DNA of 64,000 nucleotides, from the NCBI GenBank assembly GCA_016219175.1, contig JACRCD010000028.1, forward strand, positions 62,001 to 126,000, read 5' to 3'. How positions within the stretch are numbered: position 1 is the stretch's first letter; each line of letters starts with the position of its first letter. The position numbers were made by a program, and so were the translations under genes. Shown here one piece after another: positions 1-64,000 of this stretch. Source of the stretch: Deltaproteobacteria bacterium. Lineage in GTDB: Bacteria > Desulfobacterota > Desulfobulbia > Desulfobulbales > SURF-16. The notes under the pieces were generated by a model. The model was not told the origin of the DNA. It did not search any database and was given only the letters and a program-made list of their open reading frames with translations.

Positions 1-2
1 AA

Positions 3-356
3 AATCTGGACAGGCTGGCGGACATCCTGCCCCACGGCAAGATGCTGCGCCAGGCAACGGCGGCATTTGTCGTCTGCGGCGATATCAACAGAACCCACGA
101 CAGGCAAGAATCATACATGTTGCAGGATTTAAGCGCCGCCGTGGAAAATGTCCTGCTGGCAGCCGCCGCTTCGGGCCTTGGCGCCTGCTGGCTCGGGGTC
201 CATCCCCGTCAGGAAAGAATGGCGGGAATAATAAAGATGTTTCAGCTGCCGGACAATATTGTTCCCATGTGTGCCATCGCCTTAGGCTGGCCAGCCGAAA
301 AACCCGAGGCGCGCACCCGTTACAGAAGCGAATGCGTGCATAGGGAACGGTGGTAG
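3..356 (+). CDS. Nitroreductase family protein, C-terminal part
   Basis: The reading frame is open from the window edge and ends in TAG at 354-356, so the true start lies outside. About 117 residues are visible. The part reading KMLRQATAAFVVCGD, then a helical stretch ending SGLGACWLGVHP, then PDNIVPMCAIALGWPAEKPEA, is the usual C-terminal half of FMN-dependent nitroreductase-fold enzymes, including the late GWP motif. These reduce nitro compounds, quinones or flavins with NAD(P)H in the cytoplasm; the substrate cannot be read here. The gene converges on the FKBP gene with a 42-bp gap. The family call is good; the specific enzyme is unknown because the N-terminal FMN-binding half is missing. 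Confidence 0.8.
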   Translation, partial: NLDRLADILPHGKMLRQATAAFVVCGDINRTHDRQESYMLQDLSAAVENVLLAAAASGLGACWLGVHPRQERMAGIIKMFQLPDNIVPMCAIALGWPAEKPEARTRYRSECVHRERW

Positions 357-398
357 CAGACTGACATTTACACAAGGCCCGGCGGCTCTGGCCACGGG

Positions 399-827
399 TT
401 AAGCGATTGCCACCAGTTCGATGTCAAAGGTCAGATCCTTTCCCGCCAGCGGGGGATTGGCATCAAGGATGATGTGTTCATCCGTTATGTCGGCCACAGA
501 AACCATGACAGGTTCGCCATTGGGACCGTCCAGCTGCAGTCTCTGGCCAACTTCCGGATTCAGTCCAGGCGGCACCTGGTTCCTGGGAAAAGGCATCAGC
601 AGCTCCTCGTTACGCGGTCCATAGGCTTTATGGGCCGGAATGACCACATTTTTTGAATCTCCCAGGTTCATCCCGAGCACGGCTTCCTCAAATCCGGGAA
701 TTACCTGCCCGCTGCCAATGGTAAAACCTAAAGGATCACGCCCGGCGGAGGAGTCGAAGACACTCCCGTCATCAAATTTACCGGTGTAATGAATTTTAAC
801 GCTGTCCCCTTTTTTTGCCTCTGCCAT
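399..827 (-). CDS. FKBP-type peptidyl-prolyl isomerase, SlyD-like
   Basis: A 142-residue cytosolic protein. It opens with the FKBP strand KKGDSVKIHYTGKFDDGSVFDSS, followed by IGSGQVIPGFEEAVLGMNLGD, and then an inserted flap domain (AHKAYGPRNEELLMPFPRNQVP) typical of SlyD/FkpB proteins. It ends DLTFDIELVAIA without the His/Cys-rich metal-binding tail of E. coli SlyD. The expected function is cis-trans prolyl isomerisation and chaperoning of folding clients. Nothing ties it to the neighbouring regulators: it is transcribed away from 1299 across a 471-bp intergenic region. No signal peptide is visible. Confidence 0.93.
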   Translation of the reverse strand: MAEAKKGDSVKIHYTGKFDDGSVFDSSAGRDPLGFTIGSGQVIPGFEEAVLGMNLGDSKNVVIPAHKAYGPRNEELLMPFPRNQVPPGLNPEVGQRLQLDGPNGEPVMVSVADITDEHIILDANPPLAGKDLTFDIELVAIA

Positions 828-1149
828 ATCATGCTCCTGTTTCGCTGTTGATAATCTATAAATTTTTCCGGAGTCGTCTCTGTAAATTCACAGCTCCTTG
901 ACCACCCCTTGTTTTTGGCGGACCACTATAACATGAAAAAATCATAAAAGATACCGGTCATGTTCCCTTGACACGAATCCGCCAAAACCGGAGATCCGTT
1001 GCCGTTTGCCGGGAAGAACCCGCAGGCCACAAAGGGGAAACGTGTTAGCGGCGGATATATTAATATTTTTTGCGCATGCCGGTTGCATTTCACTGCCATT
1101 GATTATCTGTTTTTTAACAATTCGTACAAATAGCTGCCCCTCCCGCCAA

Positions 1150-1165
1150 TGGACAAATCCGGGCT
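1150..1165 (+). promoter_or_regulatory. Possible sigma-54 -24/-12 element
   Basis: TGGACAAATCCGGGCT has GG and GC separated by exactly 10 bases. The -24 box (TGGAC) and -12 box (GGGCT) are imperfect. It is listed mainly because its distance to the palindrome (16 bases) matches the 17 bases seen at 52566 and 56797. Confidence 0.35.
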
Positions 1166-1179
1166 CGGAATAAGCCCAT

Positions 1180-1196
1180 TGCGGCAATTTGCCACA
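1180..1196. promoter_or_regulatory. RegA/PrrA-like palindromic site 1
   Basis: TGCGGCAATTTGCCACA, an inverted repeat with GCGGC-N5-GCCAC arms. It is one of a family of sites in this window and lies 103 bp upstream of the sigma-54 activator start. Confidence 0.7.
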
Positions 1197-1298
1197 TTTC
1201 CGCAGCGATTATTCTGTGTTATTAGTAACTAAAGAATAAAATTCGAGCAGTGGGCCATCATCCTCATATCCGCTGTTGATACTACGGGGGGACATCTT

Positions 1299-3074
1299 AT
1301 GGTAAAATTACCCAAGAGCACGAAAACTCCCAAGGTGGAAGACGCAATTTTCATGGTGAATTCCGCCTGGGAGCTCATCTCCTTCAATCGGGCGGCCGAA
1401 GAACTTTTTGGCCTTAAATCAGAGGATGTGATCGGCAGAAACTGTCATGCGATTTTCGGCAGTGACAAACGGTTTGCCGAGCTTTTCTCCGCCCTCTGCC
1501 CCTCTGTTTCCGCGGGAAAGATTGTAACTGATTTCAATCTGGTCATTGAAAACCCTGAAAAAAACACCTTGGCAGCTGTGCTGGCCACCGCCGTGCCAAT
1601 TCCCGATAAGGAAGGAAAGCCATCAGGGGCCATTGTCATTTTCCAGGATGCCTCATCAAGCTCGATGTGCAACCGGATGATCATAGACAGTATAGCCGAT
1701 GGAGTATTCACTGTTGATCGCAACTGGAAAATCACCTCCTTTAATGCCGCGGCCGAAGCCGTCACCGGCTGGAAGAGAGAGGATGCCATCGGGAAATTCT
1801 GCGGAGATGTTTTTCATTCCAGTATCTGCGGGAAAAGCTGCGCCATCGCCCAGAGCCTCTATTCCGGCAAACCGGTCGCCAACCGCTCGATCACCATTGC
1901 CACTATTGAGGGCAACCGCATTCCCATCAGTATCTGCGCCTCCCCATTAACCGACCATGAGGGAAACATCATCGGCGGCGTTGAAACTTTCCGTGATCTT
2001 TCCGCCATCACCATGCTGCAGAAACAATTAAGCAAAAGCTACACCTTTGACGAAATAATCAGTAAAAGTACGGCAATGCAAAGAATATTCAGCATTCTCC
2101 CGGAAATTGCCCGCAGCCCGAGCAATGTGCTGATCCTAGGAGAAAGTGGGACAGGCAAGGAACTGGTGGCGAGGGCCATCTTTCACGCCAGCACAAGAAG
2201 CGAGGAACCGTTTGTGGCTGTCAACTGCGGGGCTTTGCCGGAAACCCTGCTTGAGTCCGAGCTGTTCGGTTACAAGGCCGGGGCCTTTACCGATGCCAAA
2301 CAAAATAAGCTGGGTCGCTTTGCCGCGGCGGAAAAAGGCACGCTCTTTCTTGATGAAATAGGTGACATCCCGCAATCCCTGCAGGTGAAACTTCTCAGGT
2401 TTCTGCAAAATAAAGTATATGAACCTCTGGGTTCCAATGTCCCGGTAAAGGCTGATGTCCGCATCATCACCGCCACAAACCGTGACCTGCGTGAGCTTGT
2501 CAATGCCGGACTGTTCCGGGAAGATCTTTTCTACCGGCTTAACGTGGTTAAAATCCACCTGCCCCCTTTGCGGGAGCGCATGGAGGACATTCCAATCCTG
2601 ATAGACCATTTCATCAAGCAATACAGCGCCCAGCAAGGAAAGGATATCGTGGGAATTTCCAGTGGGGCGCTGATTCTCCTTATGCGCTACAACTTTCCCG
2701 GCAATATCAGGGAACTTGAAAATATCATAGAATATGCTTTTATTCTCTGCGAGGGAGGTCTTATTCAACCTGAACATCTTCCCGAACCCTTTGGGGTGCC
2801 TGCCGCAAAAACCGAAGGGGCCGACCGGAAGCCGACATCAGGCGGCAAGGGTCTGCAAACCCTCGAAGAAATCGAAAAACAAGCAATTTATATGGCGCTG
2901 GAGCGAAACAGCTGGAAACGGATGGCAACCTGCCGCGAACTGGCGATTTCAAAAGACACCTTGCGCAGAAAAATAACCCGGTTCAATCTGGAAAGTGAGT
3001 TTGACAAAAAACTGGACGAGTTAACAGACGATCATTTTTACAGTAACATGCAGGGAAGCCCCACTCATATATAA
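1299..3074 (+). CDS. PAS-PAS sigma-54-dependent transcriptional activator (orphan)
   Basis: A 591-residue NtrC-family activator without a receiver domain. Two PAS domains (about 10-120 and 125-245) are followed by the AAA+ domain with Walker A GESGTGKELVAR, Walker B LFLDEIGD, and a C-terminal Fis-type helix-turn-helix (RELAISKDTLRRKI). It would sense a small ligand or redox state through PAS and drive sigma-54 promoters. The loop contacting sigma-54 reads GAFTDA instead of GAFTGA. The PAS2 segment carries a Cys cluster (SSICGKSC) that could be redox-active. The ATG at 1299 is preceded by a G-rich ribosome site. A palindromic site lies 103 bp upstream. Targets are not shown by sequence; the good sigma-54 promoters at 13280, 33283, 52566 and 56797 are candidates. 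Confidence 0.92.
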   Translation: MVKLPKSTKTPKVEDAIFMVNSAWELISFNRAAEELFGLKSEDVIGRNCHAIFGSDKRFAELFSALCPSVSAGKIVTDFNLVIENPEKNTLAAVLATAVPIPDKEGKPSGAIVIFQDASSSSMCNRMIIDSIADGVFTVDRNWKITSFNAAAEAVTGWKREDAIGKFCGDVFHSSICGKSCAIAQSLYSGKPVANRSITIATIEGNRIPISICASPLTDHEGNIIGGVETFRDLSAITMLQKQLSKSYTFDEIISKSTAMQRIFSILPEIARSPSNVLILGESGTGKELVARAIFHASTRSEEPFVAVNCGALPETLLESELFGYKAGAFTDAKQNKLGRFAAAEKGTLFLDEIGDIPQSLQVKLLRFLQNKVYEPLGSNVPVKADVRIITATNRDLRELVNAGLFREDLFYRLNVVKIHLPPLRERMEDIPILIDHFIKQYSAQQGKDIVGISSGALILLMRYNFPGNIRELENIIEYAFILCEGGLIQPEHLPEPFGVPAAKTEGADRKPTSGGKGLQTLEEIEKQAIYMALERNSWKRMATCRELAISKDTLRRKITRFNLESEFDKKLDELTDDHFYSNMQGSPTHI

Positions 3075-3546
3075 CCGCCCATCCGGCAAACGTTTCACGC
3101 AAAAAAACGAACCAGGTAAAGTTGATGAATCCGTAAAAAGTCTGCGCCAAAGCCCGGATGGCTCCGTAACAAAAACAGTTTCTCCGCCCAAAGAGCAAGA
3201 ATCTGACAATCTATCGAATCTCTTTTCATCTCTTCTAAGCCTGGCGGGCACCATTTTCATTTCGTCTTCACTTTCAGGCAGCGGCAGACGTTCGCTTTTT
3301 ACTCTGTCATGATTTTCTCCGGAATCAGGAAACTGCCATGTTCCTTTATAGCATTGCAGATATTTTCAACGGCATTGCCGCAACAGCGACCGGCAATGGC
3401 GGCGAAACAGGCAGGGGAGGCGGTTACTCAGCTGAAAATATTTAAGCTCCACGGACACTTACTGGACAAAAAAAAACCGAAAGCTTAAGATAACACTGTT
3501 TATCTACATATCTTTTTTAGATTTTTTCCGGAGGGGAGATCTGTCA
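3075..3546. other. Intergenic region with a truncated repeat element
   Basis: It holds the left-end fragment of the inverted-repeat element (3123-3174, listed separately). The rest (3180-3546) shows no convincing ORF. A half-palindrome (CATTGCCGCA) near 3373 has no matching left arm and was not called as a site. Confidence 0.6.
3123..3174 (+). repeat. Truncated copy of the MITE-like element
   Basis: These 52 bases align with the left end of the full element at 18235-18286 with 7 mismatches by hand count, including the TGATGA...CGTAAAAAGTC terminus. Similarity stops after GTAACAAAA and no right inverted repeat follows, so this is a decayed or partial copy. Confidence 0.75.
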
Positions 3547-4959
3547 ATGGGTATCCGTAAAAAAGTCCTGGCCGGCATTGGCTTAGTCTCCGTCTGCCTG
3601 ACATTTATTTTCTATTTATTTTTTAAGGATTTCATTCTCAAAAATTTTGACACCATCGAAGAGACTTTTGTCCGCGACAACCTTTCCCGCATCAAGGCAA
3701 CCATTCAAGACCAGGCTTGGTCGCTTGATACAATCACCCATGACTGGGCCAGCTGGGACGACTGTTATAACTTCGTCAGAGATCGCAACAAGGAATTTGA
3801 GGAGACAAATGTTGTCAAGGCCTCCTTCACCTCCAGCCTCAACATTGAATATATGCTTTTTTTTGACACGGACGGCAAGCTTGTTTATGGCACATGCCTT
3901 GATCCCCAACAACAGACCTTGATCCCGGTCCCATCCCAGCTGCTCTCCCAACTTACCAGTCACGACGAAAGCCTCTTCCGCCACCCCGGCACTGACAGCC
4001 ACGGCATCGGTCTTATCAAGCTTGCCGATATGATATTCCTCATATCAGCCCGGCCTATCCTGAAAAGTGATGGGCAAGGACCACCCCGGGGCACTCTGAT
4101 CATGATGCGCATGTTAAATGAGCCACGGATCGGTTCGATAAAAACCATAACGAACCTCGATTTCACCCTGCATGCCATACATTCTCCTCTGCCCCATGCT
4201 GATTCGTTTGCCATACTCGGCCCCCTCCTGCAAAACCCGGACAGCTTCATCACTAAACCATTGAGCCAGCATGAAATTGGTGGATACGGCGCCGTAAAAG
4301 ACATCTTTGATCAACCTCTCCTCCTTCTCCGGCTGATTACTCCACGGGATATCCACATTCAGGGGCAGCGGACCCTATCCTATCTCCTCTGGACATCCAT
4401 CTTAACAGGTATCATTTTTGCCCTTGTCATTTTTATCATGCTGGACAGAATGGTCCTGCAAAAAATAGCCGTATTGAATCAGGGGGTACTGAAAATCAGT
4501 AAAGCCGCTCAACCGGCCTACCGAGTGCAAGTGTCAGGCATGGACGAGCTGGCCAGTCTTTCCATATCAATCAATACCATGCTTGATGCCATTGATAAAA
4601 ATCAGCTTGAACTGAAGGAAAAAGAAGTACGTTTACGCACCATAGCTGAATTTACGCGATCCGGTCTCTTTATCACCCAGGGACATAAACTCATTTATGT
4701 CAATTCAGTCATGGAATTGATTACAGGATACACCTCCGAAGAACTCTTCAGTATGAACTGGTGGGATATCTTTCATGCTGATTATCGGGGGTACCTGCGT
4801 GCTAAAATCATGGAGGCCCAAAAGGTCGGCTCTCCTCCAGAGCAATATGAAGTGATGATTACAAAAAAAACAGGGGAAGAGGGATGGCTGGATTTACGCA
4901 TCAAACATGTTACCTATCAGGGGAATCCGGCAAGTTTCGGGGTCTGCACGGATCTGTGA
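3547..4959 (+). CDS. CHASE4-HAMP-PAS membrane sensor lacking an output domain
   Basis: A 470-residue protein. It has an N-terminal transmembrane segment (about 7-27), a periplasmic CHASE4-like domain (WSLDTITHDWASWDDCYNFV is the typical opening), a second membrane segment near 280-302, a HAMP region, and a PAS domain (about 360-470). The protein stops at FGVCTDL, where a PAS domain normally runs on into ITERK and a GGDEF, EAL or kinase module. No continuation was recognised in any frame after 4960. It is either a sensor acting through a partner or, more likely, a truncated kinase or cyclase. The ATG at 3547 follows GGAGGGGAGATCTGTCA, a strong ribosome site. Confidence 0.82.
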   Translation: MGIRKKVLAGIGLVSVCLTFIFYLFFKDFILKNFDTIEETFVRDNLSRIKATIQDQAWSLDTITHDWASWDDCYNFVRDRNKEFEETNVVKASFTSSLNIEYMLFFDTDGKLVYGTCLDPQQQTLIPVPSQLLSQLTSHDESLFRHPGTDSHGIGLIKLADMIFLISARPILKSDGQGPPRGTLIMMRMLNEPRIGSIKTITNLDFTLHAIHSPLPHADSFAILGPLLQNPDSFITKPLSQHEIGGYGAVKDIFDQPLLLLRLITPRDIHIQGQRTLSYLLWTSILTGIIFALVIFIMLDRMVLQKIAVLNQGVLKISKAAQPAYRVQVSGMDELASLSISINTMLDAIDKNQLELKEKEVRLRTIAEFTRSGLFITQGHKLIYVNSVMELITGYTSEELFSMNWWDIFHADYRGYLRAKIMEAQKVGSPPEQYEVMITKKTGEEGWLDLRIKHVTYQGNPASFGVCTDL

Positions 4960-5312
4960 CAGTTCACCTTCGTCACCTTGTCTTGAAGCGCGGCCTGGAT
5001 TACCCGGGTATCCATCAGAGCATCCAGGGGGAAGTCTCCTATGGCAGGAAATTTGCTTTAGATTTTCCATAAGCGGTTACCGCCGGCATGGTTGCCTCTC
5101 TGCGATAAATTTTTCTGTAACCGGTATGATTCCATCATCGCTATAAAAGGTAATGTTATCGAAGTCTTAAAGAGGATGTTAATGATAAGAGACACAGAGA
5201 GGAGCCTGAGCCGCATTCCAAACCAACGATACACCCGCAAGGGTGCAACAAGTTACGTCTGAAAAGCCGGTTGATCGTTTTTTGCAAACCGCTAAAGAGA
5301 GAAAACCCGCCT
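4960..5312. other. Gap after the truncated sensor
   Basis: I searched for the missing output domain of the preceding sensor and recognised none. Short open frames exist but show no GGDEF, EAL or kinase motifs. A TTG-initiated extension of the next kinase begins at 5271 but was not preferred. Confidence 0.5.
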
Positions 5313-7376
5313 ATGCCTGACAGCAACAAATCAAAAAAAGAACTTCTTGATGAATTAACGCTATTAAAATCCAGAATTGCCCAACTGGACCAAAAAACTA
5401 CCAGTGCCAAAACCGGGTATTTCGACTGGACCAGAAAATATCAATTTTTTGAATCATTCATTGACGAGCTTATTGAGCCGCTCATTGTCATTGACACGAA
5501 CTATCAGGTTAAATATGCCAACAAAGCGGCCTGCCAAATTTCAGGCTCCGATTTCTCTTTCTGCAATCAAAAAAATATCCCCTGCCACAAACTGCTCTTC
5601 AGATCAGACATAAAATGTGACGAGGCCGGTCAGAGTTGCCTGCTAACCAAAGTAATCCAGGGAGGAAGACATGCCACCATAGATTACACGGTGAAACTGG
5701 AAAACGGAGAAACAATCATATATGAAATTCTCGGTTCACCCATATGGGAAAAAGATGGAAGCGTGCTTGGCATGGTTGCGACCATTCGGGATGTTACTCA
5801 ACACCGCACTGACCAGAAAATGCTTGAAAGCGGGCATGATTTCCTTGAACTGCGCGTCCAGGAAAGGATGTCGGAACTGATCGATTTGAATCAGGCCCTC
5901 CGCCAGGAAATCCGGGAACGCCAGGAAACCGAACAGAGACTGCGCTGGTCCAAAGAACAGGCGGAACTCATCTACGAACTTTCCCCCTGTGCAATTTTTA
6001 CAGTTAATTCAGAGCGTTACGTGACATCCTGGAATAAAAAGGCGGAAGAGATAAGCGGTTACTCAGTTGAAGAAATAAAAGGCAGGAAATGCCTCATCTT
6101 CTGCTCCCAGCCGTGCCGACTCTTTTCCACCGATACAGAAAAACCTATCATCAACTTTGAATGCACCTTGCTGACCAAGGACGGCCGTAAATTAGTCATT
6201 ACCAAAAACTCGGACGTTCTGCGCGATCCAAGCGGCAAGATTATTGGGGGCATCGAATCCTTTGAGGATGTCACTCAGCAGAAAAAAATGGATATGATGC
6301 TGCGCGCGGAAAGAGACAAAATTCAGGGAATGATTGCCGCAACCAGACAAGGTCTTCATATTTTAAATTCCAATTATGAGATCGAGTTTCAAAACGACTT
6401 CCTGAAGAAAATATTCGGCGACCAGATCGGCTCAAAGTGCTATGAGGTATACAAACAACGGTCCGAGCCGTGCGTCAACTGCCGCATGCACAGTGTCATA
6501 CAGAACAACCAGATAGAGCATGCGGATGAAGACATCATCTTCTCCGGCAAACATTACAGTCAGAGTTACGCCCCGTTCAAGGATACAGACGGGCAGACCA
6601 AATGCCTGATCCTGCTGCGGGATATTACCGTCGAAAAGGCCAACCGGGCCAAAACCCTGCGCACGGCACAGCTTGCCTCAATCGGTGAACTTGCAGCCGG
6701 GGTGGCCCATGAAATAAACAACCCGATCAACGGTATCATTAATTACGCCCAGATTGTCATGGATGACACCGTAGCGGACGACCCCAGGAATATCCTCCTG
6801 CGGCGTCTGATTAATGAAGGAGAGCGCGTAGCTGATATTGTCAGCAAGCTTCTTGCCTTCGCCAGGCAAAGCGATGATGAAAAAGATTCTTTTGAAGAGA
6901 TTGCCATAAGAAATACCCTGGAAAACTCATTATCCCTTTTTCAGCATCAATTTCTTAAAGACGGGATCATGACAACAATTACTATCCCGCCGGATATTCC
7001 GCTGCTGCGTGTTCATCCCCATCAGCTCCAGCAGGTTTTTGTCAATCTTCTCAGCAATGCCAAACACGCTTTAAACGACCGGTACAAAGGGCCGGATCCG
7101 GACAAACTTCTGGAGATCACTGCCAGATTGATATGCGCGCATGAACGCAATCAGGTCAAAATCACCTTTACTGACCATGGCACAGGTATTCCGCAACAGA
7201 ATATCAATATGGTTTTCAATCCTTTTTATTCAACCAAAAAACCTGGAGAAGGGACAGGTCTGGGGCTAAGCATCAGCCAGGGTATAATCCAAAGTTTTCA
7301 GGGACAGATGTCCATAGAAAGCGAGTTCGGGAAATTTACCCAGGTGATCATTGAGCTTCCGGTGCCGGCAAACTGA
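5313..7376 (+). CDS. Soluble PAS histidine kinase (three PAS domains)
   Basis: The ATG at 5313 gives 687 residues beginning MPDSNKSKKELLDEL, a common helical opening in such kinases, with AAAGAGAG upstream; the longer TTG start at 5271 is less likely. Order: PAS1 (about 45-155), coiled coil (about 165-210), PAS2 (about 215-325), PAS3 (about 335-440), HisKA with H466 in GVAHEINNPINGI, and an HATPase (LLSNAKHALND, DHGTGIP, GEGTGLGLSIS). No membrane segment is present, so it senses cytoplasmic signals. PAS1 and PAS3 are rich in cysteine (for example SEPCVNC), which suggests redox or metal sensing. It is followed 1 bp later by a close paralog and then by a sigma-54 response regulator, its probable partner. 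Confidence 0.9.
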   Translation: MPDSNKSKKELLDELTLLKSRIAQLDQKTTSAKTGYFDWTRKYQFFESFIDELIEPLIVIDTNYQVKYANKAACQISGSDFSFCNQKNIPCHKLLFRSDIKCDEAGQSCLLTKVIQGGRHATIDYTVKLENGETIIYEILGSPIWEKDGSVLGMVATIRDVTQHRTDQKMLESGHDFLELRVQERMSELIDLNQALRQEIRERQETEQRLRWSKEQAELIYELSPCAIFTVNSERYVTSWNKKAEEISGYSVEEIKGRKCLIFCSQPCRLFSTDTEKPIINFECTLLTKDGRKLVITKNSDVLRDPSGKIIGGIESFEDVTQQKKMDMMLRAERDKIQGMIAATRQGLHILNSNYEIEFQNDFLKKIFGDQIGSKCYEVYKQRSEPCVNCRMHSVIQNNQIEHADEDIIFSGKHYSQSYAPFKDTDGQTKCLILLRDITVEKANRAKTLRTAQLASIGELAAGVAHEINNPINGIINYAQIVMDDTVADDPRNILLRRLINEGERVADIVSKLLAFARQSDDEKDSFEEIAIRNTLENSLSLFQHQFLKDGIMTTITIPPDIPLLRVHPHQLQQVFVNLLSNAKHALNDRYKGPDPDKLLEITARLICAHERNQVKITFTDHGTGIPQQNINMVFNPFYSTKKPGEGTGLGLSISQGIIQSFQGQMSIESEFGKFTQVIIELPVPAN

Positions 7377-7407
7377 CATGTCCGCCAAAGATCAGGAGAA
7401 AAAGAAA

Positions 7408-9084
7408 ATGAAACTTTCCGCATGTGCAAATGACAATCAAACAATCCCCAAGGGTGACGACAGAGACCTTCTGGTTTCTCTTAATAAGCAGTTCCAGTTT
7501 CTTTCATCCATTATAGACGAGGTTGTGGACCCGATCATTGTCATCGGCACTGATTTCAGGGTAAAATTTGCCAACCGGGCCGCCTGCAATTTCGCTAGGG
7601 ATAATGCATGCGTGCACGCAACAGAGCCGTTCTGCCATAAGTTGATCTTTGATTCAGACATACCATGCAATAAAGCGGGGAGAATCTGCCCGCTGATCAT
7701 GGTCCTTGAAAGTGACTCCACTGCCATCATAGAAATAGAATACACCAAGCCCAATGGCATGAAGCGGCTCTTTGAGGTACAGGCATCTCCTCTTAACAAC
7801 AAGGATGGCGAATTTCTTGGAATTGTCGAGTCATTCAGGGATGTTACCGAGAGGAATAAATATGCCGACATGCTGGAAAAAGGTCATCAGGAATTGGAAC
7901 AGCGAGTTTTTGAACGGACAGAGGAATTAGTTAAAAGCAACGAGATTCTTGCCGAGCAGATCAGCCGGCGTCAGGACATGGAAAAAATCCTCCGGGCTGA
8001 GAGGGATAAATTTCACTGTATGCTCATGGCTATGAAACAGGGAATGAACATCCTCAATACCGATTTTATCATTGAATTCCAAAACGATGTTCTCCTTGAG
8101 CTGCTTGGCGACACTATCGGTCATAACTGCTTTGCCATGTATAAACAGCGTACTCAGCCATGTAAGCCGTGTTTGATGACTGAAGCCATCAGAACCAATC
8201 AGGTGCAACGCGCCGAGGAGCTCATGTCAAATGGCCGCTATATCAGCCAGAGCTACTCACCCTTCACTGATATAGACGGGAAAACAAAATGCCTCATCCT
8301 GCTTAACGATATCACCGAGGAGAAGGCGTATGCGGCTAAAAAAATCAGAACCAGTCAACTTGCCTCCATCGGTGAACTCGCCGCCGGAGTTGCTCACGAA
8401 ATCAACAATCCCATTAATGGCATCATCAATTATGCCCAGATTCTTCTTGATGACAGCAAAGACAAGGAAGCAATCTCTCCGATTCTGAATCGAATCATCA
8501 CGGAGGGTGAACGAATTGCCGATATTGTCAGCAAGCTTCTCTCTTTTGCTCGCCAGGGGGATGACGACAGCCAGACATATATGGTAACATCCGTGCCCGA
8601 GGCATTAGAAAATTCACTCTCCCTGGTCCAGCATCAGCTGGTCAAAGATGGCATAATTATTGCTAAAAACATCCAACCAGATGTCCCGACTATCTGGGTG
8701 CATCCGCAACAGCTCGAACAGGTTATTATTAATCTCTTCAGTAATGCGCGCTATGCGCTTAATGAAAAATTCAAAGGGAAAAACAAAAACAAACGCCTTG
8801 ACCTGAAAGTGCACCCTATAGAATTGGCAGGAAAAACATACGTACGCATCTCCATCAAAGATTATGGAATAGGTATCCCTGCTGAAATAATCGATTCTGT
8901 CTGCAATCCTTTCTTCTCCACCAAAAAATCAGGAGAGGGAACAGGACTGGGACTGAGCATCAGCCAGGGGTTAGTTAAGAATTTCAACGGCTTTTTGAGG
9001 ATCAACAGCGAACCGGGGCAGTATACCGACATCATGGTCGATCTGCCCGCTTACACAGGTGATCGGCATGATGGACAGCAATGA
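7408..9084 (+). CDS. Soluble PAS histidine kinase (two PAS domains), paralog of the preceding gene
   Basis: The start at 7408 is chosen because AGGAG lies 10 bases upstream; ATG 7378 and TTG 7351 are in-frame alternatives. It has 558 residues: a cysteine-rich PAS (about 30-150), coiled coil, a second PAS (about 200-310) with TQPCKPC, HisKA with H330 in GVAHEINNPINGI, and an HATPase ending GEGTGLGLSISQG. The second PAS and kinase core are closely similar to those of the gene before it, apart from one missing PAS domain, which points to tandem duplication. The 3' end overlaps the start of the sigma-54 response regulator, implying translational coupling and a shared phosphorelay. Confidence 0.9.
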   Translation: MKLSACANDNQTIPKGDDRDLLVSLNKQFQFLSSIIDEVVDPIIVIGTDFRVKFANRAACNFARDNACVHATEPFCHKLIFDSDIPCNKAGRICPLIMVLESDSTAIIEIEYTKPNGMKRLFEVQASPLNNKDGEFLGIVESFRDVTERNKYADMLEKGHQELEQRVFERTEELVKSNEILAEQISRRQDMEKILRAERDKFHCMLMAMKQGMNILNTDFIIEFQNDVLLELLGDTIGHNCFAMYKQRTQPCKPCLMTEAIRTNQVQRAEELMSNGRYISQSYSPFTDIDGKTKCLILLNDITEEKAYAAKKIRTSQLASIGELAAGVAHEINNPINGIINYAQILLDDSKDKEAISPILNRIITEGERIADIVSKLLSFARQGDDDSQTYMVTSVPEALENSLSLVQHQLVKDGIIIAKNIQPDVPTIWVHPQQLEQVIINLFSNARYALNEKFKGKNKNKRLDLKVHPIELAGKTYVRISIKDYGIGIPAEIIDSVCNPFFSTKKSGEGTGLGLSISQGLVKNFNGFLRINSEPGQYTDIMVDLPAYTGDRHDGQQ

Positions 9085-10885
9085 CAGAATCGGCATGGAC
9101 GAAACAGCAAAAAAAAACAGCGCCATTTTAGTTGTCGATGACGAGGAAAGCCTGCGCCTCACTTTTAAGATGTTTCTCAGCAGAGAAGGCTATGGACCTG
9201 TTTCTGTCGCCTCATCCTATGATGAGGCCCTGGAATTACTTGAAAAACAACACTTTGATCTTATCGTCAGCGACATTGTCATGGAGGGTTCCTCGGGAAT
9301 TGACCTTCTCCGCCGTGTCAAGGAAATGGGCCGAAAGTGTCCTGTGGTCATGGTAACCGGATACCCGAACATCAATTCCGCGGCTGAAGCCGTTCGCTTA
9401 GGCGCTTTTGACTATCTGGCCAAACCGGTAAAAAAAGACAATCTCTTGCGCACGGCGCGCATGGCGCTGCAGCAGTACGCCCTCCATAAGGAAAACGAGC
9501 AGCTTATTCTGGAAAAGGAAAGATATCAGCAGTATCTCGAAACCGTATTCCGCAGCATCAAGGATCTCGTGATCACCGTCGATGCGGAAATGATGATCAT
9601 TGACATGAACAAAGAGGCCAGCAAATGGATAGAAAAAATCGCTCCCGGCACAAATCCCCAAGGAAGGATTGATGAATTGCCTTTTTTTGCCGAAATTTTC
9701 GGTTTTGACGCCCAGACAGTTCTTCGCAATGAAACAGAGGTGGCGGAACACCGGGTGGAATTCGAATTTGAAGGGCATGGGGTTATTGTTTTCAGAGTGA
9801 GCGCCGCACCTCTTTTGACTTCAGACGGCCATTTTCTGGGAGTAGTCCTTGTCGCTCGTGATGTAAGCCGCCTTGAAGCACTTGAACAACGCGAAAAAAG
9901 AATTGGTCTGCACAGATTAATCGGCGGCAGCCGGGCAATGCAGACCGTCTATACTCTCATTGAAAATGTGGGAAAGGTTGACACAACTGTCCTGATTACC
10001 GGCGAAAGCGGCACCGGCAAGGAACTGGTCGCGGAAGCCCTGCATGCCGAAAGCCCGAGAAAAGATATGCCTCTCGTCAAGGTTGATTGTACGGCAATAC
10101 CGGAAAATCTTCTGGAAAGCGAATTGTTCGGTCATAAGAGAGGATCCTTTACCGGCGCTGACAGGGATCGGAAGGGACGGATCCTGCAGGCTGATGGCGG
10201 CACTGTATTTCTAGATGAAATTGGCGACATCACGCCGATGATGCAGTTACGGCTGTTGCGCTTTCTCCAGGAGAGAACCTTTTATCCCGTTGGCGAAGAC
10301 CAGCCGATCAAGGTTGATGTGAGGGTCATTGCCGCAACCAATGCTGATCTGAAATCCCAGGTTGTTTCAGGAAAATTCAGAGAGGATCTGTATTACCGGC
10401 TCAAGGTCGTGGATATCATACTGCCGCCCCTGCGTGATCGCTATGACGATATCCCTCTGCTGGTCAAAAAATTTATTGACCGATTCAGCAAACGTCTTGA
10501 CAAGGCAATCCATGGGATCTCAGACCAGGCCCTTGGGCAGATGACAAGATATAAGTGGCCAGGCAATGTCCGGGAGCTGGAACATATTGTCGAACGCGCC
10601 TGCGTTCTCTGCTCCGGTTTAACCATCACCCTGGCCAATCTTCCTCTTGAACTTCAAAGTCAGGAGAGCAGTGACAAGAAGGAAGACGAATCCATAGCAA
10701 GCTTCCAGGCTAAAATCAATGCCGAAGGGCCGGACAATGAGGAAGAACGGATACTCACCACCCTGAAAGTCACTTACGGTAACAAGGCTCAGGCCGCGCG
10801 CATTCTTGGCATTGACCGGAGCACACTTTACAGAAAAATACGACAGTTTGATATCGATCTCTCCCAGCTCGAACTCAATACGTGA
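9068..10885 (+). CDS. Sigma-54-dependent response regulator with internal PAS
   Basis: About 605 residues. A receiver domain (about 20-135) carries phosphoacceptor D69 in LIVSDIVMEGSSG and the switch/lysine pair ...TGYPN...KPVKK. A PAS-like domain (about 150-260) sits between receiver and AAA+, an uncommon addition. The AAA+ module has GESGTGKELVAE, GSFTGA and VFLDEIGD; a Fis-type helix-turn-helix closes the protein (AARILGIDRSTLYRKIRQF). The gene overlaps the upstream kinase, so the two tandem kinases probably phosphorylate it. The GTG at 9059 and the ATGs at 9068 and 9071 are alternative starts; 9068 was chosen by spacing from AGGTGA. The nearest downstream sigma-54 promoter of good quality is at 13280. 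Confidence 0.92.
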   Translation: MMDSNDRIGMDETAKKNSAILVVDDEESLRLTFKMFLSREGYGPVSVASSYDEALELLEKQHFDLIVSDIVMEGSSGIDLLRRVKEMGRKCPVVMVTGYPNINSAAEAVRLGAFDYLAKPVKKDNLLRTARMALQQYALHKENEQLILEKERYQQYLETVFRSIKDLVITVDAEMMIIDMNKEASKWIEKIAPGTNPQGRIDELPFFAEIFGFDAQTVLRNETEVAEHRVEFEFEGHGVIVFRVSAAPLLTSDGHFLGVVLVARDVSRLEALEQREKRIGLHRLIGGSRAMQTVYTLIENVGKVDTTVLITGESGTGKELVAEALHAESPRKDMPLVKVDCTAIPENLLESELFGHKRGSFTGADRDRKGRILQADGGTVFLDEIGDITPMMQLRLLRFLQERTFYPVGEDQPIKVDVRVIAATNADLKSQVVSGKFREDLYYRLKVVDIILPPLRDRYDDIPLLVKKFIDRFSKRLDKAIHGISDQALGQMTRYKWPGNVRELEHIVERACVLCSGLTITLANLPLELQSQESSDKKEDESIASFQAKINAEGPDNEEERILTTLKVTYGNKAQAARILGIDRSTLYRKIRQFDIDLSQLELNT

Positions 10886-11296
10886 ATGCCTCAGCGAAGC
10901 AAAGCCGGCAACAGAGGCTGTTGGAAGTATCATTTTGGCTGCAGCATCCTGTCCAACAACCTCTGTCGCGAAGTCCAACGCAGGGTAATTCGCTCACCAA
11001 GGCAATCAGATACAGCCTGAACGTGTTGCATTTATCTGCCACCCCAGATGTTGAATACAGCGACTCATGCCACATATCTGCCGACGATCTTCAAACAAAC
11101 ACCCAAAAAAACCATTTTAGCCTGTTACACTTACCAGCCTAACAAGCCTCATCACATCCCTTGCGTTCGCTGAGGCGCCCTTCCCTTTCCCCTCCCCCCC
11201 TTTCCCTTTTTCTCACATCAGGCCCAAAGCTTGCAATATTACGAAAACAGAAGAATTACCTCTGCTCATAAGCGTCAAAACAACATGGGGGCGGCA
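10886..11296. other. Intergenic region before ftsH
   Basis: It contains the inverted repeat at 10908-10969, then a long pyrimidine-rich run (about 11160-11215). A weak sigma-54-like element (AGGCCCAAAGCTTGCAA, GG-N10-GC with a perfect TTGCA) begins at 11220, but its -24 box is poor. In-frame TTG 11231 and ATG 11285 precede the chosen ftsH start. Confidence 0.5.
10908..10969 (+). repeat. Imperfect inverted repeat after the response regulator
   Basis: Arms 10908-10925 and 10952-10969 (GCAACAGAGGCTGTTGGA against TCCAACAACCTCTGTCGC) pair at 16 of 18 positions with a 26-base loop. No T-run follows, so it may be a weak terminator, an mRNA-stabilising hairpin or the remnant of a small element. Confidence 0.5.
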
Positions 11297-13117
11297 ATGA
11301 AATACAGCTTACGCAACTTTCTGATTCTGCTGATCATCTCTGCGGTTATTATTGTCGGCTTTAACTTCTGGAAGGCCGAAGAAAAGCTGCCTTATATTGA
11401 TTATTCAACGTTTATCGCGCAATTGTCAGAAGATGAAATAACAAAGGTGACAATCGAAGGCAGTAAAATTACAGCCACGGACAAATTCGATCGTCAATAT
11501 CAGACATTTACTCCTGATGTCAAATCGATCTTGGAAAGGCTGGAACAAAAAAAAATTGTCATTACCACCCGTCCTTTTAGCGACAGCTCTCCCTTTTTTT
11601 TCTCACCATTTTTACTGATCCTTGTTCTGGGAGGCTGGATGTATTTTCTGATGCAGCAGCAGAAAGGCGGTGGGTTCACTAAAAACAAATCAAAACTGAC
11701 ACCTGAGATAAAACAACATGTCACTTTTGAAGATGTAGCAGGAATTCCGGAAGCCAAGGAAGAGCTCGTAGAGACAGTGGAATTCCTTAAACACTCCAGT
11801 AAATTTATGAGACTGGGCGGACGCATTCCAAAAGGAGTGCTGCTGCAGGGCCCGCCTGGAACCGGAAAAACACTTCTTGCTAAAGCAATTGCCGGGGAGG
11901 CTGGAGTACCTTTTTACAGCATGAGCGGGTCTGACTTCGTGGAAATGTTCGTGGGAGTTGGCGCCTCGCGGGTGAGAAATCTTTTTGAACAGGCAAAAAA
12001 GAATGCGCCGTGCATCATCTTTATTGATGAAATTGACGCAGTGGGCCGCAGTCGGGGTGCTGCTGGCGCTCAAGGAGGCCAGGACGAAAGGGAACAAACC
12101 CTCAATGCCTTGCTTGTGGAAATGGATGGCTTCAAATCCGGTGAAACAGTCATCATTGTTGCCGCCACCAATCGCCCAGATGTGCTTGACCCCGCACTGC
12201 TGAGGCCCGGTCGCTTTGACCGGCAGGTAAACATATTGCCCCCTGACGTCAAAGGCAGGGAAAAAATCCTCGAGGTGCACGCGCAAAAACTGATAATGAG
12301 CAAAGAGGTCCAACTGGCAAACGTAGCCAGAAGCACCCCGGGATTTACTGGCGCCGAATTAGCCAATCTCATGAACGAATCGGCCTTGATGGCAGCACGC
12401 AGGAACAAAGATTTTATTGAAACAACGGATATTGAGGAGGCCAAGGACAAGATACTCATGGGCGCCGAACGGAAGGGGATGGTGATTAGTCACCAGGAAA
12501 GAAAAGTCACAGCTTACCATGAAGCAGGCCATGCGATTGTGGCGCATTTGCTGCCGGAATCGGATCCAGTCCACAAAATAACCATTATTCCACGAGGCAG
12601 GGCTCTGGGCCTTACCCAGCAACTGCCTTTGGACGACCGGCATTCCTATTCCAGGGAATATCTCAGATCCAGGGTCATGACACTTTTAGGCGGAAGAACC
12701 GCGGAAGAAATCGTATTCAACCAATTTACCACCGGGGCAAGCAATGACCTCCAATCTGCCACGGAAATCGCCACCAGAATGGTTTGCGAATGGGGCATGA
12801 GTGATCTTCTCGGACCCCGCGCCTATGTTATAGCAGATCAGAGTTTCCTGCAGACTGGCGCGGTTAAGCGGACATACAGCGAAGAAACGGCAAAGGCCAT
12901 TGATCAGGAGATCAACAAAATTATTGAAGATTGTTACCAGGAAACCATGATCATCCTTGAAGGGAAAATCGCCTATCTGCACAAACTTGCCGAAATCCTG
13001 CTTGAAGCTGAAACCATCGATGCGGAAGAAGTGAACATCATATTGAAATGCAAGGAAGTAAACAAACTGAACGAAGAAATGCTGCGGAACAGAAAACGCG
13101 AGCTACACGCAACGTAG
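11297..13117 (+). CDS. ftsH: ATP-dependent zinc metalloprotease FtsH
   Basis: 606 residues from ATG 11297, preceded by GGGGG at good spacing. There are two membrane segments (about 5-24 and 95-115) with a periplasmic loop between them. The AAA+ domain has Walker A GPPGTGKT and Walker [13 protein letters not shown], with the second region of homology [19 protein letters not shown]. The zinc protease domain carries HEAGH. This is the inner-membrane quality-control protease. In a locus making many heme proteins and membrane complexes it may help quality control, but that is inference, since ftsH is housekeeping. The gene is full length and ends just before a set of strong hairpins. Confidence 0.97.
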
Positions 13118-13118
13118 C

Positions 13119-13192
13119 GCCACACTTGTGTGGCAACACTTATGTGGCGTGCTACACTTTCTGCCACACTTTTATGTGGCAGAAAGTGTAGC
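13119..13192. repeat. Nested inverted repeats with a perfect 18-bp stem
   Basis: A small hairpin GCCACAC-TT-GTGTGGC lies at 13119-13134. A perfect 18-bp stem follows, with arms at 13151-13168 and 13175-13192 (GCTACACTTTCTGCCACA and its complement) around a 6-base loop. A third fragment, CACTTATGTGGC, sits between them. It starts immediately after the ftsH stop and is probably an ftsH terminator, although only a loose T-rich stretch follows. The repeated GCCACACTT/ATGTGGC units look like a locally duplicated palindromic element. Confidence 0.75.
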
Positions 13193-13279
13193 TCAACTGA
13201 ACCATTATTCATTTTTATTTTTTTTATTACATCTTGACCCGTACCTTAATTTCGTGCTGCTGACAAACTTACAACCGTC

Positions 13280-13295
13280 TGGCACTGATTATGCT
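13280..13295 (+). promoter_or_regulatory. Sigma-54 promoter of the cytochrome/ferredoxin/NrfD operon
   Basis: TGGCACTGATTATGCT: a perfect TGGCAC -24 box, GG-N10-GC spacing and a TGC -12 core. Transcription should begin near 13306, about 96 bp ahead of the start codon at 13402. It is the best sigma-54 element in the window. Confidence 0.75.
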
Positions 13296-13401
13296 AGGAA
13301 AAATTGCAAGTCATTATTTTGCAGGCAAAAGCCGGCTGTTACATGAAAAGTCTCTTTATGAGCGACTGGCTTTTTCATTCATTCTCAAAAGGAGAGAGAA
13401 A

Positions 13402-13923
13402 ATGGGTTTGAAAACAGGAAAACTAATCGGCCTTGCAGCATTAATAGCCATGACAGCGCCACTGGCCCTGCCACAGAAAGCAAGCTGTGAGGTCTTTGAG
13501 CTAAACAGCCTTGCAAATTTATTTGAGGGAGTAAGTTTTGATCACGACATGCATATTGAGGCCGTTTCAGATAATTGCTCTGTATGCCATCACCATTCCG
13601 CAGGCACCCCTCCCACTGATGCTACGTGCATCCCCTGCCATTTAAAAAGTGCAGAGACAGATTCAGCGGCCTGCAACGCCTGTCACGTTAACGAACCATT
13701 TTCTTCAGCCAGCCTGGAAGCCAGCGCAAGCAATCCGTTACTTCATCACAAGGTAAAGCCCGGCCTTAAAGCCGCTTACCATCAGAATTGTTTAGGATGC
13801 CACCAGGAAACAGGCGGCCCGGTTGGATGTCAGGATTGTCATGCCTTAACCGAGAAAGGAGAGAAATATTACAATACCGGCCAGTTCGCCCCCAAACCCG
13901 GGAAATCATCAAGTCATCATTAA
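13402..13923 (+). CDS. Pentaheme cytochrome c of a quinone oxidoreductase complex
   Basis: 173 residues. The start is fixed by AAGGAGAGAG just upstream of ATG 13402 and by the signal peptide GKLIGLAALIAMTAPLALP. Five CXXCH sites are present (CSVCH, CIPCH, CNACH, CLGCH, CQDCH), with the first in a CHHH context as in the cytochrome c3/class III fold. It is periplasmic or membrane-associated and passes electrons to or from the ferredoxin and NrfD subunits encoded next. The arrangement cytochrome, HybA-like ferredoxin, NrfD resembles the Hmc/Cbc4 (CbcSTU) type of menaquinone-linked complexes. It is driven by the sigma-54 promoter at 13280. Confidence 0.9.
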   Translation: MGLKTGKLIGLAALIAMTAPLALPQKASCEVFELNSLANLFEGVSFDHDMHIEAVSDNCSVCHHHSAGTPPTDATCIPCHLKSAETDSAACNACHVNEPFSSASLEASASNPLLHHKVKPGLKAAYHQNCLGCHQETGGPVGCQDCHALTEKGEKYYNTGQFAPKPGKSSSHH

Positions 13924-13961
13924 AAATATCCGCGATATTACCGCAACATTTAGGTGAAAAA

Positions 13962-14888
13962 ATGAAAAAATTAAACCGGAGAAATTTTATCAAGGGAAGC
14001 CTGGCCGGTGGTCTTGCTGCTGCGGCAACCTGCAATGCCAAGGATGCCAAAGCCGCGGGCGGTGATTTTGGCGGGTATCCCGACAGTATGGGAGTTCTTG
14101 TGGACTTGACCAAATGCGTCGGCTGCCGCACTTGTGAGGCAGCGTGCAACAAGGAACAGGGTTTGCCTGAACCGGACAAACCATTTGACGATTTCAGCGT
14201 ATTTGATGAACGCCGTGAGGGCGGGTTGCCCAGACGCACAACGGAAAAGGCCTACACTGTCGTTAACCGTTACGAGGTGGAAGGGCGAGCTCATCCCCTT
14301 TTCAGAAAAGTCCAATGCAATCACTGCAATGAGCCTGCCTGCCTTACCTCTTGCTTTGTTAACGCCTACACAAAAACGCCGGAAGGCGCGGTCATCTATA
14401 ACCCCAAAGTATGCGTCGGCTGCCGTACGTGTATGATTGCCTGTCCGTTTTATGTTCCGGCCTACAGCTATTCAAGCGCCATCAATCCTGTTGTTAAAAA
14501 GTGTATCATGTGCTACGACACCCGGCTTAAATTCGGGCGCCCTCCCGCGTGCGTTGAAGCCTGCCCGCAAGGTGTCATGACTTTTGGCAAGAGAAAAGAC
14601 ATGATTGCCCTGGCACATGAAAAAATTAATGCCAAGCCCGGCAAATACGTGGGACACGTATATGGTGAGACTGAAGTAGGCGGTACTTCCTGGATGTACC
14701 TCTCCGATGTGCCTTTTGCAGAAATAGGTTTTGACACGCATCTCGGCAAGGAACCGATCATCAGCCATGTCAAGGATTTCCTGGCTATTGTTCCCATGGT
14801 TCTCTGCATCTGGCCTGCACTGTTCACCGGCTTCCATCTCCTGGCAACCAGGAAACAGACAAATAAAGAAAACTCGACCAAGGCATAA
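13962..14888 (+). CDS. TAT-exported four-cluster ferredoxin subunit, HybA/HmcB-like
   Basis: 308 residues from ATG 13962 (AGGTG upstream). A twin-arginine signal, RRNFIKGSLAGGLAAAA, sends it to the periplasm. Four cysteine groups follow: CVGCRTCEAAC, CNHCNEPACLTSC, CVGCRTCMIAC, and CIMCYDTRLKFGRPPACVEAC, enough for four [4Fe-4S] clusters. A single membrane anchor sits near the C-terminus (FLAIVPMVLCIWPALFTGFHLL), as in HybA and HmcB. It would connect the pentaheme cytochrome to the quinone-reactive NrfD-type subunit. The gene is 13 bp ahead of the next one, so the three are one transcript. Confidence 0.93.
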   Translation: MKKLNRRNFIKGSLAGGLAAAATCNAKDAKAAGGDFGGYPDSMGVLVDLTKCVGCRTCEAACNKEQGLPEPDKPFDDFSVFDERREGGLPRRTTEKAYTVVNRYEVEGRAHPLFRKVQCNHCNEPACLTSCFVNAYTKTPEGAVIYNPKVCVGCRTCMIACPFYVPAYSYSSAINPVVKKCIMCYDTRLKFGRPPACVEACPQGVMTFGKRKDMIALAHEKINAKPGKYVGHVYGETEVGGTSWMYLSDVPFAEIGFDTHLGKEPIISHVKDFLAIVPMVLCIWPALFTGFHLLATRKQTNKENSTKA

Positions 14889-14901
14889 CAGGAGGGAAAA
14901 A

Positions 14902-16158
14902 ATGGAAAAATTAAAAACTGCAGGCTTTCAGCCAATCGACACCCTGATAAAACCGGATACCAACAACCCTTGGTCCCTAAAAGACAAACTTCTCCTCGGG
15001 CTAAGCCCACAGGAGTATATGCGTCAGCTGCTCCGCAATCCATTCAACTGGATTCTTGCCGTGATTTACGCAATCGGCATTCCAATACTTGTCGGCCGTT
15101 TTATTTTCGGCCTCGGCTGGGCCACCCACAGCTCCTATGACTATCCTTGGGGACTTTTTCTTGGCTGGGGGCTTTTTGTCATGGTTCCCCTGTCAGCTTC
15201 CGGTTTTATGCTTGGCACCACTGTTGAGCTTTTTGGACGCAAGGATTTTAAACCCATTGAAAGGCTGGGCCTGTTAAACGGACTGCTGGGTTACTTCTTT
15301 GCCGTAGTATTTCTCCAGGTTGATCTTGGCCAACCTTGGCGTCTAGTCTATCCGATGTTTGTTTCACTTGGCCCGGCAGCGGTTCTTTTCCTGGTAGCCT
15401 GGCATGTAGCGACTTATCTTTCCGTACAGGTCGCCGAGCTTGTCCCGGCGGCAAGTGAGTTAATGGGCTGGGTGAAACCAAAAAAATTCATTAAGAGCAT
15501 TGTTCTGGGGCTTACCGTTTCCGGCATCATACTTTCCACCTTGCACCAGGGCGCACTCGGTGCTCTTTTCACCTATGCGCCAGGCAAGGTCCACCCCCTC
15601 TGGTACTCGGCGGCCTTTCAATGGTTTCATTTTTTCTGCTCCTCGATATTCGGCGGTCTTTCCATGCTGATCGCGGTAAGTACATTAAGCAAATGGTTTC
15701 TTAAATGGCGTTGCGATAATAATTTTCTCAAAAATCTTGACACCATTACCCTGGGAATTGCCAAGGGCTGCTCTCTGGCCCTGATCACCTATCTTGTCAT
15801 TAAATTTGTTGCGCTTGCCCATGATAATGAATGGGGTTACCTTCTTACCGGTTGGGGCCAGCTCTATATATTTGAAATAACCGCGGGCGTTATTTTCCCT
15901 CTGTTTCTCTTCACCATGGCCATCAGAACAAACAGGGCCGGACTGGCGCGGCTTGCCGCCTTCATTGCTGTATTCGGCATCGCCTTAAACAGATTGAACA
16001 CCGCTCTTATCACCTTCAACTGGAATCTCTATCAGGAGATTCCCCACTGGAGAGAATTCGCCATTGCCGTAATGGTTTATGCAACATACATTGTCGTTTA
16101 TCGGGCCGTATTGTATCGTCTGCCGATTCTTTATACGTGGCAGGGCGATTCCAAATAA
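14902..16158 (+). CDS. NrfD/HybB-type quinone-interacting membrane subunit
   Basis: 418 residues with about ten hydrophobic helices. The ATG at 14902 follows AGGAGGGAAAAA. The PFNWILAVIYAIGIPILVGRFIFGLGWATHSSYDYPWGLFLG opening and STLHQGALGALF are typical of HybB/HmcC/NrfD proteins that exchange electrons with menaquinone in the inner membrane and may move protons. With the pentaheme cytochrome and ferredoxin it forms a probable menaquinol:cytochrome oxidoreductase supplying electrons to periplasmic carriers, and through them to the extracellular cytochromes of this locus. Direction of electron flow cannot be read from sequence. Confidence 0.92.
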   Translation: MEKLKTAGFQPIDTLIKPDTNNPWSLKDKLLLGLSPQEYMRQLLRNPFNWILAVIYAIGIPILVGRFIFGLGWATHSSYDYPWGLFLGWGLFVMVPLSASGFMLGTTVELFGRKDFKPIERLGLLNGLLGYFFAVVFLQVDLGQPWRLVYPMFVSLGPAAVLFLVAWHVATYLSVQVAELVPAASELMGWVKPKKFIKSIVLGLTVSGIILSTLHQGALGALFTYAPGKVHPLWYSAAFQWFHFFCSSIFGGLSMLIAVSTLSKWFLKWRCDNNFLKNLDTITLGIAKGCSLALITYLVIKFVALAHDNEWGYLLTGWGQLYIFEITAGVIFPLFLFTMAIRTNRAGLARLAAFIAVFGIALNRLNTALITFNWNLYQEIPHWREFAIAVMVYATYIVVYRAVLYRLPILYTWQGDSK

Positions 16159-16330
16159 CAAATCGCGGCTCCTTACGATAAACCGGTATTTATGCGGAAA
16201 TGAGTTTTTTTGTTCAAAATCATGGCCTGGGAGAAAGAACCGGGGTTTTTGAGTTGAAAATTCGATGTTTTTTCCCCATAAAGCGGAAGTTGAACAAAAA
16301 ACCATTTCCGGACGACCACTAAACTAAGCG

Positions 16331-16361
16331 GATGACAGGGGCGCGCACCGCCTCTGTCATC
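16331..16361 (+). terminator. Hairpin between the oxidoreductase operon and the kinase
   Basis: GATGACAG and CTGTCATC flank a G+C-rich inner stem of about five more pairs with a short loop. No T-run follows. It overlaps the in-frame ATG at 16332, which is one reason the kinase start was placed at 16377. Confidence 0.4.
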
Positions 16362-16376
16362 CTCCCAGGCTTGATA

Positions 16377-18233
16377 ATGACGCTTCCTCTCCGATCAACA
16401 ATCTACGCAATTTATATGACGGTTATCATCGCCTTGGTAGCTCTGCTCAGTCAGAGTTTCCGTCAATATCAGCTCTATCATGAACATGAAGCTATCATTT
16501 CACAGACAGAAAGTCTTATTTTTCAATTTTCCATCATCAGGGAACATGTCGCTGATGCCATGCTTGATAATCATCAGCCGTCAAAACTTACCGGCATTTC
16601 CGCGGAAATGGAAAAGCTCAACAGCAATCTAACGGCTGTTCTTGAAGACAAGGAAATCAGGGACGAATACAAACTCACCTTCTTGAACAGCATTGACCTT
16701 CCCGGCATTATCCTTCTTTTACGAAAAATTGAATCAGGAACCGGAGAAAAAGAGAATATACGCAACCTAAACAGTGAAATGCGCACCTTAAGCGAAAGAC
16801 TCATCCTCTTCGACCGTGTTCTGGTCAATAATGCCAAACAGAAGTTGATCAGCTTTCAAAATGTCATCATCGGCACCGCGGCTTTTGTCGTCTTTCTTCT
16901 GGTAGGCGTGCTGACACTTTTTCATCGACAGCTGGTTATTCCGTTGCTGCAACTTATTAGTAAGAGTTCAGGGGCGCTCTCAGGAGGTGAGGAAACCATT
17001 CAGGTTTCCACCTCGGCCCGGGAAGTGGCAAATCTGACTGCTGTCTTTTCAGATCTCCTTCGGCAACGGAGGGATTTGCACGGTCAACTGCAAGCGCATC
17101 GCGAAGCCATCATGGAGCTTACCACTTCACTGAAGGGATTTCTGGCCATTATTTCCACTGATGGAGTAATTATTGATGTCAGCAGTGGTATTACCGAAAA
17201 ATGCCGGTTTAACCCAGGGGAGCTGACCGGCAGGTCCTGGCGTAATTTTTTTATAATGCCGCAACAAGAGTCTGACCGCGATCTTTCCGATGAGCAGTTA
17301 CTCGAAAATCTTTCCAGTGTTTGCCTGGCTTCCGAGATGTCTCTGGCGACCAAGGACATGAATCCAATCCCTCATATACGCTGCAGCTTTATCAACCTTG
17401 CCCGGGAGAACCACGAACCACCCCAGGTTTACTGCATGGGAATTGATCTATCCGAGGAACAGACCCAGATCGATGAACTAAAAAGAAGCCTTGTCGCTGA
17501 AAAAAACAAAAAAACGGAGATGGTGCGCATCTCTCATCTTGCTGTGCTTGGAGAAATCGCGACTGGCGTTGCCCATGAGGTTGGCAATCTCAGCAACGGC
17601 ATAATCAATTATGCTCAGGTTTTGGCGGATTCAGCCTGTGACCCTGATTTTGAAATTGAGCGAGACAAACTTTTCAAGAAGATTATTCTGGAAGGAGAAA
17701 AAATTGCAGGACTCGCCAAAAACCTTCTCGCCTATGGACAGGATGACGCCCAGTCAAGGGAGCTCGTCCCGGTAGAGGAGGTTCTGCGTAATTCGCTTGC
17801 CCTCATGAGCCACTATTTCAGAATAGACGGCACCAGGGTTGAAACAAATTTTGCCACCATTGCAATATGCAAAATAAACGGCCGGCAAATGCAGCAGGTG
17901 TTCCTCAGCGTCCTTAACAATGCCCGCCGCGCCCTCAATGAACGCTATCCGCAAAAGGACGAAAAAAAAATATTACGAATCAGCGCCAATGAAATTGAAA
18001 AAAACGGCAAAAAAATGACGAAAATGACCTTTACTGACTATGGCATCGGCATAACGCCGGAGAATCTGAAAAGGGTATTTGATCCTTCATTCTCAACAAA
18101 ACCCGCGGCAGAAGGCGTTGGTATGGGTCTTACCGTCAGCAGGGAGCTTATTGATCTGCATAATGGCAATATCTACCTGGAGAGCCAGGCAAATGAGCAG
18201 ACAACCGTAACAATCGAGCTGCCAGCTAATTAA
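16377..18233 (+). CDS. Membrane-bound PAS histidine kinase (orphan)
   Basis: 618 residues from ATG 16377; ATG 16332 is an alternative lying inside a hairpin. Two membrane segments (about 7-25 and 160-182) enclose a helical periplasmic sensor region. A HAMP-like linker, a PAS domain (about 250-370), HisKA with H400 in GVAHEVGNLSNGI, and an HATPase with VLNNARRALNE and GVGMGLTVSRE follow. The usual Pro after the H-box Asn is replaced (GNLSNG), while the two soluble kinases at 5313 and 7408 keep NNPINGI. No response regulator is adjacent. The stop codon falls in the target duplication of the inverted-repeat element. Confidence 0.88.
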   Translation: MTLPLRSTIYAIYMTVIIALVALLSQSFRQYQLYHEHEAIISQTESLIFQFSIIREHVADAMLDNHQPSKLTGISAEMEKLNSNLTAVLEDKEIRDEYKLTFLNSIDLPGIILLLRKIESGTGEKENIRNLNSEMRTLSERLILFDRVLVNNAKQKLISFQNVIIGTAAFVVFLLVGVLTLFHRQLVIPLLQLISKSSGALSGGEETIQVSTSAREVANLTAVFSDLLRQRRDLHGQLQAHREAIMELTTSLKGFLAIISTDGVIIDVSSGITEKCRFNPGELTGRSWRNFFIMPQQESDRDLSDEQLLENLSSVCLASEMSLATKDMNPIPHIRCSFINLARENHEPPQVYCMGIDLSEEQTQIDELKRSLVAEKNKKTEMVRISHLAVLGEIATGVAHEVGNLSNGIINYAQVLADSACDPDFEIERDKLFKKIILEGEKIAGLAKNLLAYGQDDAQSRELVPVEEVLRNSLALMSHYFRIDGTRVETNFATIAICKINGRQMQQVFLSVLNNARRALNERYPQKDEKKILRISANEIEKNGKKMTKMTFTDYGIGITPENLKRVFDPSFSTKPAAEGVGMGLTVSRELIDLHNGNIYLESQANEQTTVTIELPAN

Positions 18234-18234
18234 T

Positions 18235-18396
18235 GATGAACTCGTAAAAAGTCGGCGACAAAGCCCAGATGGCTAAGTAACAAAATTCGATATACAAGGT
18301 GTAGTGTATTTTTGAGAGTGAGGCTATACATGTGGTATGCCGAACGAACAAAAATGCGCTACAACGCAGTAGATCGGATTTTTTACGACGCCATCA
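18235..18396. mobile_element. MITE-like inverted-repeat element, 162 bp, with ATTAA target duplication
   Basis: The ends TGATGAACTCGTAAAAAGTC and (reverse strand) TGATGGCGTCGTAAAAAATC form terminal inverted repeats. ATTAA is repeated directly on both sides (18230-18234 and 18397-18401). No coding capacity is present, so mobilisation would need a transposase elsewhere. The internal part (GTGTAGTGTATTTTTGAGAG...) matches a repeat I recall from several Desulfobacterota genomes, but I could not check this. A truncated copy is at 3123-3174. Confidence 0.8.
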
Positions 18397-19842
18397 ATTA
18401 ATCACGGCAAGCGTATCAGGGACAGCCCCAAGTTCAATCCTGCCAACCACTTTGTTCAAGGAAAGATCAATCACCGTGACCCCTCCACTGCGGACATCGC
18501 AGACATAAAGCCACTGCCGGGCTGGGGAGACATCCATCTCAAAGGGCATGCCACCCACCCTGACGTCGCGTGAAATGTTGAGCTGTCCTGGACGAAAAAC
18601 CGAAACAGAACCTCCACCGTAATTGGCAATGTAAATGTGGTTATTGCTGAAAGCAAATCGCCTTGGTTTGCTGCCGACATTGAAACGCCCCTTGCTCCGG
18701 CCTCCTGGCAGCTCAAAAACGGACACGGAATTACTGGAACTTTCGGCCACATAGAGATAATTATCCCGGGCAAACAGCCCATCAGGAGTCCCGCCGGTGT
18801 CGATAGTTCTCACAATTGCCAGGGAAACAGGATCCAATAAAAATATTTTCTGCGAATAGGCGCTTGAAACCGCAAGGAGATTCTGCTCTTCCATGTAGAG
18901 AATATATTTGGGACGCGAACCGATACGGGCCTGCCCACCCAGAACCCCGGTTTGCAGGTTGAGGCGCAACAAGCTGTTCCCCATCTCATCCAACAGATAA
19001 GCCCATTTGCCATCCGGGCTGACAGTCATATACGTTGGTTTCGCAGAAAGAGGCACCCTGATCTGATCAATCTGCCGATTGGCTGTCAGCTCAAGGACCT
19101 TTACAGTGGCTTCCTGCTGGGCAAGAACAAAAAGACGGTTTTGCGCAGGATTTGCGATAATACTGCCCGGTTTACCGCTGATGCCGATGGAACCGCATAC
19201 CATGTTACGGTCTGTTCTGATAATGTAAATGGTGTCTTGTTCAGGACAGGATACATAAGCCAAATCCGAGACAAGAGGAATACTCTGCGTGGCAACGGTC
19301 ATTTTGGGGTTAAGTAAGGCCATGCCCTGTAATGATTGCGAAGTATCCCAGGTAAGAAAAAGAGACGGACTGTCTTCTTTAGCCAGGGTAAGTTCGGCCG
19401 GAAAATCAATTTCCACCACAGGATTATCAAGGGCCAGAAAAATCCTTTTCCCGTCACGCTCAAGAGCGCCCTCCGCCACGGTGAACCTCATGGCTTGATA
19501 TCTTCCTGCGGGCACACCCCCTCTGCCGGCAAATATCTGACCGCTGGCAGCAATCTCCTGGCTTTGCAACTCCTGCCTGGCTGCCCGCATTGGCAGCCAA
19601 TTGGTGCCGGACCGTACTTCAAGATTTTTGATCTTCATCCACAGCAGCGGCCCGTCAGGCTCCTTCACCTGCAAAAAAACGGAAAGCCTCGCCTCGCCGC
19701 GGCTTTCCTCGGAAGATGGTTGAAACAATGCACCATCCGCACCCCCGCCACCCTGCTGACAACCGCTACTAAAAAGGCTCCCGGCAGCCAACACTAGCAG
19801 GGCGCAGAAAAAATTCCGTAAACCGCGGAATAGAGTTCTCAT
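18394..19842 (-). CDS. YVTN-type beta-propeller lipoprotein
   Basis: 482 residues. A signal sequence ends LFSSGCQQGGGG, a probable lipobox with the acylated Cys at about residue 28. An N-terminal domain (about 45-185) is followed by repeated strands such as NRLFVLAQQEATVKVLEL, GKWAYLLDEMGNSLLRLNLQTG and NYLYVAESSSNSVSVFELPGG, the pattern of YVTN/Lactonase propellers. It has no heme sites. It is the last gene of the minus-strand cytochrome operon, 9 bp after the OmcS-like gene, so it is likely an outer-membrane or surface partner of the cytochromes. The ribosome site AAGGGG sits 5 bases before the ATG. The stop codon TGA is supplied by the edge of the inserted element. Confidence 0.85.
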   Translation of the reverse strand: MRTLFRGLRNFFCALLVLAAGSLFSSGCQQGGGGADGALFQPSSEESRGEARLSVFLQVKEPDGPLLWMKIKNLEVRSGTNWLPMRAARQELQSQEIAASGQIFAGRGGVPAGRYQAMRFTVAEGALERDGKRIFLALDNPVVEIDFPAELTLAKEDSPSLFLTWDTSQSLQGMALLNPKMTVATQSIPLVSDLAYVSCPEQDTIYIIRTDRNMVCGSIGISGKPGSIIANPAQNRLFVLAQQEATVKVLELTANRQIDQIRVPLSAKPTYMTVSPDGKWAYLLDEMGNSLLRLNLQTGVLGGQARIGSRPKYILYMEEQNLLAVSSAYSQKIFLLDPVSLAIVRTIDTGGTPDGLFARDNYLYVAESSSNSVSVFELPGGRSKGRFNVGSKPRRFAFSNNHIYIANYGGGSVSVFRPGQLNISRDVRVGGMPFEMDVSPARQWLYVCDVRSGGVTVIDLSLNKVVGRIELGAVPDTLAVIN

Positions 19843-19851
19843 AACAACCCC

Positions 19852-20943
19852 TTAGTCTTTTGTCGTGTGGCAAACAGCGCAACCGTTATAACCGCCACCT
19901 GGCCACAATTTATAATCCCAACGCAACATCGCGCCATACGGAGTACCATGGGCTCTATGGCAGGAAAGACACATAACGACAGCATCATCGGTGGTTGAAT
20001 AAACGGTGCTGTTTACAGACGCTGTTTTATCCGAGGTCGCGACGGGAGAAATGACGCTGTAAGTATTGCCGGCGCCGGTACCGCCGTTATATTTCTCATA
20101 TTCACCGGAAGAGGAGGCCCTCCCCATGTCAAAATCGGTGGGATGCCGAAGCCAGACCCCGCTGCTGCCAAAAGAACCGGAAGCAATATTGCCCGCCCCC
20201 TGATGAAAATCGCCATGACACTGAGCGCAAAGATTGCTGATGGTTCCGTTAACGTTCTGTGTCTCCAGGGTTCTGTCAATCCCATAATATTTATTATGGT
20301 GGCTGCTGTCTGGCCGATACTCATACTCCGTATCTTCCAACCCCTGAACAGAGTAAAGGAAACGATAGCTCGCCGCAAGGGTTGTACCATCCTTCCAGCT
20401 GCTCATGTCGTTAGTATGGTGGGATTTCAGCATGGACTCAATTTCCCCGCCCACACTCCTGTCGCCATGGCAGCCGTTCGTGCCGGCGCACTGCAATTGC
20501 ACATCCAAACCTACTCCGCCGGGAGGGACATTGCCGAAACGGCTGTCCACGGCAGTAAAACCGCTCACGTTATGACCGGTGGCCTCCTGTCCGCTGCTGA
20601 CCCAAAAAAAATTCCCGCCCGCCAGGGTAGTAGTGTCACCTTCGGTTCCCGTGGAGCTGTATGCCGGAGCGCTGGTCTGCAGGACGTACGGGGTGACAAG
20701 ACCATCCGCGCTGTTGTTTCCCTGATGGCAGCCGATGCAGCTGGTATTGAGCAGGGCCTCATGAGGCGTATCTGATAGTTCCATGGAACCATTAACCAGA
20801 TTCCGCACCACGGCGATTCCCCCCTGGCTGTTGTGCATCGTATGACAGTTGCCGCATGGCCCCGTAACCTTGGCATCACACACAAGGGGAAACAGGGTCA
20901 GAGACAGTGAAACCAATTTCTGGACAGCTTTTGATGTCTGCAT
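19852..20943 (-). CDS. OmcS-like hexaheme extracellular cytochrome (paralog 1)
   Basis: 363 residues from ATG 20943, behind AAGAGGTGGACC. Signal peptide, then GPCGNCHTMHNSQ, SCIGCHQG, a GHNVSGF segment, QCAGTNGCHG, LCAQCHGDFHQG with WLRHPTDFDM, MCLSCHRAHG and CAVCHTTKD. The order and the spacer motifs (CHTMHNS, GHN, LRHP, CLSCHRAH, final CHxKD-like end) match what I recall of Geobacter OmcS, the filament-forming hexaheme cytochrome. Five sites are CXXCH and the third is CX5CH. It follows an NHL propeller gene by 13 bp. I infer a secreted cytochrome, possibly polymerising into a nanowire; polymerisation cannot be read from sequence. Confidence 0.85.
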   Translation of the reverse strand: MQTSKAVQKLVSLSLTLFPLVCDAKVTGPCGNCHTMHNSQGGIAVVRNLVNGSMELSDTPHEALLNTSCIGCHQGNNSADGLVTPYVLQTSAPAYSSTGTEGDTTTLAGGNFFWVSSGQEATGHNVSGFTAVDSRFGNVPPGGVGLDVQLQCAGTNGCHGDRSVGGEIESMLKSHHTNDMSSWKDGTTLAASYRFLYSVQGLEDTEYEYRPDSSHHNKYYGIDRTLETQNVNGTISNLCAQCHGDFHQGAGNIASGSFGSSGVWLRHPTDFDMGRASSSGEYEKYNGGTGAGNTYSVISPVATSDKTASVNSTVYSTTDDAVVMCLSCHRAHGTPYGAMLRWDYKLWPGGGYNGCAVCHTTKD

Positions 20944-20956
20944 GGTCCACCTCTTG

Positions 20957-21847
20957 CTAACGGCCAAATATTTCCACCCGACCACTTCCCTCCTCTACAA
21001 CACAAAGACCTCCCCATGGGTCAAAAAGTATTTCGATCGGATAGTACAGCTCGCCTCGAGACCAACCCTTGCCAAGAAAGGCATATTTAAATTCGCCCTG
21101 CGCATCAAAAACAGCAATATTTCCTTTATGGCGATCAAGAACATAGGCATTATCCGCCGGGCCAATTGCCAGAGACACAGGAAACTCTACCTGCAGACCA
21201 ACAGCAAAGCTTTTGGTCAAGGCGCCGCCGCTGTCAAACTGCACAACTTTTTTACCCAGCTGATCCAAGGCCCAGAGACGACCATCATTTGTTAATTTAA
21301 AATCAACGATGCCACTAACGCATTCCGGACAGGAGATCCATTTGTTTACGCTCAGATTACCGTCGATCACGGCAATCTCCCCTGATGCCTTATCAAGGAT
21401 GTAGAACTGGCCGTTTTTATAGTCCATCCGGTCAGGCACCAGGGTGCGATCACCTTCCTTCAGGGTATGCAATGTAATTTCTTTTGACTTGACATCAACA
21501 CTTGTCAGGCTGTTGCGCCCTTTTTCGATCACCCAGAGAAGATCCTTTTCATCACGAACCATATCATAGGGGATCTGGAGTTTGCCTTCCGCGGTAAACG
21601 TATGCAGAAAACCGCCTTCCCTGGAAAAGGAAAGAAGCCTGTTGCCGCCACTGTCAATCACATAGTAACGCTGACGCTCGACATCAACGTACAAAGCCGT
21701 GGGCATGGACATGGCCTGGCCGGATGATGTCCCCTCAAGGGTTGCTCGCCAAGCCCAGGGGTCTGCCGCATAAGAAGTTGACACCCCAATAAAATTTGCG
21801 ACAGTCAGCAATGCTGCCAAACCCAATATTTTGTTCACGAACTTCAT
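20957..21847 (-). CDS. Periplasmic NHL-repeat beta-propeller
   Basis: 296 residues from ATG 21847 (GAAGGAG upstream). The signal peptide is MKFVNKILGLAALLTVANF... ending near SYAADPW. NHL-type blades repeat, for example PTALYVDVERQRYYVIDSGGNRLLSFSREGG, PYDMVRDEKDLLWVIEKGRNSL and YPIEILFDPWGGLCVVEEGSGRVEIFGR. There are no hemes. NHL proteins commonly accompany extracellular cytochrome genes in metal-reducing bacteria and may act in assembly or scaffolding; their biochemical role is unknown. It lies between the 16-heme and OmcS-like genes in one transcript. Confidence 0.87.
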   Translation of the reverse strand: MKFVNKILGLAALLTVANFIGVSTSYAADPWAWRATLEGTSSGQAMSMPTALYVDVERQRYYVIDSGGNRLLSFSREGGFLHTFTAEGKLQIPYDMVRDEKDLLWVIEKGRNSLTSVDVKSKEITLHTLKEGDRTLVPDRMDYKNGQFYILDKASGEIAVIDGNLSVNKWISCPECVSGIVDFKLTNDGRLWALDQLGKKVVQFDSGGALTKSFAVGLQVEFPVSLAIGPADNAYVLDRHKGNIAVFDAQGEFKYAFLGKGWSRGELYYPIEILFDPWGGLCVVEEGSGRVEIFGR

Positions 21848-21904
21848 AGAGTCTCCTTCACAAAACAGCATTCTGTTACCGAAAATTAAAAATACGCATT
21901 GTCA

Positions 21905-23083
21905 TCAGTATCTCTTATGGCACTGAACACAAAGATCTTTCGAGCCGCTGTATATCAATTCGTTTTTAAAATCCGATCCCATGGGCAAGTGACAGCTGAT
22001 ACACGTTACCATTTGCCCTGTTCGGGCATCCAAAATCTTTTCCCCGACCGGATGAGTGAACTTGCCCTGGGTCTCATGGCATTGGGTGCAAATGGCATTG
22101 CCGTCACCCCTGAGCATGGCCACCCGGTTTGAGCCATGCACTTCATGACAGCTTGTGCATGTGCCTGCTTTAGCCTCAGGATGTTTGTAAAGCTTATCCG
22201 CATAGCGGGCCATGGTATCACGATGGCAAGCACGGCATACTTCAACCTGGCTGCCTTTCAACAGATTCTTTTCATCAGCCGCATGCGGAGAATGGCAATC
22301 CACACATTTATTTCCGCCCTTGCCGGTCAAATGACTGTGCCGGGCATGCATCTCCGTTGCAACTTTTTCATGGCAACGCAGACAGCTCTGCGTGTTTCCC
22401 TGTGTCCCCTTTTGATCATGACAATCCTTGCACCCCTTTGCATATGGAGCATGAAGCACATTCCGGACAATGCCTTTCCGCTCACTGCCGTGGGGATTAT
22501 GACAGGAAAGGCAGTTTCGCAGCTGCCCTGGATAATCCGCATGGCCTTGCTGCAAATCCTGGGGCTTATGACAGGATTGACAGATTTTATCCGGTTCATC
22601 CTTGAGCAATTGGCCATAAGCCGCCTGGTGCGGACGATGACAGGCAAAACATTGCCCTTTGGCAAACGGACTGTGTGTATGTCCGTATTTCTGAGGCAAT
22701 TTGTCGTGACAGCTGAAACAGATTTTATCTAAATTGCTCTTAAGCAGCCCGCTGTTGGCGCTGGCGTGGGGTTCATGACAGGCGAGGCATTTCCCGCCGC
22801 GGACAGGCTGGTGAACCAAACCCTCCTTGAATTTTTCCTTTTCCTTGCCGTGGCATGCATAGCAAAGATCAGCCCCTTCCTTTTCGAGCAAACCCTTAAA
22901 ATGAGCGACATGGGGATTATGACAAGCCTTGCACTGCCCGTCGGCTAGAGGTTGATGAACAATGTTGCCGCTGAATGACCCTTTATCGTGGCAATCAAAG
23001 CAGATATTCTCTGCCGCTGCGGCAGCTCCAGGCAAAACAACGGCAAGCCAGAAAATGACAACCATGCGATGATAATGTAACAT
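21905..23083 (-). CDS. 16-heme cytochrome c with doubled CXXCH repeats
   Basis: 392 residues. The ATG at 23083 overlaps the previous stop (TAATG) and follows GGGGAGGG. A signal peptide (VVIFWLAVVLPGAAAAAEN) is followed by 16 CXXCH sites in repeats of about 45 residues that alternate C..CHDK-type and CxxCHxPH-type sites, the doubled-CXXCH pattern. It is a soluble exported cytochrome able to carry charge over a long distance. It is translationally coupled to the 26-heme lipoprotein, so the two probably form one conduit, with this subunit in the periplasm or at the cell surface. Confidence 0.92.
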   Translation of the reverse strand: MLHYHRMVVIFWLAVVLPGAAAAAENICFDCHDKGSFSGNIVHQPLADGQCKACHNPHVAHFKGLLEKEGADLCYACHGKEKEKFKEGLVHQPVRGGKCLACHEPHASANSGLLKSNLDKICFSCHDKLPQKYGHTHSPFAKGQCFACHRPHQAAYGQLLKDEPDKICQSCHKPQDLQQGHADYPGQLRNCLSCHNPHGSERKGIVRNVLHAPYAKGCKDCHDQKGTQGNTQSCLRCHEKVATEMHARHSHLTGKGGNKCVDCHSPHAADEKNLLKGSQVEVCRACHRDTMARYADKLYKHPEAKAGTCTSCHEVHGSNRVAMLRGDGNAICTQCHETQGKFTHPVGEKILDARTGQMVTCISCHLPMGSDFKNELIYSGSKDLCVQCHKRY

Positions 23084-25029
23084 TATTTTCTGCCCTCCCC
23101 GGGATGACACGGACGGCATTGCCCTTTGGCAAAAGGCGCGTGGACAACAGGAAATAACAGCCCTTTTGCCGGCCCGCCATGTGGATCATGGCAGCTCAGA
23201 CAGGAATCATTTCCAGGGAGAATTCCTTGATGGACCGCCGTAAATCTTGTTTCTGTAAAGTTATGGCATTTGGCGCAGAGCAAGCCGCCCTTTTCAATAA
23301 CAATTCCCTTATACTTGGAAGCATGGGGATCATGACAGGTTGAACAATTTTTTGTTGCCGGTTCATGGGCGACACCCTCCTGCCAATATTTGGCAATCTC
23401 CTGGTGGCAGGAGAGACAAAGGGCAGGCTGGTCCTTCTTCAGATTTTTCTGATGCACAGACCCATGGGCCAGATGGCAGACCCCGCAATTTACATCTTTG
23501 ACAGGCCCATGAATTACCGAGGCTTCCTTGATTTTTTTCCCTATTCCAGCGTGACAGGAAAGACACTGATTGCCCGGGTTTACTTCCATGTTGTAAATAA
23601 AGTCTCCGGCGTGGGGTGAATGGCATTTCTCGCAATCTTTCTTTGCAAAGGGCTCATGAGGGATCACGTTCTCCGTCTGTTTTCCCATGGCCGCCTGATG
23701 ACAGGAAAGGCAAAGCCTGCCGCCACTCTGACTCTCCTTTAACAGATTCTTCCTCTCTCCCTGATGCGGCTCATGGCAACGACTGCATTCTCCATTGGCA
23801 AAAGGGGTATGAAGGCTGTAGTTGCCCATCTCCCTGGCGCTTTGCTGATGACAGGACAGGCACAAGGTTTTTTCATTTTTTATAAGCAATTTTCTCTCGC
23901 CTGACTCATGGGATTTATGACAGTCCAGGCACTTCGCCCCAGCAGCAGGAGGGTGAACAACTTTGCCCTGGCTGTATTTTTTTTCCTCATGACAGGCATA
24001 ACAAAGCAGGGAAGGCTCCTTGACGAGCAGGGCAACACGTTCCGAACCATGACCAACATGACAGGAAAGACATCGCCCATCGGAAAATGGCGCATGGCTG
24101 CTTTTCATCTCATTCTGCTCTCCCTGTTTATGACAGCCGATGCACGCCCTTTCAGGGGGCATCGCAAGCATTTCCTTGTATTCACTGGCATGAGAGGCAT
24201 GGCACTGCAAGCAATTCCCCTGTTCATACGGTTTATGCACGCTGATCATTTTCTTACTTTTCTGTGCATGGCAGGCCAGACACCCTGCATTCGCATCACC
24301 TTTAAGCTGCAGCTTCCCTTCGCCTCCGATGAGATGACAGCTGTCACAATTCCCGTCCTGAACAGGCTTATGCACAATCGGCTTTAACAAATGAAGCCCA
24401 TCGGAACTATGCGGACTATGGCACAGAATGCAACGGCCCTGCACAGGAAACTCCCTGTGGCTTTTCCTGAAGGTTGCCGTATTATTAGCATGGCAAGACA
24501 GACAAAGACCATCCTCTTCCATTTTCAGCAGAAACTTCTCATCCGAGCCATGACTGACATGGCAGCTGGCGCATCCTTCCCGGACAGGAGCATGAACATT
24601 GGCTCTGACAAACTGTTTTTTGTCATGGCAGGTAAAGCAGAGTTCCGGGCTCGCTGTTTTGAGCAATCCCTCGAGATCACCATTATGCACCTCATGACAT
24701 GCCAAACATTGGCCTTTGCTAACCGGTTGATGTACCGATTTTTTCTTGCTCTCCTCACCTTTCCGCCGATGACAGACAAAGCATTGTTCCGGCGGGTTCT
24801 GCCTGAGATACACCCCACCAATCATGCCATGATGTATGTGGCAGGCTTCACAATTGTCTTCCTGTACAGGCTTGTGAACAACTCCCTGTTTGAATCTGGC
24901 CGCCATCTCGGCATGGCATTCGACACAGTTTTTTCTGGTTTGGCGGACAGGTTGAGTGGAAACACAGGAAACCAGGGAACAGACAACGAACGAAACAGCA
25001 ATGAAGAACTTAATTTTCTTTCCCGACAT
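23083..25029 (-). CDS. 26-heme c-type cytochrome lipoprotein
   Basis: 648 residues from ATG 25029, overlapping the PpiC-type gene by 20 bp. The N-terminus MSGKKIKFFIAVSFVVCSLVSCVSTQ holds a lipobox (LVSC). I count 26 CXXCH sites in regular pairs: one in a CxxCH-x-PH/SH context with HxP before it, the next about 20 residues on after LLK. It is the largest electron-transfer protein in the window, anchored by lipid and probably facing periplasm or surface. I recall a 26-heme cytochrome near omcS in Geobacter sulfurreducens as well, which, if right, supports homology of the loci. A longer start at 25068 is possible but lacks a clean ribosome site. Confidence 0.92.
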   Translation of the reverse strand: MSGKKIKFFIAVSFVVCSLVSCVSTQPVRQTRKNCVECHAEMAARFKQGVVHKPVQEDNCEACHIHHGMIGGVYLRQNPPEQCFVCHRRKGEESKKKSVHQPVSKGQCLACHEVHNGDLEGLLKTASPELCFTCHDKKQFVRANVHAPVREGCASCHVSHGSDEKFLLKMEEDGLCLSCHANNTATFRKSHREFPVQGRCILCHSPHSSDGLHLLKPIVHKPVQDGNCDSCHLIGGEGKLQLKGDANAGCLACHAQKSKKMISVHKPYEQGNCLQCHASHASEYKEMLAMPPERACIGCHKQGEQNEMKSSHAPFSDGRCLSCHVGHGSERVALLVKEPSLLCYACHEEKKYSQGKVVHPPAAGAKCLDCHKSHESGERKLLIKNEKTLCLSCHQQSAREMGNYSLHTPFANGECSRCHEPHQGERKNLLKESQSGGRLCLSCHQAAMGKQTENVIPHEPFAKKDCEKCHSPHAGDFIYNMEVNPGNQCLSCHAGIGKKIKEASVIHGPVKDVNCGVCHLAHGSVHQKNLKKDQPALCLSCHQEIAKYWQEGVAHEPATKNCSTCHDPHASKYKGIVIEKGGLLCAKCHNFTETRFTAVHQGILPGNDSCLSCHDPHGGPAKGLLFPVVHAPFAKGQCRPCHPGEGRK

Positions 25030-26641
25030 GAAGATCACCGAGTTCCTTTTTAATTTTCTCCCAGGCACTGTTGTTTATTTCAATAACCGACCTCTGTTTC
25101 AGAGCGGTAATATATTCATTGCGCAATTTGGCAAATTTTTCCTTATCCACCAGATCCGCGACTTTGTCCCGAATATGATCAAGGGACATAGGGTTGGCGG
25201 GAGTCCTTTTTATCAATTTAATAATGGTATGATGCCCTTTTACTGAAAAAGGCTCGCTTACTTCTCCGATCACCAGCTTATTAATAGCTGATTGCACAAC
25301 AGGATCTAGATGATTAAACTGCATATTCTGCACAGGCACCTCTCCCGAGTAATAACGGGCCGCAACGTCAAAAAAATCAAGCCCTTTTTTCAGCTCCGCA
25401 AACATCTTACCGATGAGATTTTCCTCATCCTCCAGAACGGCGATGGAGACCATCTCCGGCTGGGAAAAACGGCCCAAATTAGCTTGATAATACTGGGCAA
25501 TTTCCTCTTCGCTCACTTGAATTTTCGGCCTGAAGAGACGCTTCTCCAATTCTTTTATCAGGCGGTGCTGAGTGTAAAAAAGGTAAAGCGGCCTTAAAGG
25601 TTCTCTCTGTTCATAATGCTCATCCAGCCCCCCCCTCGTCGTGAGCGTCTGAGCCAGAACTCCGTCAAGAAGCCTTTTTTTGAGTTTTTCACCCTCCTGG
25701 CTGTCAAAACCATACTGTTTACGGAATTCCTGGTCCTTGTTGACGAGATCCAAAAAAACCTTCACCGTATAATTTTCATTGTCCATGGTAATAAGGGTCT
25801 GTTCAAGCAGCTTTTCATCAGGTGCTTCCATGTTCAAGGCATCAAAGACCGGCTGGTTTATTATCACCTGGTATTTTTTCTTCAGCTGTTCAACAAGAGC
25901 GCTGGTTAGTTCCTGCTCCCGCATTTCTCTGATCTCATTTTTGATCGTCGGGATCAAGGCTTTATAATCCTCTTGGTCAAATCCTTTCTGGTCTTTCAAT
26001 CCTACAATGACAAAACCTTTACTCCATCGAAAAGGTTCAGACATCTCACCCGGGGCAAGACTCTGCACGACAGGGCGCCACTGCTGTTGCAGCTGATTGA
26101 TCCTGGACCATTTTTCCTCGTAATAGACGGAATGCTTACCATCCGCCCCGGCAGCAGCGGCAAATTTCTCAAAATCATGCTCCGCCCCCAGTTTGATCAA
26201 GGCAGCGTCAGCCACCTGCTCGTCATTAAAATACAATATCTGCAGCTGCAACCGGGGAAGATATTTTTTCTCATACCAGTCTTTCAGTTCACTGTCAGTT
26301 ATTGCAATCCGGGAGCTGATCTTATCCCCTCGGTAAAGCAGCAACGTTCGCGCTTTCAAAAAAACTTCCACCTTATGTAGGTATTCCGGTTCATTATAAA
26401 GCTCCATTTTCTCAGCCTCCTGCACCAGCAAATGCCAATCAACAAACGACTCGGCTGAATCGGGAAATGGAGTGTTTTTTTCCTTCCAGTTTATCCACCA
26501 GCTTTTATAATCGTCAGAGGTAAAGTCCTGGCCATTTATGGTCGCGATTCTATCCGGACCCCATGGCCAGGCAAAGACAGAGCCCGTTCCTCCAAGCAGC
26601 CAGAGAAAAATAAATATCCATAAAAATCCTACTCTTCGCAT
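25010..26641 (-). CDS. Exported PpiC/SurA-type peptidyl-prolyl isomerase, two-domain
   Basis: 543 residues from ATG 26641 (AAGGAA upstream). A signal peptide (FLWIFIFLWLLGGTGSVFA) and two repeating modules are present, each with an N-terminal helical chaperone segment and a parvulin-like part (for example LQILYFNDEQVADAALIKLGAEHDFEKFAAAAG and GEMSEPFRWSKGFVIVGLKD; then GEVSEPFSVKGHHTIIKL). Such proteins fold secreted and outer-membrane clients. Embedded in a cytochrome operon and overlapping both neighbours, it is probably a dedicated foldase for the multiheme cytochromes or the beta-barrel. Catalytic residues of the parvulin domains are not obvious, so it may work mainly as a chaperone. Confidence 0.88.
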   Translation of the reverse strand: MRRVGFLWIFIFLWLLGGTGSVFAWPWGPDRIATINGQDFTSDDYKSWWINWKEKNTPFPDSAESFVDWHLLVQEAEKMELYNEPEYLHKVEVFLKARTLLLYRGDKISSRIAITDSELKDWYEKKYLPRLQLQILYFNDEQVADAALIKLGAEHDFEKFAAAAGADGKHSVYYEEKWSRINQLQQQWRPVVQSLAPGEMSEPFRWSKGFVIVGLKDQKGFDQEDYKALIPTIKNEIREMREQELTSALVEQLKKKYQVIINQPVFDALNMEAPDEKLLEQTLITMDNENYTVKVFLDLVNKDQEFRKQYGFDSQEGEKLKKRLLDGVLAQTLTTRGGLDEHYEQREPLRPLYLFYTQHRLIKELEKRLFRPKIQVSEEEIAQYYQANLGRFSQPEMVSIAVLEDEENLIGKMFAELKKGLDFFDVAARYYSGEVPVQNMQFNHLDPVVQSAINKLVIGEVSEPFSVKGHHTIIKLIKRTPANPMSLDHIRDKVADLVDKEKFAKLRNEYITALKQRSVIEINNSAWEKIKKELGDLHVGKEN

Positions 26642-27234
26642 CGTTTCATTCCTTTCGCATACCACTCTTCAATAACCTCCTCCGCCATAATACGGCTGAG
26701 CTGGGTCACCGTGTTAACAAGTCCGAAATGCATGACGGTACGGTAATCAGCACCTTCACGCCTATGGTAAGTAGTCCACATTGTCTTACCGCTCTTGGCG
26801 TCATGAACCTCCAGCGTTAACGCCAGGACAGGAGTCACATAGTTGTCCCCCATTTTTTCTTCCATTTCCGCTATTCTGCCCGTGATGATAAGTTGGACAT
26901 CAAGCCTGCTGCCTATCACCATGATTTGTTCGATATCAGGGTGCTGGTTGGGAAATATCCGCAGCTCTCTGTAAAGATTCCAGACATCGCCCTCGGAGGC
27001 GACTTTAATTCCAGCACTGCTTAATTTTGCCCCCATGATACGCTGGACGATAATTCCTCCCTGGTCAAAACGACTGTCATTAATAAAAGGAAGAAGGGCT
27101 ATACTGCATACATCGTCTCCTTCATGGACGACATTTTTTTCAAAGGAAGGGCGCGCGGGTCCACACGAAATGCAACTCAGCAGAAGGCTGATTATGCTAA
27201 AAAGGGAAAAGCAGCTGGGTAATGGAAAATTCAT
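26629..27234 (-). CDS. Small envelope lipoprotein with TolB/CsgG-like N-terminal fold
   Basis: 201 residues from ATG 27234; a TTG at 27255 overlapping the upstream gene is an alternative. A signal peptide ends LLSCISCGPARP, a lipobox. The core reads SIALLPFINDSRFDQGG...VQRIMGAKLSSAGIKVASEG...VIGSRLDVQLIITGRIAEME...LALTLEVHDAKSGKTMWTTYHRREG, the pattern of secretion-linked lipoproteins (CsgG, LpoB, GNA1162 type) that bind other envelope partners. Two other proteins in this operon share this fold. No enzyme motif was seen. A role in secretion or in assembly of the outer-membrane cytochrome system is inferred from context. Confidence 0.72.
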   Translation of the reverse strand: MNFPLPSCFSLFSIISLLLSCISCGPARPSFEKNVVHEGDDVCSIALLPFINDSRFDQGGIIVQRIMGAKLSSAGIKVASEGDVWNLYRELRIFPNQHPDIEQIMVIGSRLDVQLIITGRIAEMEEKMGDNYVTPVLALTLEVHDAKSGKTMWTTYHRREGADYRTVMHFGLVNTVTQLSRIMAEEVIEEWYAKGMKRCEE

Positions 27235-27251
27235 AAAAAATGTCGCTCTGA

Positions 27252-28727
27252 TCAAAATTCAGGAACCCACTCATCCTGCTTTGCTGCTCCGGATTCTTCT
27301 TCATGGGGGACAACTAATTGCATGAGATCGCTTATCTTTTTTCGAACTTTATTCCCTAATACATCCTTTACGCTAGCAGAACATTCCAATTTTCTTGCTT
27401 CTCCGGAAGAAGGATAAGGGACGGATATATCGGCAGGCAGTTCGTTTCCCTGGCTCTGCATTAAAACTTCCCCATCCGAATACAGGATCTCCAAGGTCCA
27501 GAAATCAACCGGTATCTCATCCTCACAATCCAGCCTTACGACAAGACTGTCCATGTCTGTTTCAGCGTTTATCACCGGAGTTGGGGGATTTCCCTTCAAA
27601 AAAACTTTTTGTGTCGCAACAGTGGGGTTATCAGCCCTGTCCCATACCTTCAAAATAATTTCATACATTCCGTCTTCAGCTTTACGACCGTCGGGCCTCT
27701 GTCCTTTCCAGACAAACCGCGGGGGAATGGCCCCTGTGCCCTCTACCCCCGCCATGATCTCCCCGTTCAAATTCTGAATGGAGAAAGACCAACGGGATAC
27801 CGGCTCAGGATCCTGCCAGACAGGAATTACCGGCAGTCGTGCATTGAATGCGGTAATATTGTTAACCTTCGCGCCCACGATTTTCAAGGACAGCTTAGGT
27901 GCGCTGTTGTCCACCTGATAGTTGCCGACAAAAAAAACCTTCATGCCGCCGGAACCATACTTTAAAACCAGACTTACCGGCAGAGAACCATCCCTGTCTG
28001 GAGCAAACCAGGAAACAGAATACATGTTTGCCTGATTTTCCCGCATCTCCAGATAATTATCATCTCCAACCATCAGCAGGACCTGGGAGAGCTTGTCGTT
28101 GCCGATTGCCGGCCGAAGCCTGACGTTGCAACGCACCTCATCACCCGGCTTCGCATGCATGGGTTCAAGTCTGGATGTTTCAACAAACATGCCTGGACTT
28201 CCCTCGGCTTCTTCTATTACCGATGGCCAGCTGTTCATGATTTGCCGGGTAAGCACCGGCAATATCTCATCAATGTTTTCAGGTTCATCTATGGCAAGGA
28301 AATTTGAGACATCCGCTTTGCTTACTCCACCGACATCGGTCCAGATGGTACGCGCATCACTTGTCCGGACGAGACTAAGAACCATGCCAAGAGCTGCCAG
28401 CGGCAAATCCTGCCGCTGGCTTACCGTCCCCAGCAGGACAAAATCAGCCCCGAGATCCTGTTTCGCCTGACAAATATGGCTTGTGCTAAGAAATCCCAGC
28501 CATCTGATACGATTTCTCGCCATAAAAGTGATGACTCTATCAGAAGGTATGACCTCCAATCCTCTTTCCGTCATACTTTGCTGCAAAAAATCAGTGAGAG
28601 GGAAATTCACGCCATTACGTCCCTGGCTTAAGTCTTCCACCGGCAATACCGCCACACTAAGCGCCTGAGCATGGGGAGCCATCTGCATAAACAGCAGCAT
28701 TACCGAGATGATAAAAAAATTCTTCAT
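27252..28727 (-). CDS. Exported protein with TolB-like domain and C-terminal beta-sandwich
   Basis: 491 residues. The signal peptide is FFIISVMLLFMQMAPHAQALS. The N-terminal domain (about 22-165) has VAVLPVEDLSQGRNG...FLQQSMTERGLEVIPSDRV...LGADFVLLGTVSQRQ...SLVRTSDARTIWTD, the same fold as the lipoproteins on either side. The remainder (about 175-480) is beta-rich with Ig-like or FlgD-like strands (RFVWKGQRPDGRKAEDGMYEIILKVWDRADNPTV). No heme or catalytic motif. It is the second of three such genes running into the cytochromes. The ribosome site is weak. I do not recognise a named family for the whole protein. Confidence 0.75.
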   Translation of the reverse strand: MKNFFIISVMLLFMQMAPHAQALSVAVLPVEDLSQGRNGVNFPLTDFLQQSMTERGLEVIPSDRVITFMARNRIRWLGFLSTSHICQAKQDLGADFVLLGTVSQRQDLPLAALGMVLSLVRTSDARTIWTDVGGVSKADVSNFLAIDEPENIDEILPVLTRQIMNSWPSVIEEAEGSPGMFVETSRLEPMHAKPGDEVRCNVRLRPAIGNDKLSQVLLMVGDDNYLEMRENQANMYSVSWFAPDRDGSLPVSLVLKYGSGGMKVFFVGNYQVDNSAPKLSLKIVGAKVNNITAFNARLPVIPVWQDPEPVSRWSFSIQNLNGEIMAGVEGTGAIPPRFVWKGQRPDGRKAEDGMYEIILKVWDRADNPTVATQKVFLKGNPPTPVINAETDMDSLVVRLDCEDEIPVDFWTLEILYSDGEVLMQSQGNELPADISVPYPSSGEARKLECSASVKDVLGNKVRKKISDLMQLVVPHEEESGAAKQDEWVPEF

Positions 28728-28829
28728 GATGGCAACCGCATAAAACGCTGGTCCTCTCTCTTGCCGGGAAATTCCCGGCTACCAGGAAAGGCGGCCGGGC
28801 AAATGCTCATCCCGGATTCCTACACAATA

Positions 28830-29465
28830 TTATTTATCCGGTTCAACGGTTACAGGTTCTGAAATTACTGTTCCAGCAGGAGGCGTCTCCTGCTTCTGAG
28901 GAATAGTGCTAAGAAGTTCCTGAACGAGCTTAACGGTAACCTTATAGGTATCGTCCGGAACAACGCCAAAAAGTCGCCCCAGCATGGAATCGCCGGCACG
29001 ATGACCGCTAGCCTGCCACAATACGAGACCGGACTTAGTCTCAATCAACCGTAAAGTCAAACTCATTTCAGGAACAAGCAGCGACCCTATACGTTTGTCA
29101 CCTGCCAAATCAACGGAACCGACAATAATGGACTGGACATTGAGGCGCTGTCCCAACCTGCTCAGCATGAGCTGGCTCACGGCGGCACCAGGGTCGACAG
29201 CCTCCTCATACAATATACTGTCGACTATACCCTTGTCCACAACATCAAAAACATTCATTGCCAGGATCTGGGAGCTGATAACGTCCCTTGCCAGTTCCGC
29301 CGCATACTTCTGATCCGTGTTGTTTTGCAGGGGCAGAACACAAACTCTGTTGACAAAATCAAGCGTTACATCTTCCCGCATAAAGGAAATTGTTGTTTTT
29401 CCTCCGCATCCGGACAGTGTCAAAAAGCACATTAACAACGTCATAAATCGCATTGATCTTTTCAT
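28830..29465 (-). CDS. Envelope lipoprotein, CsgG/LpoB-like
   Basis: 211 residues. The lipobox LSGCGGK follows a short hydrophobic signal. The fold signature is VCVLPLQNNTDQKYAAELARDVISSQILAMNVFDVVDKG...LGQRLNVQSIIVGSVDLAGD...MSLTLRLIETKSGLVLWQASG. It is probably outer-membrane anchored, facing the periplasm, where it might form or regulate an export channel or bind the 685-residue barrel encoded just upstream. The 102-bp gap to the next gene and the 208-bp gap from the barrel gene could each contain a promoter, though none was obvious. Confidence 0.75.
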   Translation of the reverse strand: MKRSMRFMTLLMCFLTLSGCGGKTTISFMREDVTLDFVNRVCVLPLQNNTDQKYAAELARDVISSQILAMNVFDVVDKGIVDSILYEEAVDPGAAVSQLMLSRLGQRLNVQSIIVGSVDLAGDKRIGSLLVPEMSLTLRLIETKSGLVLWQASGHRAGDSMLGRLFGVVPDDTYKVTVKLVQELLSTIPQKQETPPAGTVISEPVTVEPDK

Positions 29466-29673
29466 GAACAGAATCCTTGAAAAATTGAAAGGGTAACGCT
29501 TCGCTCATAAAGAATCAAACTTCATGATTCAGCCCCGGAATGCAACCGCAAAAAATCTCCTATAACAAAGGAAAAAAGACATCAAGAGGTGTTATTAGCC
29601 GCACGCTCTATCAACGAACCGTTCATACTGCTCCGCCGGGCCGGGAAATGGCTTTGTGCGAGACCGTTAAATT

Positions 29674-31731
29674 TCAGTAGCGCACGACCAGCTGCCCTCC
29701 ATACTCAAAGCCGCTGCCTTCGCTATCTTCACTGTCTTTGCTGTCTTCGCTGTCTTTGTTTTCCGCATAAGTAGTATAAGCTTGCATTGAAAAAATCTTG
29801 TTAATAGTCCAGCTGTAAGTCGCGTTATAACTATCCGCACTCTCACTGTGGTCAAAATTTAAATTCAACTGAGTTTTATAGGTAGGAGCAACAGTCAGAC
29901 TGAAAAAATATGTAAAAGGGAATGAGTCTTCGCTTTCCCACTCCCGGCCTAAGCCAACCTCGAACGACAAAATATCGGAAGGCCTCCAGCTCGTGCTGAT
30001 AATACTTGCTGCCGACCAGCTGTTTGATTTTTCATCATGAGAGGTAGCATATTTTTCTGTTAAATCAATGGTAAGACTGGGGTTGAGCCGTGCGGTAAAT
30101 TTTAAGGTGGAGTCGAAATCCTGGCCCAACAAATCTTTCTCCTCATCACGATCAGTGAGATAAGTAAGATCAAGATTCGAGGTCAAATCGGGAAATATAA
30201 GCGCGGTCAGAAATAAGTTATAATTATAACTGGTATCACTTTTCACATCCGCTTCATAATTATCGTTCCGGGTGACGCCTAGATTCATATCCAGGGTAGG
30301 GAGCAGCTGCGAAGAACAACTGATCGAGTAAAATCGATTTCTTTCTTCCTCATCTGTTTGCTCTTGGTCGCGTGATTCACTGGCACTGAGGGTTGACGAA
30401 AACAAAAGGCTGGGTGCCCAAAGAAGACTGGTGGCATTATATGTCCGATCAAGGTCGTGCCCCAAGGCGGTCTCCCCATCTTCCAGAATCAGATTATACA
30501 TAAATTGCAGGGCATCGGTGATCCGCAGTCTGACAGAGCTATCACCTAAATAATTAGCAGTCTCCGTTTCAGTCGAAATCCGTTCTCCTGTTTCACCTGT
30601 AACCCTTGTATATGCCTCAACCCTGGTAATGTTAAAATCAGAATCCGTGCGAATTTTCTCTTCAACCAGCATGACATAACGGTAGCGCAATTCAGGTGTT
30701 TCCAGCTCAAATCGCTGCATGATACTGTTATATACGGGCTGAGGCGATGGCGTTTGGGGAGCCCAGGTGGTCCCATCATTACTGGCATATACAGTCCATC
30801 GAAAGCGGCTAGCATCATCCGTCAGGTCAGAATCCGTGTAAAGATAAATTGCATTAACCTGCTGGGAATCCACTTGCAACCCGACATTATATCGTTGATC
30901 ATGGATTACCAGCGGCAAATTCGCACTCAGGTCATTCCAGTCCGGTTCTTCATCAACATCCTTGTCGTCCCAGCCACCGCGTGATTCTCGTATACGAACC
31001 GGCACAAGGGCTCTGCCCCTGGAATCGAGGGTGGCGGAAAAATCCTGATTGTTTCTATCGTATTGTCCAAGAAAGGAAAAACTTACGCGGTCCTGCCAGA
31101 AAGATTTGTCAGTTGTCAAACGGCCCAGCTGACTGGAGGACTTATTATTACTATCCGCAACATAGTCATCGCTTTCATTCAAATCGATACTGTAATAGAC
31201 TTTGGCCAGCAACAAGTCCCAGTCAATATTGAAACCACTGGAGGTACTGTTTGCATCGAGCCGGTTGGGATTCTCATCATCGCCTGTGCGGCTCCCTCCA
31301 TAATTGAATTGCAACGCAGGCCACAGTTCTTTCTGCCAGTTGCTGTTCCAACGACTCTGCCATGACCGGCTGGTCAGATCAGATCTCTCGGAATTGCGGA
31401 GTTTGTTTAATGTCCCGGAAAGGTCAAAATAAAAGAGATCATTATTTACTTCCAAATCAAGATAGGGATTTACCGTTTCAGTTTCACTCCCCTCTTTCCA
31501 ACTCGTAGTGTAGCGGACAGATTCTTCAAGACTCATCACGGGTGTTAGCTGCGCATCATGATTAAAGGTCGTGCTTTGGCTGATTTGCGATGTGTCTCCT
31601 TCCTCATCGGTATGCTGAGATGACAGCAGGCCATTAAAGGTTAGCGGCTTTCCATAGGCTGCAGCCGCCCCAATAAAGACAAGCGCTGACAGGATCAGGG
31701 TAATGCTGCTATATTTTCTCCCTCCCCTCAT
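29674..31731 (-). CDS. Large outer-membrane beta-barrel protein
   Basis: 685 residues with a signal peptide (ITLILSALVFIGAAAAYG). It has long alternating amphipathic strands with many Asp/Ser/Thr turns (for example SSQLLPTLDMNLGVTRNDNYEAD) and ends LVVRY, an aromatic C-terminus as used for BAM insertion. It lies in the middle of an outer-membrane cytochrome locus, so it could be the porin of a porin-cytochrome conduit. Low-complexity DSEDSKDSEDSEGS near the C-terminus is encoded by 9-bp repeats at about 29710-29758. The ATG lacks a ribosome site; the strong one upstream serves a 14-codon in-frame ORF ended by TAA at 31738-31740. Confidence 0.82.
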   Translation of the reverse strand: MRGGRKYSSITLILSALVFIGAAAAYGKPLTFNGLLSSQHTDEEGDTSQISQSTTFNHDAQLTPVMSLEESVRYTTSWKEGSETETVNPYLDLEVNNDLFYFDLSGTLNKLRNSERSDLTSRSWQSRWNSNWQKELWPALQFNYGGSRTGDDENPNRLDANSTSSGFNIDWDLLLAKVYYSIDLNESDDYVADSNNKSSSQLGRLTTDKSFWQDRVSFSFLGQYDRNNQDFSATLDSRGRALVPVRIRESRGGWDDKDVDEEPDWNDLSANLPLVIHDQRYNVGLQVDSQQVNAIYLYTDSDLTDDASRFRWTVYASNDGTTWAPQTPSPQPVYNSIMQRFELETPELRYRYVMLVEEKIRTDSDFNITRVEAYTRVTGETGERISTETETANYLGDSSVRLRITDALQFMYNLILEDGETALGHDLDRTYNATSLLWAPSLLFSSTLSASESRDQEQTDEEERNRFYSISCSSQLLPTLDMNLGVTRNDNYEADVKSDTSYNYNLFLTALIFPDLTSNLDLTYLTDRDEEKDLLGQDFDSTLKFTARLNPSLTIDLTEKYATSHDEKSNSWSAASIISTSWRPSDILSFEVGLGREWESEDSFPFTYFFSLTVAPTYKTQLNLNFDHSESADSYNATYSWTINKIFSMQAYTTYAENKDSEDSKDSEDSEGSGFEYGGQLVVRY

Positions 31732-31737
31732 AATCAG

Positions 31738-31782
31738 TTACTTTCCGCATGTAATTATGAAAAATAAATCATTTTCCTTCAT
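31738..31782 (-). CDS. Possible 14-residue leader ORF in frame with the beta-barrel gene
   Basis: Minus-strand ATG at 31782 lies 7 bases after AAGGAG and encodes MKENDLFFIITCGK before TAA. The barrel ATG follows 6 bases later in the same frame. It may be a translational-coupling leader or a nonsense-interrupted N-terminal extension. Confidence 0.4.
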   Translation of the reverse strand: MKENDLFFIITCGK

Positions 31783-31908
31783 CCCCCATCTCCTTGCATT
31801 AAAATGCAAAACATGAAGAAACAGCAACTGTTATCAGTCTAAAACAAAAAAAAGCTACATCTCAACAAGCCTGGGCAAACCTTACCGGTCAAAACATTTG
31901 ACAAAAAA

Positions 31909-31963
31909 AATTCCGGCCTGAAAACGATAAGGAGGGAAGGGATATCGTTTCCTGGCCGGAATT
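31909..31963 (-). terminator. Rho-independent terminator of the second OmcS-like gene
   Basis: Arms AATTCCGGCC (31909-31918) and GGCCGGAATT (31954-31963), with inner AAACGATA/TATCGTTT pairing, are followed on the minus strand by eight T residues (31901-31908 region). This separates the cytochrome from the barrel gene downstream. Confidence 0.85.
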
Positions 31964-32023
31964 AACTTGTGCAGCTAACAGACTTTTACTTTTTCTTACT
32001 CATTATGCGATTGCGGCTGTCCA

Positions 32024-33154
32024 TCAACCTGCATCTTTGGTTGTATGGCACTCAAAACAGCCACAGGCGCCATTGTCGCTTCCGGCCTGACAAGTATCAT
32101 AATCCCAACGGAGAAGATCCGCATATGGGGATCCATGAGCCCGATGGCAGGAAATACAGTTAACGATTGCGTCGCCCGCGTTGGCAAATACGTTGCTCAC
32201 AGTAACCGTGACAACAGCTCCTGTTTTACGGTTGGTGGCAACAGGAGCGATAGGCAGATACGTTCCATCAGTGCCGTAACTCTTGTATTCGGTGCCGGCG
32301 CCTAGAACGTTCATATCATAATCCGTTGGATGACGTATCCAGGCAGCAGCTGCTTCCACACCAGTGTCAGCGCCGAGATTTCCAGCCCCTGAATGGAAAT
32401 TGCCATGACATTCGGCACAAAGATAGTTGATACTTTTTGCACCTTCACTCCCTGATGCGGGCATTGTGTCGGATGCCCGATGCACACCGTAATATTGATT
32501 ATGATCTATTGAACTGCTGTCAAATTCCCAATTGGTGTCTTCCTTGCCGATAATACCATAGAGGAAGCGGAAACTTTTGGCGGTTGTCGAACCATCAAGG
32601 GTGGAGTCATCACCATGGTGGGATCCCGAGATTGCGGTAAAATCATCCACCGTACTGCCCCCCTTCACATGCTCCCCATGACAGCCATAGGTGCCGGCAC
32701 AGGTCAACTGGGTCGCCCAAGCGCCATTTCCGCTGTTCACCTGGGTATTTGCATTAAAATCAGGATTCCAGCCGGGAGGATCGTAATCCAAATTCACGTC
32801 GGCATTGACGCCTGCTTCAAGGCCGATCACATTATGTCCCGTGGTGTCGTCGGTAAGCACCCAATAAAAATTGCCGCCGGCAAGGGTATTGGTGCCGTAG
32901 GTAGGCGCTCCAGAAGAAAGAACATAGGGGATATTACCGGCAACGGTATTGGTTCCCGTATGGCAACCAATGCAACCGCCATTGGTTAACGCCCCGCTTG
33001 GAGAATCAAAAAGATCCGCGCCATCCTGGCTGTTATGCATTGTATGACAGTCCACACAGGGGCCTGCCGCCTTACCCATAACTGAACACGGCAGAATGAA
33101 CGCGACTCCCAACAAGCCGACGCCGATCGATATAATCCGCATTTTTTTATCCAT
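32024..33154 (-). CDS. OmcS-like hexaheme extracellular cytochrome (paralog 2)
   Basis: 376 residues from ATG 33154, behind GGAGGG. Same architecture as the paralog at 19852: GPCVDCHTMHNSQ, CIGCHTG, GHNVIGL, TCAGTYGCHG (CX5CH), LCAECHGNFHSG with WIRHPTDYDM, NCISCHRAHG, CFECHTTKDAG. It differs by being a stand-alone transcript: its own strong terminator lies just downstream, and upstream are a palindromic site (33228-33244) and a sigma-54 promoter (33283-33298). That arrangement suggests separate, stronger and regulated expression, as expected for the main filament subunit, with the other copy expressed with the accessory operon. Filament formation is inferred from similarity to OmcS, not shown. 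Confidence 0.87.
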   Translation of the reverse strand: MDKKMRIISIGVGLLGVAFILPCSVMGKAAGPCVDCHTMHNSQDGADLFDSPSGALTNGGCIGCHTGTNTVAGNIPYVLSSGAPTYGTNTLAGGNFYWVLTDDTTGHNVIGLEAGVNADVNLDYDPPGWNPDFNANTQVNSGNGAWATQLTCAGTYGCHGEHVKGGSTVDDFTAISGSHHGDDSTLDGSTTAKSFRFLYGIIGKEDTNWEFDSSSIDHNQYYGVHRASDTMPASGSEGAKSINYLCAECHGNFHSGAGNLGADTGVEAAAAWIRHPTDYDMNVLGAGTEYKSYGTDGTYLPIAPVATNRKTGAVVTVTVSNVFANAGDAIVNCISCHRAHGSPYADLLRWDYDTCQAGSDNGACGCFECHTTKDAG

Positions 33155-33227
33155 GAGTCCCTCCATCTCGTTATTGTTTTTTTGCCGTAAGATTTAATAA
33201 GGTAGTTTTTTTTAACAAAAAATGAAA

Positions 33228-33244
33228 TGCGGCAAATTGTCGCA
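33228..33244. promoter_or_regulatory. RegA/PrrA-like palindromic site 2 (best match)
   Basis: TGCGGCAAATTGTCGCA, core GCGGC-N5-GTCGC. It lies 74 bp upstream of the OmcS-like start. A possible sigma-70 -10 (TATTAA, minus strand 33199-33194) would put the site centre near -50. Confidence 0.8.
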
Positions 33245-33282
33245 GCACTCATTCAACTTCTTCATTTCACAACAGAATTAAA

Positions 33283-33298
33283 AGCACATTACATGCCA
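33283..33298 (-). promoter_or_regulatory. Sigma-54 promoter upstream of the OmcS-like gene
   Basis: On the minus strand TGGCATGTAATGTGCT: a TGGCATG -24 box, GG-N10-GC spacing and a GTGCT -12 box. Transcription would start near 33272, which puts the palindrome at about +29 to +45. Confidence 0.65.
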
Positions 33299-33474
33299 CA
33301 AAAGCCTATAAAAAATCAGTCCTTGTCTCTCGCGGCATCCCAAAGCAATCATCCTTGTTTTTCCCATCTTCGCAATTATTTCAGGATCCTTAACCCTGCG
33401 CACAACTTCTTCGTCTCGCATAAGCCAACAGATTCTAACCTGTACTCATCAGCCTTTGACGAGTATTTCCTCAA

Positions 33475-33792
33475 CTAACTGGCCCGGATGAATTTCAGAC
33501 CTGCAAAATACCCTTCTTCCCTCTTGCCGGACCACATCACAACAGCCTTCTTCGGTATTTTAACATCCGCCTTCGTAGCAATATTGACCATCTGCCCGAG
33601 AAACAACTCTCCAGAAGTACTTATGCCCATACCTGTTTCACTAATATTAAGTAGTTTAGCCTCCACACTTTCCATTGACAGGTCACGAATTTCGAGGATA
33701 ATCGCGGGGTCACCGCCAAGCTGCTCCGCAGAGACCCTTCTGGCAAGTCTCCCATCCGTCAAAACCCCCGCACCCTCTCCAACCATTTTCAT
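33475..33792 (-). CDS. Single-domain PilZ protein
   Basis: 105 residues from ATG 33792 (GTG 33795 also possible). The c-di-GMP binding signatures are present: RxxxR at R15-R19 (RLARR) and NxSxxG in LLNISETGMGIS, followed by MVNIATK and ending GLKFIRAS as in PilZ domains. It would bind cyclic di-GMP and act on a partner, for example in motility, exopolysaccharide or secretion. No other domain is present. The palindromic site at 33915-33931 lies 123 bp upstream, placing it in the proposed redox regulon with the second PilZ gene at 40879. Confidence 0.85.
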   Translation of the reverse strand: MKMVGEGAGVLTDGRLARRVSAEQLGGDPAIILEIRDLSMESVEAKLLNISETGMGISTSGELFLGQMVNIATKADVKIPKKAVVMWSGKREEGYFAGLKFIRAS

Positions 33793-34526
33793 CACCGCAC
33801 CCTATTATGAATTTCGAGTAATTTTTCCGTTTAACCAGCGAACAACCCAAACCATTCCTCGAAGTTATTTGCTATTGTCAATTAAAAAATAACACATAAT
33901 CTTCTCCCTGGAAATGTGGTGAATTGTCGCACCACAAATAATGTAACAACTATGCACCATCTCCTTTTCTACCTTTTATTTCCGCCAAATAAGAAAAAGA
34001 CAGGTGTTAATCACTTTTTTAAAAATTCTGCCTTGTTTGCATTTCTGTGACATAAAATTTCCGTAATTCCGCCTTCATGGCCTGGACAATTACGCGACAC
34101 ATTCTGTTAACTGGAAAAATAGAGGGCGACAGGGTAACAATAGAGTTATGCATGGGATACAGCACGGAACTGTCTGCTAGCGCGACCAAACACACCAACC
34201 GGCGTCACATGGTGATGTTGCAGAGTATTGCCGACAGTTTCTTAAACGCGGATTATTATCTCCGCGGAGGTATTCAATGAAAAAAGAAGCTGCCAAGCAT
34301 ATCACTAAACAGTGGTGTCAGGTTACCAAAGCGGCCCGGAACCCGAGGATCTAATGAAAATATATCAGAGAGAGGAACGCGAGGTTGCAGAAGACGGAGA
34401 AGACACTCAAAGACCGTGCTAATTCCATGCTATTTTGGGGGATTACTCATGGTTAACAACAAAACATAACAACCGATCCATTTGGAATTTTTGAAATAAA
34501 TCGAGGAAGGGCGGGATTGACCACGT
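33793..34526. other. Long gap with a palindromic site and no convincing gene
   Basis: Apart from the site at 33915-33931, a 67-codon plus-strand frame (34077-34280) overlaps by ATGA with a 25-codon frame, but neither has a ribosome site or a recognisable family. It may be a decayed gene. The rest shows nothing I can name. Confidence 0.45.
33915..33931. promoter_or_regulatory. RegA/PrrA-like palindromic site 3
   Basis: TGTGGTGAATTGTCGCA. It overlaps a second inverted repeat, TGTGGTG-N8-CACCACA (33915-33936), so the local symmetry is extended. It faces the PilZ gene on the minus strand. Confidence 0.6.
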
Positions 34527-34724
34527 TTAAATTTCCGGGAAGTGCTGCTCTATCATCTTCTGCTTAGCCAAAAGTTTTTCCATGTCGGCATAACTGCAAG
34601 ATTCTATATTGTTATAAATCATTTGCTGTCTTTTTTCCGCAAAGGAAACCTTGTCTTCCACAAATAATCTCATGAGAAACTCATGTTCCTCGATATGTCG
34701 CCTGATGCGCGCCTGTTCATCCAT
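34527..34724 (-). CDS. Small helical protein of unknown function
   Basis: 65 residues from ATG 34724, which follows a near-perfect ribosome site (AAAGGAGG, 8-base spacer). The sequence MDEQARIRRHIEEHEFLMRLFVEDKVSFAEKRQQM... is entirely charged and helical with two possible helices and no signal or membrane segment. I do not recognise a family; it resembles small cytoplasmic regulators or adaptors in general character only. It is flanked by long non-coding stretches on both sides. It is listed because the ribosome site and sharp start make it a real gene. Confidence 0.6.
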   Translation of the reverse strand: MDEQARIRRHIEEHEFLMRLFVEDKVSFAEKRQQMIYNNIESCSYADMEKLLAKQKMIEQHFPEI

Positions 34725-35370
34725 AACAATTATCCTCCTTTCACACATGTCTTTAGCATTGACTCTATTTGCTCGCCATTAAGTCCGCAAAACTTCCTTT
34801 CCCAAAAAAAGCTCTTGCCGAGACTTCCTGGATGCACACGAAAAATTTCAACCTATTTCCGTTCTACTACACGCCCAATATGGCGTAAAAACGCACCGGA
34901 CAACGTGACTACATCCACTTGAAAAGCTTCTTTCCATTCATACCGGCATAATCATATCGCTTAACAAAAAAATCACCTCTCCCTTCCCAAATCACATAGG
35001 CAGCAATACACTTTTCCCGTCCGTAGCCGGCAACGCCTCGGGTCACGGGAGAGTCTAACTCATTAAGTTGAGACTATAGGACTTACCTGCAACGGCGAGA
35101 ATCGTCCATTGCCTCCCTGCTTCTGACCCGCTTTTTTTCTCTTGAGCCGGCTCCGTAACCGGAAACCTCAGATGGGTCCTTGACCAGAATGGCTGTCAGA
35201 TTGGCAAAAGGATGGTGAACCATACCCAAATACTACAGGCAAAGAGATTTAGCCAAAACATCGTTGAGGGATTTAAAACATCGCCCTCAAATCAGGTTAC
35301 GTAGCCCATTCTCGCTTGCAATGACCATCCATCCACACCGCAACATTTAAGCAGCTATCGGGTAAAAGAA
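34725..35370. other. Long non-coding gap before tusA
   Basis: No gene, palindromic site or known riboswitch was recognised. A weak hairpin (AGTCTAAC...GTTGAGACT) lies near 35052-35076, but the flanking bases do not match c-di-GMP, cobalamin or other riboswitch consensus sequences that I know. Confidence 0.45.
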
Positions 35371-35607
35371 TTATTTCCCCCTGCGGATAAAAAAGCGGAA
35401 AAAACCGCTTTCATCCTTGGCCCCGAGAAACTCATGTCCAGCCCTGGTGCACCAACCGGGCAGGTCATTCTTTGACCCGGGATCCGTGCCCAGCACCTCA
35501 AGAACCTCTCCTTCCTTGATTTTATTGATAAACTGCTTTGTTTTCAGAAGGGGCATAGGGCAACTCAATCCTTTCGCATCAAGTGTCAAATCGGCTTTCA
35601 GGTCCAT
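35371..35607 (-). CDS. TusA/SirA-family sulfur carrier protein
   Basis: 78 residues with the family signature near the N-terminus: LDAKGLSCPMPLLKTKQFINKIKEGEVLEVLGTDPGS. The Cys of CPMP is the persulfide-carrying residue. The start follows GAGGAGGAAAT. TusA-like proteins move sulfane sulfur to tRNA modification, molybdopterin or dissimilatory sulfur pathways. This member stands alone with no other sulfur gene nearby. It is divergent from regB, with the palindromic site at 35701-35717 lying between them (94 bp upstream of tusA), so it may share the redox regulation. Specific sulfur partners cannot be inferred. Confidence 0.9.
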   Translation of the reverse strand: MDLKADLTLDAKGLSCPMPLLKTKQFINKIKEGEVLEVLGTDPGSKNDLPGWCTRAGHEFLGAKDESGFFRFFIRRGK

Positions 35608-35649
35608 ATTTCCTCCTCGTTACATTCTTAATCTTGACCATTAATCATA

Positions 35650-35678
35650 TTGACAAGTAAGCATAAATTAGTTTTTAA
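35650..35678 (+). promoter_or_regulatory. Possible sigma-70 promoter of regB
   Basis: TTGACA (35650-35655), a 17-base spacer and TTTTAA (35673-35678). If used, the palindrome would lie at about +16. An alternative extended -10 (TGTTACACA near 35746-35754) would put it near -52. Confidence 0.4.
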
Positions 35679-35700
35679 CACAGCCAGGAAAAAGACAAAA

Positions 35701-35717
35701 TGTGGTAAAATGTCGCA
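35701..35717. promoter_or_regulatory. RegA/PrrA-like palindromic site 4, regB/tusA divergent region
   Basis: TGTGGTAAAATGTCGCA, 64 bp before the regB start and 94 bp before tusA. A site in front of the kinase gene fits autoregulation by the partner RegA. Confidence 0.65.
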
Positions 35718-35780
35718 TACAACATCAACGCGTATCGTTCCGGAATGTTACACATCAACAAGACTGCAGTGGGGTGAACA

Positions 35781-37160
35781 GTGAACTCATCTGATGGAAA
35801 GATCATTTACTGCGAAATCCGCAGCAGGGTCCAAGACATAGCCTTTCTCTGGCTTCTCCGGCTCAGATGGGCCATCCTGGCAAGCCAGGCATTGATAATC
35901 CTGGCAGGAAGCAGATTTTTTTATTTACAGATTTCCCTGTGGCTTGCGGTGCTGGTGTTCGTTCTTGGCCTAAGCAGCAATATTTCCCTTTACAATTTAC
36001 TTGCCCGGAAGGCCGTCATTCCCTGCTGGGTTCCCACCCTTGTGATGTTTTTTGACGTTGCCTTGATGACCATTCTTTTTTTCCAGGTTGTCTCAATCTA
36101 TAACCCCCTGAGCATTCTTTACATAATCTACATAGTCCTGGGCGCCCTTCTTCTTGAACGAAAATGCTCTTATTCCCTTACCGCCTTTACCTTCCTCTGT
36201 TATGGCATCTTTTTCTGTTTTGCCTCCCCCAGCCCGATTGACCATTCGATCCTGAACGCCACCAACCCAGTCATCGGCAGCCCCGAGGCTTTAACCATCT
36301 TCAGCAGACAGATTGATGAATATTTCAAGTCCTACAGCTATTTCATGTTCTTTATATTTTTCCTCGTGGCCTTGTTAATAGTCTACCCTGTGGCCCAGAT
36401 AAAAAAAAACATGGAAGAGCAGGACGAAATCTTCAAGGAACTTGAAGAGGAAAGGATGCGAAACGAAAAACTTGCCTCGCTCGCCACTTTTGCGGCGGGA
36501 GCGGCGCATGAATTTTCCACGCCTCTGTCAACCATAGCAATTGCCGCGGGCGAAATGCTTTTTTATTTCAAAAAGCAGGGCGGGGACAAAGCTCTGATTG
36601 ACGATACCCGCCTGATTCGCGATCAGGTTGCCAGGTGCAAGGAAATCCTCTACCAGATGTCTGCTGATTGTGGTAAATTACTCGGAGAGGCTGTTGACAA
36701 ATTCAGCCTCAAGGAACTAGTTTATGAAGTTATGTCCCGTTTCAACTTTGAGAATATGCAACATGTCAACTTCAATAACAGGGTTGGGGATATGCATATT
36801 GTGATGCCCATCCGGACCCTCACAAGGACCATTAAAGAGCTTATGAAAAACGCCATGGACGCATCGGATCCTGGTTCCCCTATTGAGCTGACGTGCTGGA
36901 ATGACTCTCAATATTTGTATTTTGAAGTTTTGGACCAAGGGGCAGGGATGGATGAAACTGCTATAAAACGGGCGATAGAACCGTTTTACACCAGTAAGCA
37001 ACCAGGAAAGGGTATGGGGCTAGGTCTCTATCTGGCCAAGGTGATGGCAAACAGATTCGGTGGCGATCTGAAGCTAACTTCGCGACCGGGGGAAGGAACC
37101 AGTGCGACATTAAGTTTTGCTTTGAATCGGATTCAAGCGGACAACGGCGCGGATGCCTGA
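35781..37160 (+). CDS. regB: RegB/PrrB-type redox-sensing histidine kinase
   Basis: 459 residues, GTG start after GGGGTG. It opens LLRLRWAILASQALIIL as RegB proteins do and has about six membrane helices (20-200). A diverged quinone motif, SIYNPLS around N108-P109, stands where RegB has GGxxNPF. H-box: AAGAAHEFSTPLSTIAIAAGEM with H243. C286 in QVARCKEIL sits where the redox-active cysteine (Cys265 in Rhodobacter capsulatus) is expected. The kinase core has ELMKNAMDAS, DQGAGMD and GKGMGLGLYLA. RegB senses ubi- or menaquinone redox state and phosphorylates RegA, which is the next gene. The family is best known from alphaproteobacteria. Confidence 0.9.
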   Translation: MNSSDGKIIYCEIRSRVQDIAFLWLLRLRWAILASQALIILAGSRFFYLQISLWLAVLVFVLGLSSNISLYNLLARKAVIPCWVPTLVMFFDVALMTILFFQVVSIYNPLSILYIIYIVLGALLLERKCSYSLTAFTFLCYGIFFCFASPSPIDHSILNATNPVIGSPEALTIFSRQIDEYFKSYSYFMFFIFFLVALLIVYPVAQIKKNMEEQDEIFKELEEERMRNEKLASLATFAAGAAHEFSTPLSTIAIAAGEMLFYFKKQGGDKALIDDTRLIRDQVARCKEILYQMSADCGKLLGEAVDKFSLKELVYEVMSRFNFENMQHVNFNNRVGDMHIVMPIRTLTRTIKELMKNAMDASDPGSPIELTCWNDSQYLYFEVLDQGAGMDETAIKRAIEPFYTSKQPGKGMGLGLYLAKVMANRFGGDLKLTSRPGEGTSATLSFALNRIQADNGADA

Positions 37161-37217
37161 AAGGTACAGGTCCGGTTCACATCTATAACCTCAACCATCA
37201 CTTGGAGAAACGCAAAA

Positions 37218-37751
37218 ATGGAGACCATTCTGATAGTCGACGATGAAGATCTTTTCAGAAACAGAATGCAACGGGCCTTCGAAAACCGCGGTTTCTCCGT
37301 TTATGCGGCGGCAAATTATGATGAGGCCATCAAGATCATCAAAGACGACAGGCCAAAGCTCGCGGTGATTGATATGAAAATGCCAGGCAAATCAGGTCTC
37401 GAACTGATCCGTGATGCGATGCAAATCGACCCGGACATAAAAATGGTAGTCCTGACAGGTTACGGCAGCATAGCCACCGCAGCGGATGCTGTTAAACTTG
37501 GGGCCATATTTTATCTGCCAAAACCCGCTGATGTCGGGGATATCCTCAACGCCTTCAACAGAAATCCGGAGGTTGAGATCGACCAGCAGCCGGATGATTT
37601 TACCGCGCCATCCCTTGCCCGGACCGAATGGGAACATATCAACCGGGTTCTCGGGGATTGCGGGGGAAATATCTCAGAAACCGCCAAGAGACTTGGCATC
37701 CACCGCAGAACCCTGCAAAGAAAGTTGTACAAATATCCCCCGGACAAATAA
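37218..37751 (+). CDS. regA: RegA/PrrA/ActR-type response regulator
   Basis: 177 residues; start after GGAGAAACGCAAAA. Receiver with D8, D9, phosphoacceptor D52 (LAVIDMKMPGKSG) and the family segment VVLTGYGSIATAADAVKLGA...YLPKPAD. A short linker leads to the helix-turn-helix NISETAKRLGIHRRTLQRKLYKYPP, which is almost a family signature; there is no AAA+ domain. RegA-type proteins bind palindromes of the type GCGGC-N5-GTCGC and control respiration, nitrogen fixation and cytochromes by redox state. Such palindromes occur at seven intergenic places in this window. Its stop codon directly abuts the stop of the convergent propeller gene. Confidence 0.94.
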   Translation: METILIVDDEDLFRNRMQRAFENRGFSVYAAANYDEAIKIIKDDRPKLAVIDMKMPGKSGLELIRDAMQIDPDIKMVVLTGYGSIATAADAVKLGAIFYLPKPADVGDILNAFNRNPEVEIDQQPDDFTAPSLARTEWEHINRVLGDCGGNISETAKRLGIHRRTLQRKLYKYPPDK

Positions 37752-39050
37752 CTACTCTTTACCCTCTCCAGTGGGTTTATTTTCCTCTTTGTTTTCTTCG
37801 TCAGACTTATTGCTGGGGCCAAACAATGAAAAACCAGCCTCAAACCGGACATCGAGAACCTGCACTCTCTGATTAAAAAGATCCGCCACGACCATGTTGC
37901 CCTGCCGGTTCAAAGCCAGTGCCGTGGGAAAATTAAACCAGAGCGGCGCGCTTCCTTTCCCCCCGATTTCAAAGAGAAAGCGCCCGGCAAAATTATAAAC
38001 CAGGATGGTGTGCCGCATATAATCGACCACATAGATACATTTTTTCTTTTCATCGACCGCAAGGCCTCTGGGCCGGCTCATTTTCCCGGACGAACCACCT
38101 TTCTTGCCAAAGGAAAAGAGCAACTCCTCGGCAGGATTATAGACATAGACCTTACTTGTTTCCTCGCTGAGCAGATAGACATATCCCTCTGCCCCGCACA
38201 CTACATCCGTCACCTGTACCGGCCCAAAAAGCTTTGACTCCTCATCCGCGAGCTTCGTCTTTTTTTTGGGCCGCAGGAAGTCGGGGAGATTCGCCAACTC
38301 CGTCTCCTGCTGATCTTCCTCGGCAATTTCCCCATTCTCCTTGGGTGCATCAGCTCCGTCTCCGGATTCCTTAGGGAGTTTAGAGTAATCGTCCTTCTCC
38401 TCTTCGGCCCAGATTTTATCCTGCGGCTTCAGCCAATGCGAAAAATTGCCTTCACTGTCGAGGACCATAACACCGCGGGAATTTATGCCGGCAATATAAA
38501 TCGCGCCATTGCGTCCGACGGAAACACGACTAGGCACAAAAGAGTCTGCTTCCGGAAATTTCTGGAGCAGAATTTCCTGCAACGGAAAAAAAGCGGCATT
38601 CAGCACGGTAAGGCGCGGAGGATTTTTAGCCGTGGGGCCCTGACATATATAAAGCCGGCCATCCGCCGCGACATAAATGCCGTTCGGCGCATCAACACCC
38701 CGCCCGGCACCTATGGAAATCCTGGGAAAATAATCAGCCCCATAGAGATTTATGCGTCCATTTCCCCCGCTTACCACATAAATTTCATCCATTGTCTTAT
38801 CAAAAAAAACAAAAGAAGGAAATTTAAGGGGAAGCCCTTGGTCATCTTCTTTGATAATCGACACCATCTTCACCGGAACGGCCCAGGGAGAAGCTTCATC
38901 AGATTGGGCAGATTGGGCGCGCAGGGCAGGGGCCGACAAAATACTTGCCAACAAGAACAGAAAAACGATCCGGCTGACCAATTTTACAAAACCAACAAAG
39001 AGCGGCTGGCTGAAATGAGGGTTTATTATCTGCATAGTCTTCTGAAGCAT
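37752..39050 (-). CDS. Exported NHL-repeat beta-propeller (acidic insert)
   Basis: 432 residues. A signal anchor or signal peptide (VSRIVFLFLLASILSAPALRAQ) precedes NHL blades such as FPSFVFFDKTMDEIYVVSGGNGRINLYG, APNGIYVAADGRLYICQG, MSRPRGLAVDEKKKCIYVVDYMRHTILVYN and FNFPTALALNRQGNMVVADLFNQRVQVLD. A strongly acidic insert (about 212-262) lies mid-protein, and the C-terminus is charged (NKSDEENKEENKPTGEGKE). It follows the decaheme cytochrome by 80 bp on the same strand and is likely its partner in the envelope. The start at 39050 (AAGGGT upstream) or 39035 is uncertain. It repeats the cytochrome-plus-NHL pairing seen at 20957. Confidence 0.85.
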   Translation of the reverse strand: MLQKTMQIINPHFSQPLFVGFVKLVSRIVFLFLLASILSAPALRAQSAQSDEASPWAVPVKMVSIIKEDDQGLPLKFPSFVFFDKTMDEIYVVSGGNGRINLYGADYFPRISIGAGRGVDAPNGIYVAADGRLYICQGPTAKNPPRLTVLNAAFFPLQEILLQKFPEADSFVPSRVSVGRNGAIYIAGINSRGVMVLDSEGNFSHWLKPQDKIWAEEEKDDYSKLPKESGDGADAPKENGEIAEEDQQETELANLPDFLRPKKKTKLADEESKLFGPVQVTDVVCGAEGYVYLLSEETSKVYVYNPAEELLFSFGKKGGSSGKMSRPRGLAVDEKKKCIYVVDYMRHTILVYNFAGRFLFEIGGKGSAPLWFNFPTALALNRQGNMVVADLFNQRVQVLDVRFEAGFSLFGPSNKSDEENKEENKPTGEGKE

Positions 39051-39130
39051 TTACCCTTAAAATTAGTGATCCGTGCGTTTAATCCTTTAAAGGGAACCTG
39101 GAAAAGCGGCGAGGGACCATGCCGGCGCCG

Positions 39131-40294
39131 TCAATTATGGCATTTGGCACAGACGTGGCCGCCCAAAACATCTCCGATCAGCAGGTACTGATATTGTGAT
39201 CCATGGGGATTATGGCAGCTGGCGCAATTAAATTCCTTATCCGGTTTCAGGGGATTTTTTGGACCTTTCAAAGGATGTCCTCCCACGGGATGGCCTTTGG
39301 TAACTCCGATCAGATCGTTATGGCAGCCGGTGCAGAGTTCGTTGACCGGTTTATAAAGCATATAGGGATTTTCAGAGGCATGGGGATCATGACAGGCAAC
39401 GCAGCCCCCGCCCCTAATGATGCCATGCACCTTAATTCCTTCTGTCTCCTTTTTCAGCAGAATTTCCTTGTCGACATGACAACTGACGCATAATTCAGCC
39501 CTGCCATCAGCCCATAGTTGAAAACGATAGGTGTCGCCATGGGGATTATGGCAGATGGAGCACACCCCAAACCCGACAGGCTGGTGAATATGAGCCATGT
39601 CGCCCCAAGCCTTGCCCTTAACCAGATGACAATGATAACAAAGCGTGGCGTCCTTGCCGATTGTCACGGAAATCCTGCCCACATCCTTCACCTGCTGGTG
39701 ACACGTCTCGCACATCAAATTGGCCGCCGGGCTGTGCTGCCATTTTGTTTCTTCAAAAATGGCCTTATGGCAGGTATAACACACGGGGGAATTGGTTCCG
39801 TAGGGAACAGGCTTTATATAAAAATCTTCCGGTACTTTTTCAACCTCATGGCATTGCCGGCACTCCTGATGCATGGTTTCGGTACGATGATAAAGATAAA
39901 CTCCGGGGACATTGAAATTTGCATTCAACAAGGTACGGAGAGGCTTATAATTGATGGTAATTTTCCGGCCGCCTGGAGAAAGGGTGAATTTATTCTCCCC
40001 GGGGGCAAGGGGAACACGATAATGAACATAATAGGTATCATTTTTCAGGCGGGTCGCCAACGGGATAATTTTTTCCGACCCGGAATCAAGTTGCAATTGC
40101 GCGAGGTCATTTTTGTCGCCAACCCGGACTATGAAATGGGTGGAGGGAAGCCGCGCGTAGAGGGTGCATTGCTGTTCAGGAGCAAGAAGAGTAATTTCGC
40201 CGGCCTGCGCCACGGATGCAACTAAAATAAAAAAGGCCAGGGTGGAAATCAGGGAAACGGCACACTGTTTCCGCAGCTTAGTCAAAAAAGCCAT
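39131..40294 (-). CDS. Decaheme cytochrome c with N-terminal beta domain
   Basis: 387 residues from ATG 40294 (AGGA 8 bases upstream; ATG 40300 also possible). A signal peptide ends VASVAQAG, followed by an N-terminal non-heme region (about 33-145) that is beta-rich (SEKIIPLATRLKNDTYYVHYRVPLAPGENKFTLSPGGRK). Ten CXXCH sites fill about 150-387, the last at the very C-terminus (CAKCHN). Several are in doubled CxxCHxPH contexts (CSICHNPHG, CVACHDPHA, CASCHNPHG). It is a secreted or outer-membrane cytochrome. No palindromic or sigma-54 site was seen upstream; a hairpin-rich inverted repeat lies 58 bp ahead. Confidence 0.9.
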   Translation of the reverse strand: MAFLTKLRKQCAVSLISTLAFFILVASVAQAGEITLLAPEQQCTLYARLPSTHFIVRVGDKNDLAQLQLDSGSEKIIPLATRLKNDTYYVHYRVPLAPGENKFTLSPGGRKITINYKPLRTLLNANFNVPGVYLYHRTETMHQECRQCHEVEKVPEDFYIKPVPYGTNSPVCYTCHKAIFEETKWQHSPAANLMCETCHQQVKDVGRISVTIGKDATLCYHCHLVKGKAWGDMAHIHQPVGFGVCSICHNPHGDTYRFQLWADGRAELCVSCHVDKEILLKKETEGIKVHGIIRGGGCVACHDPHASENPYMLYKPVNELCTGCHNDLIGVTKGHPVGGHPLKGPKNPLKPDKEFNCASCHNPHGSQYQYLLIGDVLGGHVCAKCHN

Positions 40295-40351
40295 TGTCAT
40301 TATCCTAAATTTCACAAATATTCTTAGGGATTTAGGCAATTGTTGATATAT

Positions 40352-40460
40352 CGTTTATCACGTCTCGACGGGTCCGTCATTCCGGCATGTTTTAAGCCGG
40401 AATCCAGATCATCACTGGATGCCAGCTAAAAACATGCTGGCATGACGACACAGATAAACG
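40352..40460. repeat. Palindromic repeat element with outer and inner arms
   Basis: Outer arms CGTTTATC (40352-40359) and GATAAACG (40453-40460) enclose a long inner hairpin from CGTCATTCCGGCATGTTTTA (40375) to its complement ending CATGACG (40447), with a few mismatches and ATCATCACTGGAT at the centre. It looks like a non-coding mobile palindrome, similar to repeats I recall in Desulfobacterota. Confidence 0.65.
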
Positions 40461-40774
40461 GTATTTTTAAAATTTCCAAGTCCCTTATTGAATCGCCGCA
40501 GGCATCCTGAACCACTCTCACAGAACCCCACAAATGAATTCCTATTCATATTTCCCAACTTCACCTACCATTTTCGTTTTCAGTTGTCAATAATTGCCCG
40601 GTCCCCGGCACTCCCAGGCCAGCAAAACATAACCGTAACCTCGATAAAGATCTTCTGTTGCAATTATCGCTCCAGCCATACCTAACGTAATGTTTTCACG
40701 CGGCTCCTCAATAAAACAGGCCCTCCACTTCCTCGTCAACGCACCATGCCGCCCCGTGAATTTTCTCTAATTCA

Positions 40775-40791
40775 TGCGACAATTTGCCCCA
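40775..40791. promoter_or_regulatory. RegA/PrrA-like palindromic site 5
   Basis: TGCGACAATTTGCCCCA, one base from a perfect TGCGACAATTTGCCGCA. It is 88 bp before the PilZ-type start and centred about 52 bp before a start site predicted from TATAAT at 40823-40828, a normal activator position. Confidence 0.7.
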
Positions 40792-40878
40792 TTCCCAGCT
40801 CCTCTATTTTTTGCTAAAGGTATAATTAATAATACTCCATGGAAGACACCTAAGACTAATTAAAGCGAGGGGTTCAAG

Positions 40879-41304
40879 ATGACTACCAATTTCAACACCC
40901 TTAACCGCAGGAAATTCCCTCGGTTTATGCCCAAAACAGACATGTATGTGCTCCACTATAATTTCGGAAAAGTTATAGATATCAGCATGGGAGGCATACT
41001 CTTTAATTACGTTGACAAAGAGTATTTGCAGGGGATTCCCCCTGAAAAGGGCATTCTCTTTGGCTATAACGACCATTACATGGATGAGATCCCTTTCGAG
41101 ACCGTCTCCGATACGGTAATCTCCAAATCGCCAACCAGCAAACCGGTCATCAAGCAGAGACGTGTCATCTTTGGCGACCTTACCGAGGGACAAATCCAGC
41201 AACTGGAGCGTTTTATTTTAAATAATGCCAGCATACCCCAGTTGGCGGCCTATGATGCGCAATTTGTTGAAGACAACAATCCCGAAAAGCACAGACTGAT
41301 GTAA
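40879..41304 (+). CDS. PilZ-domain protein (second)
   Basis: 141 residues; start after GCGAGGGGTTCAAG. The N-terminal signature is RRKFPRF (R11xxxR15) and a DxSxGG-type motif is present in KVIDISMGGILF, both used to hold cyclic di-GMP. The remainder (about 60-141) is helical and charged with no recognised domain. The protein is predicted to be cytosolic. It has its own palindromic site upstream and a bidirectional hairpin terminator after it, so it is a single-gene unit. Partners are unknown; with the other PilZ gene it suggests c-di-GMP output tied to the redox regulon. Confidence 0.82.
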   Translation: MTTNFNTLNRRKFPRFMPKTDMYVLHYNFGKVIDISMGGILFNYVDKEYLQGIPPEKGILFGYNDHYMDEIPFETVSDTVISKSPTSKPVIKQRRVIFGDLTEGQIQQLERFILNNASIPQLAAYDAQFVEDNNPEKHRLM

Positions 41305-41681
41305 TTCCCAGGGCGCTGTTGCTATTATTTTCCGCCGCTGATCGAACGAAAAAAGAGTGCGTATACCACGTGCTCTTTTTTCAGTTCATATATTTCTTTT
41401 TTCCCATGCTGTATTCTCTCTCTTTTTTTCGAAAAAAAAATGTATCACCCTGACACATTCAAATGACTGACCGCGTTTTCTCTGTTGGCAAGAGTTACAG
41501 CATGACAAGACAACAGTTCCCCATCCGTCGCACATATACATTTCCATTACCGCTCACTATCATTTTGCTGGAAATTTTATTAAATGCGCCGACACAGACT
41601 GGACCTTACCATGGGACCTGTGTGACCAACCGCAACCAGACCTCCCCCGCGGTCTGCAAAACATTTAAATAAACTGACGTC
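41305..41681. other. Gap after the second PilZ gene
   Basis: It contains the terminator 41349-41381. A 69-codon frame at 41463-41672 with a hydrophobic middle ends 9 bp before the next gene but has no ribosome site, so it was not accepted. No palindromic or sigma-54 site (TTGGCA-N-AGC at 41485 is off by one base) was found. Confidence 0.45.
41349..41381 (+). terminator. Terminator after the second PilZ gene
   Basis: AAAAAAGAG (41349-41357) pairs with CTCTTTTTT (41373-41381); the T-run serves plus-strand transcription and the A-run would serve the minus strand. Confidence 0.75.
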
Positions 41682-42875
41682 ATGCGCTTATGGCTACCGC
41701 TCATTGTTCTGCTCCATGCCACAGCGATTCCGGCTGCCAGCCTTGCCGGAACGTCAAGTCTGACTGACGGCCAACAGCAGGAAGAATGTGAAGAATGCCA
41801 CAGCCGTCTCATTGAAAAAGAACTCTCGAAAAAATATATCCATCAGCCATTCACCGAAAGAAACTGTGAGGTATGTCATGCCATGGAGACAGAATCCACC
41901 CCAATTGGCGGCCAGCCCAAAAAAATTACGGTAACATCCAAAATCCGCTGGCTTAGCGTAGCACAAAATTCCTCCCAGAACCATACGCTTCTCTTTAACA
42001 CCAAAAGTGTTGGTGCAAATCTTTTCATTGACGCCAAGACTCCGGGCAAATCCACGTTGCGAAGGCCTTTGACTATCCCCCGGCCAGAGACCCTGCCAAA
42101 ACGGGAAAATGACCACACTCCCCCCCGGATCTCCGACATCATAACCAAGGTGAAGCAGGACATTCTGATCAATGCTTCAATCACCTGGCAAACCAACGAA
42201 ACCGCAAAGGGAGCAGTGACGTTCGGCACGAACGGTCTCAGCCAAACCATTGAAAACGCAAACAGCCTCGTGACAAATCATGAAATCATCCTGCCCGGTT
42301 TAAAAAGCAACACAACCTATCATGGCACCATAAGTTGTCAGGATGTCTTTGGCAACAGAGCGACCTCACAGCCTTTCACCCTTTCCACCGCCCAAATATC
42401 CCAATTTACCGGGCAAGCACCTGGAAATAATAGCTCTGATAATGAGTCAATAACAATAACATGCAATTTTTTCAAAATTTCCGAAGAAAACGTTCTGCTG
42501 GAGCTGCATGCCAATCAGCCGGTTTCTATCGCCGCGGGAACGGCAGACGAAAAACCGGCAGAACCCCGGGTGGTTGCGGGTGAGTTAAACCAGACCGATG
42601 AAATCCGGACAGAGCATGCCCCCTTGGCCCAGAAAAAATTTACCACCCTGACCAGCTGCGCCGGCTGTCATGAAGGGTATAATCAAAAAAAATCGCACCC
42701 GGTCAATATCCTGCCCGGAAACAAAACATCTATCCCCCGTGATTACCCAACCCTGCCGGATGGCCGCATCTCCTGCATGACCTGCCACACAAATCATGCG
42801 GCTAACCGTGAATACCGGCTGATAAAATCATCACGAAAGGAACTCTGCCTAGGGTGTCATCCTGACAAACTTTAA
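41682..42875 (+). CDS. Pentaheme cytochrome with internal fibronectin-like domain
   Basis: 397 residues with a signal peptide (LWLPLIVLLHATAIPAASLAG). Two heme sites lie near the N-terminus (CEECH, CEVCH) and three near the C-terminus (CAGCH, CMTCH, CLGCH). Between them (about 140-320) is a heme-free beta domain: SDIITKVKQDILINASITWQTNETAKGAVTFGTNG...LKSNTTYHGTISCQDVFGN has the strand pattern of fibronectin type III/purple-phosphatase N-domains. Such domains act as spacers or adhesion modules at cell surfaces. The next gene follows after 35 bp. The start has only a weak ribosome site. It is probably an outer-membrane or extracellular cytochrome. Confidence 0.85.
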   Translation: MRLWLPLIVLLHATAIPAASLAGTSSLTDGQQQEECEECHSRLIEKELSKKYIHQPFTERNCEVCHAMETESTPIGGQPKKITVTSKIRWLSVAQNSSQNHTLLFNTKSVGANLFIDAKTPGKSTLRRPLTIPRPETLPKRENDHTPPRISDIITKVKQDILINASITWQTNETAKGAVTFGTNGLSQTIENANSLVTNHEIILPGLKSNTTYHGTISCQDVFGNRATSQPFTLSTAQISQFTGQAPGNNSSDNESITITCNFFKISEENVLLELHANQPVSIAAGTADEKPAEPRVVAGELNQTDEIRTEHAPLAQKKFTTLTSCAGCHEGYNQKKSHPVNILPGNKTSIPRDYPTLPDGRISCMTCHTNHAANREYRLIKSSRKELCLGCHPDKL

Positions 42876-42910
42876 TCAGATATGTTCCACAACCACAGTG
42901 ACTACATGCC

Positions 42911-43450
42911 ATGGACCAGGACATGAAAAAAAGGAAAAAAATCAACCTGAAAGTAAAAAGAGCCTTTCAGAAATGGCTTCTGCTGCGCATGACGGCCCAA
43001 GTAGTACTCAGTTCCCTGATGGCTGCCGCGATTCTCTATTTTTACGCCAGAAGCGAGATTACCGACAATTTTTATACCGCCCATGTGACAATACGACGAG
43101 TCAGCGATCTTCTGCTGCCCGTCATTGCCGCTGGATCAGCGGTGAGTTTTTTCAGCGCCATTTTCGCTGCCGCCTTTCTTCCCCAGAAAATCGCCGGCCC
43201 GCTGTACTGTATTGAAAAACGGCTGGAAGACCTGCAAGAAGGAGATCTCCGCACCGAGGTTATTTTACGCCGCGGTGATATTTTACAGGACATGGCCGCA
43301 GCGGTTAACCACTCAACCTCCGCTCTCAGGGAAAAAATAATTAAGGTCCGGAAAGACCAGGAGCAAATAGAAAAAAATATCAAGGAAACAAGGGAAATCA
43401 GGGATGCTGTTCACAATCTCAAAGAAAATCTGGACTTCTTTAAAATATGA
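42911..43450 (+). CDS. Short HAMP-domain membrane protein
   Basis: 179 residues. Two membrane segments (about 24-45 and 66-92) flank a short periplasmic loop. A HAMP-like segment follows (PLYCIEKRLEDLQEGDLRTEVILRRGD...ALREKIIKVRKDQEQIEKNIKETREIR), ending in a coiled coil. There is no kinase, methyl-accepting or cyclase domain, so it is a stand-alone HAMP membrane protein. It lies just after the pentaheme cytochrome and ahead of the dodecaheme genes. It might transmit a periplasmic redox signal or act as a membrane scaffold for the cytochromes; this is inference. ATG 42923 is an alternative start. Confidence 0.75.
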   Translation: MDQDMKKRKKINLKVKRAFQKWLLLRMTAQVVLSSLMAAAILYFYARSEITDNFYTAHVTIRRVSDLLLPVIAAGSAVSFFSAIFAAAFLPQKIAGPLYCIEKRLEDLQEGDLRTEVILRRGDILQDMAAAVNHSTSALREKIIKVRKDQEQIEKNIKETREIRDAVHNLKENLDFFKI

Positions 43451-43538
43451 CAGCGGAAAATTCTTGACATTCAACCTAAAAATATTGCTTTTTTTATAAG
43501 ACTATGCAACTATCTGCTTGATTTATGTGGAGAGAATT

Positions 43539-43664
43539 ATGAATGTATCTTCATTTTCTATCCGAGGCGAAGCAACAAACAGAATCCGTTCAACCTGTAT
43601 TGCTAATGCAGGTGTTCGATATCACCATTTCCACGCTAATTTTAACATCGGGAGGATAATTTAA
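43539..43664 (+). CDS. Possible 41-residue upstream ORF, in frame and abutting the dodecaheme gene
   Basis: ATG 43539 follows GGAGAGAATT. It ends in TAA immediately before the GTG start at 43665, in the same frame. The product (MNVSSFSIRGEATNRIRST...) has no known family. It might be a translational leader controlling the cytochrome, or a chance frame. Confidence 0.3.
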   Translation: MNVSSFSIRGEATNRIRSTCIANAGVRYHHFHANFNIGRII

Positions 43665-44480
43665 GTGAAAATGCGTATGAAATGTAAAAATGTACAGTTG
43701 ATGAAACACATGGTGACGGCTTTTGCTATCTTCCTGACCGCAGGGGTAAGCGTTCCCCTTGCCTCCGCCGCTGACGGCGCCCGTCCGGTATTAAGCGTTG
43801 ACGATTGCGCCAAATGCCACGACGCCGCCCCAAAAGCGATCGAAAGTAATGGCGGGAAACACAAAACAAGCGTGACCTGCGTTGATTGCCATCAGGGGCA
43901 TCCCCCGGACAAAACCGACATCATTCCCCAGTGCGGCATGTGCCACTCCGGAGAAAAGCATTTCCAGCTGGAAGGCTGCCTGAACTGCCACAAAAACCCC
44001 CATACACCCCTCGCCATCACTTTTGCCGACAATCTGACAGACCCCTGCCTCACCTGTCATACCGAGCAGATTGAACAACTGAAACAAAATCCCAGTAAAC
44101 ATACGGAACTATTCTGTACCTTCTGCCATACAAAGCATGGCGAGATACCGGACTGCACCGGCTGCCATACCCCGCATGCCCCGAACATGGTACAGAGCGA
44201 TTGCCTGACCTGTCACAAGGTGCATATGCCCCGTCAGGTTGCCTATCCGGATGATATATCCTCTAAGCATTGCGCTGCCTGCCATGACACGGCATACAAC
44301 CTGCTCATTGCCAGCCCGGCCAAACACAAGGAACTGGCCTGCGCCTATTGCCACAAATCACAGCATAAGATGGTGCCCAAGTGCCAGGATTGTCATGGCG
44401 TACCCCACCCGGACGGCATGATGCAAAAATTTGCGGCTTGCGGCGATTGCCACGGCATTGCCCATAACATAAACAAATAG
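43665..44480 (+). CDS. Dodecaheme cytochrome c (paralog A)
   Basis: 271 residues. The GTG start sits 9 bases after GGAGG; ATG 43671 would be too far. A signal peptide (MVTAFAIFLTAGVSVPLASAAD) precedes 12 CXXCH sites from CAKCH to CGDCH. Heme spacing is irregular but the sites follow a repeated pattern (CxxCHxxH.P...; for example CTFCHTKHGEIPDCTGCHTPH), like doubled-CXXCH or NapC/NirT-type soluble cytochromes. It is almost certainly periplasmic. The gene at 44592 is a close paralog; a strong terminator lies between them. The family is widespread in Desulfobacterota and is sometimes assigned to periplasmic electron shuttling. Confidence 0.92.
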   Translation: MKMRMKCKNVQLMKHMVTAFAIFLTAGVSVPLASAADGARPVLSVDDCAKCHDAAPKAIESNGGKHKTSVTCVDCHQGHPPDKTDIIPQCGMCHSGEKHFQLEGCLNCHKNPHTPLAITFADNLTDPCLTCHTEQIEQLKQNPSKHTELFCTFCHTKHGEIPDCTGCHTPHAPNMVQSDCLTCHKVHMPRQVAYPDDISSKHCAACHDTAYNLLIASPAKHKELACAYCHKSQHKMVPKCQDCHGVPHPDGMMQKFAACGDCHGIAHNINK

Positions 44481-44488
44481 TAAAACCC

Positions 44489-44530
44489 AAAAAAAGAGTG
44501 AACGGCAAATAACCTGTTCACTCTTTTTTT
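44489..44530 (+). terminator. Terminator between the two dodecaheme genes
   Basis: AAAAAAAGAGTGAAC (44489-44503) pairs with GTTCACTCTTTTTTT (44516-44530), a perfect 15-bp stem ending in a T-run. Confidence 0.88.
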
Positions 44531-44591
44531 ATGCGGTTGAAACTCCCAAAAGGATATTCTTTTTCATTAAAATGAAAAGAGGAAATTAGTC

Positions 44592-45500
44592 ATGCGCTCA
44601 AAAAGAAAGATTCTCTGTCATTCTCTGGCAATCCTTTTTATTTCATCGGCCGTCTCCTGTCTGCCAGCCAACGCGGCGGAGCCCCAGGGGAAACAGCCAG
44701 CACCGGCGGCAAGCGCCCAGCAATCGGCAAAGGTTCCAGCCGACCGGAAGATTACCCCCGGCGGCGCCGAGTTATACGCCAAGGCACCCGAACCTCTGAC
44801 CGTGGCTCAGTGCGCCCAGTGCCACAGCAGCGTCTTCTCCAAGATCAAAAGTGACGGAGGAAGGCACCAAATTCACTGTCAGGACTGCCACCAGCAATTT
44901 CATTCCTACAGCCCGGTCAAGAACAACTGGAACGAAATCATGCCCAAGTGCAGCCAGTGCCATACCGAACCGCATGGGCCGAAATTTCCGAACTGTATGA
45001 CCTGCCATGTCATTCCCCATACCCCGCTGAATGTTCCTTTGAACGATCTGCTGGCCAAAGAGTGCGGCAACTGCCATACCGGGCCGTCCAGCGAATTGAC
45101 CCAGAACCCCAGCGCCCATACCCAGCAGGGATGTACGGCATGCCACCACACAAAACACGGCAATATTCCCTCCTGTATGGAATGCCATGAACCTCATATC
45201 CCGGATCAGCCGCTGGAAGCCTGCAAGTCATGCCACCCTGTGCATCGGCCGTTGCAGATTGCCTACGAGCCCGGGTCCGAGGCAACGTGCGGCGCCTGCC
45301 ATGAAAAAGTGTATAAGACATGGACCGCCTCACCAAGCAAACACTCTGGAGTTGCCTGTGCCAAGTGCCATCCGAAACATGGCCAGCTACCGCAGTGCAC
45401 CAACTGCCATACCCAACCACATGATCCGAAGATGCTGGCAAAATTCCCGCGTTGTCTGGACTGCCACATTGACGCGCACAACCCGCCAGTTAATAAATAA
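44592..45500 (+). CDS. Dodecaheme cytochrome c (paralog B)
   Basis: 302 residues, start after AGAGGAAATTAGTC. The signal peptide is LAILFISSAVSCLPANAAE, followed by a Pro/Ala/Gln-rich linker (about 30-60) and 12 CXXCH sites with the same order and spacer motifs as paralog A (CTACHHTKHGNIPSCMECHEPHIP against CTFCHTKHGEIPDCTGCHTPHAP). It differs by the added linker, which could tether the heme domain to the envelope. It has its own terminator afterwards and a terminator before it, so it is transcribed by itself or by read-through. The function is probably periplasmic electron transfer between the inner-membrane oxidoreductase and outer-membrane carriers. Confidence 0.92.
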   Translation: MRSKRKILCHSLAILFISSAVSCLPANAAEPQGKQPAPAASAQQSAKVPADRKITPGGAELYAKAPEPLTVAQCAQCHSSVFSKIKSDGGRHQIHCQDCHQQFHSYSPVKNNWNEIMPKCSQCHTEPHGPKFPNCMTCHVIPHTPLNVPLNDLLAKECGNCHTGPSSELTQNPSAHTQQGCTACHHTKHGNIPSCMECHEPHIPDQPLEACKSCHPVHRPLQIAYEPGSEATCGACHEKVYKTWTASPSKHSGVACAKCHPKHGQLPQCTNCHTQPHDPKMLAKFPRCLDCHIDAHNPPVNK

Positions 45501-45531
45501 CAGGTTGAGTTAATAAAAACATTCGGCACAA

Positions 45532-45559
45532 GCCCCGGAATATCCGGGGCTTTTTTTTT
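45532..45559 (+). terminator. Rho-independent terminator after dodecaheme gene B
   Basis: GCCCCGGA-ATA-TCCGGGGC (45532-45550) followed by nine T residues. Confidence 0.92.
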
Positions 45560-45753
45560 GCCTTTTTTGCAACAACATTTTTTTTAGAGCTTCCGTGAAA
45601 AAACTCTGATACAGATTGAAAGATTATTTTGTGCGGATGTTAAGCCGCGCAAGATCATCAACTGGCGCGCCTGGCTGGGTTTTCTCCTCAACCACGCGGA
45701 AAGTCCGTGTACAAAAAACATTTTTACGCGTTGTTGGACTGTCGAAAACAAAC

Positions 45754-47517
45754 ATGCCTTTGTCTTCCAATCTCAAACGAAAAATCTTTATGTACATGGC
45801 CTTGGCCGGCCTTGTCCCTCTGCTTGCGCTTTCTTTTCAGAACCATTATTTTGGTAAAAAAGCCATTGAAAAACTGGAAATTGAGCACCTGAATTATTCC
45901 TTGAAATCAAGAATGCTCTGGCTGCTCGAATGGACAAGGCACAGCAAAAAAGAGTTTTTCAGGTTAGGCAGCACCATCGCCTCTAAAGACGAACGCATTT
46001 CCCAGGAACACCTTACCACTCTCTCGTTTGCCGTCGAGGGGCTCTTCAAGGGACATTCCAAATACAAATCCCTGACAGTCTATGATCACAACTGGTTGAT
46101 CGTCCGGCAATTCAACGAAGAAACGGAAAGCGAGATCCCCCCTCCTTCCGCCGACTTCAAACGGAAATTCAACAACGCCGACCTTCTTCTGATGGATAAA
46201 CAGTATCAGAGCGCCAGCGGCGACACCATCCTGCCCCTCGGTCAAACCGTCCTGAACCGCAACGGACATCCATTAGTCCATATCATCGCGGAAATGAATA
46301 CGACTCAATCCCTGAAAAGGATATTGTCCGACACGTCCGACCTTGACACCAGCGGCAAGATGTACCTTGCCACGGCAGACGGGGTTCTGCTTTACCATAC
46401 TGCCCCGGCAGCCTATGAAGATACCCCCCCCCGGCTCGGAACCGTTGCCGCCGATCTTCTCCAGAAGCCGTACTGGAGCTTGAAAAAAAGAAAAGACTCC
46501 AAGGGGGTTGCTGTTTTTTCCGTGGCCGCGCCGATTCCCGAGACGGACTGGATCCTTATTGTTGAACTTGACAAAATGCATGCCATGCAGGAGTTTGAAA
46601 AATACTTGAGCATAGGCGGCGGCACAGCCCTGGGAATTCTTCTTGTCATTCTCGTCCTCTCCTGGCGCACGGCGCGCAGCGTGGCTGATCCTCTTGACGA
46701 ATTTTCCCGGGTTGCCCTGCATATCTCGGCGGGCAATCACCAGGAAAGGCTTCCCGACTTCAAGGACCGGTATCTCAATGATGTTGGCGAGGCCTTTAAT
46801 TCCATGCTGGATACCCTGGAAGAAAACAAGAAATCCATGATCCAGACCATATCGTTAAGCTCTGTGGGGAAACTGAGTTCCAGCATTGTCCATGAAATGC
46901 GCAATCCCCTCTCCTCAGTCAAAATAAACCTGCAGGCCCTGGCCCGCAAAGTGAAAAATGACCCCGCCTACGCGGAGATGGCCGCCATTGCCCTCACCCA
47001 GGTAAAACGGCTTGAATCGATGTTCTCGGATCTACTCCATTTCAGCAAACCCATCCAGTTGCAGCCCGAGGATACCTCTTTCCAGCATTTAGCCGAGGAG
47101 GCCCAGGAAATCCTCAGCCAAAAGGCGGCCGACAAGGTGATCTCGCTTGAAATCGTCAATAACCTGGGGAACACCTCGTTGAAACTTGACAAAAAACACA
47201 TCGTCCTGGCTTTGATCAACCTGGTCGATAATGCCATCCAGTGGTCCCCCCCCGATAGCATTGTGCAGATCCTCGGCGATCAGTCTCCTGATGAAAAAGG
47301 TTTTACCATTACGGTCAAGGACAGAGGTCCCGGACTCAGGGCAGACCAGATGAACAATCTTTTTCAGCCTTTTTACTCCACCAGGGAAAAGGGCACGGGA
47401 CTCGGGCTGGCCAATGTGAAAAAGATCGTCGAATTCCATGGCGGCTCTGTTTTTGCAGCAAACAATCCTGACGGCGGCGCGCAATTTTCAATGGTTTTCA
47501 AAGGAAGACAAAGCTGA
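45754..47517 (+). CDS. Membrane histidine kinase with periplasmic PDC-type sensor
   Basis: 587 residues from ATG 45754; an upstream TTG frame runs from 45616 but would add a non-homologous stretch. One membrane segment lies near residues 14-34. The extracytoplasmic sensor region (about 40-290) has the PDC/Cache pattern (LTVYDHNWLIVRQF, KMYLATADGVLLYH, ETDWILIVELDK). A second membrane segment, HAMP, HisKA (H380 in IVHEMRNPLSSVKINLQAL) and HATPase (LVDNAIQWSPP, KGTGLGLANVKKIVEFHGG) complete it. Its ligand is periplasmic and unknown. The next gene overlaps it by one base (TGATG), so it is the phosphodonor for the sigma-54 regulator that follows. Confidence 0.9.
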   Translation: MPLSSNLKRKIFMYMALAGLVPLLALSFQNHYFGKKAIEKLEIEHLNYSLKSRMLWLLEWTRHSKKEFFRLGSTIASKDERISQEHLTTLSFAVEGLFKGHSKYKSLTVYDHNWLIVRQFNEETESEIPPPSADFKRKFNNADLLLMDKQYQSASGDTILPLGQTVLNRNGHPLVHIIAEMNTTQSLKRILSDTSDLDTSGKMYLATADGVLLYHTAPAAYEDTPPRLGTVAADLLQKPYWSLKKRKDSKGVAVFSVAAPIPETDWILIVELDKMHAMQEFEKYLSIGGGTALGILLVILVLSWRTARSVADPLDEFSRVALHISAGNHQERLPDFKDRYLNDVGEAFNSMLDTLEENKKSMIQTISLSSVGKLSSSIVHEMRNPLSSVKINLQALARKVKNDPAYAEMAAIALTQVKRLESMFSDLLHFSKPIQLQPEDTSFQHLAEEAQEILSQKAADKVISLEIVNNLGNTSLKLDKKHIVLALINLVDNAIQWSPPDSIVQILGDQSPDEKGFTITVKDRGPGLRADQMNNLFQPFYSTREKGTGLGLANVKKIVEFHGGSVFAANNPDGGAQFSMVFKGRQS

Positions 47518-48863
47518 TGAGCGTAATACACATTATTGATGACGACAAAGCCCTCTGCCGCAGCCTGCAGATCCAGCTGGAGGCGCTGGGCCACAAAGTT
47601 CATCTTTACCACACCATGCATGAAGGAACTGATGCGGCCGTGCAGTCCAGACCGGATCTCATCTTGCTCGATGTCAACCTGCCGGACCAGAGCGGATTGC
47701 TTGGTTTGCCGGTCCTGCTGGAAAAAGGCCAGGACCTCTGCGTGGTTATCATGACCGGCAACGTGGACAACAAGGCAGTCATTGACTCCATGCGCAAGGG
47801 GGCCTTTGATTATCTGCGCAAGCCGCTTGATCTTGATGAACTGTTTGACATGGTGGAAAAGGTGGAGACGCGCAAAAAGAAAAAACAGCCAACACCACGG
47901 GAGCAGACGGATGAACCACACCCCTCCCTTGACGACCTGATCGGCTCCCACCCGATAATGATTGAGTTGCTGAAGCATATCGGCCTGCTGTCCCGCAGCA
48001 GAGTGACGGTGCTGATCCTGGGAGAAAGCGGCACAGGCAAGGAACTGGTTGCTAGAATTCTCCATGAATCCTCCTCGCCGGGCATGCCTTTTGTGGCCAT
48101 AAACTGTTCCGCGGTGGTGCCGACCCTGCTGGAAAGCGAACTCTTCGGCTATGAGAAGGGGGCCTTCACCGGGGCTGAAAAAACCAAAATGGGCAAAATG
48201 GAATTTGCCGGCGAGGGCACGGTCTTCCTTGACGAAATTGGCGACATGCCTCTTGACCTGCAGAGCAAACTCCTGCGGGTCCTGCAGGAGGAGGAATTTG
48301 TCCGGGTCGGAGGTCTGGAAACCATCCCTCTTAAGGCGCGTATTGTAGCCGCCACCCATCGCAACCTCCAGAACATGGTTGAACGGGGAGAATTCAGGCA
48401 GGATCTCTTTTACAGGGTGAATGTCTCCACCCTGCATATCCCCCCCCTGCGGTCCCGGCGTGAAGATATCCCTCTACTCGTTAAAAGCCTGCTGGTCAAA
48501 ATATGCGCAAAACTCCATTGCGACTTGGTTTCGGTTTCCGAAGCGGCCATGAAGAAAATAATGGATTATCACTGGCCCGGCAATGTCAGGGAGCTGGAAA
48601 ATGCCCTGACCCGCGCCGCGGCGCTGTCCAGGGACGGCAGAATCCTCGCCGAGGACATTGTCTGGCAGCCGGTCAAGAACCCGGCCTCTGCCCAGGCCAA
48701 GGAAGAACCATTCACCCTGGCGGAAGCGGAAAAATTTCACATCGCAAAAGCTCTCGGGGAAAACGACTGGAACATCACCCACACCGCCCAGAAGCTGGCC
48801 ATATCGCCCACAACCCTGCGCAAGAAAATCAATGATTTCAATATAGAAAAACCTACTCTCTGA
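47517..48863 (+). CDS. Sigma-54-dependent response regulator
   Basis: 448 residues: receiver (about 1-120, phosphoacceptor D52 in LILLDVNLPDQSG), AAA+ with GESGTGKELVAR, intact GAFTGA, VFLDEIGD and VAATHRNL, and a Fis-type helix-turn-helix (AQKLAISPTTLRKKINDF). It is the standard NtrC/AtoC/ZraR layout. Start overlaps the kinase stop. Likely targets are sigma-54 promoters; of those found nearby, 52566 and 56797 are the closest, but the porin gene at 48958 directly downstream has no visible element. Of the three activators in this window it is the only one with the canonical loop. Confidence 0.93.
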   Translation: MSVIHIIDDDKALCRSLQIQLEALGHKVHLYHTMHEGTDAAVQSRPDLILLDVNLPDQSGLLGLPVLLEKGQDLCVVIMTGNVDNKAVIDSMRKGAFDYLRKPLDLDELFDMVEKVETRKKKKQPTPREQTDEPHPSLDDLIGSHPIMIELLKHIGLLSRSRVTVLILGESGTGKELVARILHESSSPGMPFVAINCSAVVPTLLESELFGYEKGAFTGAEKTKMGKMEFAGEGTVFLDEIGDMPLDLQSKLLRVLQEEEFVRVGGLETIPLKARIVAATHRNLQNMVERGEFRQDLFYRVNVSTLHIPPLRSRREDIPLLVKSLLVKICAKLHCDLVSVSEAAMKKIMDYHWPGNVRELENALTRAAALSRDGRILAEDIVWQPVKNPASAQAKEEPFTLAEAEKFHIAKALGENDWNITHTAQKLAISPTTLRKKINDFNIEKPTL

Positions 48864-48957
48864 CAAGTTTTGCCGCCTGCCGGGCAAGACCTCGCGCCGC
48901 GGTTACCAGTATTTTCCCTGTTGACCAACCGCCTGCCAATTGATTACATAAAAGGTT

Positions 48958-50181
48958 ATGAAACGGCGAAACATGCAAATCATCTTGCTGGCACTGGCCG
49001 CACTCATCCAGCCGGAAACACTTCCGGCCCTCGACCTCCCAGACAGAGTCCAGCTCCACGGCTTTGCCTCCCAGGGGTATCTGAACAGCTCCGGCAACAA
49101 TTTTCTTTCTGACAGTATTGGCGGCACCTTTGCCTTCAATGAGATAGGGGTCAATCTTAATGGCCTGATCAACAATAATTTCCGTTACGGCGGTCAGCTC
49201 CTGTCCAAAAAGATGGGGGATTACGGCGACAACGACATCCGGCTTGACTGGGGGCTGGTTGATTACCGGGTCCATGACTGGGGTGGAGCGCGGCTGGGCA
49301 AGGTGAAGATCCCCGTTGGCCTCTATAATACGGAAAGGGATTCGGATTTTCTCAGGCCCATGATTTTTCTGCCCCAAAGCATCTATGACGAAACCAGACG
49401 CGACACCTGGCAGGCCCACTGGGGTGGAGAGGCATACGGCAACGTGGAAATCCCCGCCTTCGGGAATTTCGACTACAAACTTTTTTATGGCCGCATCAAA
49501 TATGATGAAGACTCGGTCTTCCACGACTCCACCCTGACCAATATCAACAAAAGGCTGGCCGACAATCAGCAGGCGGCCAACCCAGACCCCACCCTGCCCC
49601 CCCGCATTGATGACTGTGACCGGGACAACGAATACCTGTACGGAGCAAGCCTCATCTACTCCCCGCAGGTTGAAAATCTGCGCCTGGGGGTCTCCTGGGC
49701 CAGCCAGAAGGATACCTCCTACGGCGACTCCGCAAGGATCGGCGGGTACAAAACCAACAGCAACTTCGTGCTTTCCCTGGAATACAGCTGGCGGGATTTC
49801 TCCCTCAGCGCGGAATACGGCGAAAATGACCGGACCCAGACTCTTTACGATATCACCACCTTTGACGGTCCAAACCAGAGCTGGTACGTCATGCTTTCCT
49901 ATGCGGCCACCTCCCGGTTAAGCTTCACCGCGCTCTATGATGAATACTGGAAGGACAAACACAACAAAGACGATTCCGTGCATGCCAGCGGCAGATACAA
50001 CCCGAGCCCATGGCGAAAGGACTGGGCTTGCGGGGTGCGTTATGATGTCAACGAGCGCTGGACCGTGAAAGGGGAATGGCATACGGTGGACGGAACCGCC
50101 CTGCTGCTCGATTTTTTTAATCCGGACGGGACTGAACGATACTGGCAATACGGCGCCGTCAAAGTATCCTTCAATTTCTGA
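48958..50181 (+). CDS. Outer-membrane porin
   Basis: 407 residues. A short signal (MQIILLALAALIQPETLPALD; ATG 48958 or 48973) precedes repeated amphipathic strands from VQLHGFASQGYLNSSGNN to the C-terminal AVKVSFNF, ending in Phe as outer-membrane barrels do. The opening resembles porins annotated as DcaP/phosphate-selective or OprO/P-like, which carry anions or dicarboxylates; substrate is not evident. It lies between a sigma-54 two-component pair and a phosphate-binding-like protein gene, 16 bp away. The group may be one anion-uptake or sensing operon under that regulator. Confidence 0.82.
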   Translation: MKRRNMQIILLALAALIQPETLPALDLPDRVQLHGFASQGYLNSSGNNFLSDSIGGTFAFNEIGVNLNGLINNNFRYGGQLLSKKMGDYGDNDIRLDWGLVDYRVHDWGGARLGKVKIPVGLYNTERDSDFLRPMIFLPQSIYDETRRDTWQAHWGGEAYGNVEIPAFGNFDYKLFYGRIKYDEDSVFHDSTLTNINKRLADNQQAANPDPTLPPRIDDCDRDNEYLYGASLIYSPQVENLRLGVSWASQKDTSYGDSARIGGYKTNSNFVLSLEYSWRDFSLSAEYGENDRTQTLYDITTFDGPNQSWYVMLSYAATSRLSFTALYDEYWKDKHNKDDSVHASGRYNPSPWRKDWACGVRYDVNERWTVKGEWHTVDGTALLLDFFNPDGTERYWQYGAVKVSFNF

Positions 50182-50197
50182 TCATTCCTGGGAAATC

Positions 50198-50626
50198 ATG
50201 AGAATACCGCTGAAAATAACATTCCTGCTGCTTCTCATGCTGCTGCTTAAAGGCCAGGTCTGCCTGGCCGCCGAGGTGATTCTGGTGGTGCATAAGGATA
50301 ACCGGCTGAGCGGCATCACCAGACGGGCGGCCGAGCTTATCTTTCTCAGCAGGAAAACGGAATGGACCCAGGGTGAACATATCCATGTGGTTGTCAACGA
50401 CGACCCTGAAGTGTATGATACTTTCTGCCGGGATATCCTGCACAAGACCCCTTTGCAGTACCTCATCTACCGGAAAAAAATGCTTTTTACCGGTTCAGGC
50501 ATCCCCCCCCTGACCATGAACAATGACGCCGAGGTCAAGGCGTTTATCGCCGCCACCAATGACTCCATCGGTTTCATGCGCAGGGATTCTCTCGACTCCC
50601 GGGTCAAAGAGCTGGTCGTGCAATAG
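50198..50626 (+). CDS. Small phosphate-binding (PstS)-like periplasmic protein
   Basis: 142 residues. Signal peptide LKITFLLLLMLLLKGQVCLA, then VILVVHKDNRLSGITRRAAELIFLSRKTEWTQGEHIHVVVNDD...VYDTFCRDILHKTP and NDSIGFMRRDSLDSRVKEL. That is the first lobe of the PstS/phosphate ABC-transporter substrate-binding fold as found in short stand-alone proteins about 140-150 residues long. There is no permease or ATPase next to it, so a transport role is unlikely; such proteins often accompany sensor proteins. It lies just upstream of a degenerate GGDEF protein in the same transcript. Confidence 0.78.
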   Translation: MRIPLKITFLLLLMLLLKGQVCLAAEVILVVHKDNRLSGITRRAAELIFLSRKTEWTQGEHIHVVVNDDPEVYDTFCRDILHKTPLQYLIYRKKMLFTGSGIPPLTMNNDAEVKAFIAATNDSIGFMRRDSLDSRVKELVVQ

Positions 50627-50656
50627 AGGCCTGGACGAAGGAAAAATACCGACATC

Positions 50657-52351
50657 ATGAAACTACTCACAAATATCAGGGCAAAAGTCTGGAGTTGCGT
50701 TTCCATCGCCCTTGTTGCCTATCTTCTTGCCACCATAGCCACATCGATCTGCAATGTCCGCACAACCGAAAGCCTCACCCGTCTTGAGGAAATCAACTTT
50801 CCCCTGGCGCTGAAAGGCGAGAAGGCCTTTACCCTTTTCAACGAACAGACAAAAAGTTTTGAAACCTGCCTGCTTACCGGCGAGGCCGATGAACTGGCCA
50901 AGGCCAAACTGCATCATGAAGAAATATCCGCCCTGCTGAATGGACTGGCGCAGACAGCCTCGGGTCATGACCTGGGCACTTATCCGCAGCTCCTGGCCCT
51001 GCGCGATTCCTATGAGGATTACTTCAACCTGGCTGCCGAGCAGTACATGCAGGCATACCGCACCCCGGATCCCTTTGAACACACCCAGCAGATGCTGCGC
51101 ATCGGCAAGATCAGAGGCCGTCTGACCGCAAGTTTCGAAAGGATATCCACCCAGCTCACCGAGACTGTTATAGATGAGATAAAGGACAATAAGGTACGAA
51201 CCGCCAACAACTCAAAACTTCTCATCATTCTCTTTGTCGTAGTTCTCATTGTCATAACCATGGCCATCAACATGCTGGCAAACAGACAACTCATCATTCC
51301 CCTGCAAAAAATCAAGGAAATGATCGACAACGTCGCCAGGGGCAAAGTCATCGAGAAACCGCAGATCTGCCATGAGGGCGATGAAATATGCAGCCTGGGC
51401 CTCTCCTTCTGGAACATGACCGAGGAGCTGAAAAAAATTTCCGTATCCAAAGACTACCTGGACAGCATTATCAGCTATATGTCCGACAGCCTGATTGTCC
51501 TCTCGCCGGCCCTTGTCATCACCAGAACCAACCAATCGGCCTTGAACCTGCTTTCCTATAAGGAAGAGGATCTGCTCAACCTGCCGGTTCAGAATATCTT
51601 CAGTGAATACGGCGCCGCCGCCACCTTTCAGACCATATTCGAGGAGCTACTCCAGGGAAAATCCATCACCAACCTGGAAATGATGCTGCGTACCAGCGAC
51701 AACCAGCATATCCCCATTCTTTTTTCCGGGGCCACTTTTTACAACACCTCGGGCAGGATGGAAGGAATCATCTGTCTGGCGCGAGATATCAGGGAATTGA
51801 AGGAAGAGCTGAAAAATCGGGAAGCCCTGTCAAATTATGACCCACTGACCCACCTTCCCAACCGCAATCTTCTGCAAGACAGGTTGAGCCACACCATAAG
51901 GGGGGCAAAACGCTCCAGCATGACCATTGCTGTTCTCCTGCTTGATCTGGATCTTTTTTCCGCGGTTATATCAACCAAGGGCCATGAAACCGGCAACCTG
52001 ATTCTACAGGAAACCGCCAGACGGCTTCAGATGTCTGTACGGGAAACGGACACAGTGGCCCGGATGAAACGGGATCAGTTTGCCATCATACTGACCAGCC
52101 TCTCCAGTCAAAAGGACGCGGAACTGGTTTCCGGGAAAATACTCAAGGAAATCTCCAAACCATTTCAAACTTTTGGCGCCGAACCAATCAGTATCAGTAT
52201 CGGCATCTCCTTCTTCCCGGCTGAGGACGGCGGTGAAGGCGACAGCAATACCCTGCTGAAAAGCGCCGAAATTGCTCTCTATGAAGCAAAAAAACATGGC
52301 GGCAACCGCTTTATTCTCTTTACACGGGAATTGCTGGCTCCCCGGATCTGA
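50657..52351 (+). CDS. Membrane PAS-GGDEF protein with degenerate GGDEF site
   Basis: 564 residues. It has two membrane segments (about 8-30 and 190-213) around a helical sensor domain (four-helix-bundle type), HAMP (about 214-265), PAS (about 270-390) and a GGDEF domain (about 395-560). The domain keeps NYDPLTHLPNRNLL, but the active-site loop reads RMKRDQF (K471-F475) in place of GGDEF, and the substrate helix DLDLFSAVISTKGHETGN is changed. The protein therefore probably does not make cyclic di-GMP; it may bind a nucleotide or act as a signalling scaffold. It ends the porin/PstS-like operon. Confidence 0.85.
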   Translation: MKLLTNIRAKVWSCVSIALVAYLLATIATSICNVRTTESLTRLEEINFPLALKGEKAFTLFNEQTKSFETCLLTGEADELAKAKLHHEEISALLNGLAQTASGHDLGTYPQLLALRDSYEDYFNLAAEQYMQAYRTPDPFEHTQQMLRIGKIRGRLTASFERISTQLTETVIDEIKDNKVRTANNSKLLIILFVVVLIVITMAINMLANRQLIIPLQKIKEMIDNVARGKVIEKPQICHEGDEICSLGLSFWNMTEELKKISVSKDYLDSIISYMSDSLIVLSPALVITRTNQSALNLLSYKEEDLLNLPVQNIFSEYGAAATFQTIFEELLQGKSITNLEMMLRTSDNQHIPILFSGATFYNTSGRMEGIICLARDIRELKEELKNREALSNYDPLTHLPNRNLLQDRLSHTIRGAKRSSMTIAVLLLDLDLFSAVISTKGHETGNLILQETARRLQMSVRETDTVARMKRDQFAIILTSLSSQKDAELVSGKILKEISKPFQTFGAEPISISIGISFFPAEDGGEGDSNTLLKSAEIALYEAKKHGGNRFILFTRELLAPRI

Positions 52352-52387
52352 CAGCGCTCCATCAGCAGCCTTCACTCCGCTGTTTTT

Positions 52388-52431
52388 CTTACTCACCAGG
52401 TTCTGTTCACTTACTCACCAGATCCTGTTCG
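52388..52431. repeat. Tandem 22-bp direct repeat
   Basis: CTTACTCACCAGGTTCTGTTCA (52388-52409) is followed directly by a copy with 3 mismatches (52410-52431). The role is unknown. Confidence 0.7.
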
Positions 52432-52565
52432 CTGCCTTTCGTTAGCCAACTCCTCCATCGTCCCATTGTTGCGCGGCGTCCTTACAACCGGTAAACATTT
52501 TGTTTCAGTAAATTCAGTTGATTAACCCGACAAGGACAGCAATAAACCGCATCCCGGCAACTCAT

Positions 52566-52581
52566 TGGCATTCCGTATGCT
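52566..52581 (+). promoter_or_regulatory. Sigma-54 promoter of the LVIVD-repeat gene
   Basis: TGGCATTCCGTATGCT with GG-N10-GC. Predicted start near 52592; the palindrome begins 17 bases after the -12 C. Confidence 0.65.
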
Positions 52582-52596
52582 CCTCGTATATGCAAA

Positions 52597-52629
52597 TGCG
52601 GCGAATTGCCGCTGCGGCAAAAAACCGCG
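52597..52629. promoter_or_regulatory. Tandem RegA/PrrA-like palindromic sites 6a and 6b
   Basis: TGCGGCGAATTGCCGCT (52597-52613) and TGCGGCAAAAAACCGCG (52613-52629) share one base. The same tandem layout is found at 56828-56860. Confidence 0.7.
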
Positions 52630-52803
52630 GCGGCAGAGGACTTTTTCTCATGTCAATAAACAAAATCACAGCTAATATCCCGAATTTTATTTTGATAATC
52701 TCCAAGGAAGACATCCATCACTTGCCAAATATGTCGAAATATGGAGGGAAAACCAACCGGTGCCAAGACACCACGCACCACAAACTCAACCAAAGGGGTG
52801 GAA

Positions 52804-55800
52804 ATGATGAAAGAAATGACAAAATGGCTGATTCTCATTATGGGCATGGTGCTTGGCAGCTGTTTTTTTACAGCAACAGCACTTGCGGCAAACGGCACAT
52901 TAACCGGAAAGGTAACCATATTCGGCACGACAACAGCAATCGCCAGTGCAGAGATCACCGCTGTCGGCGCCCCGGGGACATTCACGGCAACATCGGATGC
53001 CAAGGGTGACTACACGCTTTCCCTCGCCCCGGCCGCTTACTCGGTAACCTGCGCAGCAACGGGCTATAACCCCGCCACGGCTTCAGCCACCATCAAAAGC
53101 AAGGTCAAGACGAAGCTGAACTTCTCACTCAAAAAGGCAACGGTGACCACCGGAACCATTACCGGCGCCGTCACAAGCACTGAGGGCGGAGCCGTTATCG
53201 CGGATGCGGCGGTAAGCCTCACGCCCGGTACCTATGCAACCATGACCGGCAGCGCGGGGACATACACCATCGCCAATGTTACAGCCGGGACGTACACTGA
53301 AACGGTAGCCAAAACAGGATTCATCACCGCCACAAAGCAGGTGACAATCAGCGCCGGCGCCACAACCACCAGCAACGTCGCGCTTTCCCCCGATCTTCCG
53401 CCTTCCATTACCTCCCTTACCACCACACCCTCCACCTTTACCGAGGCGGCAGTCAGCAGCGTCAATCTCACCTCGGTGATTACCGGGGGGGCTGTCGCTT
53501 CCTACCAGTGGTCCCAGGTCCAGGGCCCCAAAGTAGTGCTGACCGCCACCAGCGCCGCCAGCGCCAGCGCCGATGTCAGCACATTGAGCGTTGCCGTGGA
53601 TACGGAAATGGTGTTCCGTCTGAGCATCAGCGGCACGGACCAGACAACCGTATCAAAGGATGTGAGCGTTTTTGTGCAACCGGCCGACATGTATCCCATT
53701 CTCGGCCCCAATGTTCAGATCGGCGGCTCCACCACGGCTGTTAAAAAGTTCACTTACAGCGGAGCTGAATGGACCATCTTCAACATCGGCAGCAGGCTCT
53801 GCGTCACCCCGATCGGCATGACCAAGGGCCCGGTTTATTCCATCCATGCCCCGGGCTTTATCAACGACATCGATCTGGTTACTTACAACAACGTCAATTA
53901 CGCCCTGCTCTCCGCTGGAAGCGCGGGGATCGTGGTGGTGAACATTACCAATCCGACCGCCATGCTTCAGACGGGCAACGCACGTATCAACTATTACCAG
54001 AACGGCATCACCTTTACCGAGGGCGGGGGCGCCATCCTCATTGATAATGAAATATCGAGCATCCAGGCCCCCGTGGCCGCGCTTGAAATTGACGGCCCGA
54101 CCCTCTATATCGCCGACAATGAGTTCGGCATCCACAAAACCGCCCTGGCAAACCTGCTGGACGCTGGTGGCCCGGTGCTGGAAGCTGACGGCACCCTGCT
54201 TATCGACCAGGACAGATACACCCTCCAGTATGCCGGGGAAAATCCCTGGGGCGGACCTGTCGATCTCAGGATGTACGGCGGCAAACTGTTTGTCTGCATG
54301 CAGGAACTGGGGCTGGGGATCTTCGATCCGGCCACCCTGGAGCAGATCGGCCGCTACAACCTCTATACCGACACACGGGTGCTTGAGGACTGGTTCATGA
54401 CCATGGACGTCGCCCAGACGGTGCAGAGAGATCCAGTAACCGATGAACCCTTCGTCGATGCCTACACCGGCATGCCTGATTACCGCCAGACAAGTTTCGA
54501 ACTGGTCCAGGTCATGCGCAACGACGTGGTCGCCCCGACACCCTGGGCCGACTTTGACCGTTACGGTAAGTTCTACTACAAAACCCAAGGCGTTGACATC
54601 GCCGAATTCAACGGCAGCACCATTGCTTACATCGCCAACGCCCTCGGCGGCCTTACCGCCGTTGACATCTCCGGCTACCAGAGCGCCACGGCAACGAACT
54701 TCCTCACCGGCTATTATCTCGGTTACGTGCCGGCCGTGCCCGCCAACGGTCCCGAGCAGATTACCGGCACCCAGTCCCAGAGCATTCTCCCGTACTACGG
54801 CGCCGGCATGCTGAAGGAATCAGGCATTATCGATGTCAAGATCCGCGGCAATTATGCTTACATGACCGACCACTTCGCCGGCCTTGTCATTGTCGATAAC
54901 GCTCACATTCCGGCAATCGGCTGGCAGAACGCAAACGGGCCTTACAACAACGACACAGACGGCATCCCCGGCAACCATTTCCCGGATACCGAGTTCATTA
55001 CCTCCTACGACATGGCCGCTTATGACCCCATGGACAACGAGTCCATGCCCATATGGATGTATCAGAGCCCCTGCTTGCTTGCGACAGCTGAGATCGGCGG
55101 GCATGGCAACCGCATCCTCCTCATGGACACCATGAACATCAGCGGGGCAGGGAGTGTTGACCTCCTCTCCTGCGTGGGCGCCGGCGGTTTCAACTTCATC
55201 GATATCGTCAACCTTAACGCTCCCGTCATGGAGGACCGCTACAGCATCCCGGTCTACTTTCCCACCACGGAGGAGATCGGCGCCAAGGTAGACACCACCC
55301 CAGGCCAGACTATCTCCATCGGGCACGCCGTGGGCATCGCCTCCTCGGAGAAGTATCTGTATCACGCCGACGGCCCCCACGGCATTTCCGCATGGCAGAT
55401 CGTTGATGCGGCAGGCTACCCCACCGACTCCATTCACCTGGTGGCCAACACCCTGCAGGACGAGTATCCGGAAATCTACAACAACGTAACCATCTATCCC
55501 GCTTCCCATGCGGCAAACGTCGTCTTTGATCCGATCCATCAGGTGGCCTGGTCCAACAGTTCCAGCCTGGGCCTGCGAAGGGTCGACATCTCTTATGTTG
55601 AAGCCGGCCTCGGCGAGGTGGGAACACCGCTGCTGCTGCCTTTGCAGCTTACCGACCTCTTCGAGCACAACGGCCTGTCCGGAACCGCCACTGGGCTTCA
55701 ATACCAGGATCACTCCTATGACGTGGAGATCAAAGGCAATTACGCCTTCACCGCCGATGGCAGCAACGGCCTCACCGTCTACGACATGACCAAGGACCCG

Positions 55801-56487
55801 ACCGTCATGACCAGCGGCTTCGTTGTCGCCAATATCGGGGCTGACAAACTCAAACCGACCTTGGGCACCGCCTCGGGCATCGCCCTGTGGACCAATCCGG
55901 CGGATGGCAAATCCTATGCCTTCATGGCCTGCGGCCCCAGAGGCGTCGGCGTGGTGGACATCACCGACGTCACCAATATGAAACTGATCAAGGTTTTCGA
56001 GCCGATCAAACTGGAAGAAGGAAAGGTCGGCGCGGCCGATGGGCAGTGCGTGGACGTCAAGGTGGCCGGCAATTACGCCTACTTCAGCTATGACAGCTTC
56101 GGGGTGGTCTGCTACAATTTGGCCGACCTCACTGCCGCTCTTCCCGCGGGGATTGATCCGACCGAAGTGTGGAACAAGGACACCACCGGCACTCTGGCGT
56201 ATGACTACCGGCCGGTGGCGGCCAGCAGATTCAAGCTCCAGTTGGTCCCCGGCTATGAAGAGTGGGGCGGCGGCGCGGTGAAAATGGACTACACCCTTGT
56301 CAACGGCAAGCTCATTTTTTACGTGGCCTTTGCCGAGGCAGGCGTGCTGAAAATCGACTGGACCGATCCGGCCGCGCCGGTACTGGCCGGGATCGCGCCC
56401 ACAGCCGGAGAATGCACCGCCGTCACCATCAGCAACGGCAGATTGTATGTTGCCGACGGCAGTGGCGGCATGCTGTTCTTTAAGTAA
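52804..56487 (+). CDS. Large exported LVIVD-repeat beta-propeller protein
   Basis: About 1227 residues (ATG 52804 or 52807, AAGGGGTG upstream). Signal peptide WLILIMGMVLGSCFFTATALAANG. Two carboxypeptidase-regulatory-like beta domains (about 30-115 and 120-205), a PKD-like domain (about 210-310) and a long propeller region with LVIVD-type repeats follow (GIVVVNITN, GLTAVDISGYQ, GLVIVDNAH, GLTVYDMTK, GVGVVDITDV). No heme or catalytic site. It is probably displayed on the cell surface as an adhesin or scaffold. The promoter has a sigma-54 element and tandem palindromic sites, matching the promoter of the next exported gene. The C-terminus has no anchor that I recognise. Confidence 0.85.
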   Translation: MMKEMTKWLILIMGMVLGSCFFTATALAANGTLTGKVTIFGTTTAIASAEITAVGAPGTFTATSDAKGDYTLSLAPAAYSVTCAATGYNPATASATIKSKVKTKLNFSLKKATVTTGTITGAVTSTEGGAVIADAAVSLTPGTYATMTGSAGTYTIANVTAGTYTETVAKTGFITATKQVTISAGATTTSNVALSPDLPPSITSLTTTPSTFTEAAVSSVNLTSVITGGAVASYQWSQVQGPKVVLTATSAASASADVSTLSVAVDTEMVFRLSISGTDQTTVSKDVSVFVQPADMYPILGPNVQIGGSTTAVKKFTYSGAEWTIFNIGSRLCVTPIGMTKGPVYSIHAPGFINDIDLVTYNNVNYALLSAGSAGIVVVNITNPTAMLQTGNARINYYQNGITFTEGGGAILIDNEISSIQAPVAALEIDGPTLYIADNEFGIHKTALANLLDAGGPVLEADGTLLIDQDRYTLQYAGENPWGGPVDLRMYGGKLFVCMQELGLGIFDPATLEQIGRYNLYTDTRVLEDWFMTMDVAQTVQRDPVTDEPFVDAYTGMPDYRQTSFELVQVMRNDVVAPTPWADFDRYGKFYYKTQGVDIAEFNGSTIAYIANALGGLTAVDISGYQSATATNFLTGYYLGYVPAVPANGPEQITGTQSQSILPYYGAGMLKESGIIDVKIRGNYAYMTDHFAGLVIVDNAHIPAIGWQNANGPYNNDTDGIPGNHFPDTEFITSYDMAAYDPMDNESMPIWMYQSPCLLATAEIGGHGNRILLMDTMNISGAGSVDLLSCVGAGGFNFIDIVNLNAPVMEDRYSIPVYFPTTEEIGAKVDTTPGQTISIGHAVGIASSEKYLYHADGPHGISAWQIVDAAGYPTDSIHLVANTLQDEYPEIYNNVTIYPASHAANVVFDPIHQVAWSNSSSLGLRRVDISYVEAGLGEVGTPLLLPLQLTDLFEHNGLSGTATGLQYQDHSYDVEIKGNYAFTADGSNGLTVYDMTKDPTVMTSGFVVANIGADKLKPTLGTASGIALWTNPADGKSYAFMACGPRGVGVVDITDVTNMKLIKVFEPIKLEEGKVGAADGQCVDVKVAGNYAYFSYDSFGVVCYNLADLTAALPAGIDPTEVWNKDTTGTLAYDYRPVAASRFKLQLVPGYEEWGGGAVKMDYTLVNGKLIFYVAFAEAGVLKIDWTDPAAPVLAGIAPTAGECTAVTISNGRLYVADGSGGMLFFK

Positions 56488-56510
56488 CCATACCGCAGTA
56501 ACCTGGGACA

Positions 56511-56543
56511 GGGCGGGGATTGTTTGCTCCCGCCCTTTTTTTT
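56511..56543 (+). terminator. Rho-independent terminator of the LVIVD gene
   Basis: GGGCGGG (56511-56517) pairs with CCCGCCC (56529-56535), followed by eight T residues. Confidence 0.9.
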
Positions 56544-56796
56544 GCGCGCAACTCAGGCGGATTTTTATGCCAACCTGAAGACTTCTTTCCACCTTGCAAG
56601 GCGCCCGCCCGGCTGTTCACCCCGGTCAACAGTTTCTGGGCAGTCCATCATCAGCTCCTGCCCCCTTCCCTACCTCGGCAAGCCTCTCCATTACGGGCTT
56701 ACCGTTCCGCCCTTACTCGAATTGTAAATATTTTGTTTTCGTAAATTCAGCGAGTTATCTAAAAAATCTCCGGCAAACCGCCTTGCAGCAAAACCT

Positions 56797-56812
56797 TGGC
56801 ATTCCTTGTGCT
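56797..56812 (+). promoter_or_regulatory. Sigma-54 promoter of the choice-of-anchor gene
   Basis: TGGCATTCCTTGTGCT with GG-N10-GC. It differs from the element at 52566 by only two bases; the palindrome again begins 17 bases after the -12 C. Confidence 0.7.
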
Positions 56813-56827
56813 CATCAGGTACGCGGA

Positions 56828-56860
56828 TGCGGCAAATTGTCACAGCGGCAATTTACCGCA
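56828..56860. promoter_or_regulatory. Tandem RegA/PrrA-like palindromic sites 7a and 7b
   Basis: TGCGGCAAATTGTCACA (56828-56844) and AGCGGCAATTTACCGCA (56844-56860), sharing one base. The spacing is the same as at 52597-52629. Confidence 0.75.
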
Positions 56861-56933
56861 GCAAACCATGCCGCGAATGGCCTCATGTGCCGGGGCCCTT
56901 CAAATTACTAAAATGAAGAGGGAGGATTGCCAA

Positions 56934-58424
56934 ATGAAGAAGACAAGAAAACTGATTTCCGCAGCAGTTGCCCTGGGCGCACTGGCCTCATTCAGTGTAG
57001 CCGAGGCGGGACTGATCACCGAATGGGACCAAAGCCATGTTGTGCCCCGCACCCCGACCAATATCGCCGATCCGGGTTTTATTTTTGACCAGTACAGCTA
57101 CGTTGAGCCGGGTTATCTGACCGATCCCGTCACCGGCGCCGTTTCCGCCGGCGGTTTCATGCCGAGCGGCTGGGCCCTGTACAGTGGCGGCTCAGGCGGT
57201 ATCTACAATCCGGGCGGAGCCCTGGTCGGCGCCATGACCTGGAAGGAAAGGGATACCCAGGGCCCGGGACTGTCCATCGTCAACGACGACGACATCACCC
57301 ATGAAAACTGCATCATGTCCACCGGCTGGAACCCGGATTCCACCGTGGTGCTTGATCCTTACGGCAACGACATCACCGAGATGAGCGACTGGTGGGGTAT
57401 TGACAAAAAACAATGCTCCGACCCCTTCCAGTCAAGCAAACGTTTCAAGTTGGTCAGCTACGAGCTTGATGCCCCGGTTGACCTGACCTTCAACGTCCAG
57501 AATAACGGCGCCAACGAGGTTTACCGGCTGCTGATGAAATACGGCAACCAGACAGGCTCCAGGGTCACCGGCTTCACCATGCAGCTCGGTTTCCTTGATG
57601 CCAACGGCAACTTCACCGAGGCGGGCCTCGCTGACCCTGTTTCCTTCGCCCCCCGCAGCGGTGTTCCTTACTCCTACACCGTGCCCAGCACCAGCACCAT
57701 TCTGAAACAGGGTGAGCTCGACGCCCTCCAGGCCCATGGGCTGTTCGGCGCCCCGGACCAGCACCACACCACCTACGGCTATTTCAACCCGTACGTGCGC
57801 GCCACCTTCCTGATGACGGCCTACAAGACCCACATCGTGGCCTCGGACCTGTCCCCCGTGCATACGGATCTCTTCGGCGAATGGCTGCCATCCAACCACC
57901 TGAAGGGCGGTCTCTACTTTGATGCGGACAACATCATCTACACCGACAATATTCTCATGGCGAACTGCACGGGCAATTTTGACGAAGAAGCCGGACAGTC
58001 CGGTATCGCCACCGGCGAGTGCAATCAGGCCTGCGCCGATAATCTCGGCTGTGACGCCCCCTGGGTTACCTACCGCCAGTCCGTCAATATCACCATGAAT
58101 GGTGACGGCACCTGGAACATTCCCGCGGTGGTAGGCGCCGATGTGCGTCAGCCCGTCGCCCTGACCGCCACCGAGCTTGCCGCCATCAAGGCTAATCCCG
58201 CCTGGGCGCCCGCTGACATCGACGACCTGGCCAACGTCAACATCAACGCCTTCGTTAACATCGGCGACCTGCCTTCAGGCAATTTCACCCTGCGCCTTAC
58301 CCCGACCTTTGCCGCAAGCGAGGCAACCACGGAACCGGGAACCACCGGACCGGCGGAATTTTTTGTCACCCCGGCAACGACTACCTATCCCGTTACCATC
58401 ACTGCCCCAAGCACGGTTATTTAA
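56934..58424 (+). CDS. Exported protein, probably choice-of-anchor family
   Basis: 496 residues from ATG 56934 (GGAGG 8 bases before). Signal peptide LISAAVALGALASFSVAEAG, then an acidic, beta-rich protein with LITEWDQSHVV, GWALYSGGSGGIYNPGG, CIMSTGWNPDSTVVLDPYG and FNVQNNGANEVYRLLMKYGNQ. This resembles 'choice-of-anchor' surface proteins, though I cannot be certain of the subfamily and no sorting signal is obvious at the C-terminus (ends TAPSTVI). Several cysteines are present (CNQACADNLGC), but no CXXCH. It shares its promoter layout with the LVIVD gene, so the two are likely co-regulated surface components. Confidence 0.72.
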   Translation: MKKTRKLISAAVALGALASFSVAEAGLITEWDQSHVVPRTPTNIADPGFIFDQYSYVEPGYLTDPVTGAVSAGGFMPSGWALYSGGSGGIYNPGGALVGAMTWKERDTQGPGLSIVNDDDITHENCIMSTGWNPDSTVVLDPYGNDITEMSDWWGIDKKQCSDPFQSSKRFKLVSYELDAPVDLTFNVQNNGANEVYRLLMKYGNQTGSRVTGFTMQLGFLDANGNFTEAGLADPVSFAPRSGVPYSYTVPSTSTILKQGELDALQAHGLFGAPDQHHTTYGYFNPYVRATFLMTAYKTHIVASDLSPVHTDLFGEWLPSNHLKGGLYFDADNIIYTDNILMANCTGNFDEEAGQSGIATGECNQACADNLGCDAPWVTYRQSVNITMNGDGTWNIPAVVGADVRQPVALTATELAAIKANPAWAPADIDDLANVNINAFVNIGDLPSGNFTLRLTPTFAASEATTEPGTTGPAEFFVTPATTTYPVTITAPSTVI

Positions 58425-58499
58425 ATCCGGACAGTGAGGGAAGCCGTATCAAGCGCGCATGAAGACTGAAAATATTATCCATAAATCGGAGGACATAAC

Positions 58500-58823
58500 A
58501 TGAAATTGGCAAAAATTATCACACTTGCGATTCTCTTCGCTTTTATCTCAGGCGGGATGGCCCTGGCCGCGGGCACAATCAAACGGGGAGCCAGCACCAC
58601 CGTTTCCGCCGCAGTGAAAAATACCACAAAAACGAGCATTAAAGCCGCCGTGACGTTGATGGCTTATGATGAGGCCGGCACCAAGGTTGGTAATCTGTGC
58701 AAGAATAATGTCAATCTGCCGAAAGGCGCCTCAACCGTGGTCAAATACACCTGGAAGGCACCCAGCTATAAGACAGGTCTCTATTGGACCTCGAAGGTAA
58801 ACACCCAAAACTACTGTGAGTGA
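58500..58823 (+). CDS. Small secreted protein of unknown function
   Basis: 107 residues after a strong ribosome site (CGGAGGACATAAC). Signal peptide ITLAILFAFISGGMALAAG, then about 83 mature residues forming a single small beta domain (TIKRGASTTVSAAVKNTTKTSIKAAVTLMAYDEAG...VVKYTWKAPSYKTGLYWTSKVNTQNYCE) with two cysteines, possibly disulfide-bonded. The pattern resembles small Ig-like FxLYD-type domains, but I do not recognise a family with confidence. It lies 75 bp after the choice-of-anchor gene in the same direction and likely belongs to the same surface-protein group. Confidence 0.72.
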   Translation: MKLAKIITLAILFAFISGGMALAAGTIKRGASTTVSAAVKNTTKTSIKAAVTLMAYDEAGTKVGNLCKNNVNLPKGASTVVKYTWKAPSYKTGLYWTSKVNTQNYCE

Positions 58824-58953
58824 GGGGTACCCGCTTCATGATGACTGTCATTGACAACCGCGGTCCCTTTGGATATTGACTCCATCCGGTCCCTCGCCGG
58901 TCCGCGACTCTCCCGCGGCCGGTGAGGGGTTTCTGCCAGGAGGAGATACAGCC

Positions 58954-59754
58954 ATGAAGGTGAAAGTTGATGCGATAGCCGCCTACACACTCTTTGGCTT
59001 TATCATGGCGTTTTTTACCATCATTGTCATCCGGTTCCCCATGGGGAACATCTGGATCACCTCCGAGGGGCTGCCGGGCGACTGGCTGCGGTTCTATTTT
59101 TATGTCATCGCGCTTTTCTTTTCCGCCAGGCTTGCCCTGGCCAAATCACGTTACCGTTTTTTTTTCGCCGTCCTGGGTCTGGCCTGCCTCTATGCGGCGG
59201 GGGAGGAGATATCCTGGGGCCAGAGACTGCTTGACATCGCCACTCCCGGTTTTCCCAGCCATCAAAACCTCCGGCAGGCAACCAATCTCCGCCACTTCTT
59301 CACCGGCCCGCATGGCGCCGTGCCGCAGCGCGCTATTGAAGTTCTGCAGGCCGGCGCCTTCATCGTTTACGGCGTTATCTTTCCGCTTGAGCTGCGCATC
59401 GGCTCGAGACCGGCCGTGTGGATCAATAGACTTGGCATTCCCGCCCCGCCTCTCTATCTATGGCCTTTTTTTACCGCCAGCGCCCTGCTTAAGCTAGGCA
59501 TCTTCACCTTTACCGAGCCGGGATTAGCCGATATTTTTCTTTCGCCGGCCCTGGCCATACTTACCTGCCATTTCTGGCTCCGCCGGCAAGGCAGGGATAA
59601 AAGAAGCGCGGTCCGGCCACGACATCTTGGGGCGGCAATACTGCTGATCTGTGTTATTGGGATGGGACTTGCGGCGGCGACCAGCCTTGTCAGCGGCAAA
59701 ATAGTCCGGCTGAAAGCCGAGCTGCATACGTGGAGCCGGGAAAAACCAAGGTGA
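58954..59754 (+). CDS. Integral membrane protein of unknown function
   Basis: 266 residues from ATG 58954, preceded by AGGAGGAG. About seven hydrophobic segments are visible (for example YTLFGFIMAFFTIIVIRFPMG, WLRFYFYVIALFFSARLAL, RFFFAVLGLACLYAAGEEISWGQRLL, AAILLICVIGMGLAAATSLVSG). The EEISWGQRLL motif after a membrane helix recurs in uncharacterised bacterial membrane proteins and might be a conserved active or binding site. It follows the secreted-protein gene by 130 bp and converges on hrpA with a 24-bp gap. No transporter family was recognised. Confidence 0.7.
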   Translation: MKVKVDAIAAYTLFGFIMAFFTIIVIRFPMGNIWITSEGLPGDWLRFYFYVIALFFSARLALAKSRYRFFFAVLGLACLYAAGEEISWGQRLLDIATPGFPSHQNLRQATNLRHFFTGPHGAVPQRAIEVLQAGAFIVYGVIFPLELRIGSRPAVWINRLGIPAPPLYLWPFFTASALLKLGIFTFTEPGLADIFLSPALAILTCHFWLRRQGRDKRSAVRPRHLGAAILLICVIGMGLAAATSLVSGKIVRLKAELHTWSREKPR

Positions 59755-59778
59755 AACGTGAGATGGAATACCCGGCTG

Positions 59779-62700
59779 TTAATTCTCAATAGCCCTTTTC
59801 GTTTCCTGCCAGAGTTTTTCCAGCCGCTTGGCGGAGATGGGAACCACGGTTTTCAGCTCCTGGGCGAAAAGAGAAACCTTGAATTCCTCAATCATGGCAT
59901 CGAATTCCAGGACAAGGCGCAACTGCTCGCAGGTCAGGTTCTGCATCTCAAGCAATTGCCGCAGCCTTTGCTGATGCACCGCCAGCTGAGTCTCTTTTTC
60001 AGCATCCTTGGCCGGATTGAGCATTTTCCGCTCCAGCCGGATGCGAAGGGCCTTCAGGTAGCGGGGAATACGTTTAAGTTTCGCGCCGTCCACTTCCCGT
60101 AAAAAACGGGGAGGCAGGAGACGGGCCACCTCCTGCCTGAAATTGCGGCAATCGTCCGCGGTTACGCCGAGTTTTGTCTTGGTCCAAGCGGCCTTCAAAC
60201 CAATACCTTTGTCGGCTGCGCTGTGCGGCTCCTCGCCGTACTCCATGTACTGTCTCGTCGCTGCTCGCTTGCCTTCGCGGTCTTGGTCTGAATGCAACTT
60301 GGGATTAATCCTAGAGGCTTTCTCCATGTCGGAGAGGTAAGCGAGCACCGCCCTTCGTTCCCGCAGCACATCCACCACCAGATCCATGATCGCCTTGGCC
60401 ATGACATGTAAAACCCCACCCTTTACCGTGGCAATGGTCTGCTCAAATTCCTGCCTGGAAGGGATCAGCCCGTCCCGGCATCTGAATATCTCGGTCAGGG
60501 CAAAGGTTTGCAGATCCTCGTGGAATTGTTCATGGCTGGCGATCCCCTCATAGAGAAACCAGCTTGAGCGGGGCAGAAGCAGATCCTTTTGCAGCGCCTT
60601 GCACTGCGCCGCAAACTGCAAGCAGTACAGGGCGCGCAGCCCCGCCACTGTCTCCCTGGCCCGCTGCTCCGCGTCACCAAACAGACGCAGGGAGACGCTG
60701 CCGTCCCCTTCCGCCAACAGGCCGGGAAAGGCGAAACCGGCCAGCCTGCCATGCTGATCCTTGACGGGGAGACGTTGGGGCACGGCGTCAAAGTCCCACT
60801 CCCGCACCATCTTCTTCTCCCACTGGCTGCGCAGGGTATCCAGATGCGGGACAGGGGAGGACGGGCAGGGAGTTCTGACAAGGGCGGCAAACTCGCGGCC
60901 CCTGGCCACTGCTTTTCCCGCTCCGTCAACCAGCTGGTAGCACATTTTCAGATGCTTGGGCAGCGAGTCCCGGGGCCAGAAGGATCTGTCGATCTGCTGG
61001 CGGAAGCGTCTCATGATCAGCTCCTCAAGCTGCTGATAGAGGGAGCCCTCATAGGGCCGCAGCAGGGTCAGCAGCTCCGCCGCGGTGCGGGGGATGGGGA
61101 TCAGATGCCGGCGGATGGATTTGGGCAACCCCTTCAGCAGAAAAACAACCTTCTCAAGCAGCAGGCCGGGCACCAGCCACTCAAATTTTTCGGCCTGGAC
61201 ATGGCCGGTCAGCTCGGCGGGAATATTGACCGTCACCCCGTCATTTTCCTCGCCGGGCTTAAAAGAATAACTAAGCGGCAGGGTCAGCTCGCCACAGTGA
61301 ATCTGCCGGGGGTAATCGGCCAGCTCATCCCGCTCCGGCAGCTGCCTGAGGATATCCTCCCTCTTCATGAGCAGGAAGTCATCCTCCCGGTGTTTTTTGA
61401 GAAGCCGCACCAGCCCTGCCCGGTCAAAGACATCTTCCGGCAGCCGCCCGTCATAAAAATCATGGAGCAAAAAATCATCCACCAGGATGTCGCGGCGGCG
61501 CATGCGGTCTTCCAGGTCGGACAATTGGGCGATGAGCTGCTGGTTTTTCTCAAGAAAAAGAAAATGGCCGCCGCATTCCCCCTCCACCAGGGCGGACTGG
61601 ATAAAGATCTGCCTGGCCTCGCCGGGCTTGATGGGGCCGAAGTTGACGCGCCTCCCCGCCTCAATGACCAGGCCGAAAAGCGTCACCTTTTCCAGGGCCG
61701 TCACCTGCCCATATTTTTTTTCCCAATGCGGGGCGGAATAGCTGCGCCGGCACAAGTTTCCGGCCAGGGGCTCGATCCACTCGGGCTTGATTGCCGCCAC
61801 GGTGCGTCCGTAAAGCCTGGAGGTCTCAACCAGCTCCCCGGCCATGATCCAGGTGCCCGCCTTGTTGAACAGGCCGGAACCGGGGAAGATCATCAACTCC
61901 TTCCCCTGCCCGCCCTGATAGATGTTCTTTTCCTTCTTGAAGCCGATATGGCGGAGATTGCCGCTGAGAATGGCCTGATGGATCCGGTCGTAGCCCTTGT
62001 CGTAGCGTTTCTCCCTCTCCTCTTCACCTTCCGACAGGCAGGATGATTTCAGGAAGTGATGGTGCTCCCTGCTTGAGCCGGCCGAGGCGAGCTGCGACCA
62101 GATCTGCTCGTGGATATCGCGCCATTCCCGCATGCGCTGGTAGGCCAGGAAATTGTTCTTGCAGAACCGGCCCAGGGCGGACCGGCTTTTTTCCTGGCGG
62201 ACCAGCTCATCATAGAGGTCCCACAGGTGCAGATAGGTGAGAAAATCCGAACGCCGGGAGCGGAAACGGTTATGGGCCTCATCCGCCTGCTTGGCATTTT
62301 CCGCGGGCCTGATGCGGGGATCCTGGATGCTTAAGGCGGCGGCGATGATCACCATTTCCCGCAGGCAGCCGTTTTCCCTGGCGCTGACGATCATGCGGCT
62401 GACCCGGGGATCAAGGGGCAGACGGGCCATGGTCTGACCGAGCGGGGTCAGGTTCCTGCCCTGGTCGATGGCGCCAAGCTCCATGAGCATATTATAGCCG
62501 TCATTGACCGCCCGAGGCGCGGGCGGATCGATAAAGGGGAATTTCCGCGGGCTACCCAGCCTTAACGCGATCATACGCAGGATGACCTCGGCCAGGTTGG
62601 AGCGCACGATCTCGGGCAGGGTGAACTGAGGGCGGCCCAGATAATCCTCTTCACTGTAAAGCCTGACGCAGATACCCGGTCCCACGCGGCCGCAGCGGCC

Positions 62701-63738
62701 GGCCCGCTGGTCACAGCTGGCCCGGGATATGGCGGTCACCGGCAGTTTGGTGGTGCCGGCCCTGACATTATACGATGAGATGCGGGCCAGACCGGTATCC
62801 ACCACATAGCGAATACCGGGCACGGTGACGGATGTTTCCGCCACATTGGTGCTCACCACGATCTTGCGGGACGAACTTTTTTTGAAGATGCGGTTCTGGT
62901 CGGGACCGGAAAGACGGCCGAAAAGGGGCAGAATCTCCGGCTCCCGCTCTTTAATGCCGAGGCGCGGTCCGTCATTTCTGAAGCGCTTGTCCAGCAACTC
63001 AGCCGTGTCGCGGATATCCCGCTCCGTGGGCATGAAGACCAGCATGTCGCCCCCGGCCGGGGAAGAGCGGCAGAGGTCAAGCACCGCTTCAACCGCCTGC
63101 TCCACATAGCCGAGCTCCTGACCCGTCGCCTCGCCCGCTTCATCCCTGTTTTGCAGGGCGTAGCGGATCTCCACCGGATAGGTGCGCCCGCTCACCTCGA
63201 TGACCGGCGCCGTATCATAGGCCCGGGAAAACTTCTCCGTATCAATGGTGGCCGAGGTGATGATCAACTTGAGGTCCACTCTTTTCACGATGAGCTTTTT
63301 TAATATGCCCAGCAGAAAATCAATATTAAGGCTTCTCTCATGAGCCTCATCGATAATAATGGTATCATAGGCCTGCAGGGTGCGGTCGGACTGGGTCTCG
63401 GCCAGCAGAATGCCGTCGGTCATGAATTTGATGCGGGTCGAGTGCCCGGTGTGATCGCTGAAACGGATCTTGTAGCCGACCAGACCGCCCAGGGCGCCAA
63501 GCTCCTCGCGCACCCTGGCGGCCACCGAGGTTGCCGCCAGCCGCCGGGGCTGGGTGCAGCCGATCAGCTTTTTTTTGCCCCGGCCGGCCTCCAGGCACAT
63601 CTTCGGGATCTGGGTGCTCTTTCCTGACCCCGTGTCACCGGCAATGATCAACACCTGATTGGCGCGTATTGCCTCGATGATGCGTTCTTTTTCAGAGGTA
63701 ATGGGCAGAATGGGCGGATAGGATATGGAATTTCTCAT
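59779..63738 (-). CDS. hrpA: ATP-dependent RNA helicase HrpA
   Basis: 1319 residues, close to the 1300 of E. coli HrpA. Walker A GDTGSGKSTQIP (about 33-44), DEAH in IIIDEAHER, helicase C motifs (VSTNVAETSVTVPGIRYVVDTG, QRAGRCGRVGPG), followed by the HA2, OB-fold and the HrpA-specific C-terminal region. It is a cytosolic DEAH/RHA helicase acting in RNA processing and ribosome-related functions. It is full length with no frameshift seen. The start at 63738 has a weak ribosome site. It is housekeeping and looks unrelated to the cytochrome system. Confidence 0.96.
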   Translation of the reverse strand: MRNSISYPPILPITSEKERIIEAIRANQVLIIAGDTGSGKSTQIPKMCLEAGRGKKKLIGCTQPRRLAATSVAARVREELGALGGLVGYKIRFSDHTGHSTRIKFMTDGILLAETQSDRTLQAYDTIIIDEAHERSLNIDFLLGILKKLIVKRVDLKLIITSATIDTEKFSRAYDTAPVIEVSGRTYPVEIRYALQNRDEAGEATGQELGYVEQAVEAVLDLCRSSPAGGDMLVFMPTERDIRDTAELLDKRFRNDGPRLGIKEREPEILPLFGRLSGPDQNRIFKKSSSRKIVVSTNVAETSVTVPGIRYVVDTGLARISSYNVRAGTTKLPVTAISRASCDQRAGRCGRVGPGICVRLYSEEDYLGRPQFTLPEIVRSNLAEVILRMIALRLGSPRKFPFIDPPAPRAVNDGYNMLMELGAIDQGRNLTPLGQTMARLPLDPRVSRMIVSARENGCLREMVIIAAALSIQDPRIRPAENAKQADEAHNRFRSRRSDFLTYLHLWDLYDELVRQEKSRSALGRFCKNNFLAYQRMREWRDIHEQIWSQLASAGSSREHHHFLKSSCLSEGEEEREKRYDKGYDRIHQAILSGNLRHIGFKKEKNIYQGGQGKELMIFPGSGLFNKAGTWIMAGELVETSRLYGRTVAAIKPEWIEPLAGNLCRRSYSAPHWEKKYGQVTALEKVTLFGLVIEAGRRVNFGPIKPGEARQIFIQSALVEGECGGHFLFLEKNQQLIAQLSDLEDRMRRRDILVDDFLLHDFYDGRLPEDVFDRAGLVRLLKKHREDDFLLMKREDILRQLPERDELADYPRQIHCGELTLPLSYSFKPGEENDGVTVNIPAELTGHVQAEKFEWLVPGLLLEKVVFLLKGLPKSIRRHLIPIPRTAAELLTLLRPYEGSLYQQLEELIMRRFRQQIDRSFWPRDSLPKHLKMCYQLVDGAGKAVARGREFAALVRTPCPSSPVPHLDTLRSQWEKKMVREWDFDAVPQRLPVKDQHGRLAGFAFPGLLAEGDGSVSLRLFGDAEQRARETVAGLRALYCLQFAAQCKALQKDLLLPRSSWFLYEGIASHEQFHEDLQTFALTEIFRCRDGLIPSRQEFEQTIATVKGGVLHVMAKAIMDLVVDVLRERRAVLAYLSDMEKASRINPKLHSDQDREGKRAATRQYMEYGEEPHSAADKGIGLKAAWTKTKLGVTADDCRNFRQEVARLLPPRFLREVDGAKLKRIPRYLKALRIRLERKMLNPAKDAEKETQLAVHQQRLRQLLEMQNLTCEQLRLVLEFDAMIEEFKVSLFAQELKTVVPISAKRLEKLWQETKRAIEN

Positions 63739-63889
63739 GAATTAAACGATAAATATTTGAAACAAAGTAAGAATTTTGTTTATAATCGAAGATTGATACT
63801 ATATATAAAGGAATCTACCAGTCTAGCAGCAAAATTATACGAAATATTTTCGCTTCTACAAGGTATATTGTGGTAGCAGGTAACAGCCA

Positions 63890-64000
63890 ATGTCGCAATT
63901 CAAAAAAAAGAAAAAACACATGGCCATGAATCGCTTTTCGCCGCCGCCTGCCACAAACGTAATGCAAACAAGTCCCGATACAGAAGAAGAGGAAGGGGGA
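63890..64000 (+). CDS. Start of an unidentified gene, cut by the window edge
   Basis: ATG 63890, with AGGT 9 bases upstream, opens a frame with no stop for the 37 codons to the end of the window. It begins MSQFKKKKKHMAMNRFSPPP and ends rich in glutamate (TEEEEGG). The start is basic, then Pro-rich, then acidic, which suggests a cytoplasmic, partly disordered N-terminus. The family cannot be told from this part. The gene is divergent from hrpA across an AT-rich region (63739-63889) that probably holds both promoters. Confidence 0.5.
   Translation, partial: MSQFKKKKKHMAMNRFSPPPATNVMQTSPDTEEEEGG

Follow-up and report, generated by a model that had tools for sequence, protein, structure and literature searches.

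The 17-bp palindrome TGCGRCAAWTTGYCGCA is very probably the operator of a RegA-type response regulator encoded in the window, by which we mean the whole 64-kb stretch of DNA that was analyzed. RegA/PrrA is a textbook redox regulator, and in alphaproteobacteria the control of respiration and hydrogenase by RegA is established. The present system would be a variant RegBA, with a predicted regulon that extends to extracellular electron transfer and the cell surface.

The palindrome lies mainly between genes in the window, the genome, and its relatives

We found 10 matches to TGCGRCAAWTTGYCGCA (both strands, at most 3 mismatches) at seven places in the window, against a mean of 0.25 matches in dinucleotide shuffles of the window, of which 0/100 reached 10. 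The seven places are all between genes, in a window that is 86% coding. Pattern matching and gene calls confirmed the coordinates and the intergenic location of the seven palindromes reported in the initial annotation. The distance to the start codon, put there at mostly 60 to 125 bp, was measured as 63 to 127 bp with gene starts taken from a simple codon-usage caller (Table 1), and the tandems described at 52597 and 56828 are both pairs with 16-bp spacing, the copy at 52613 being weak.

Site 1180 is kept at orthologues in genomes G002, G043, and G101, site 33228 in G002 and G043, site 33915 in G002, and site 40775 at the G043 orthologue. Site 35701 occupies what would be an autoregulatory position, which is conserved across the order.

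Pattern searches of the whole genome (4.20 Mb) returned 80 places with at most 3 mismatches, versus 24 for a reversed control pattern, and a tighter IUPAC pattern gave 29 matches versus 1 for the reversed control. A scan of the genome and its relatives with a weight matrix had also been proposed. With a matrix made from the best sites, 27 of the 29 strong sites were intergenic in the genome in which the matrix was built, and the relatives, which provide the independent tests, gave 19/19 in genus g2, 32/32 in genus g5, and 8/8 in another genome of g1. The regulatory reading would have suffered had the sites been just as frequent in coding DNA or missing from orthologous promoters; they proved to be intergenic and conserved at orthologues, in its favor. 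Site counts are largest in the g1/g2/g5 clade, with 23 to 37 in seven genomes and 8 and 10 in two others. The data come mostly from MAGs, all results are computed from sequence, and p-values are indicative, the genomes being related.

Table 1. Features of the window, with predicted sites, promoter elements, and genes
Feature	Position	Strand	Remark
RegA-type site (predicted)	1180..1196	-	102 bp before sigma-54 activator gene 1299-3074
Consensus site TGCGGCAAATTGTCGCA	33228..33244	+	73 bp before OmcS-like gene
RegA-type site (predicted)	33915..33931	+	122 bp before PilZ gene
RegA-type site (predicted)	35701..35717	+	Between tusA-like gene (93 bp) and regB (63 bp)
RegA-type site (predicted)	40775..40791	-	87 bp before PilZ-like gene
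RegA-type site (predicted), first of tandem	52597..52613	+	Over expected transcription start; 127 bp to start codon
Second tandem copy	52613..52629	+	Weak, 13.6 bits
RegA-type site (predicted), first of tandem	56828..56844	+	Over expected transcription start; 89 bp to start codon
Second tandem copy	56844..56860	-	
Sigma-54-like promoter TGGCATGTAATGTGCT, putative	33283..33298	-	Of OmcS-like gene; upstream of site 33228
Upstream box TTTTGTTTCAGTAAATTCAG	52498..52517	+	Common to 56731
Sigma-54-like promoter TGGCATTCCGTATGCT, putative	52566..52581	+	
Upstream box TTTTGTTTTCGTAAATTCAG	56731..56750	+	
Sigma-54-like promoter TGGCATTCCTTGTGCT, putative	56797..56812	+	
PAS-PAS-AAA+-Fis sigma-54 activator	1299..3074	+	Pfam; predicted target, also rival owner of the site
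OmcS-homologous multiheme cytochrome, 5 CXXCH	32024..33154	-	Predicted target
PilZ-domain protein	33475..33792	-	Pfam; predicted target
TusA-like protein	35371..35607	-	Divergent from regB; 64.2 bits, below cutoff 78
RegB-like histidine kinase	35781..37160	+	H-box and redox Cys kept, GGxxNPF replaced by SIYNPLS
RegA-like response regulator	37218..37751	+	HTH NISETAKRLGIHRRTLQRKL
PilZ-like protein	40879..41304	+	Signature RRKFPR...DISMGG alone; predicted target
Exported protein, 1248 aa	52741..56487	+	Carboxypeptidase-regulatory-like and LVIVD repeats; predicted target
Exported choice-of-anchor F protein	56934..58424	+	NCBIfam NF033657; predicted target

The site accompanies RegA within and beyond the order

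That the protein at 37218-37751 belongs to the RegA family is well supported by its predicted features. It has the architecture of the family, a receiver and a Fis-type HTH in about 180 aa without an AAA+ domain, and its recognition helix IHRRTLQRKL, which contains the family's HRRTLQR, aligns with MHRRTLQRKL of 3rqi. Its top match is NCBIfam NF033791 at 178.6 bits, below the curated equivalog cutoff of 250 bits, which is a naming cutoff and no functional feature. It is the sole full-length RegA-like protein in the genome. The gap between regB and regA is 57 bp, kinase and regulator genes are adjacent in the order, and the locus has its named relatives in Desulfurivibrio sp. SURF_16 and in MAGs of Desulfobulbaceae, so the window probably derives from a Desulfurivibrio-like bacterium within the Desulfobulbales. 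The regB and regA homologs first noted at 35781-37751, with a site in front, were recovered, the site lying 63 bp before regB.

The published PrrA consensus in the form quoted in PMC5506826, YSCGGC(N5)GWCRMA, matches exactly at 33228 and 56828. The RegR/PrrA consensus invoked in the initial annotation thus held for PrrA as quoted there, and a search with the RegR form GNGRCRTTNNGNCGC gave zero matches. Sites of the GCGRC-N5-GNCGC type are conserved at regBA and at target genes. Among the regBA loci of the order, 18/22 have a site of at least 17 bits, each of them intergenic, and in 17/22 it is directly beside regBA, mostly before regB and sometimes just after regA; in genus g35 the 17-mer preceding regB equals the exact consensus in almost every case. 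When 80 named regBA loci from several phyla were scanned from 2.3 kb upstream to 0.4 kb downstream of regA, 17 had a site of at least 18 bits, versus 0.05 expected from shuffles, and 11 of these 17 are outside the Desulfobacterota-like group, Myxococcota, Planctomycetota, and Binatia among them.

Across 146 genomes of the order, the mean number of sites was 7.6 in RegA-positive and 3.6 in RegA-negative genomes (p=2e-9, which is indicative since the genomes are related), while the reversed control pattern averaged 1.7 and 2.1, respectively. The contrast persists within families at the genus level (within-family permutation P=0.003), and once the home family is set aside, RegA presence is a predictor of site number (t=5.7), a co-occurrence that is graded rather than absolute among non-independent genomes. 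The match to the PrrA consensus, the sites flanking regBA across phyla, and the site counts that follow RegA support the original attribution of the palindrome to RegA.

Six site-rich genomes without RegA (G101, G094, G054, G075, G087, and G042) are incomplete MAGs from genera otherwise bearing RegA, and G054 holds a partial RegB. Locus L314 of G026 contains a RegB homologue with an in-frame TAA, and RegA was not found in this 97%-complete genome; the system is perhaps decaying.

Predicted targets include multiheme cytochromes and surface proteins

According to Pfam, site-bearing genes encode OmcS-like and MtrC-like multiheme cytochromes, a flavodiiron-type protein, DUF2202, a di-heme peroxidase, and TauE. 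Others encode chemoreceptors, sigma-54 activators, surface proteins, and PilZ and GGDEF proteins. Genes of these types have sites again in g2 and g5, which with the own genus makes three genera. Weaker or more distant sites precede genes for a Tat-type Fe/Mn superoxide dismutase and a NiFe hydrogenase small subunit, and in G101 the site at the hydrogenase homologue is strong. The "redox regulon" first suggested for the palindromes fits this target set, redox control itself being what we infer.

The OmcS-like nature of the cytochrome at 32024-33154, also suggested at the outset, was borne out by a family profile (A1) of OmcS-like proteins, which matches Geobacter OmcS (6EF8) with E=1.7e-21 and most of the OmcS length aligned, the homology covering the multiheme core. 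A single-sequence PDB search with two OmcS-like proteins gave no match, and OmcS was found by the family profile only. As a difference from Geobacter OmcS, this main window target has five CXXCH motifs. As far as we could find, extracellular cytochromes are new as predicted RegA targets. The two genes initially annotated as PilZ fared differently, since Pfam identified the domain in 33475-33792 but a Pfam search of 40879-41304 gave no PilZ match, leaving it PilZ-like by signature.

The region 19852-33154 resembles an extracellular-electron-transfer cluster, with two OmcS homologues, cytochromes with 26 and 16 CXXCH motifs, a peptidyl-prolyl isomerase, and an exported protein of 685 aa that may be a porin. 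Elsewhere, small exported ComEA-like helix-hairpin-helix proteins have a site 76 to 84 bp upstream (L229, L241, and L242 in G043, several copies; L221 in G002).

Sites cover the expected start of sigma-54-like promoters at surface-protein genes

At the choice-of-anchor F gene (G000, G002, and G043) and at 52741, the site begins 30 to 31 bp after the start of a -24/-12 element, which places it at about +5 to +21, often with a second copy 16 bp later. The layout of promoter and site is identical at the choice-of-anchor F orthologues in G002 and G043. This position over the expected start of sigma-54-type promoters, found at surface-protein genes in three genera, suggests blocking. The OmcS-like gene has a similar -24/-12-like element in G002, and there the site is further downstream of the element, in G000 as in G002. 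At MtrC-like genes of three genera, the site is about 160 bp upstream of the -24/-12 element, so RegA may act differently at these genes. Sigma-54-like elements were found at 12/65 site genes versus 17/174 (p=0.08), an enrichment that is not significant, and we therefore claim the sigma-54 layout for the named promoters only.

The upstream boxes at 52498-52517 and 56731-56750 have TTTTGTTTNNGTAAATTCAG in common and lie 46 to 48 bp before the sigma-54-like promoters. The NtrC-type protein at 47517-48863 is a candidate activator for this box.

Alternative explanations of the site

A sigma-54 activator with a Fis-type HTH had been named from the start as an alternative owner, in which case the site would be an upstream activating sequence for the protein at 1299-3074 or its close paralogues, which are widespread. 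Consistent with such a role, a site precedes this gene and each of these orthologous copies, some of the target promoters resemble sigma-54-dependent ones, and the MtrC-like genes have the site far upstream of their -24/-12 element. However, full-length orthologues of 1299-3074 occur, among the matches listed, only in g1, g2, and g5, whereas regBA has sites beside it throughout the order and in further phyla. Outside the home family, activator presence does not predict sites (t=0.4), and genomes with the activator but without RegA have a mean of 2.8 sites; conversely, sites are kept in RegA-positive species that lack the activator. A position 30 to 31 bp after the start of the -24/-12 element is also poor for an enhancer, and the general enrichment of sigma-54-like promoters fell short of significance. 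Site number outside the home family thus follows RegA and not the activator, whose ownership of the site we regard as very unlikely.

We attach equally little probability to another regulator, co-inherited with regBA in most lineages, that would bind the site and have RegA merely as one of its targets. G010, a 97%-complete MAG, might speak for it, as it has 14 site-like matches and searches for RegA and RegB found neither. Yet one G010 target, a C_GCAxxG Tat protein, has a homologue among the G043 targets, which makes missing assembly the simpler reading for the absent regBA. The same partner would moreover be required in several phyla, and the site fits the known PrrA consensus, as quoted, while the recognition helix of RegA is conserved. 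At the G010 loci L182-L196 (even numbers), the site-like matches that were read are intergenic.

Least probable of all is a family of dispersed repeats, hairpins, or terminators that involves no regulatory protein: some sites do lie within 41- to 43-bp inverted repeats, but most lack extended arms (mean of 3.7/12 flanking bases paired), for which reason a terminator or repeat family was rejected for most sites, many are in divergent promoter regions, and the flanks are unrelated around a fixed 17-mer.

Inverted repeats of this size, near perfect and with the 17-mer inside, occur at regB promoters of genus g35 and its neighbors (L259, L266, L275, L277, L279, and L285-L287) and also at L014, L214, and L230. 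Their 12-bp arms vary among genomes and stay complementary (ccccgttgcaaa/tttgcaacgggg, ccctgttgcaaa/tttgcaacaggg). These repeats may be an extended operator or a leader hairpin.

RegB of the home clade has a variant sensor region

The window RegB has the H-box AGAAHEFSTPL with the phospho-accepting His243 and the redox-box cysteine Cys286, which is conserved in every RegB covering that position. The quinone-binding motif GGxxNPF, present in nearly all RegB proteins of the order and of other phyla, is absent from it; RegB proteins of the g1/g2/g5 clade have SIYNPLS, SIFNPLN, STLNPAS, or STLNPAG in its place. In a tree of 48 RegB proteins, all ten altered ones form a single clade with 100/100 support on a long branch, and the motif was lost once, in this home clade. 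The top match of the window protein is NCBIfam NF033792 at 157.5 bits, below the curated cutoff of 350, and we classify it by its motifs as a RegB homologue of a variant type. Because the home-clade RegB lacks the canonical quinone motif, its signal may differ from the textbook one. That the altered sensor and the larger regulon coincide in g1/g2/g5 is a correlation only, as it stems from a single evolutionary event.

Discussion

The site, its noncoding location, its conservation, its link to regBA, and the targets are read from the DNA, and from there we infer binding, phosphorylation, signal, and activation or repression. RegB, a membrane kinase, would sense the redox state via its conserved cysteine and then phosphorylate RegA, and a RegA dimer would bind with each monomer on one inverted GCGRC half-site. 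RegA would thereby adjust about 30 promoters, including those of regB itself, OmcS-type and MtrC-like cytochromes, oxygen and peroxide defense enzymes, c-di-GMP effectors, other regulators, and surface proteins. Since tandem sites cover the expected sigma-54-type start at the surface-protein promoters, RegA would probably block transcription there. A more tentative scenario, which we hold with low confidence, is that an ancestral RegBA was rewired in the Desulfurivibrio-like clade: RegB would have swapped quinone sensing for cysteine-based or other sensing, and RegA would have taken over as the principal regulator of the cell surface and of cytochromes for extracellular electron transfer, acting in part through a block at the start site of sigma-54 promoters. 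The loss of the quinone motif in the home-clade RegB and the position of the site over a sigma-54-type start go beyond the initial annotation.

The system resembles the alphaproteobacterial RegB/RegA, PrrB/PrrA, RegS/RegR, and ActS/ActR pairs in having a kinase with an H-box and a redox Cys beside a short Fis-HTH regulator with the helix HRRTLQR. It also resembles that group in the GCGGC-N5-GTCGC halves of the predicted operator and in predicted targets in respiration, electron transport, and hydrogenase, but differs in its Desulfobacterota host, in having OmcS-type cytochromes and surface proteins as predicted targets, and in a home-clade RegB without GGxxNPF. A search of the literature found no RegBA study in Desulfobulbales. 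ChIP-seq of Rhodobacter PrrA gave no strong consensus (PMC4263372), whereas the present genome has a sharp 17-bp palindrome. As in Acidithiobacillus ferrooxidans (PMC5506826), RegBA occurs here outside alphaproteobacteria, with some targets behind sigma-54 promoters. In that organism, the search for a RegA binding motif was unsuccessful and most RegA binding was upstream of the promoter (PMC5506826), in contrast to the clear motif of the present genome, which lies downstream of some promoters. The surface-protein promoters recall those of the PEP-CTERM box and PrsR (PMC1569441), with an upstream box, a -24/-12 promoter about 50 bp on, and then an exported-protein gene; unlike these, the window proteins have no PEP-CTERM end and the expected start is additionally covered by a RegA-type site.

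The operator of RegA/PrrA has so far been ill-defined (PMC4263372, PMC5506826), and a sharp 17-bp version can be read from the sequence. The operators known from previous studies were all degenerate. This predicted operator would allow regulons to be predicted throughout Desulfobulbales and probably in other phyla as well. Redox sensing has a natural experiment in the sister RegB kinases, all of which have the cysteine but only some the quinone motif. RegA may now be named as a testable candidate controller for the OmcS-type cytochromes of uncultured sulfur-cycle bacteria.

Follow-up and report, generated by a model that had tools for sequence, protein, structure and literature searches.

OmcS from Geobacter sulfurreducens forms electrically conducting wires, and the physiological role of these filaments is disputed (PMC11077965). 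OmcS has 12 histidine ligands, one of which comes from the neighbouring subunit and sits on heme 505 (PMC6584659). In Desulfurivibrio alkaliphilus, the three proteins DA_402, DA_756, and DA_765 form a sister clade of OmcS and are up-regulated when sulfide is oxidised with iron oxide; DA_402 has been modelled as a filament (Nature 2025, PMC12545173). OmcS-like proteins, together with the operon type considered below, have been reported for Desulfurivibrio and for the sulfate-reducing partners of ANME (PMC12545173; PLoS Biol 2023, PMC10553843), and a system of this kind outside Geobacter, which a preliminary description of our locus considered valuable, is not new. The core of this operon consists of genes for a six-bladed propeller, a 16-heme cytochrome, a 26-heme cytochrome, and a peptidyl-prolyl isomerase (PPIase), and is present in two copies in D. 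alkaliphilus (PMC5539420). This kind of operon has been read as an OetABI porin-cytochrome conduit, and the OetABI clusters also contain OmcS-like genes (PMC10553843). In Geobacter, GSU2500-2493 are reported as linked to the maturation and secretion of the OmcS wire (PMC12977616, citing Shen 2025).

The window analysed here is the whole stretch of 64,000 nucleotides, and its source organism is a sulfur-cycle bacterium of the same order as Desulfurivibrio. Two cytochrome genes are found on its minus strand where the preliminary description had placed them, namely a solo copy at 32024..33154 (376 aa) and an in-operon copy at 19852..20943 (363 aa), each with five CxxCH motifs and one CX5CH motif. 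The preferred starts, 33154 and 20943, are each preceded by a Shine-Dalgarno sequence, and an alignment covering most of both proteins gives 42% identity (E=4e-89). All the motifs claimed for them are present (CHTMHNS, GHN, LRHP/IRHP, and CLSCHRAH/CISCHRAH), and both N-termini are hydrophobic as judged by eye. The in-operon copy does lie near the end of its operon: it is the next to last gene in a tight operon at 28727-18394, followed by a YncE-like beta-propeller gene (18394..19842, minus strand) that also occurs in canonical omcS clusters. Elsewhere in the same genome there are two further family members and two canonical OmcS-like genes; one CX5CH gene is on contig C47, and a paralog on contig C77 has no CX5CH and carries seven CxxCH instead.

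When searched as single sequences, the window cytochromes gave no match in the PDB. A profile of 70 family members matched OmcS (6ef8) at E=5e-26, with the next match at 0.014, and the profile and OmcS align colinearly over sites 1 to 5. As for the other extracellular cytochrome filaments, 7tfs_A, which we take to be OmcE, is marginal at best in this search (E=0.022), and OmcZ gave no match to the family profile. The two window proteins themselves are 27-29% identical to G. sulfurreducens OmcS, with colinear heme sites and with CHTMHN, GHN, RHP, and CHRAH in common. AlphaFold models built from the family alignments have pLDDT values of 74.5 (solo copy) and 79.4 (in-operon copy). Here the two copies differ: the in-operon model finds the OmcS fold, which is its sole Foldseek match in the PDB (E=3.5e-5, TM-score 0.43, rmsd 12 A), but the solo model finds no match in the PDB, in a search run without an OmcS-prediction control. 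Since OmcS and OmcE themselves retrieve only themselves and close homologues by Foldseek and DALI (PMC9473688), the blank for the solo copy is a weak negative. No structure of the CX5CH subtype was found in the PDB. Overall, the profile match and the fold match for one of two models support the homology to OmcS that the preliminary description had proposed from shared motifs.

In our trees, which were quick and carry SH-aLRT support only, a starred clade separate from the CX5CH family is formed by canonical OmcS with its Geobacter-like relatives, together with two genes from contig C36 of the source genome. The C36 genes are 38% identical to OmcS (BLAST) and have six CxxCH, and one of them matches the PDB at E=2e-65. 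That is, the window proteins are related to OmcS as a sister clade but fall outside the canonical OmcS clade, and judged from their sequences they are not OmcS proper. Within the family, the in-operon copy belongs to a starred group with other copies located directly after an NHL gene, and the solo copy belongs to a different starred group, with the genes that occupy the corresponding position in its genus and in relatives.

Eight genes lie between the two copies, from 31731 down to 20957 and all on the minus strand, in agreement with the earlier suggestion that assembly-type genes are nearby. They encode a 685-aa probable outer-membrane barrel (29674..31731), of which a weak homologue occupies the same place in canonical omcS clusters; an LpoB-like lipoprotein (28830..29465); a 491-aa secreted protein with a weak FlgD-Ig match (27252..28727); a 208-aa probable lipoprotein (26629..27255); a secreted PpiC-type PPIase (25010..26665); cytochromes with 26 CxxCH (23083..25068, by motif count and tree) and 16 CxxCH (21905..23119); and an NHL-repeat propeller (20957..21871). 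The core genes are the same as in the operon of PMC5539420, whose 26-heme and 16-heme counts are exactly equal to those of our block, in the OetABI clusters, and in GSU2500-2493. Unlike those operons, the window block belongs to a clade of machineries associated with CX5CH cytochromes. By composition, and in comparison with the Geobacter-like relatives, it is a block of the GSU2500-2493 type next to an OmcS-like gene. In the Geobacter-like genomes (59-72% identity to OmcS), the same gene set adjoins OmcS: upstream of the block are OmcS copies and a gene for a YncE-like propeller, and downstream of it are further OmcS-like copies. In the window, the solo copy is upstream and the in-operon copy together with the YncE-like gene is downstream. 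The likeness to omcS/omcT stands in so far as the copies flank the block in a Geobacter-like manner, but the duplications happened inside the CX5CH clade itself, and the analogy is a loose one. In our family search of public genomes, the two-copy layout, with the copies roughly 11-15 kb apart, was observed on 11 contigs; it also occurs in no fewer than four further genomes of the family and recurs in many Desulfobacterota.

The correspondence with D. alkaliphilus can be traced further. Two published RT-qPCR primers for DA_402 (PMC12545173) match the D. alkaliphilus genome (G231) within a gene for a 431-aa protein that has one CX5CH besides six CxxCH. The genes downstream of it are again those for the barrel, the LpoB-like protein, the 27252-like and 26629-like proteins, and the PPIase. 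Elsewhere in that genome, two CX5CH genes have exactly eight genes between them, i.e., the same block, and from the numbering we infer these two to be DA_756 and DA_765. In the tree, DA_756 groups with the in-operon clade and DA_765, less firmly, with the upstream copies. On the basis of the primer match, the gene counting, and the tree, the window cytochromes belong to the OmcS sister clade of DA_402, DA_756, and DA_765, and as this trio had already been placed there, the protein family is known. All three are likewise CX5CH proteins, DA_756 and DA_765 at the same two positions around the block, and the window proteins are 36-48% identical to them. On the other hand, DA_402 has a seventh motif, unlike the window proteins, and the source genome, unlike the D. 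alkaliphilus system, contains an extra canonical OmcS set.

The third heme site is where the family departs from OmcS. It reads CAGTYGCH in the solo copy (32678..32701, minus strand) and CAGTNGCH in the in-operon copy (20467..20490, minus strand), and is conserved in the relatives of both. Among 80 loci fetched from public genomes, the C-x5-C-H-G motif is present in 79, the exception (L031) being an interrupted ORF. Six heme sites in the order of OmcS had been counted before; five of them are indeed CxxCH, but site 3 is CX5CH, so the count of six is true only if CX5CH binds heme, and both window proteins lack the six CxxCH in OmcS order of OmcS proper. Compared with CSSCHDPHG of OmcS, the CAGTNGCHG of the family is equal in length, with the second Cys shifted by three residues and now preceding the position of H147. 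In the alignment, a histidine stands in 21/21 CX5CH members opposite OmcS H13, H16, H51, H110, H243, H257, H332, H335, and H404. H16, H110, H257, and H335 are kept both in all 21 CX5CH members aligned and in canonical sequences, except that the equivalent of H16 is missing in some canonical OmcS homologues at the downstream position (Geobacter-like G398 and G189). H16 of the mature chain, at heme 5, is presumably the inter-subunit ligand of OmcS. The N-terminal H2 of OmcS is present in canonical sequences but in only one of the 21 CX5CH members, and H247 and an HH pair are invariant in the CX5CH family, where H2 is lost. Twelve ligand histidines are still countable. The conservation suggests that two axial histidines have been exchanged, and that heme would be bound at CX5CH with rearranged axial ligands. 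Heme site 3 is unlike that of OmcS, as are two of the putative distal histidines, so the heme packing could differ. A text search found no publication that applies the term CX5CH to multiheme cytochromes, and we found no published description of an invariant CX5CH with exchanged histidines.

We have further labelled 68 26-heme proteins by the subtype of the neighbouring cytochrome. In their tree, the canonical-linked and the CX5CH-linked machineries separate, and only two label changes are needed among the entries with a single neighbour-cytochrome label; the exceptions are near the root, where CX5CH clusters of Nitrospirota and Desulfonauticus branch on the canonical side. The source genome holds both kinds, i.e., the canonical OmcS genes of C36 with their own 26-heme and 16-heme genes and the CX5CH set of the window, and the two 26-heme proteins are 35% identical. 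Canonical-type sets also occur in relatives of the same genus and family. The phylum was sampled with 395 genomes, of which 34 contain the CX5CH family (E<1e-40) and about 15 contain strong canonical OmcS (E<1e-50), the source genome and G045 being the only two in both lists. Considering these numbers, the CX5CH subtype may serve a large part of wire-type electron transfer outside Geobacter. We found no published description of the near-strict co-segregation of machinery and cytochrome subtype, or of a genome that carries a canonical OmcS set as its second one. Within a protein group that was known already, this branch stands out by the unusual, invariant CX5CH at its third site and by a building block that is inherited with it. 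With slightly more doubt than belief, we put forward that OmcS-type systems divide into a canonical (CxxCH) and a CX5CH subtype, and that each of the two is inherited together with export machinery of its own; the CX5CH proteins would then make up a separate kind of wire, in which the third heme site is re-registered and two axial histidines are exchanged, and both subtypes would run side by side in this organism under different control. Having both in one genome lets one ask whether the machinery is cytochrome-specific, and whether heme is present at the CX5CH site as part of a conducting chain.

As to function, we consider it probable that the solo and in-operon proteins, as members of the OmcS sister clade, are hexaheme cytochromes that the cell secretes. 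The eight-gene block between them would export and mature them, and they would assemble extracellularly into a polymer whose chain of hemes carries electrons to or from an external partner, e.g., Fe(III) minerals or other cells. The solo copy may be the main inducible wire, and the in-operon copy a co-secreted or base subunit. No filament has been seen for the CX5CH clade.

An arrangement that is compatible with this proposal as a refinement, though unlikely in our estimate, is that only the solo copy builds the wire, the in-operon copy being a machinery part such as a cap, adaptor, or base. It would agree with the fact that the in-operon copies make up a single clade whose place next to the NHL gene is fixed, in contrast to the variable other copy, and with the downstream copies of G398 and G189, whose missing H16 equivalent also implies that kin of OmcS need not polymerise; the in-operon copy of the window, however, retains CHTMH and every other conserved histidine. 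We regard as rather improbable, in turn, that the two proteins are extracellular or outer-membrane-associated hexahemes acting as monomers or short oligomers, either as terminal reductases or as docking partners of an OetABI-type 26/16-heme conduit. The reading of this operon kind as such a conduit (PMC10553843), the heme-3 geometry and two putative ligands unlike OmcS, and the fact that only OmcS is known as a wire among the Geobacter paralogs (PMC12977616) speak for it, but DA_402 has been modelled as a filament (PMC12545173), and the H16 equivalent is invariant in the family even though some downstream canonical copies have lost it. Finally, it is hardly credible that these genes are OmcS/OmcT orthologues recently acquired from Geobacter: despite the common motifs and gene neighbourhood, the identity to OmcS is no more than 27-29%, genuine OmcS-like genes exist elsewhere in the source genome, and the separate starred clades of both the cytochromes and the 26-heme proteins refute such a transfer.

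Returning to the proposed extracellular heme chain, its solo subunit is encoded by a transcription unit of its own, as the preliminary description had held, with promoter-type elements and a strong intrinsic terminator (31903..31963, minus strand; dG -32.1 kcal/mol, z -7). About 75 nt upstream of its start lies the palindrome TGCGACAATTTGCCGCA (33228..33244, minus strand), a RegA/PrrA-like site that fits GCGNC-N5-GNCGC, which we take to be the form of RegA/PrrA sites. It is conserved in three congeners and in one further locus (L073), the right arm less so. The site form alone is not significant, since the window contains 3 such sites against 1.2 expected; over the whole genome, the pattern has 27 and 25 matches per strand against 9 and 8 for a reversed control. 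The palindrome is also found upstream of the CX5CH gene on C47, between the divergent genes at 40339 and 40879, of which the former encodes a 10-heme cytochrome, and in front of superoxide dismutase-like and flavodiiron protein-like genes (named by eye). In the same neighbourhood, the plus strand encodes an ActS/PrrB/RegB-like redox sensor kinase (35781..37160) and an ActR/PrrA/RegA-like response regulator (37218..37751), whose best NCBIfam matches score 157 bits (cut-off 350) and 179 bits (cut-off 250), respectively; as both are under the equivalog cut-off, the pair is named "-like" only. Within the same genus, the two proteins are 74-75% and 91-93% identical. We found no published description of the palindrome near such a pair, and propose that the pair may act through it to give redox control of the solo gene. 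It is plausible that, as suggested before, the roles of the two copies are split by regulation. Sigma-54 control of the solo gene is a further possibility: a sigma-54-like -24/-12 site, TGGCATGTAATGTGCT, lies at 33283..33298 (minus strand); it is absent from the nearest relatives of the solo gene, and is found in 6 of the 27 other upstream copies against 0.02 expected.

The histidine equivalent to H16 of OmcS, which reportedly ligates a heme of the neighbouring subunit, is absent from the downstream OmcS-like copies of two Geobacter-like genomes (L105, 12487-15409, and L109, 17768-19204), where CHTR, CHGR and CHSK replace CHTMH. In the source genome, a paralog of the family (L003, C77:36180-37265) carries seven CxxCH motifs and no CX5CH; its site 3 reads CSPCH...CKGCH. 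A third arrangement has been observed at L124 (G190 C53:41001-61000), where the cytochromes have six CxxCH and 26-29% identity to OmcS. This locus also holds LpoB-like genes and encodes a 42-CxxCH protein, which looks like a fusion of the 26- and 16-heme proteins.

Upstream of the solo cytochrome gene (32024-33154) lies a PilZ-domain protein (33475-33795) that is conserved within the genus, and a short protein whose start resembles another PilZ protein (40879-41304) is found beside the 10-heme gene. Control by c-di-GMP is possible.

The sigma-54-like sequence TGGCAYN6TGCW occurs at five sites in the window (8649, 13280, 33283, 52566 and 56797) versus 0.7 expected, and a TGCGGC palindrome directly follows those at 52566 and 56797. 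The stretch 41682-45500, upstream of genes for a sensor kinase and for a sigma-54 response regulator (45616-48863), encodes one 5-heme and two 12-heme cytochromes. At 13291-16158, another 5-heme cytochrome occurs together with an iron-sulfur protein of the TAT type; also encoded there is a membrane protein resembling an NrfD-type quinone module.
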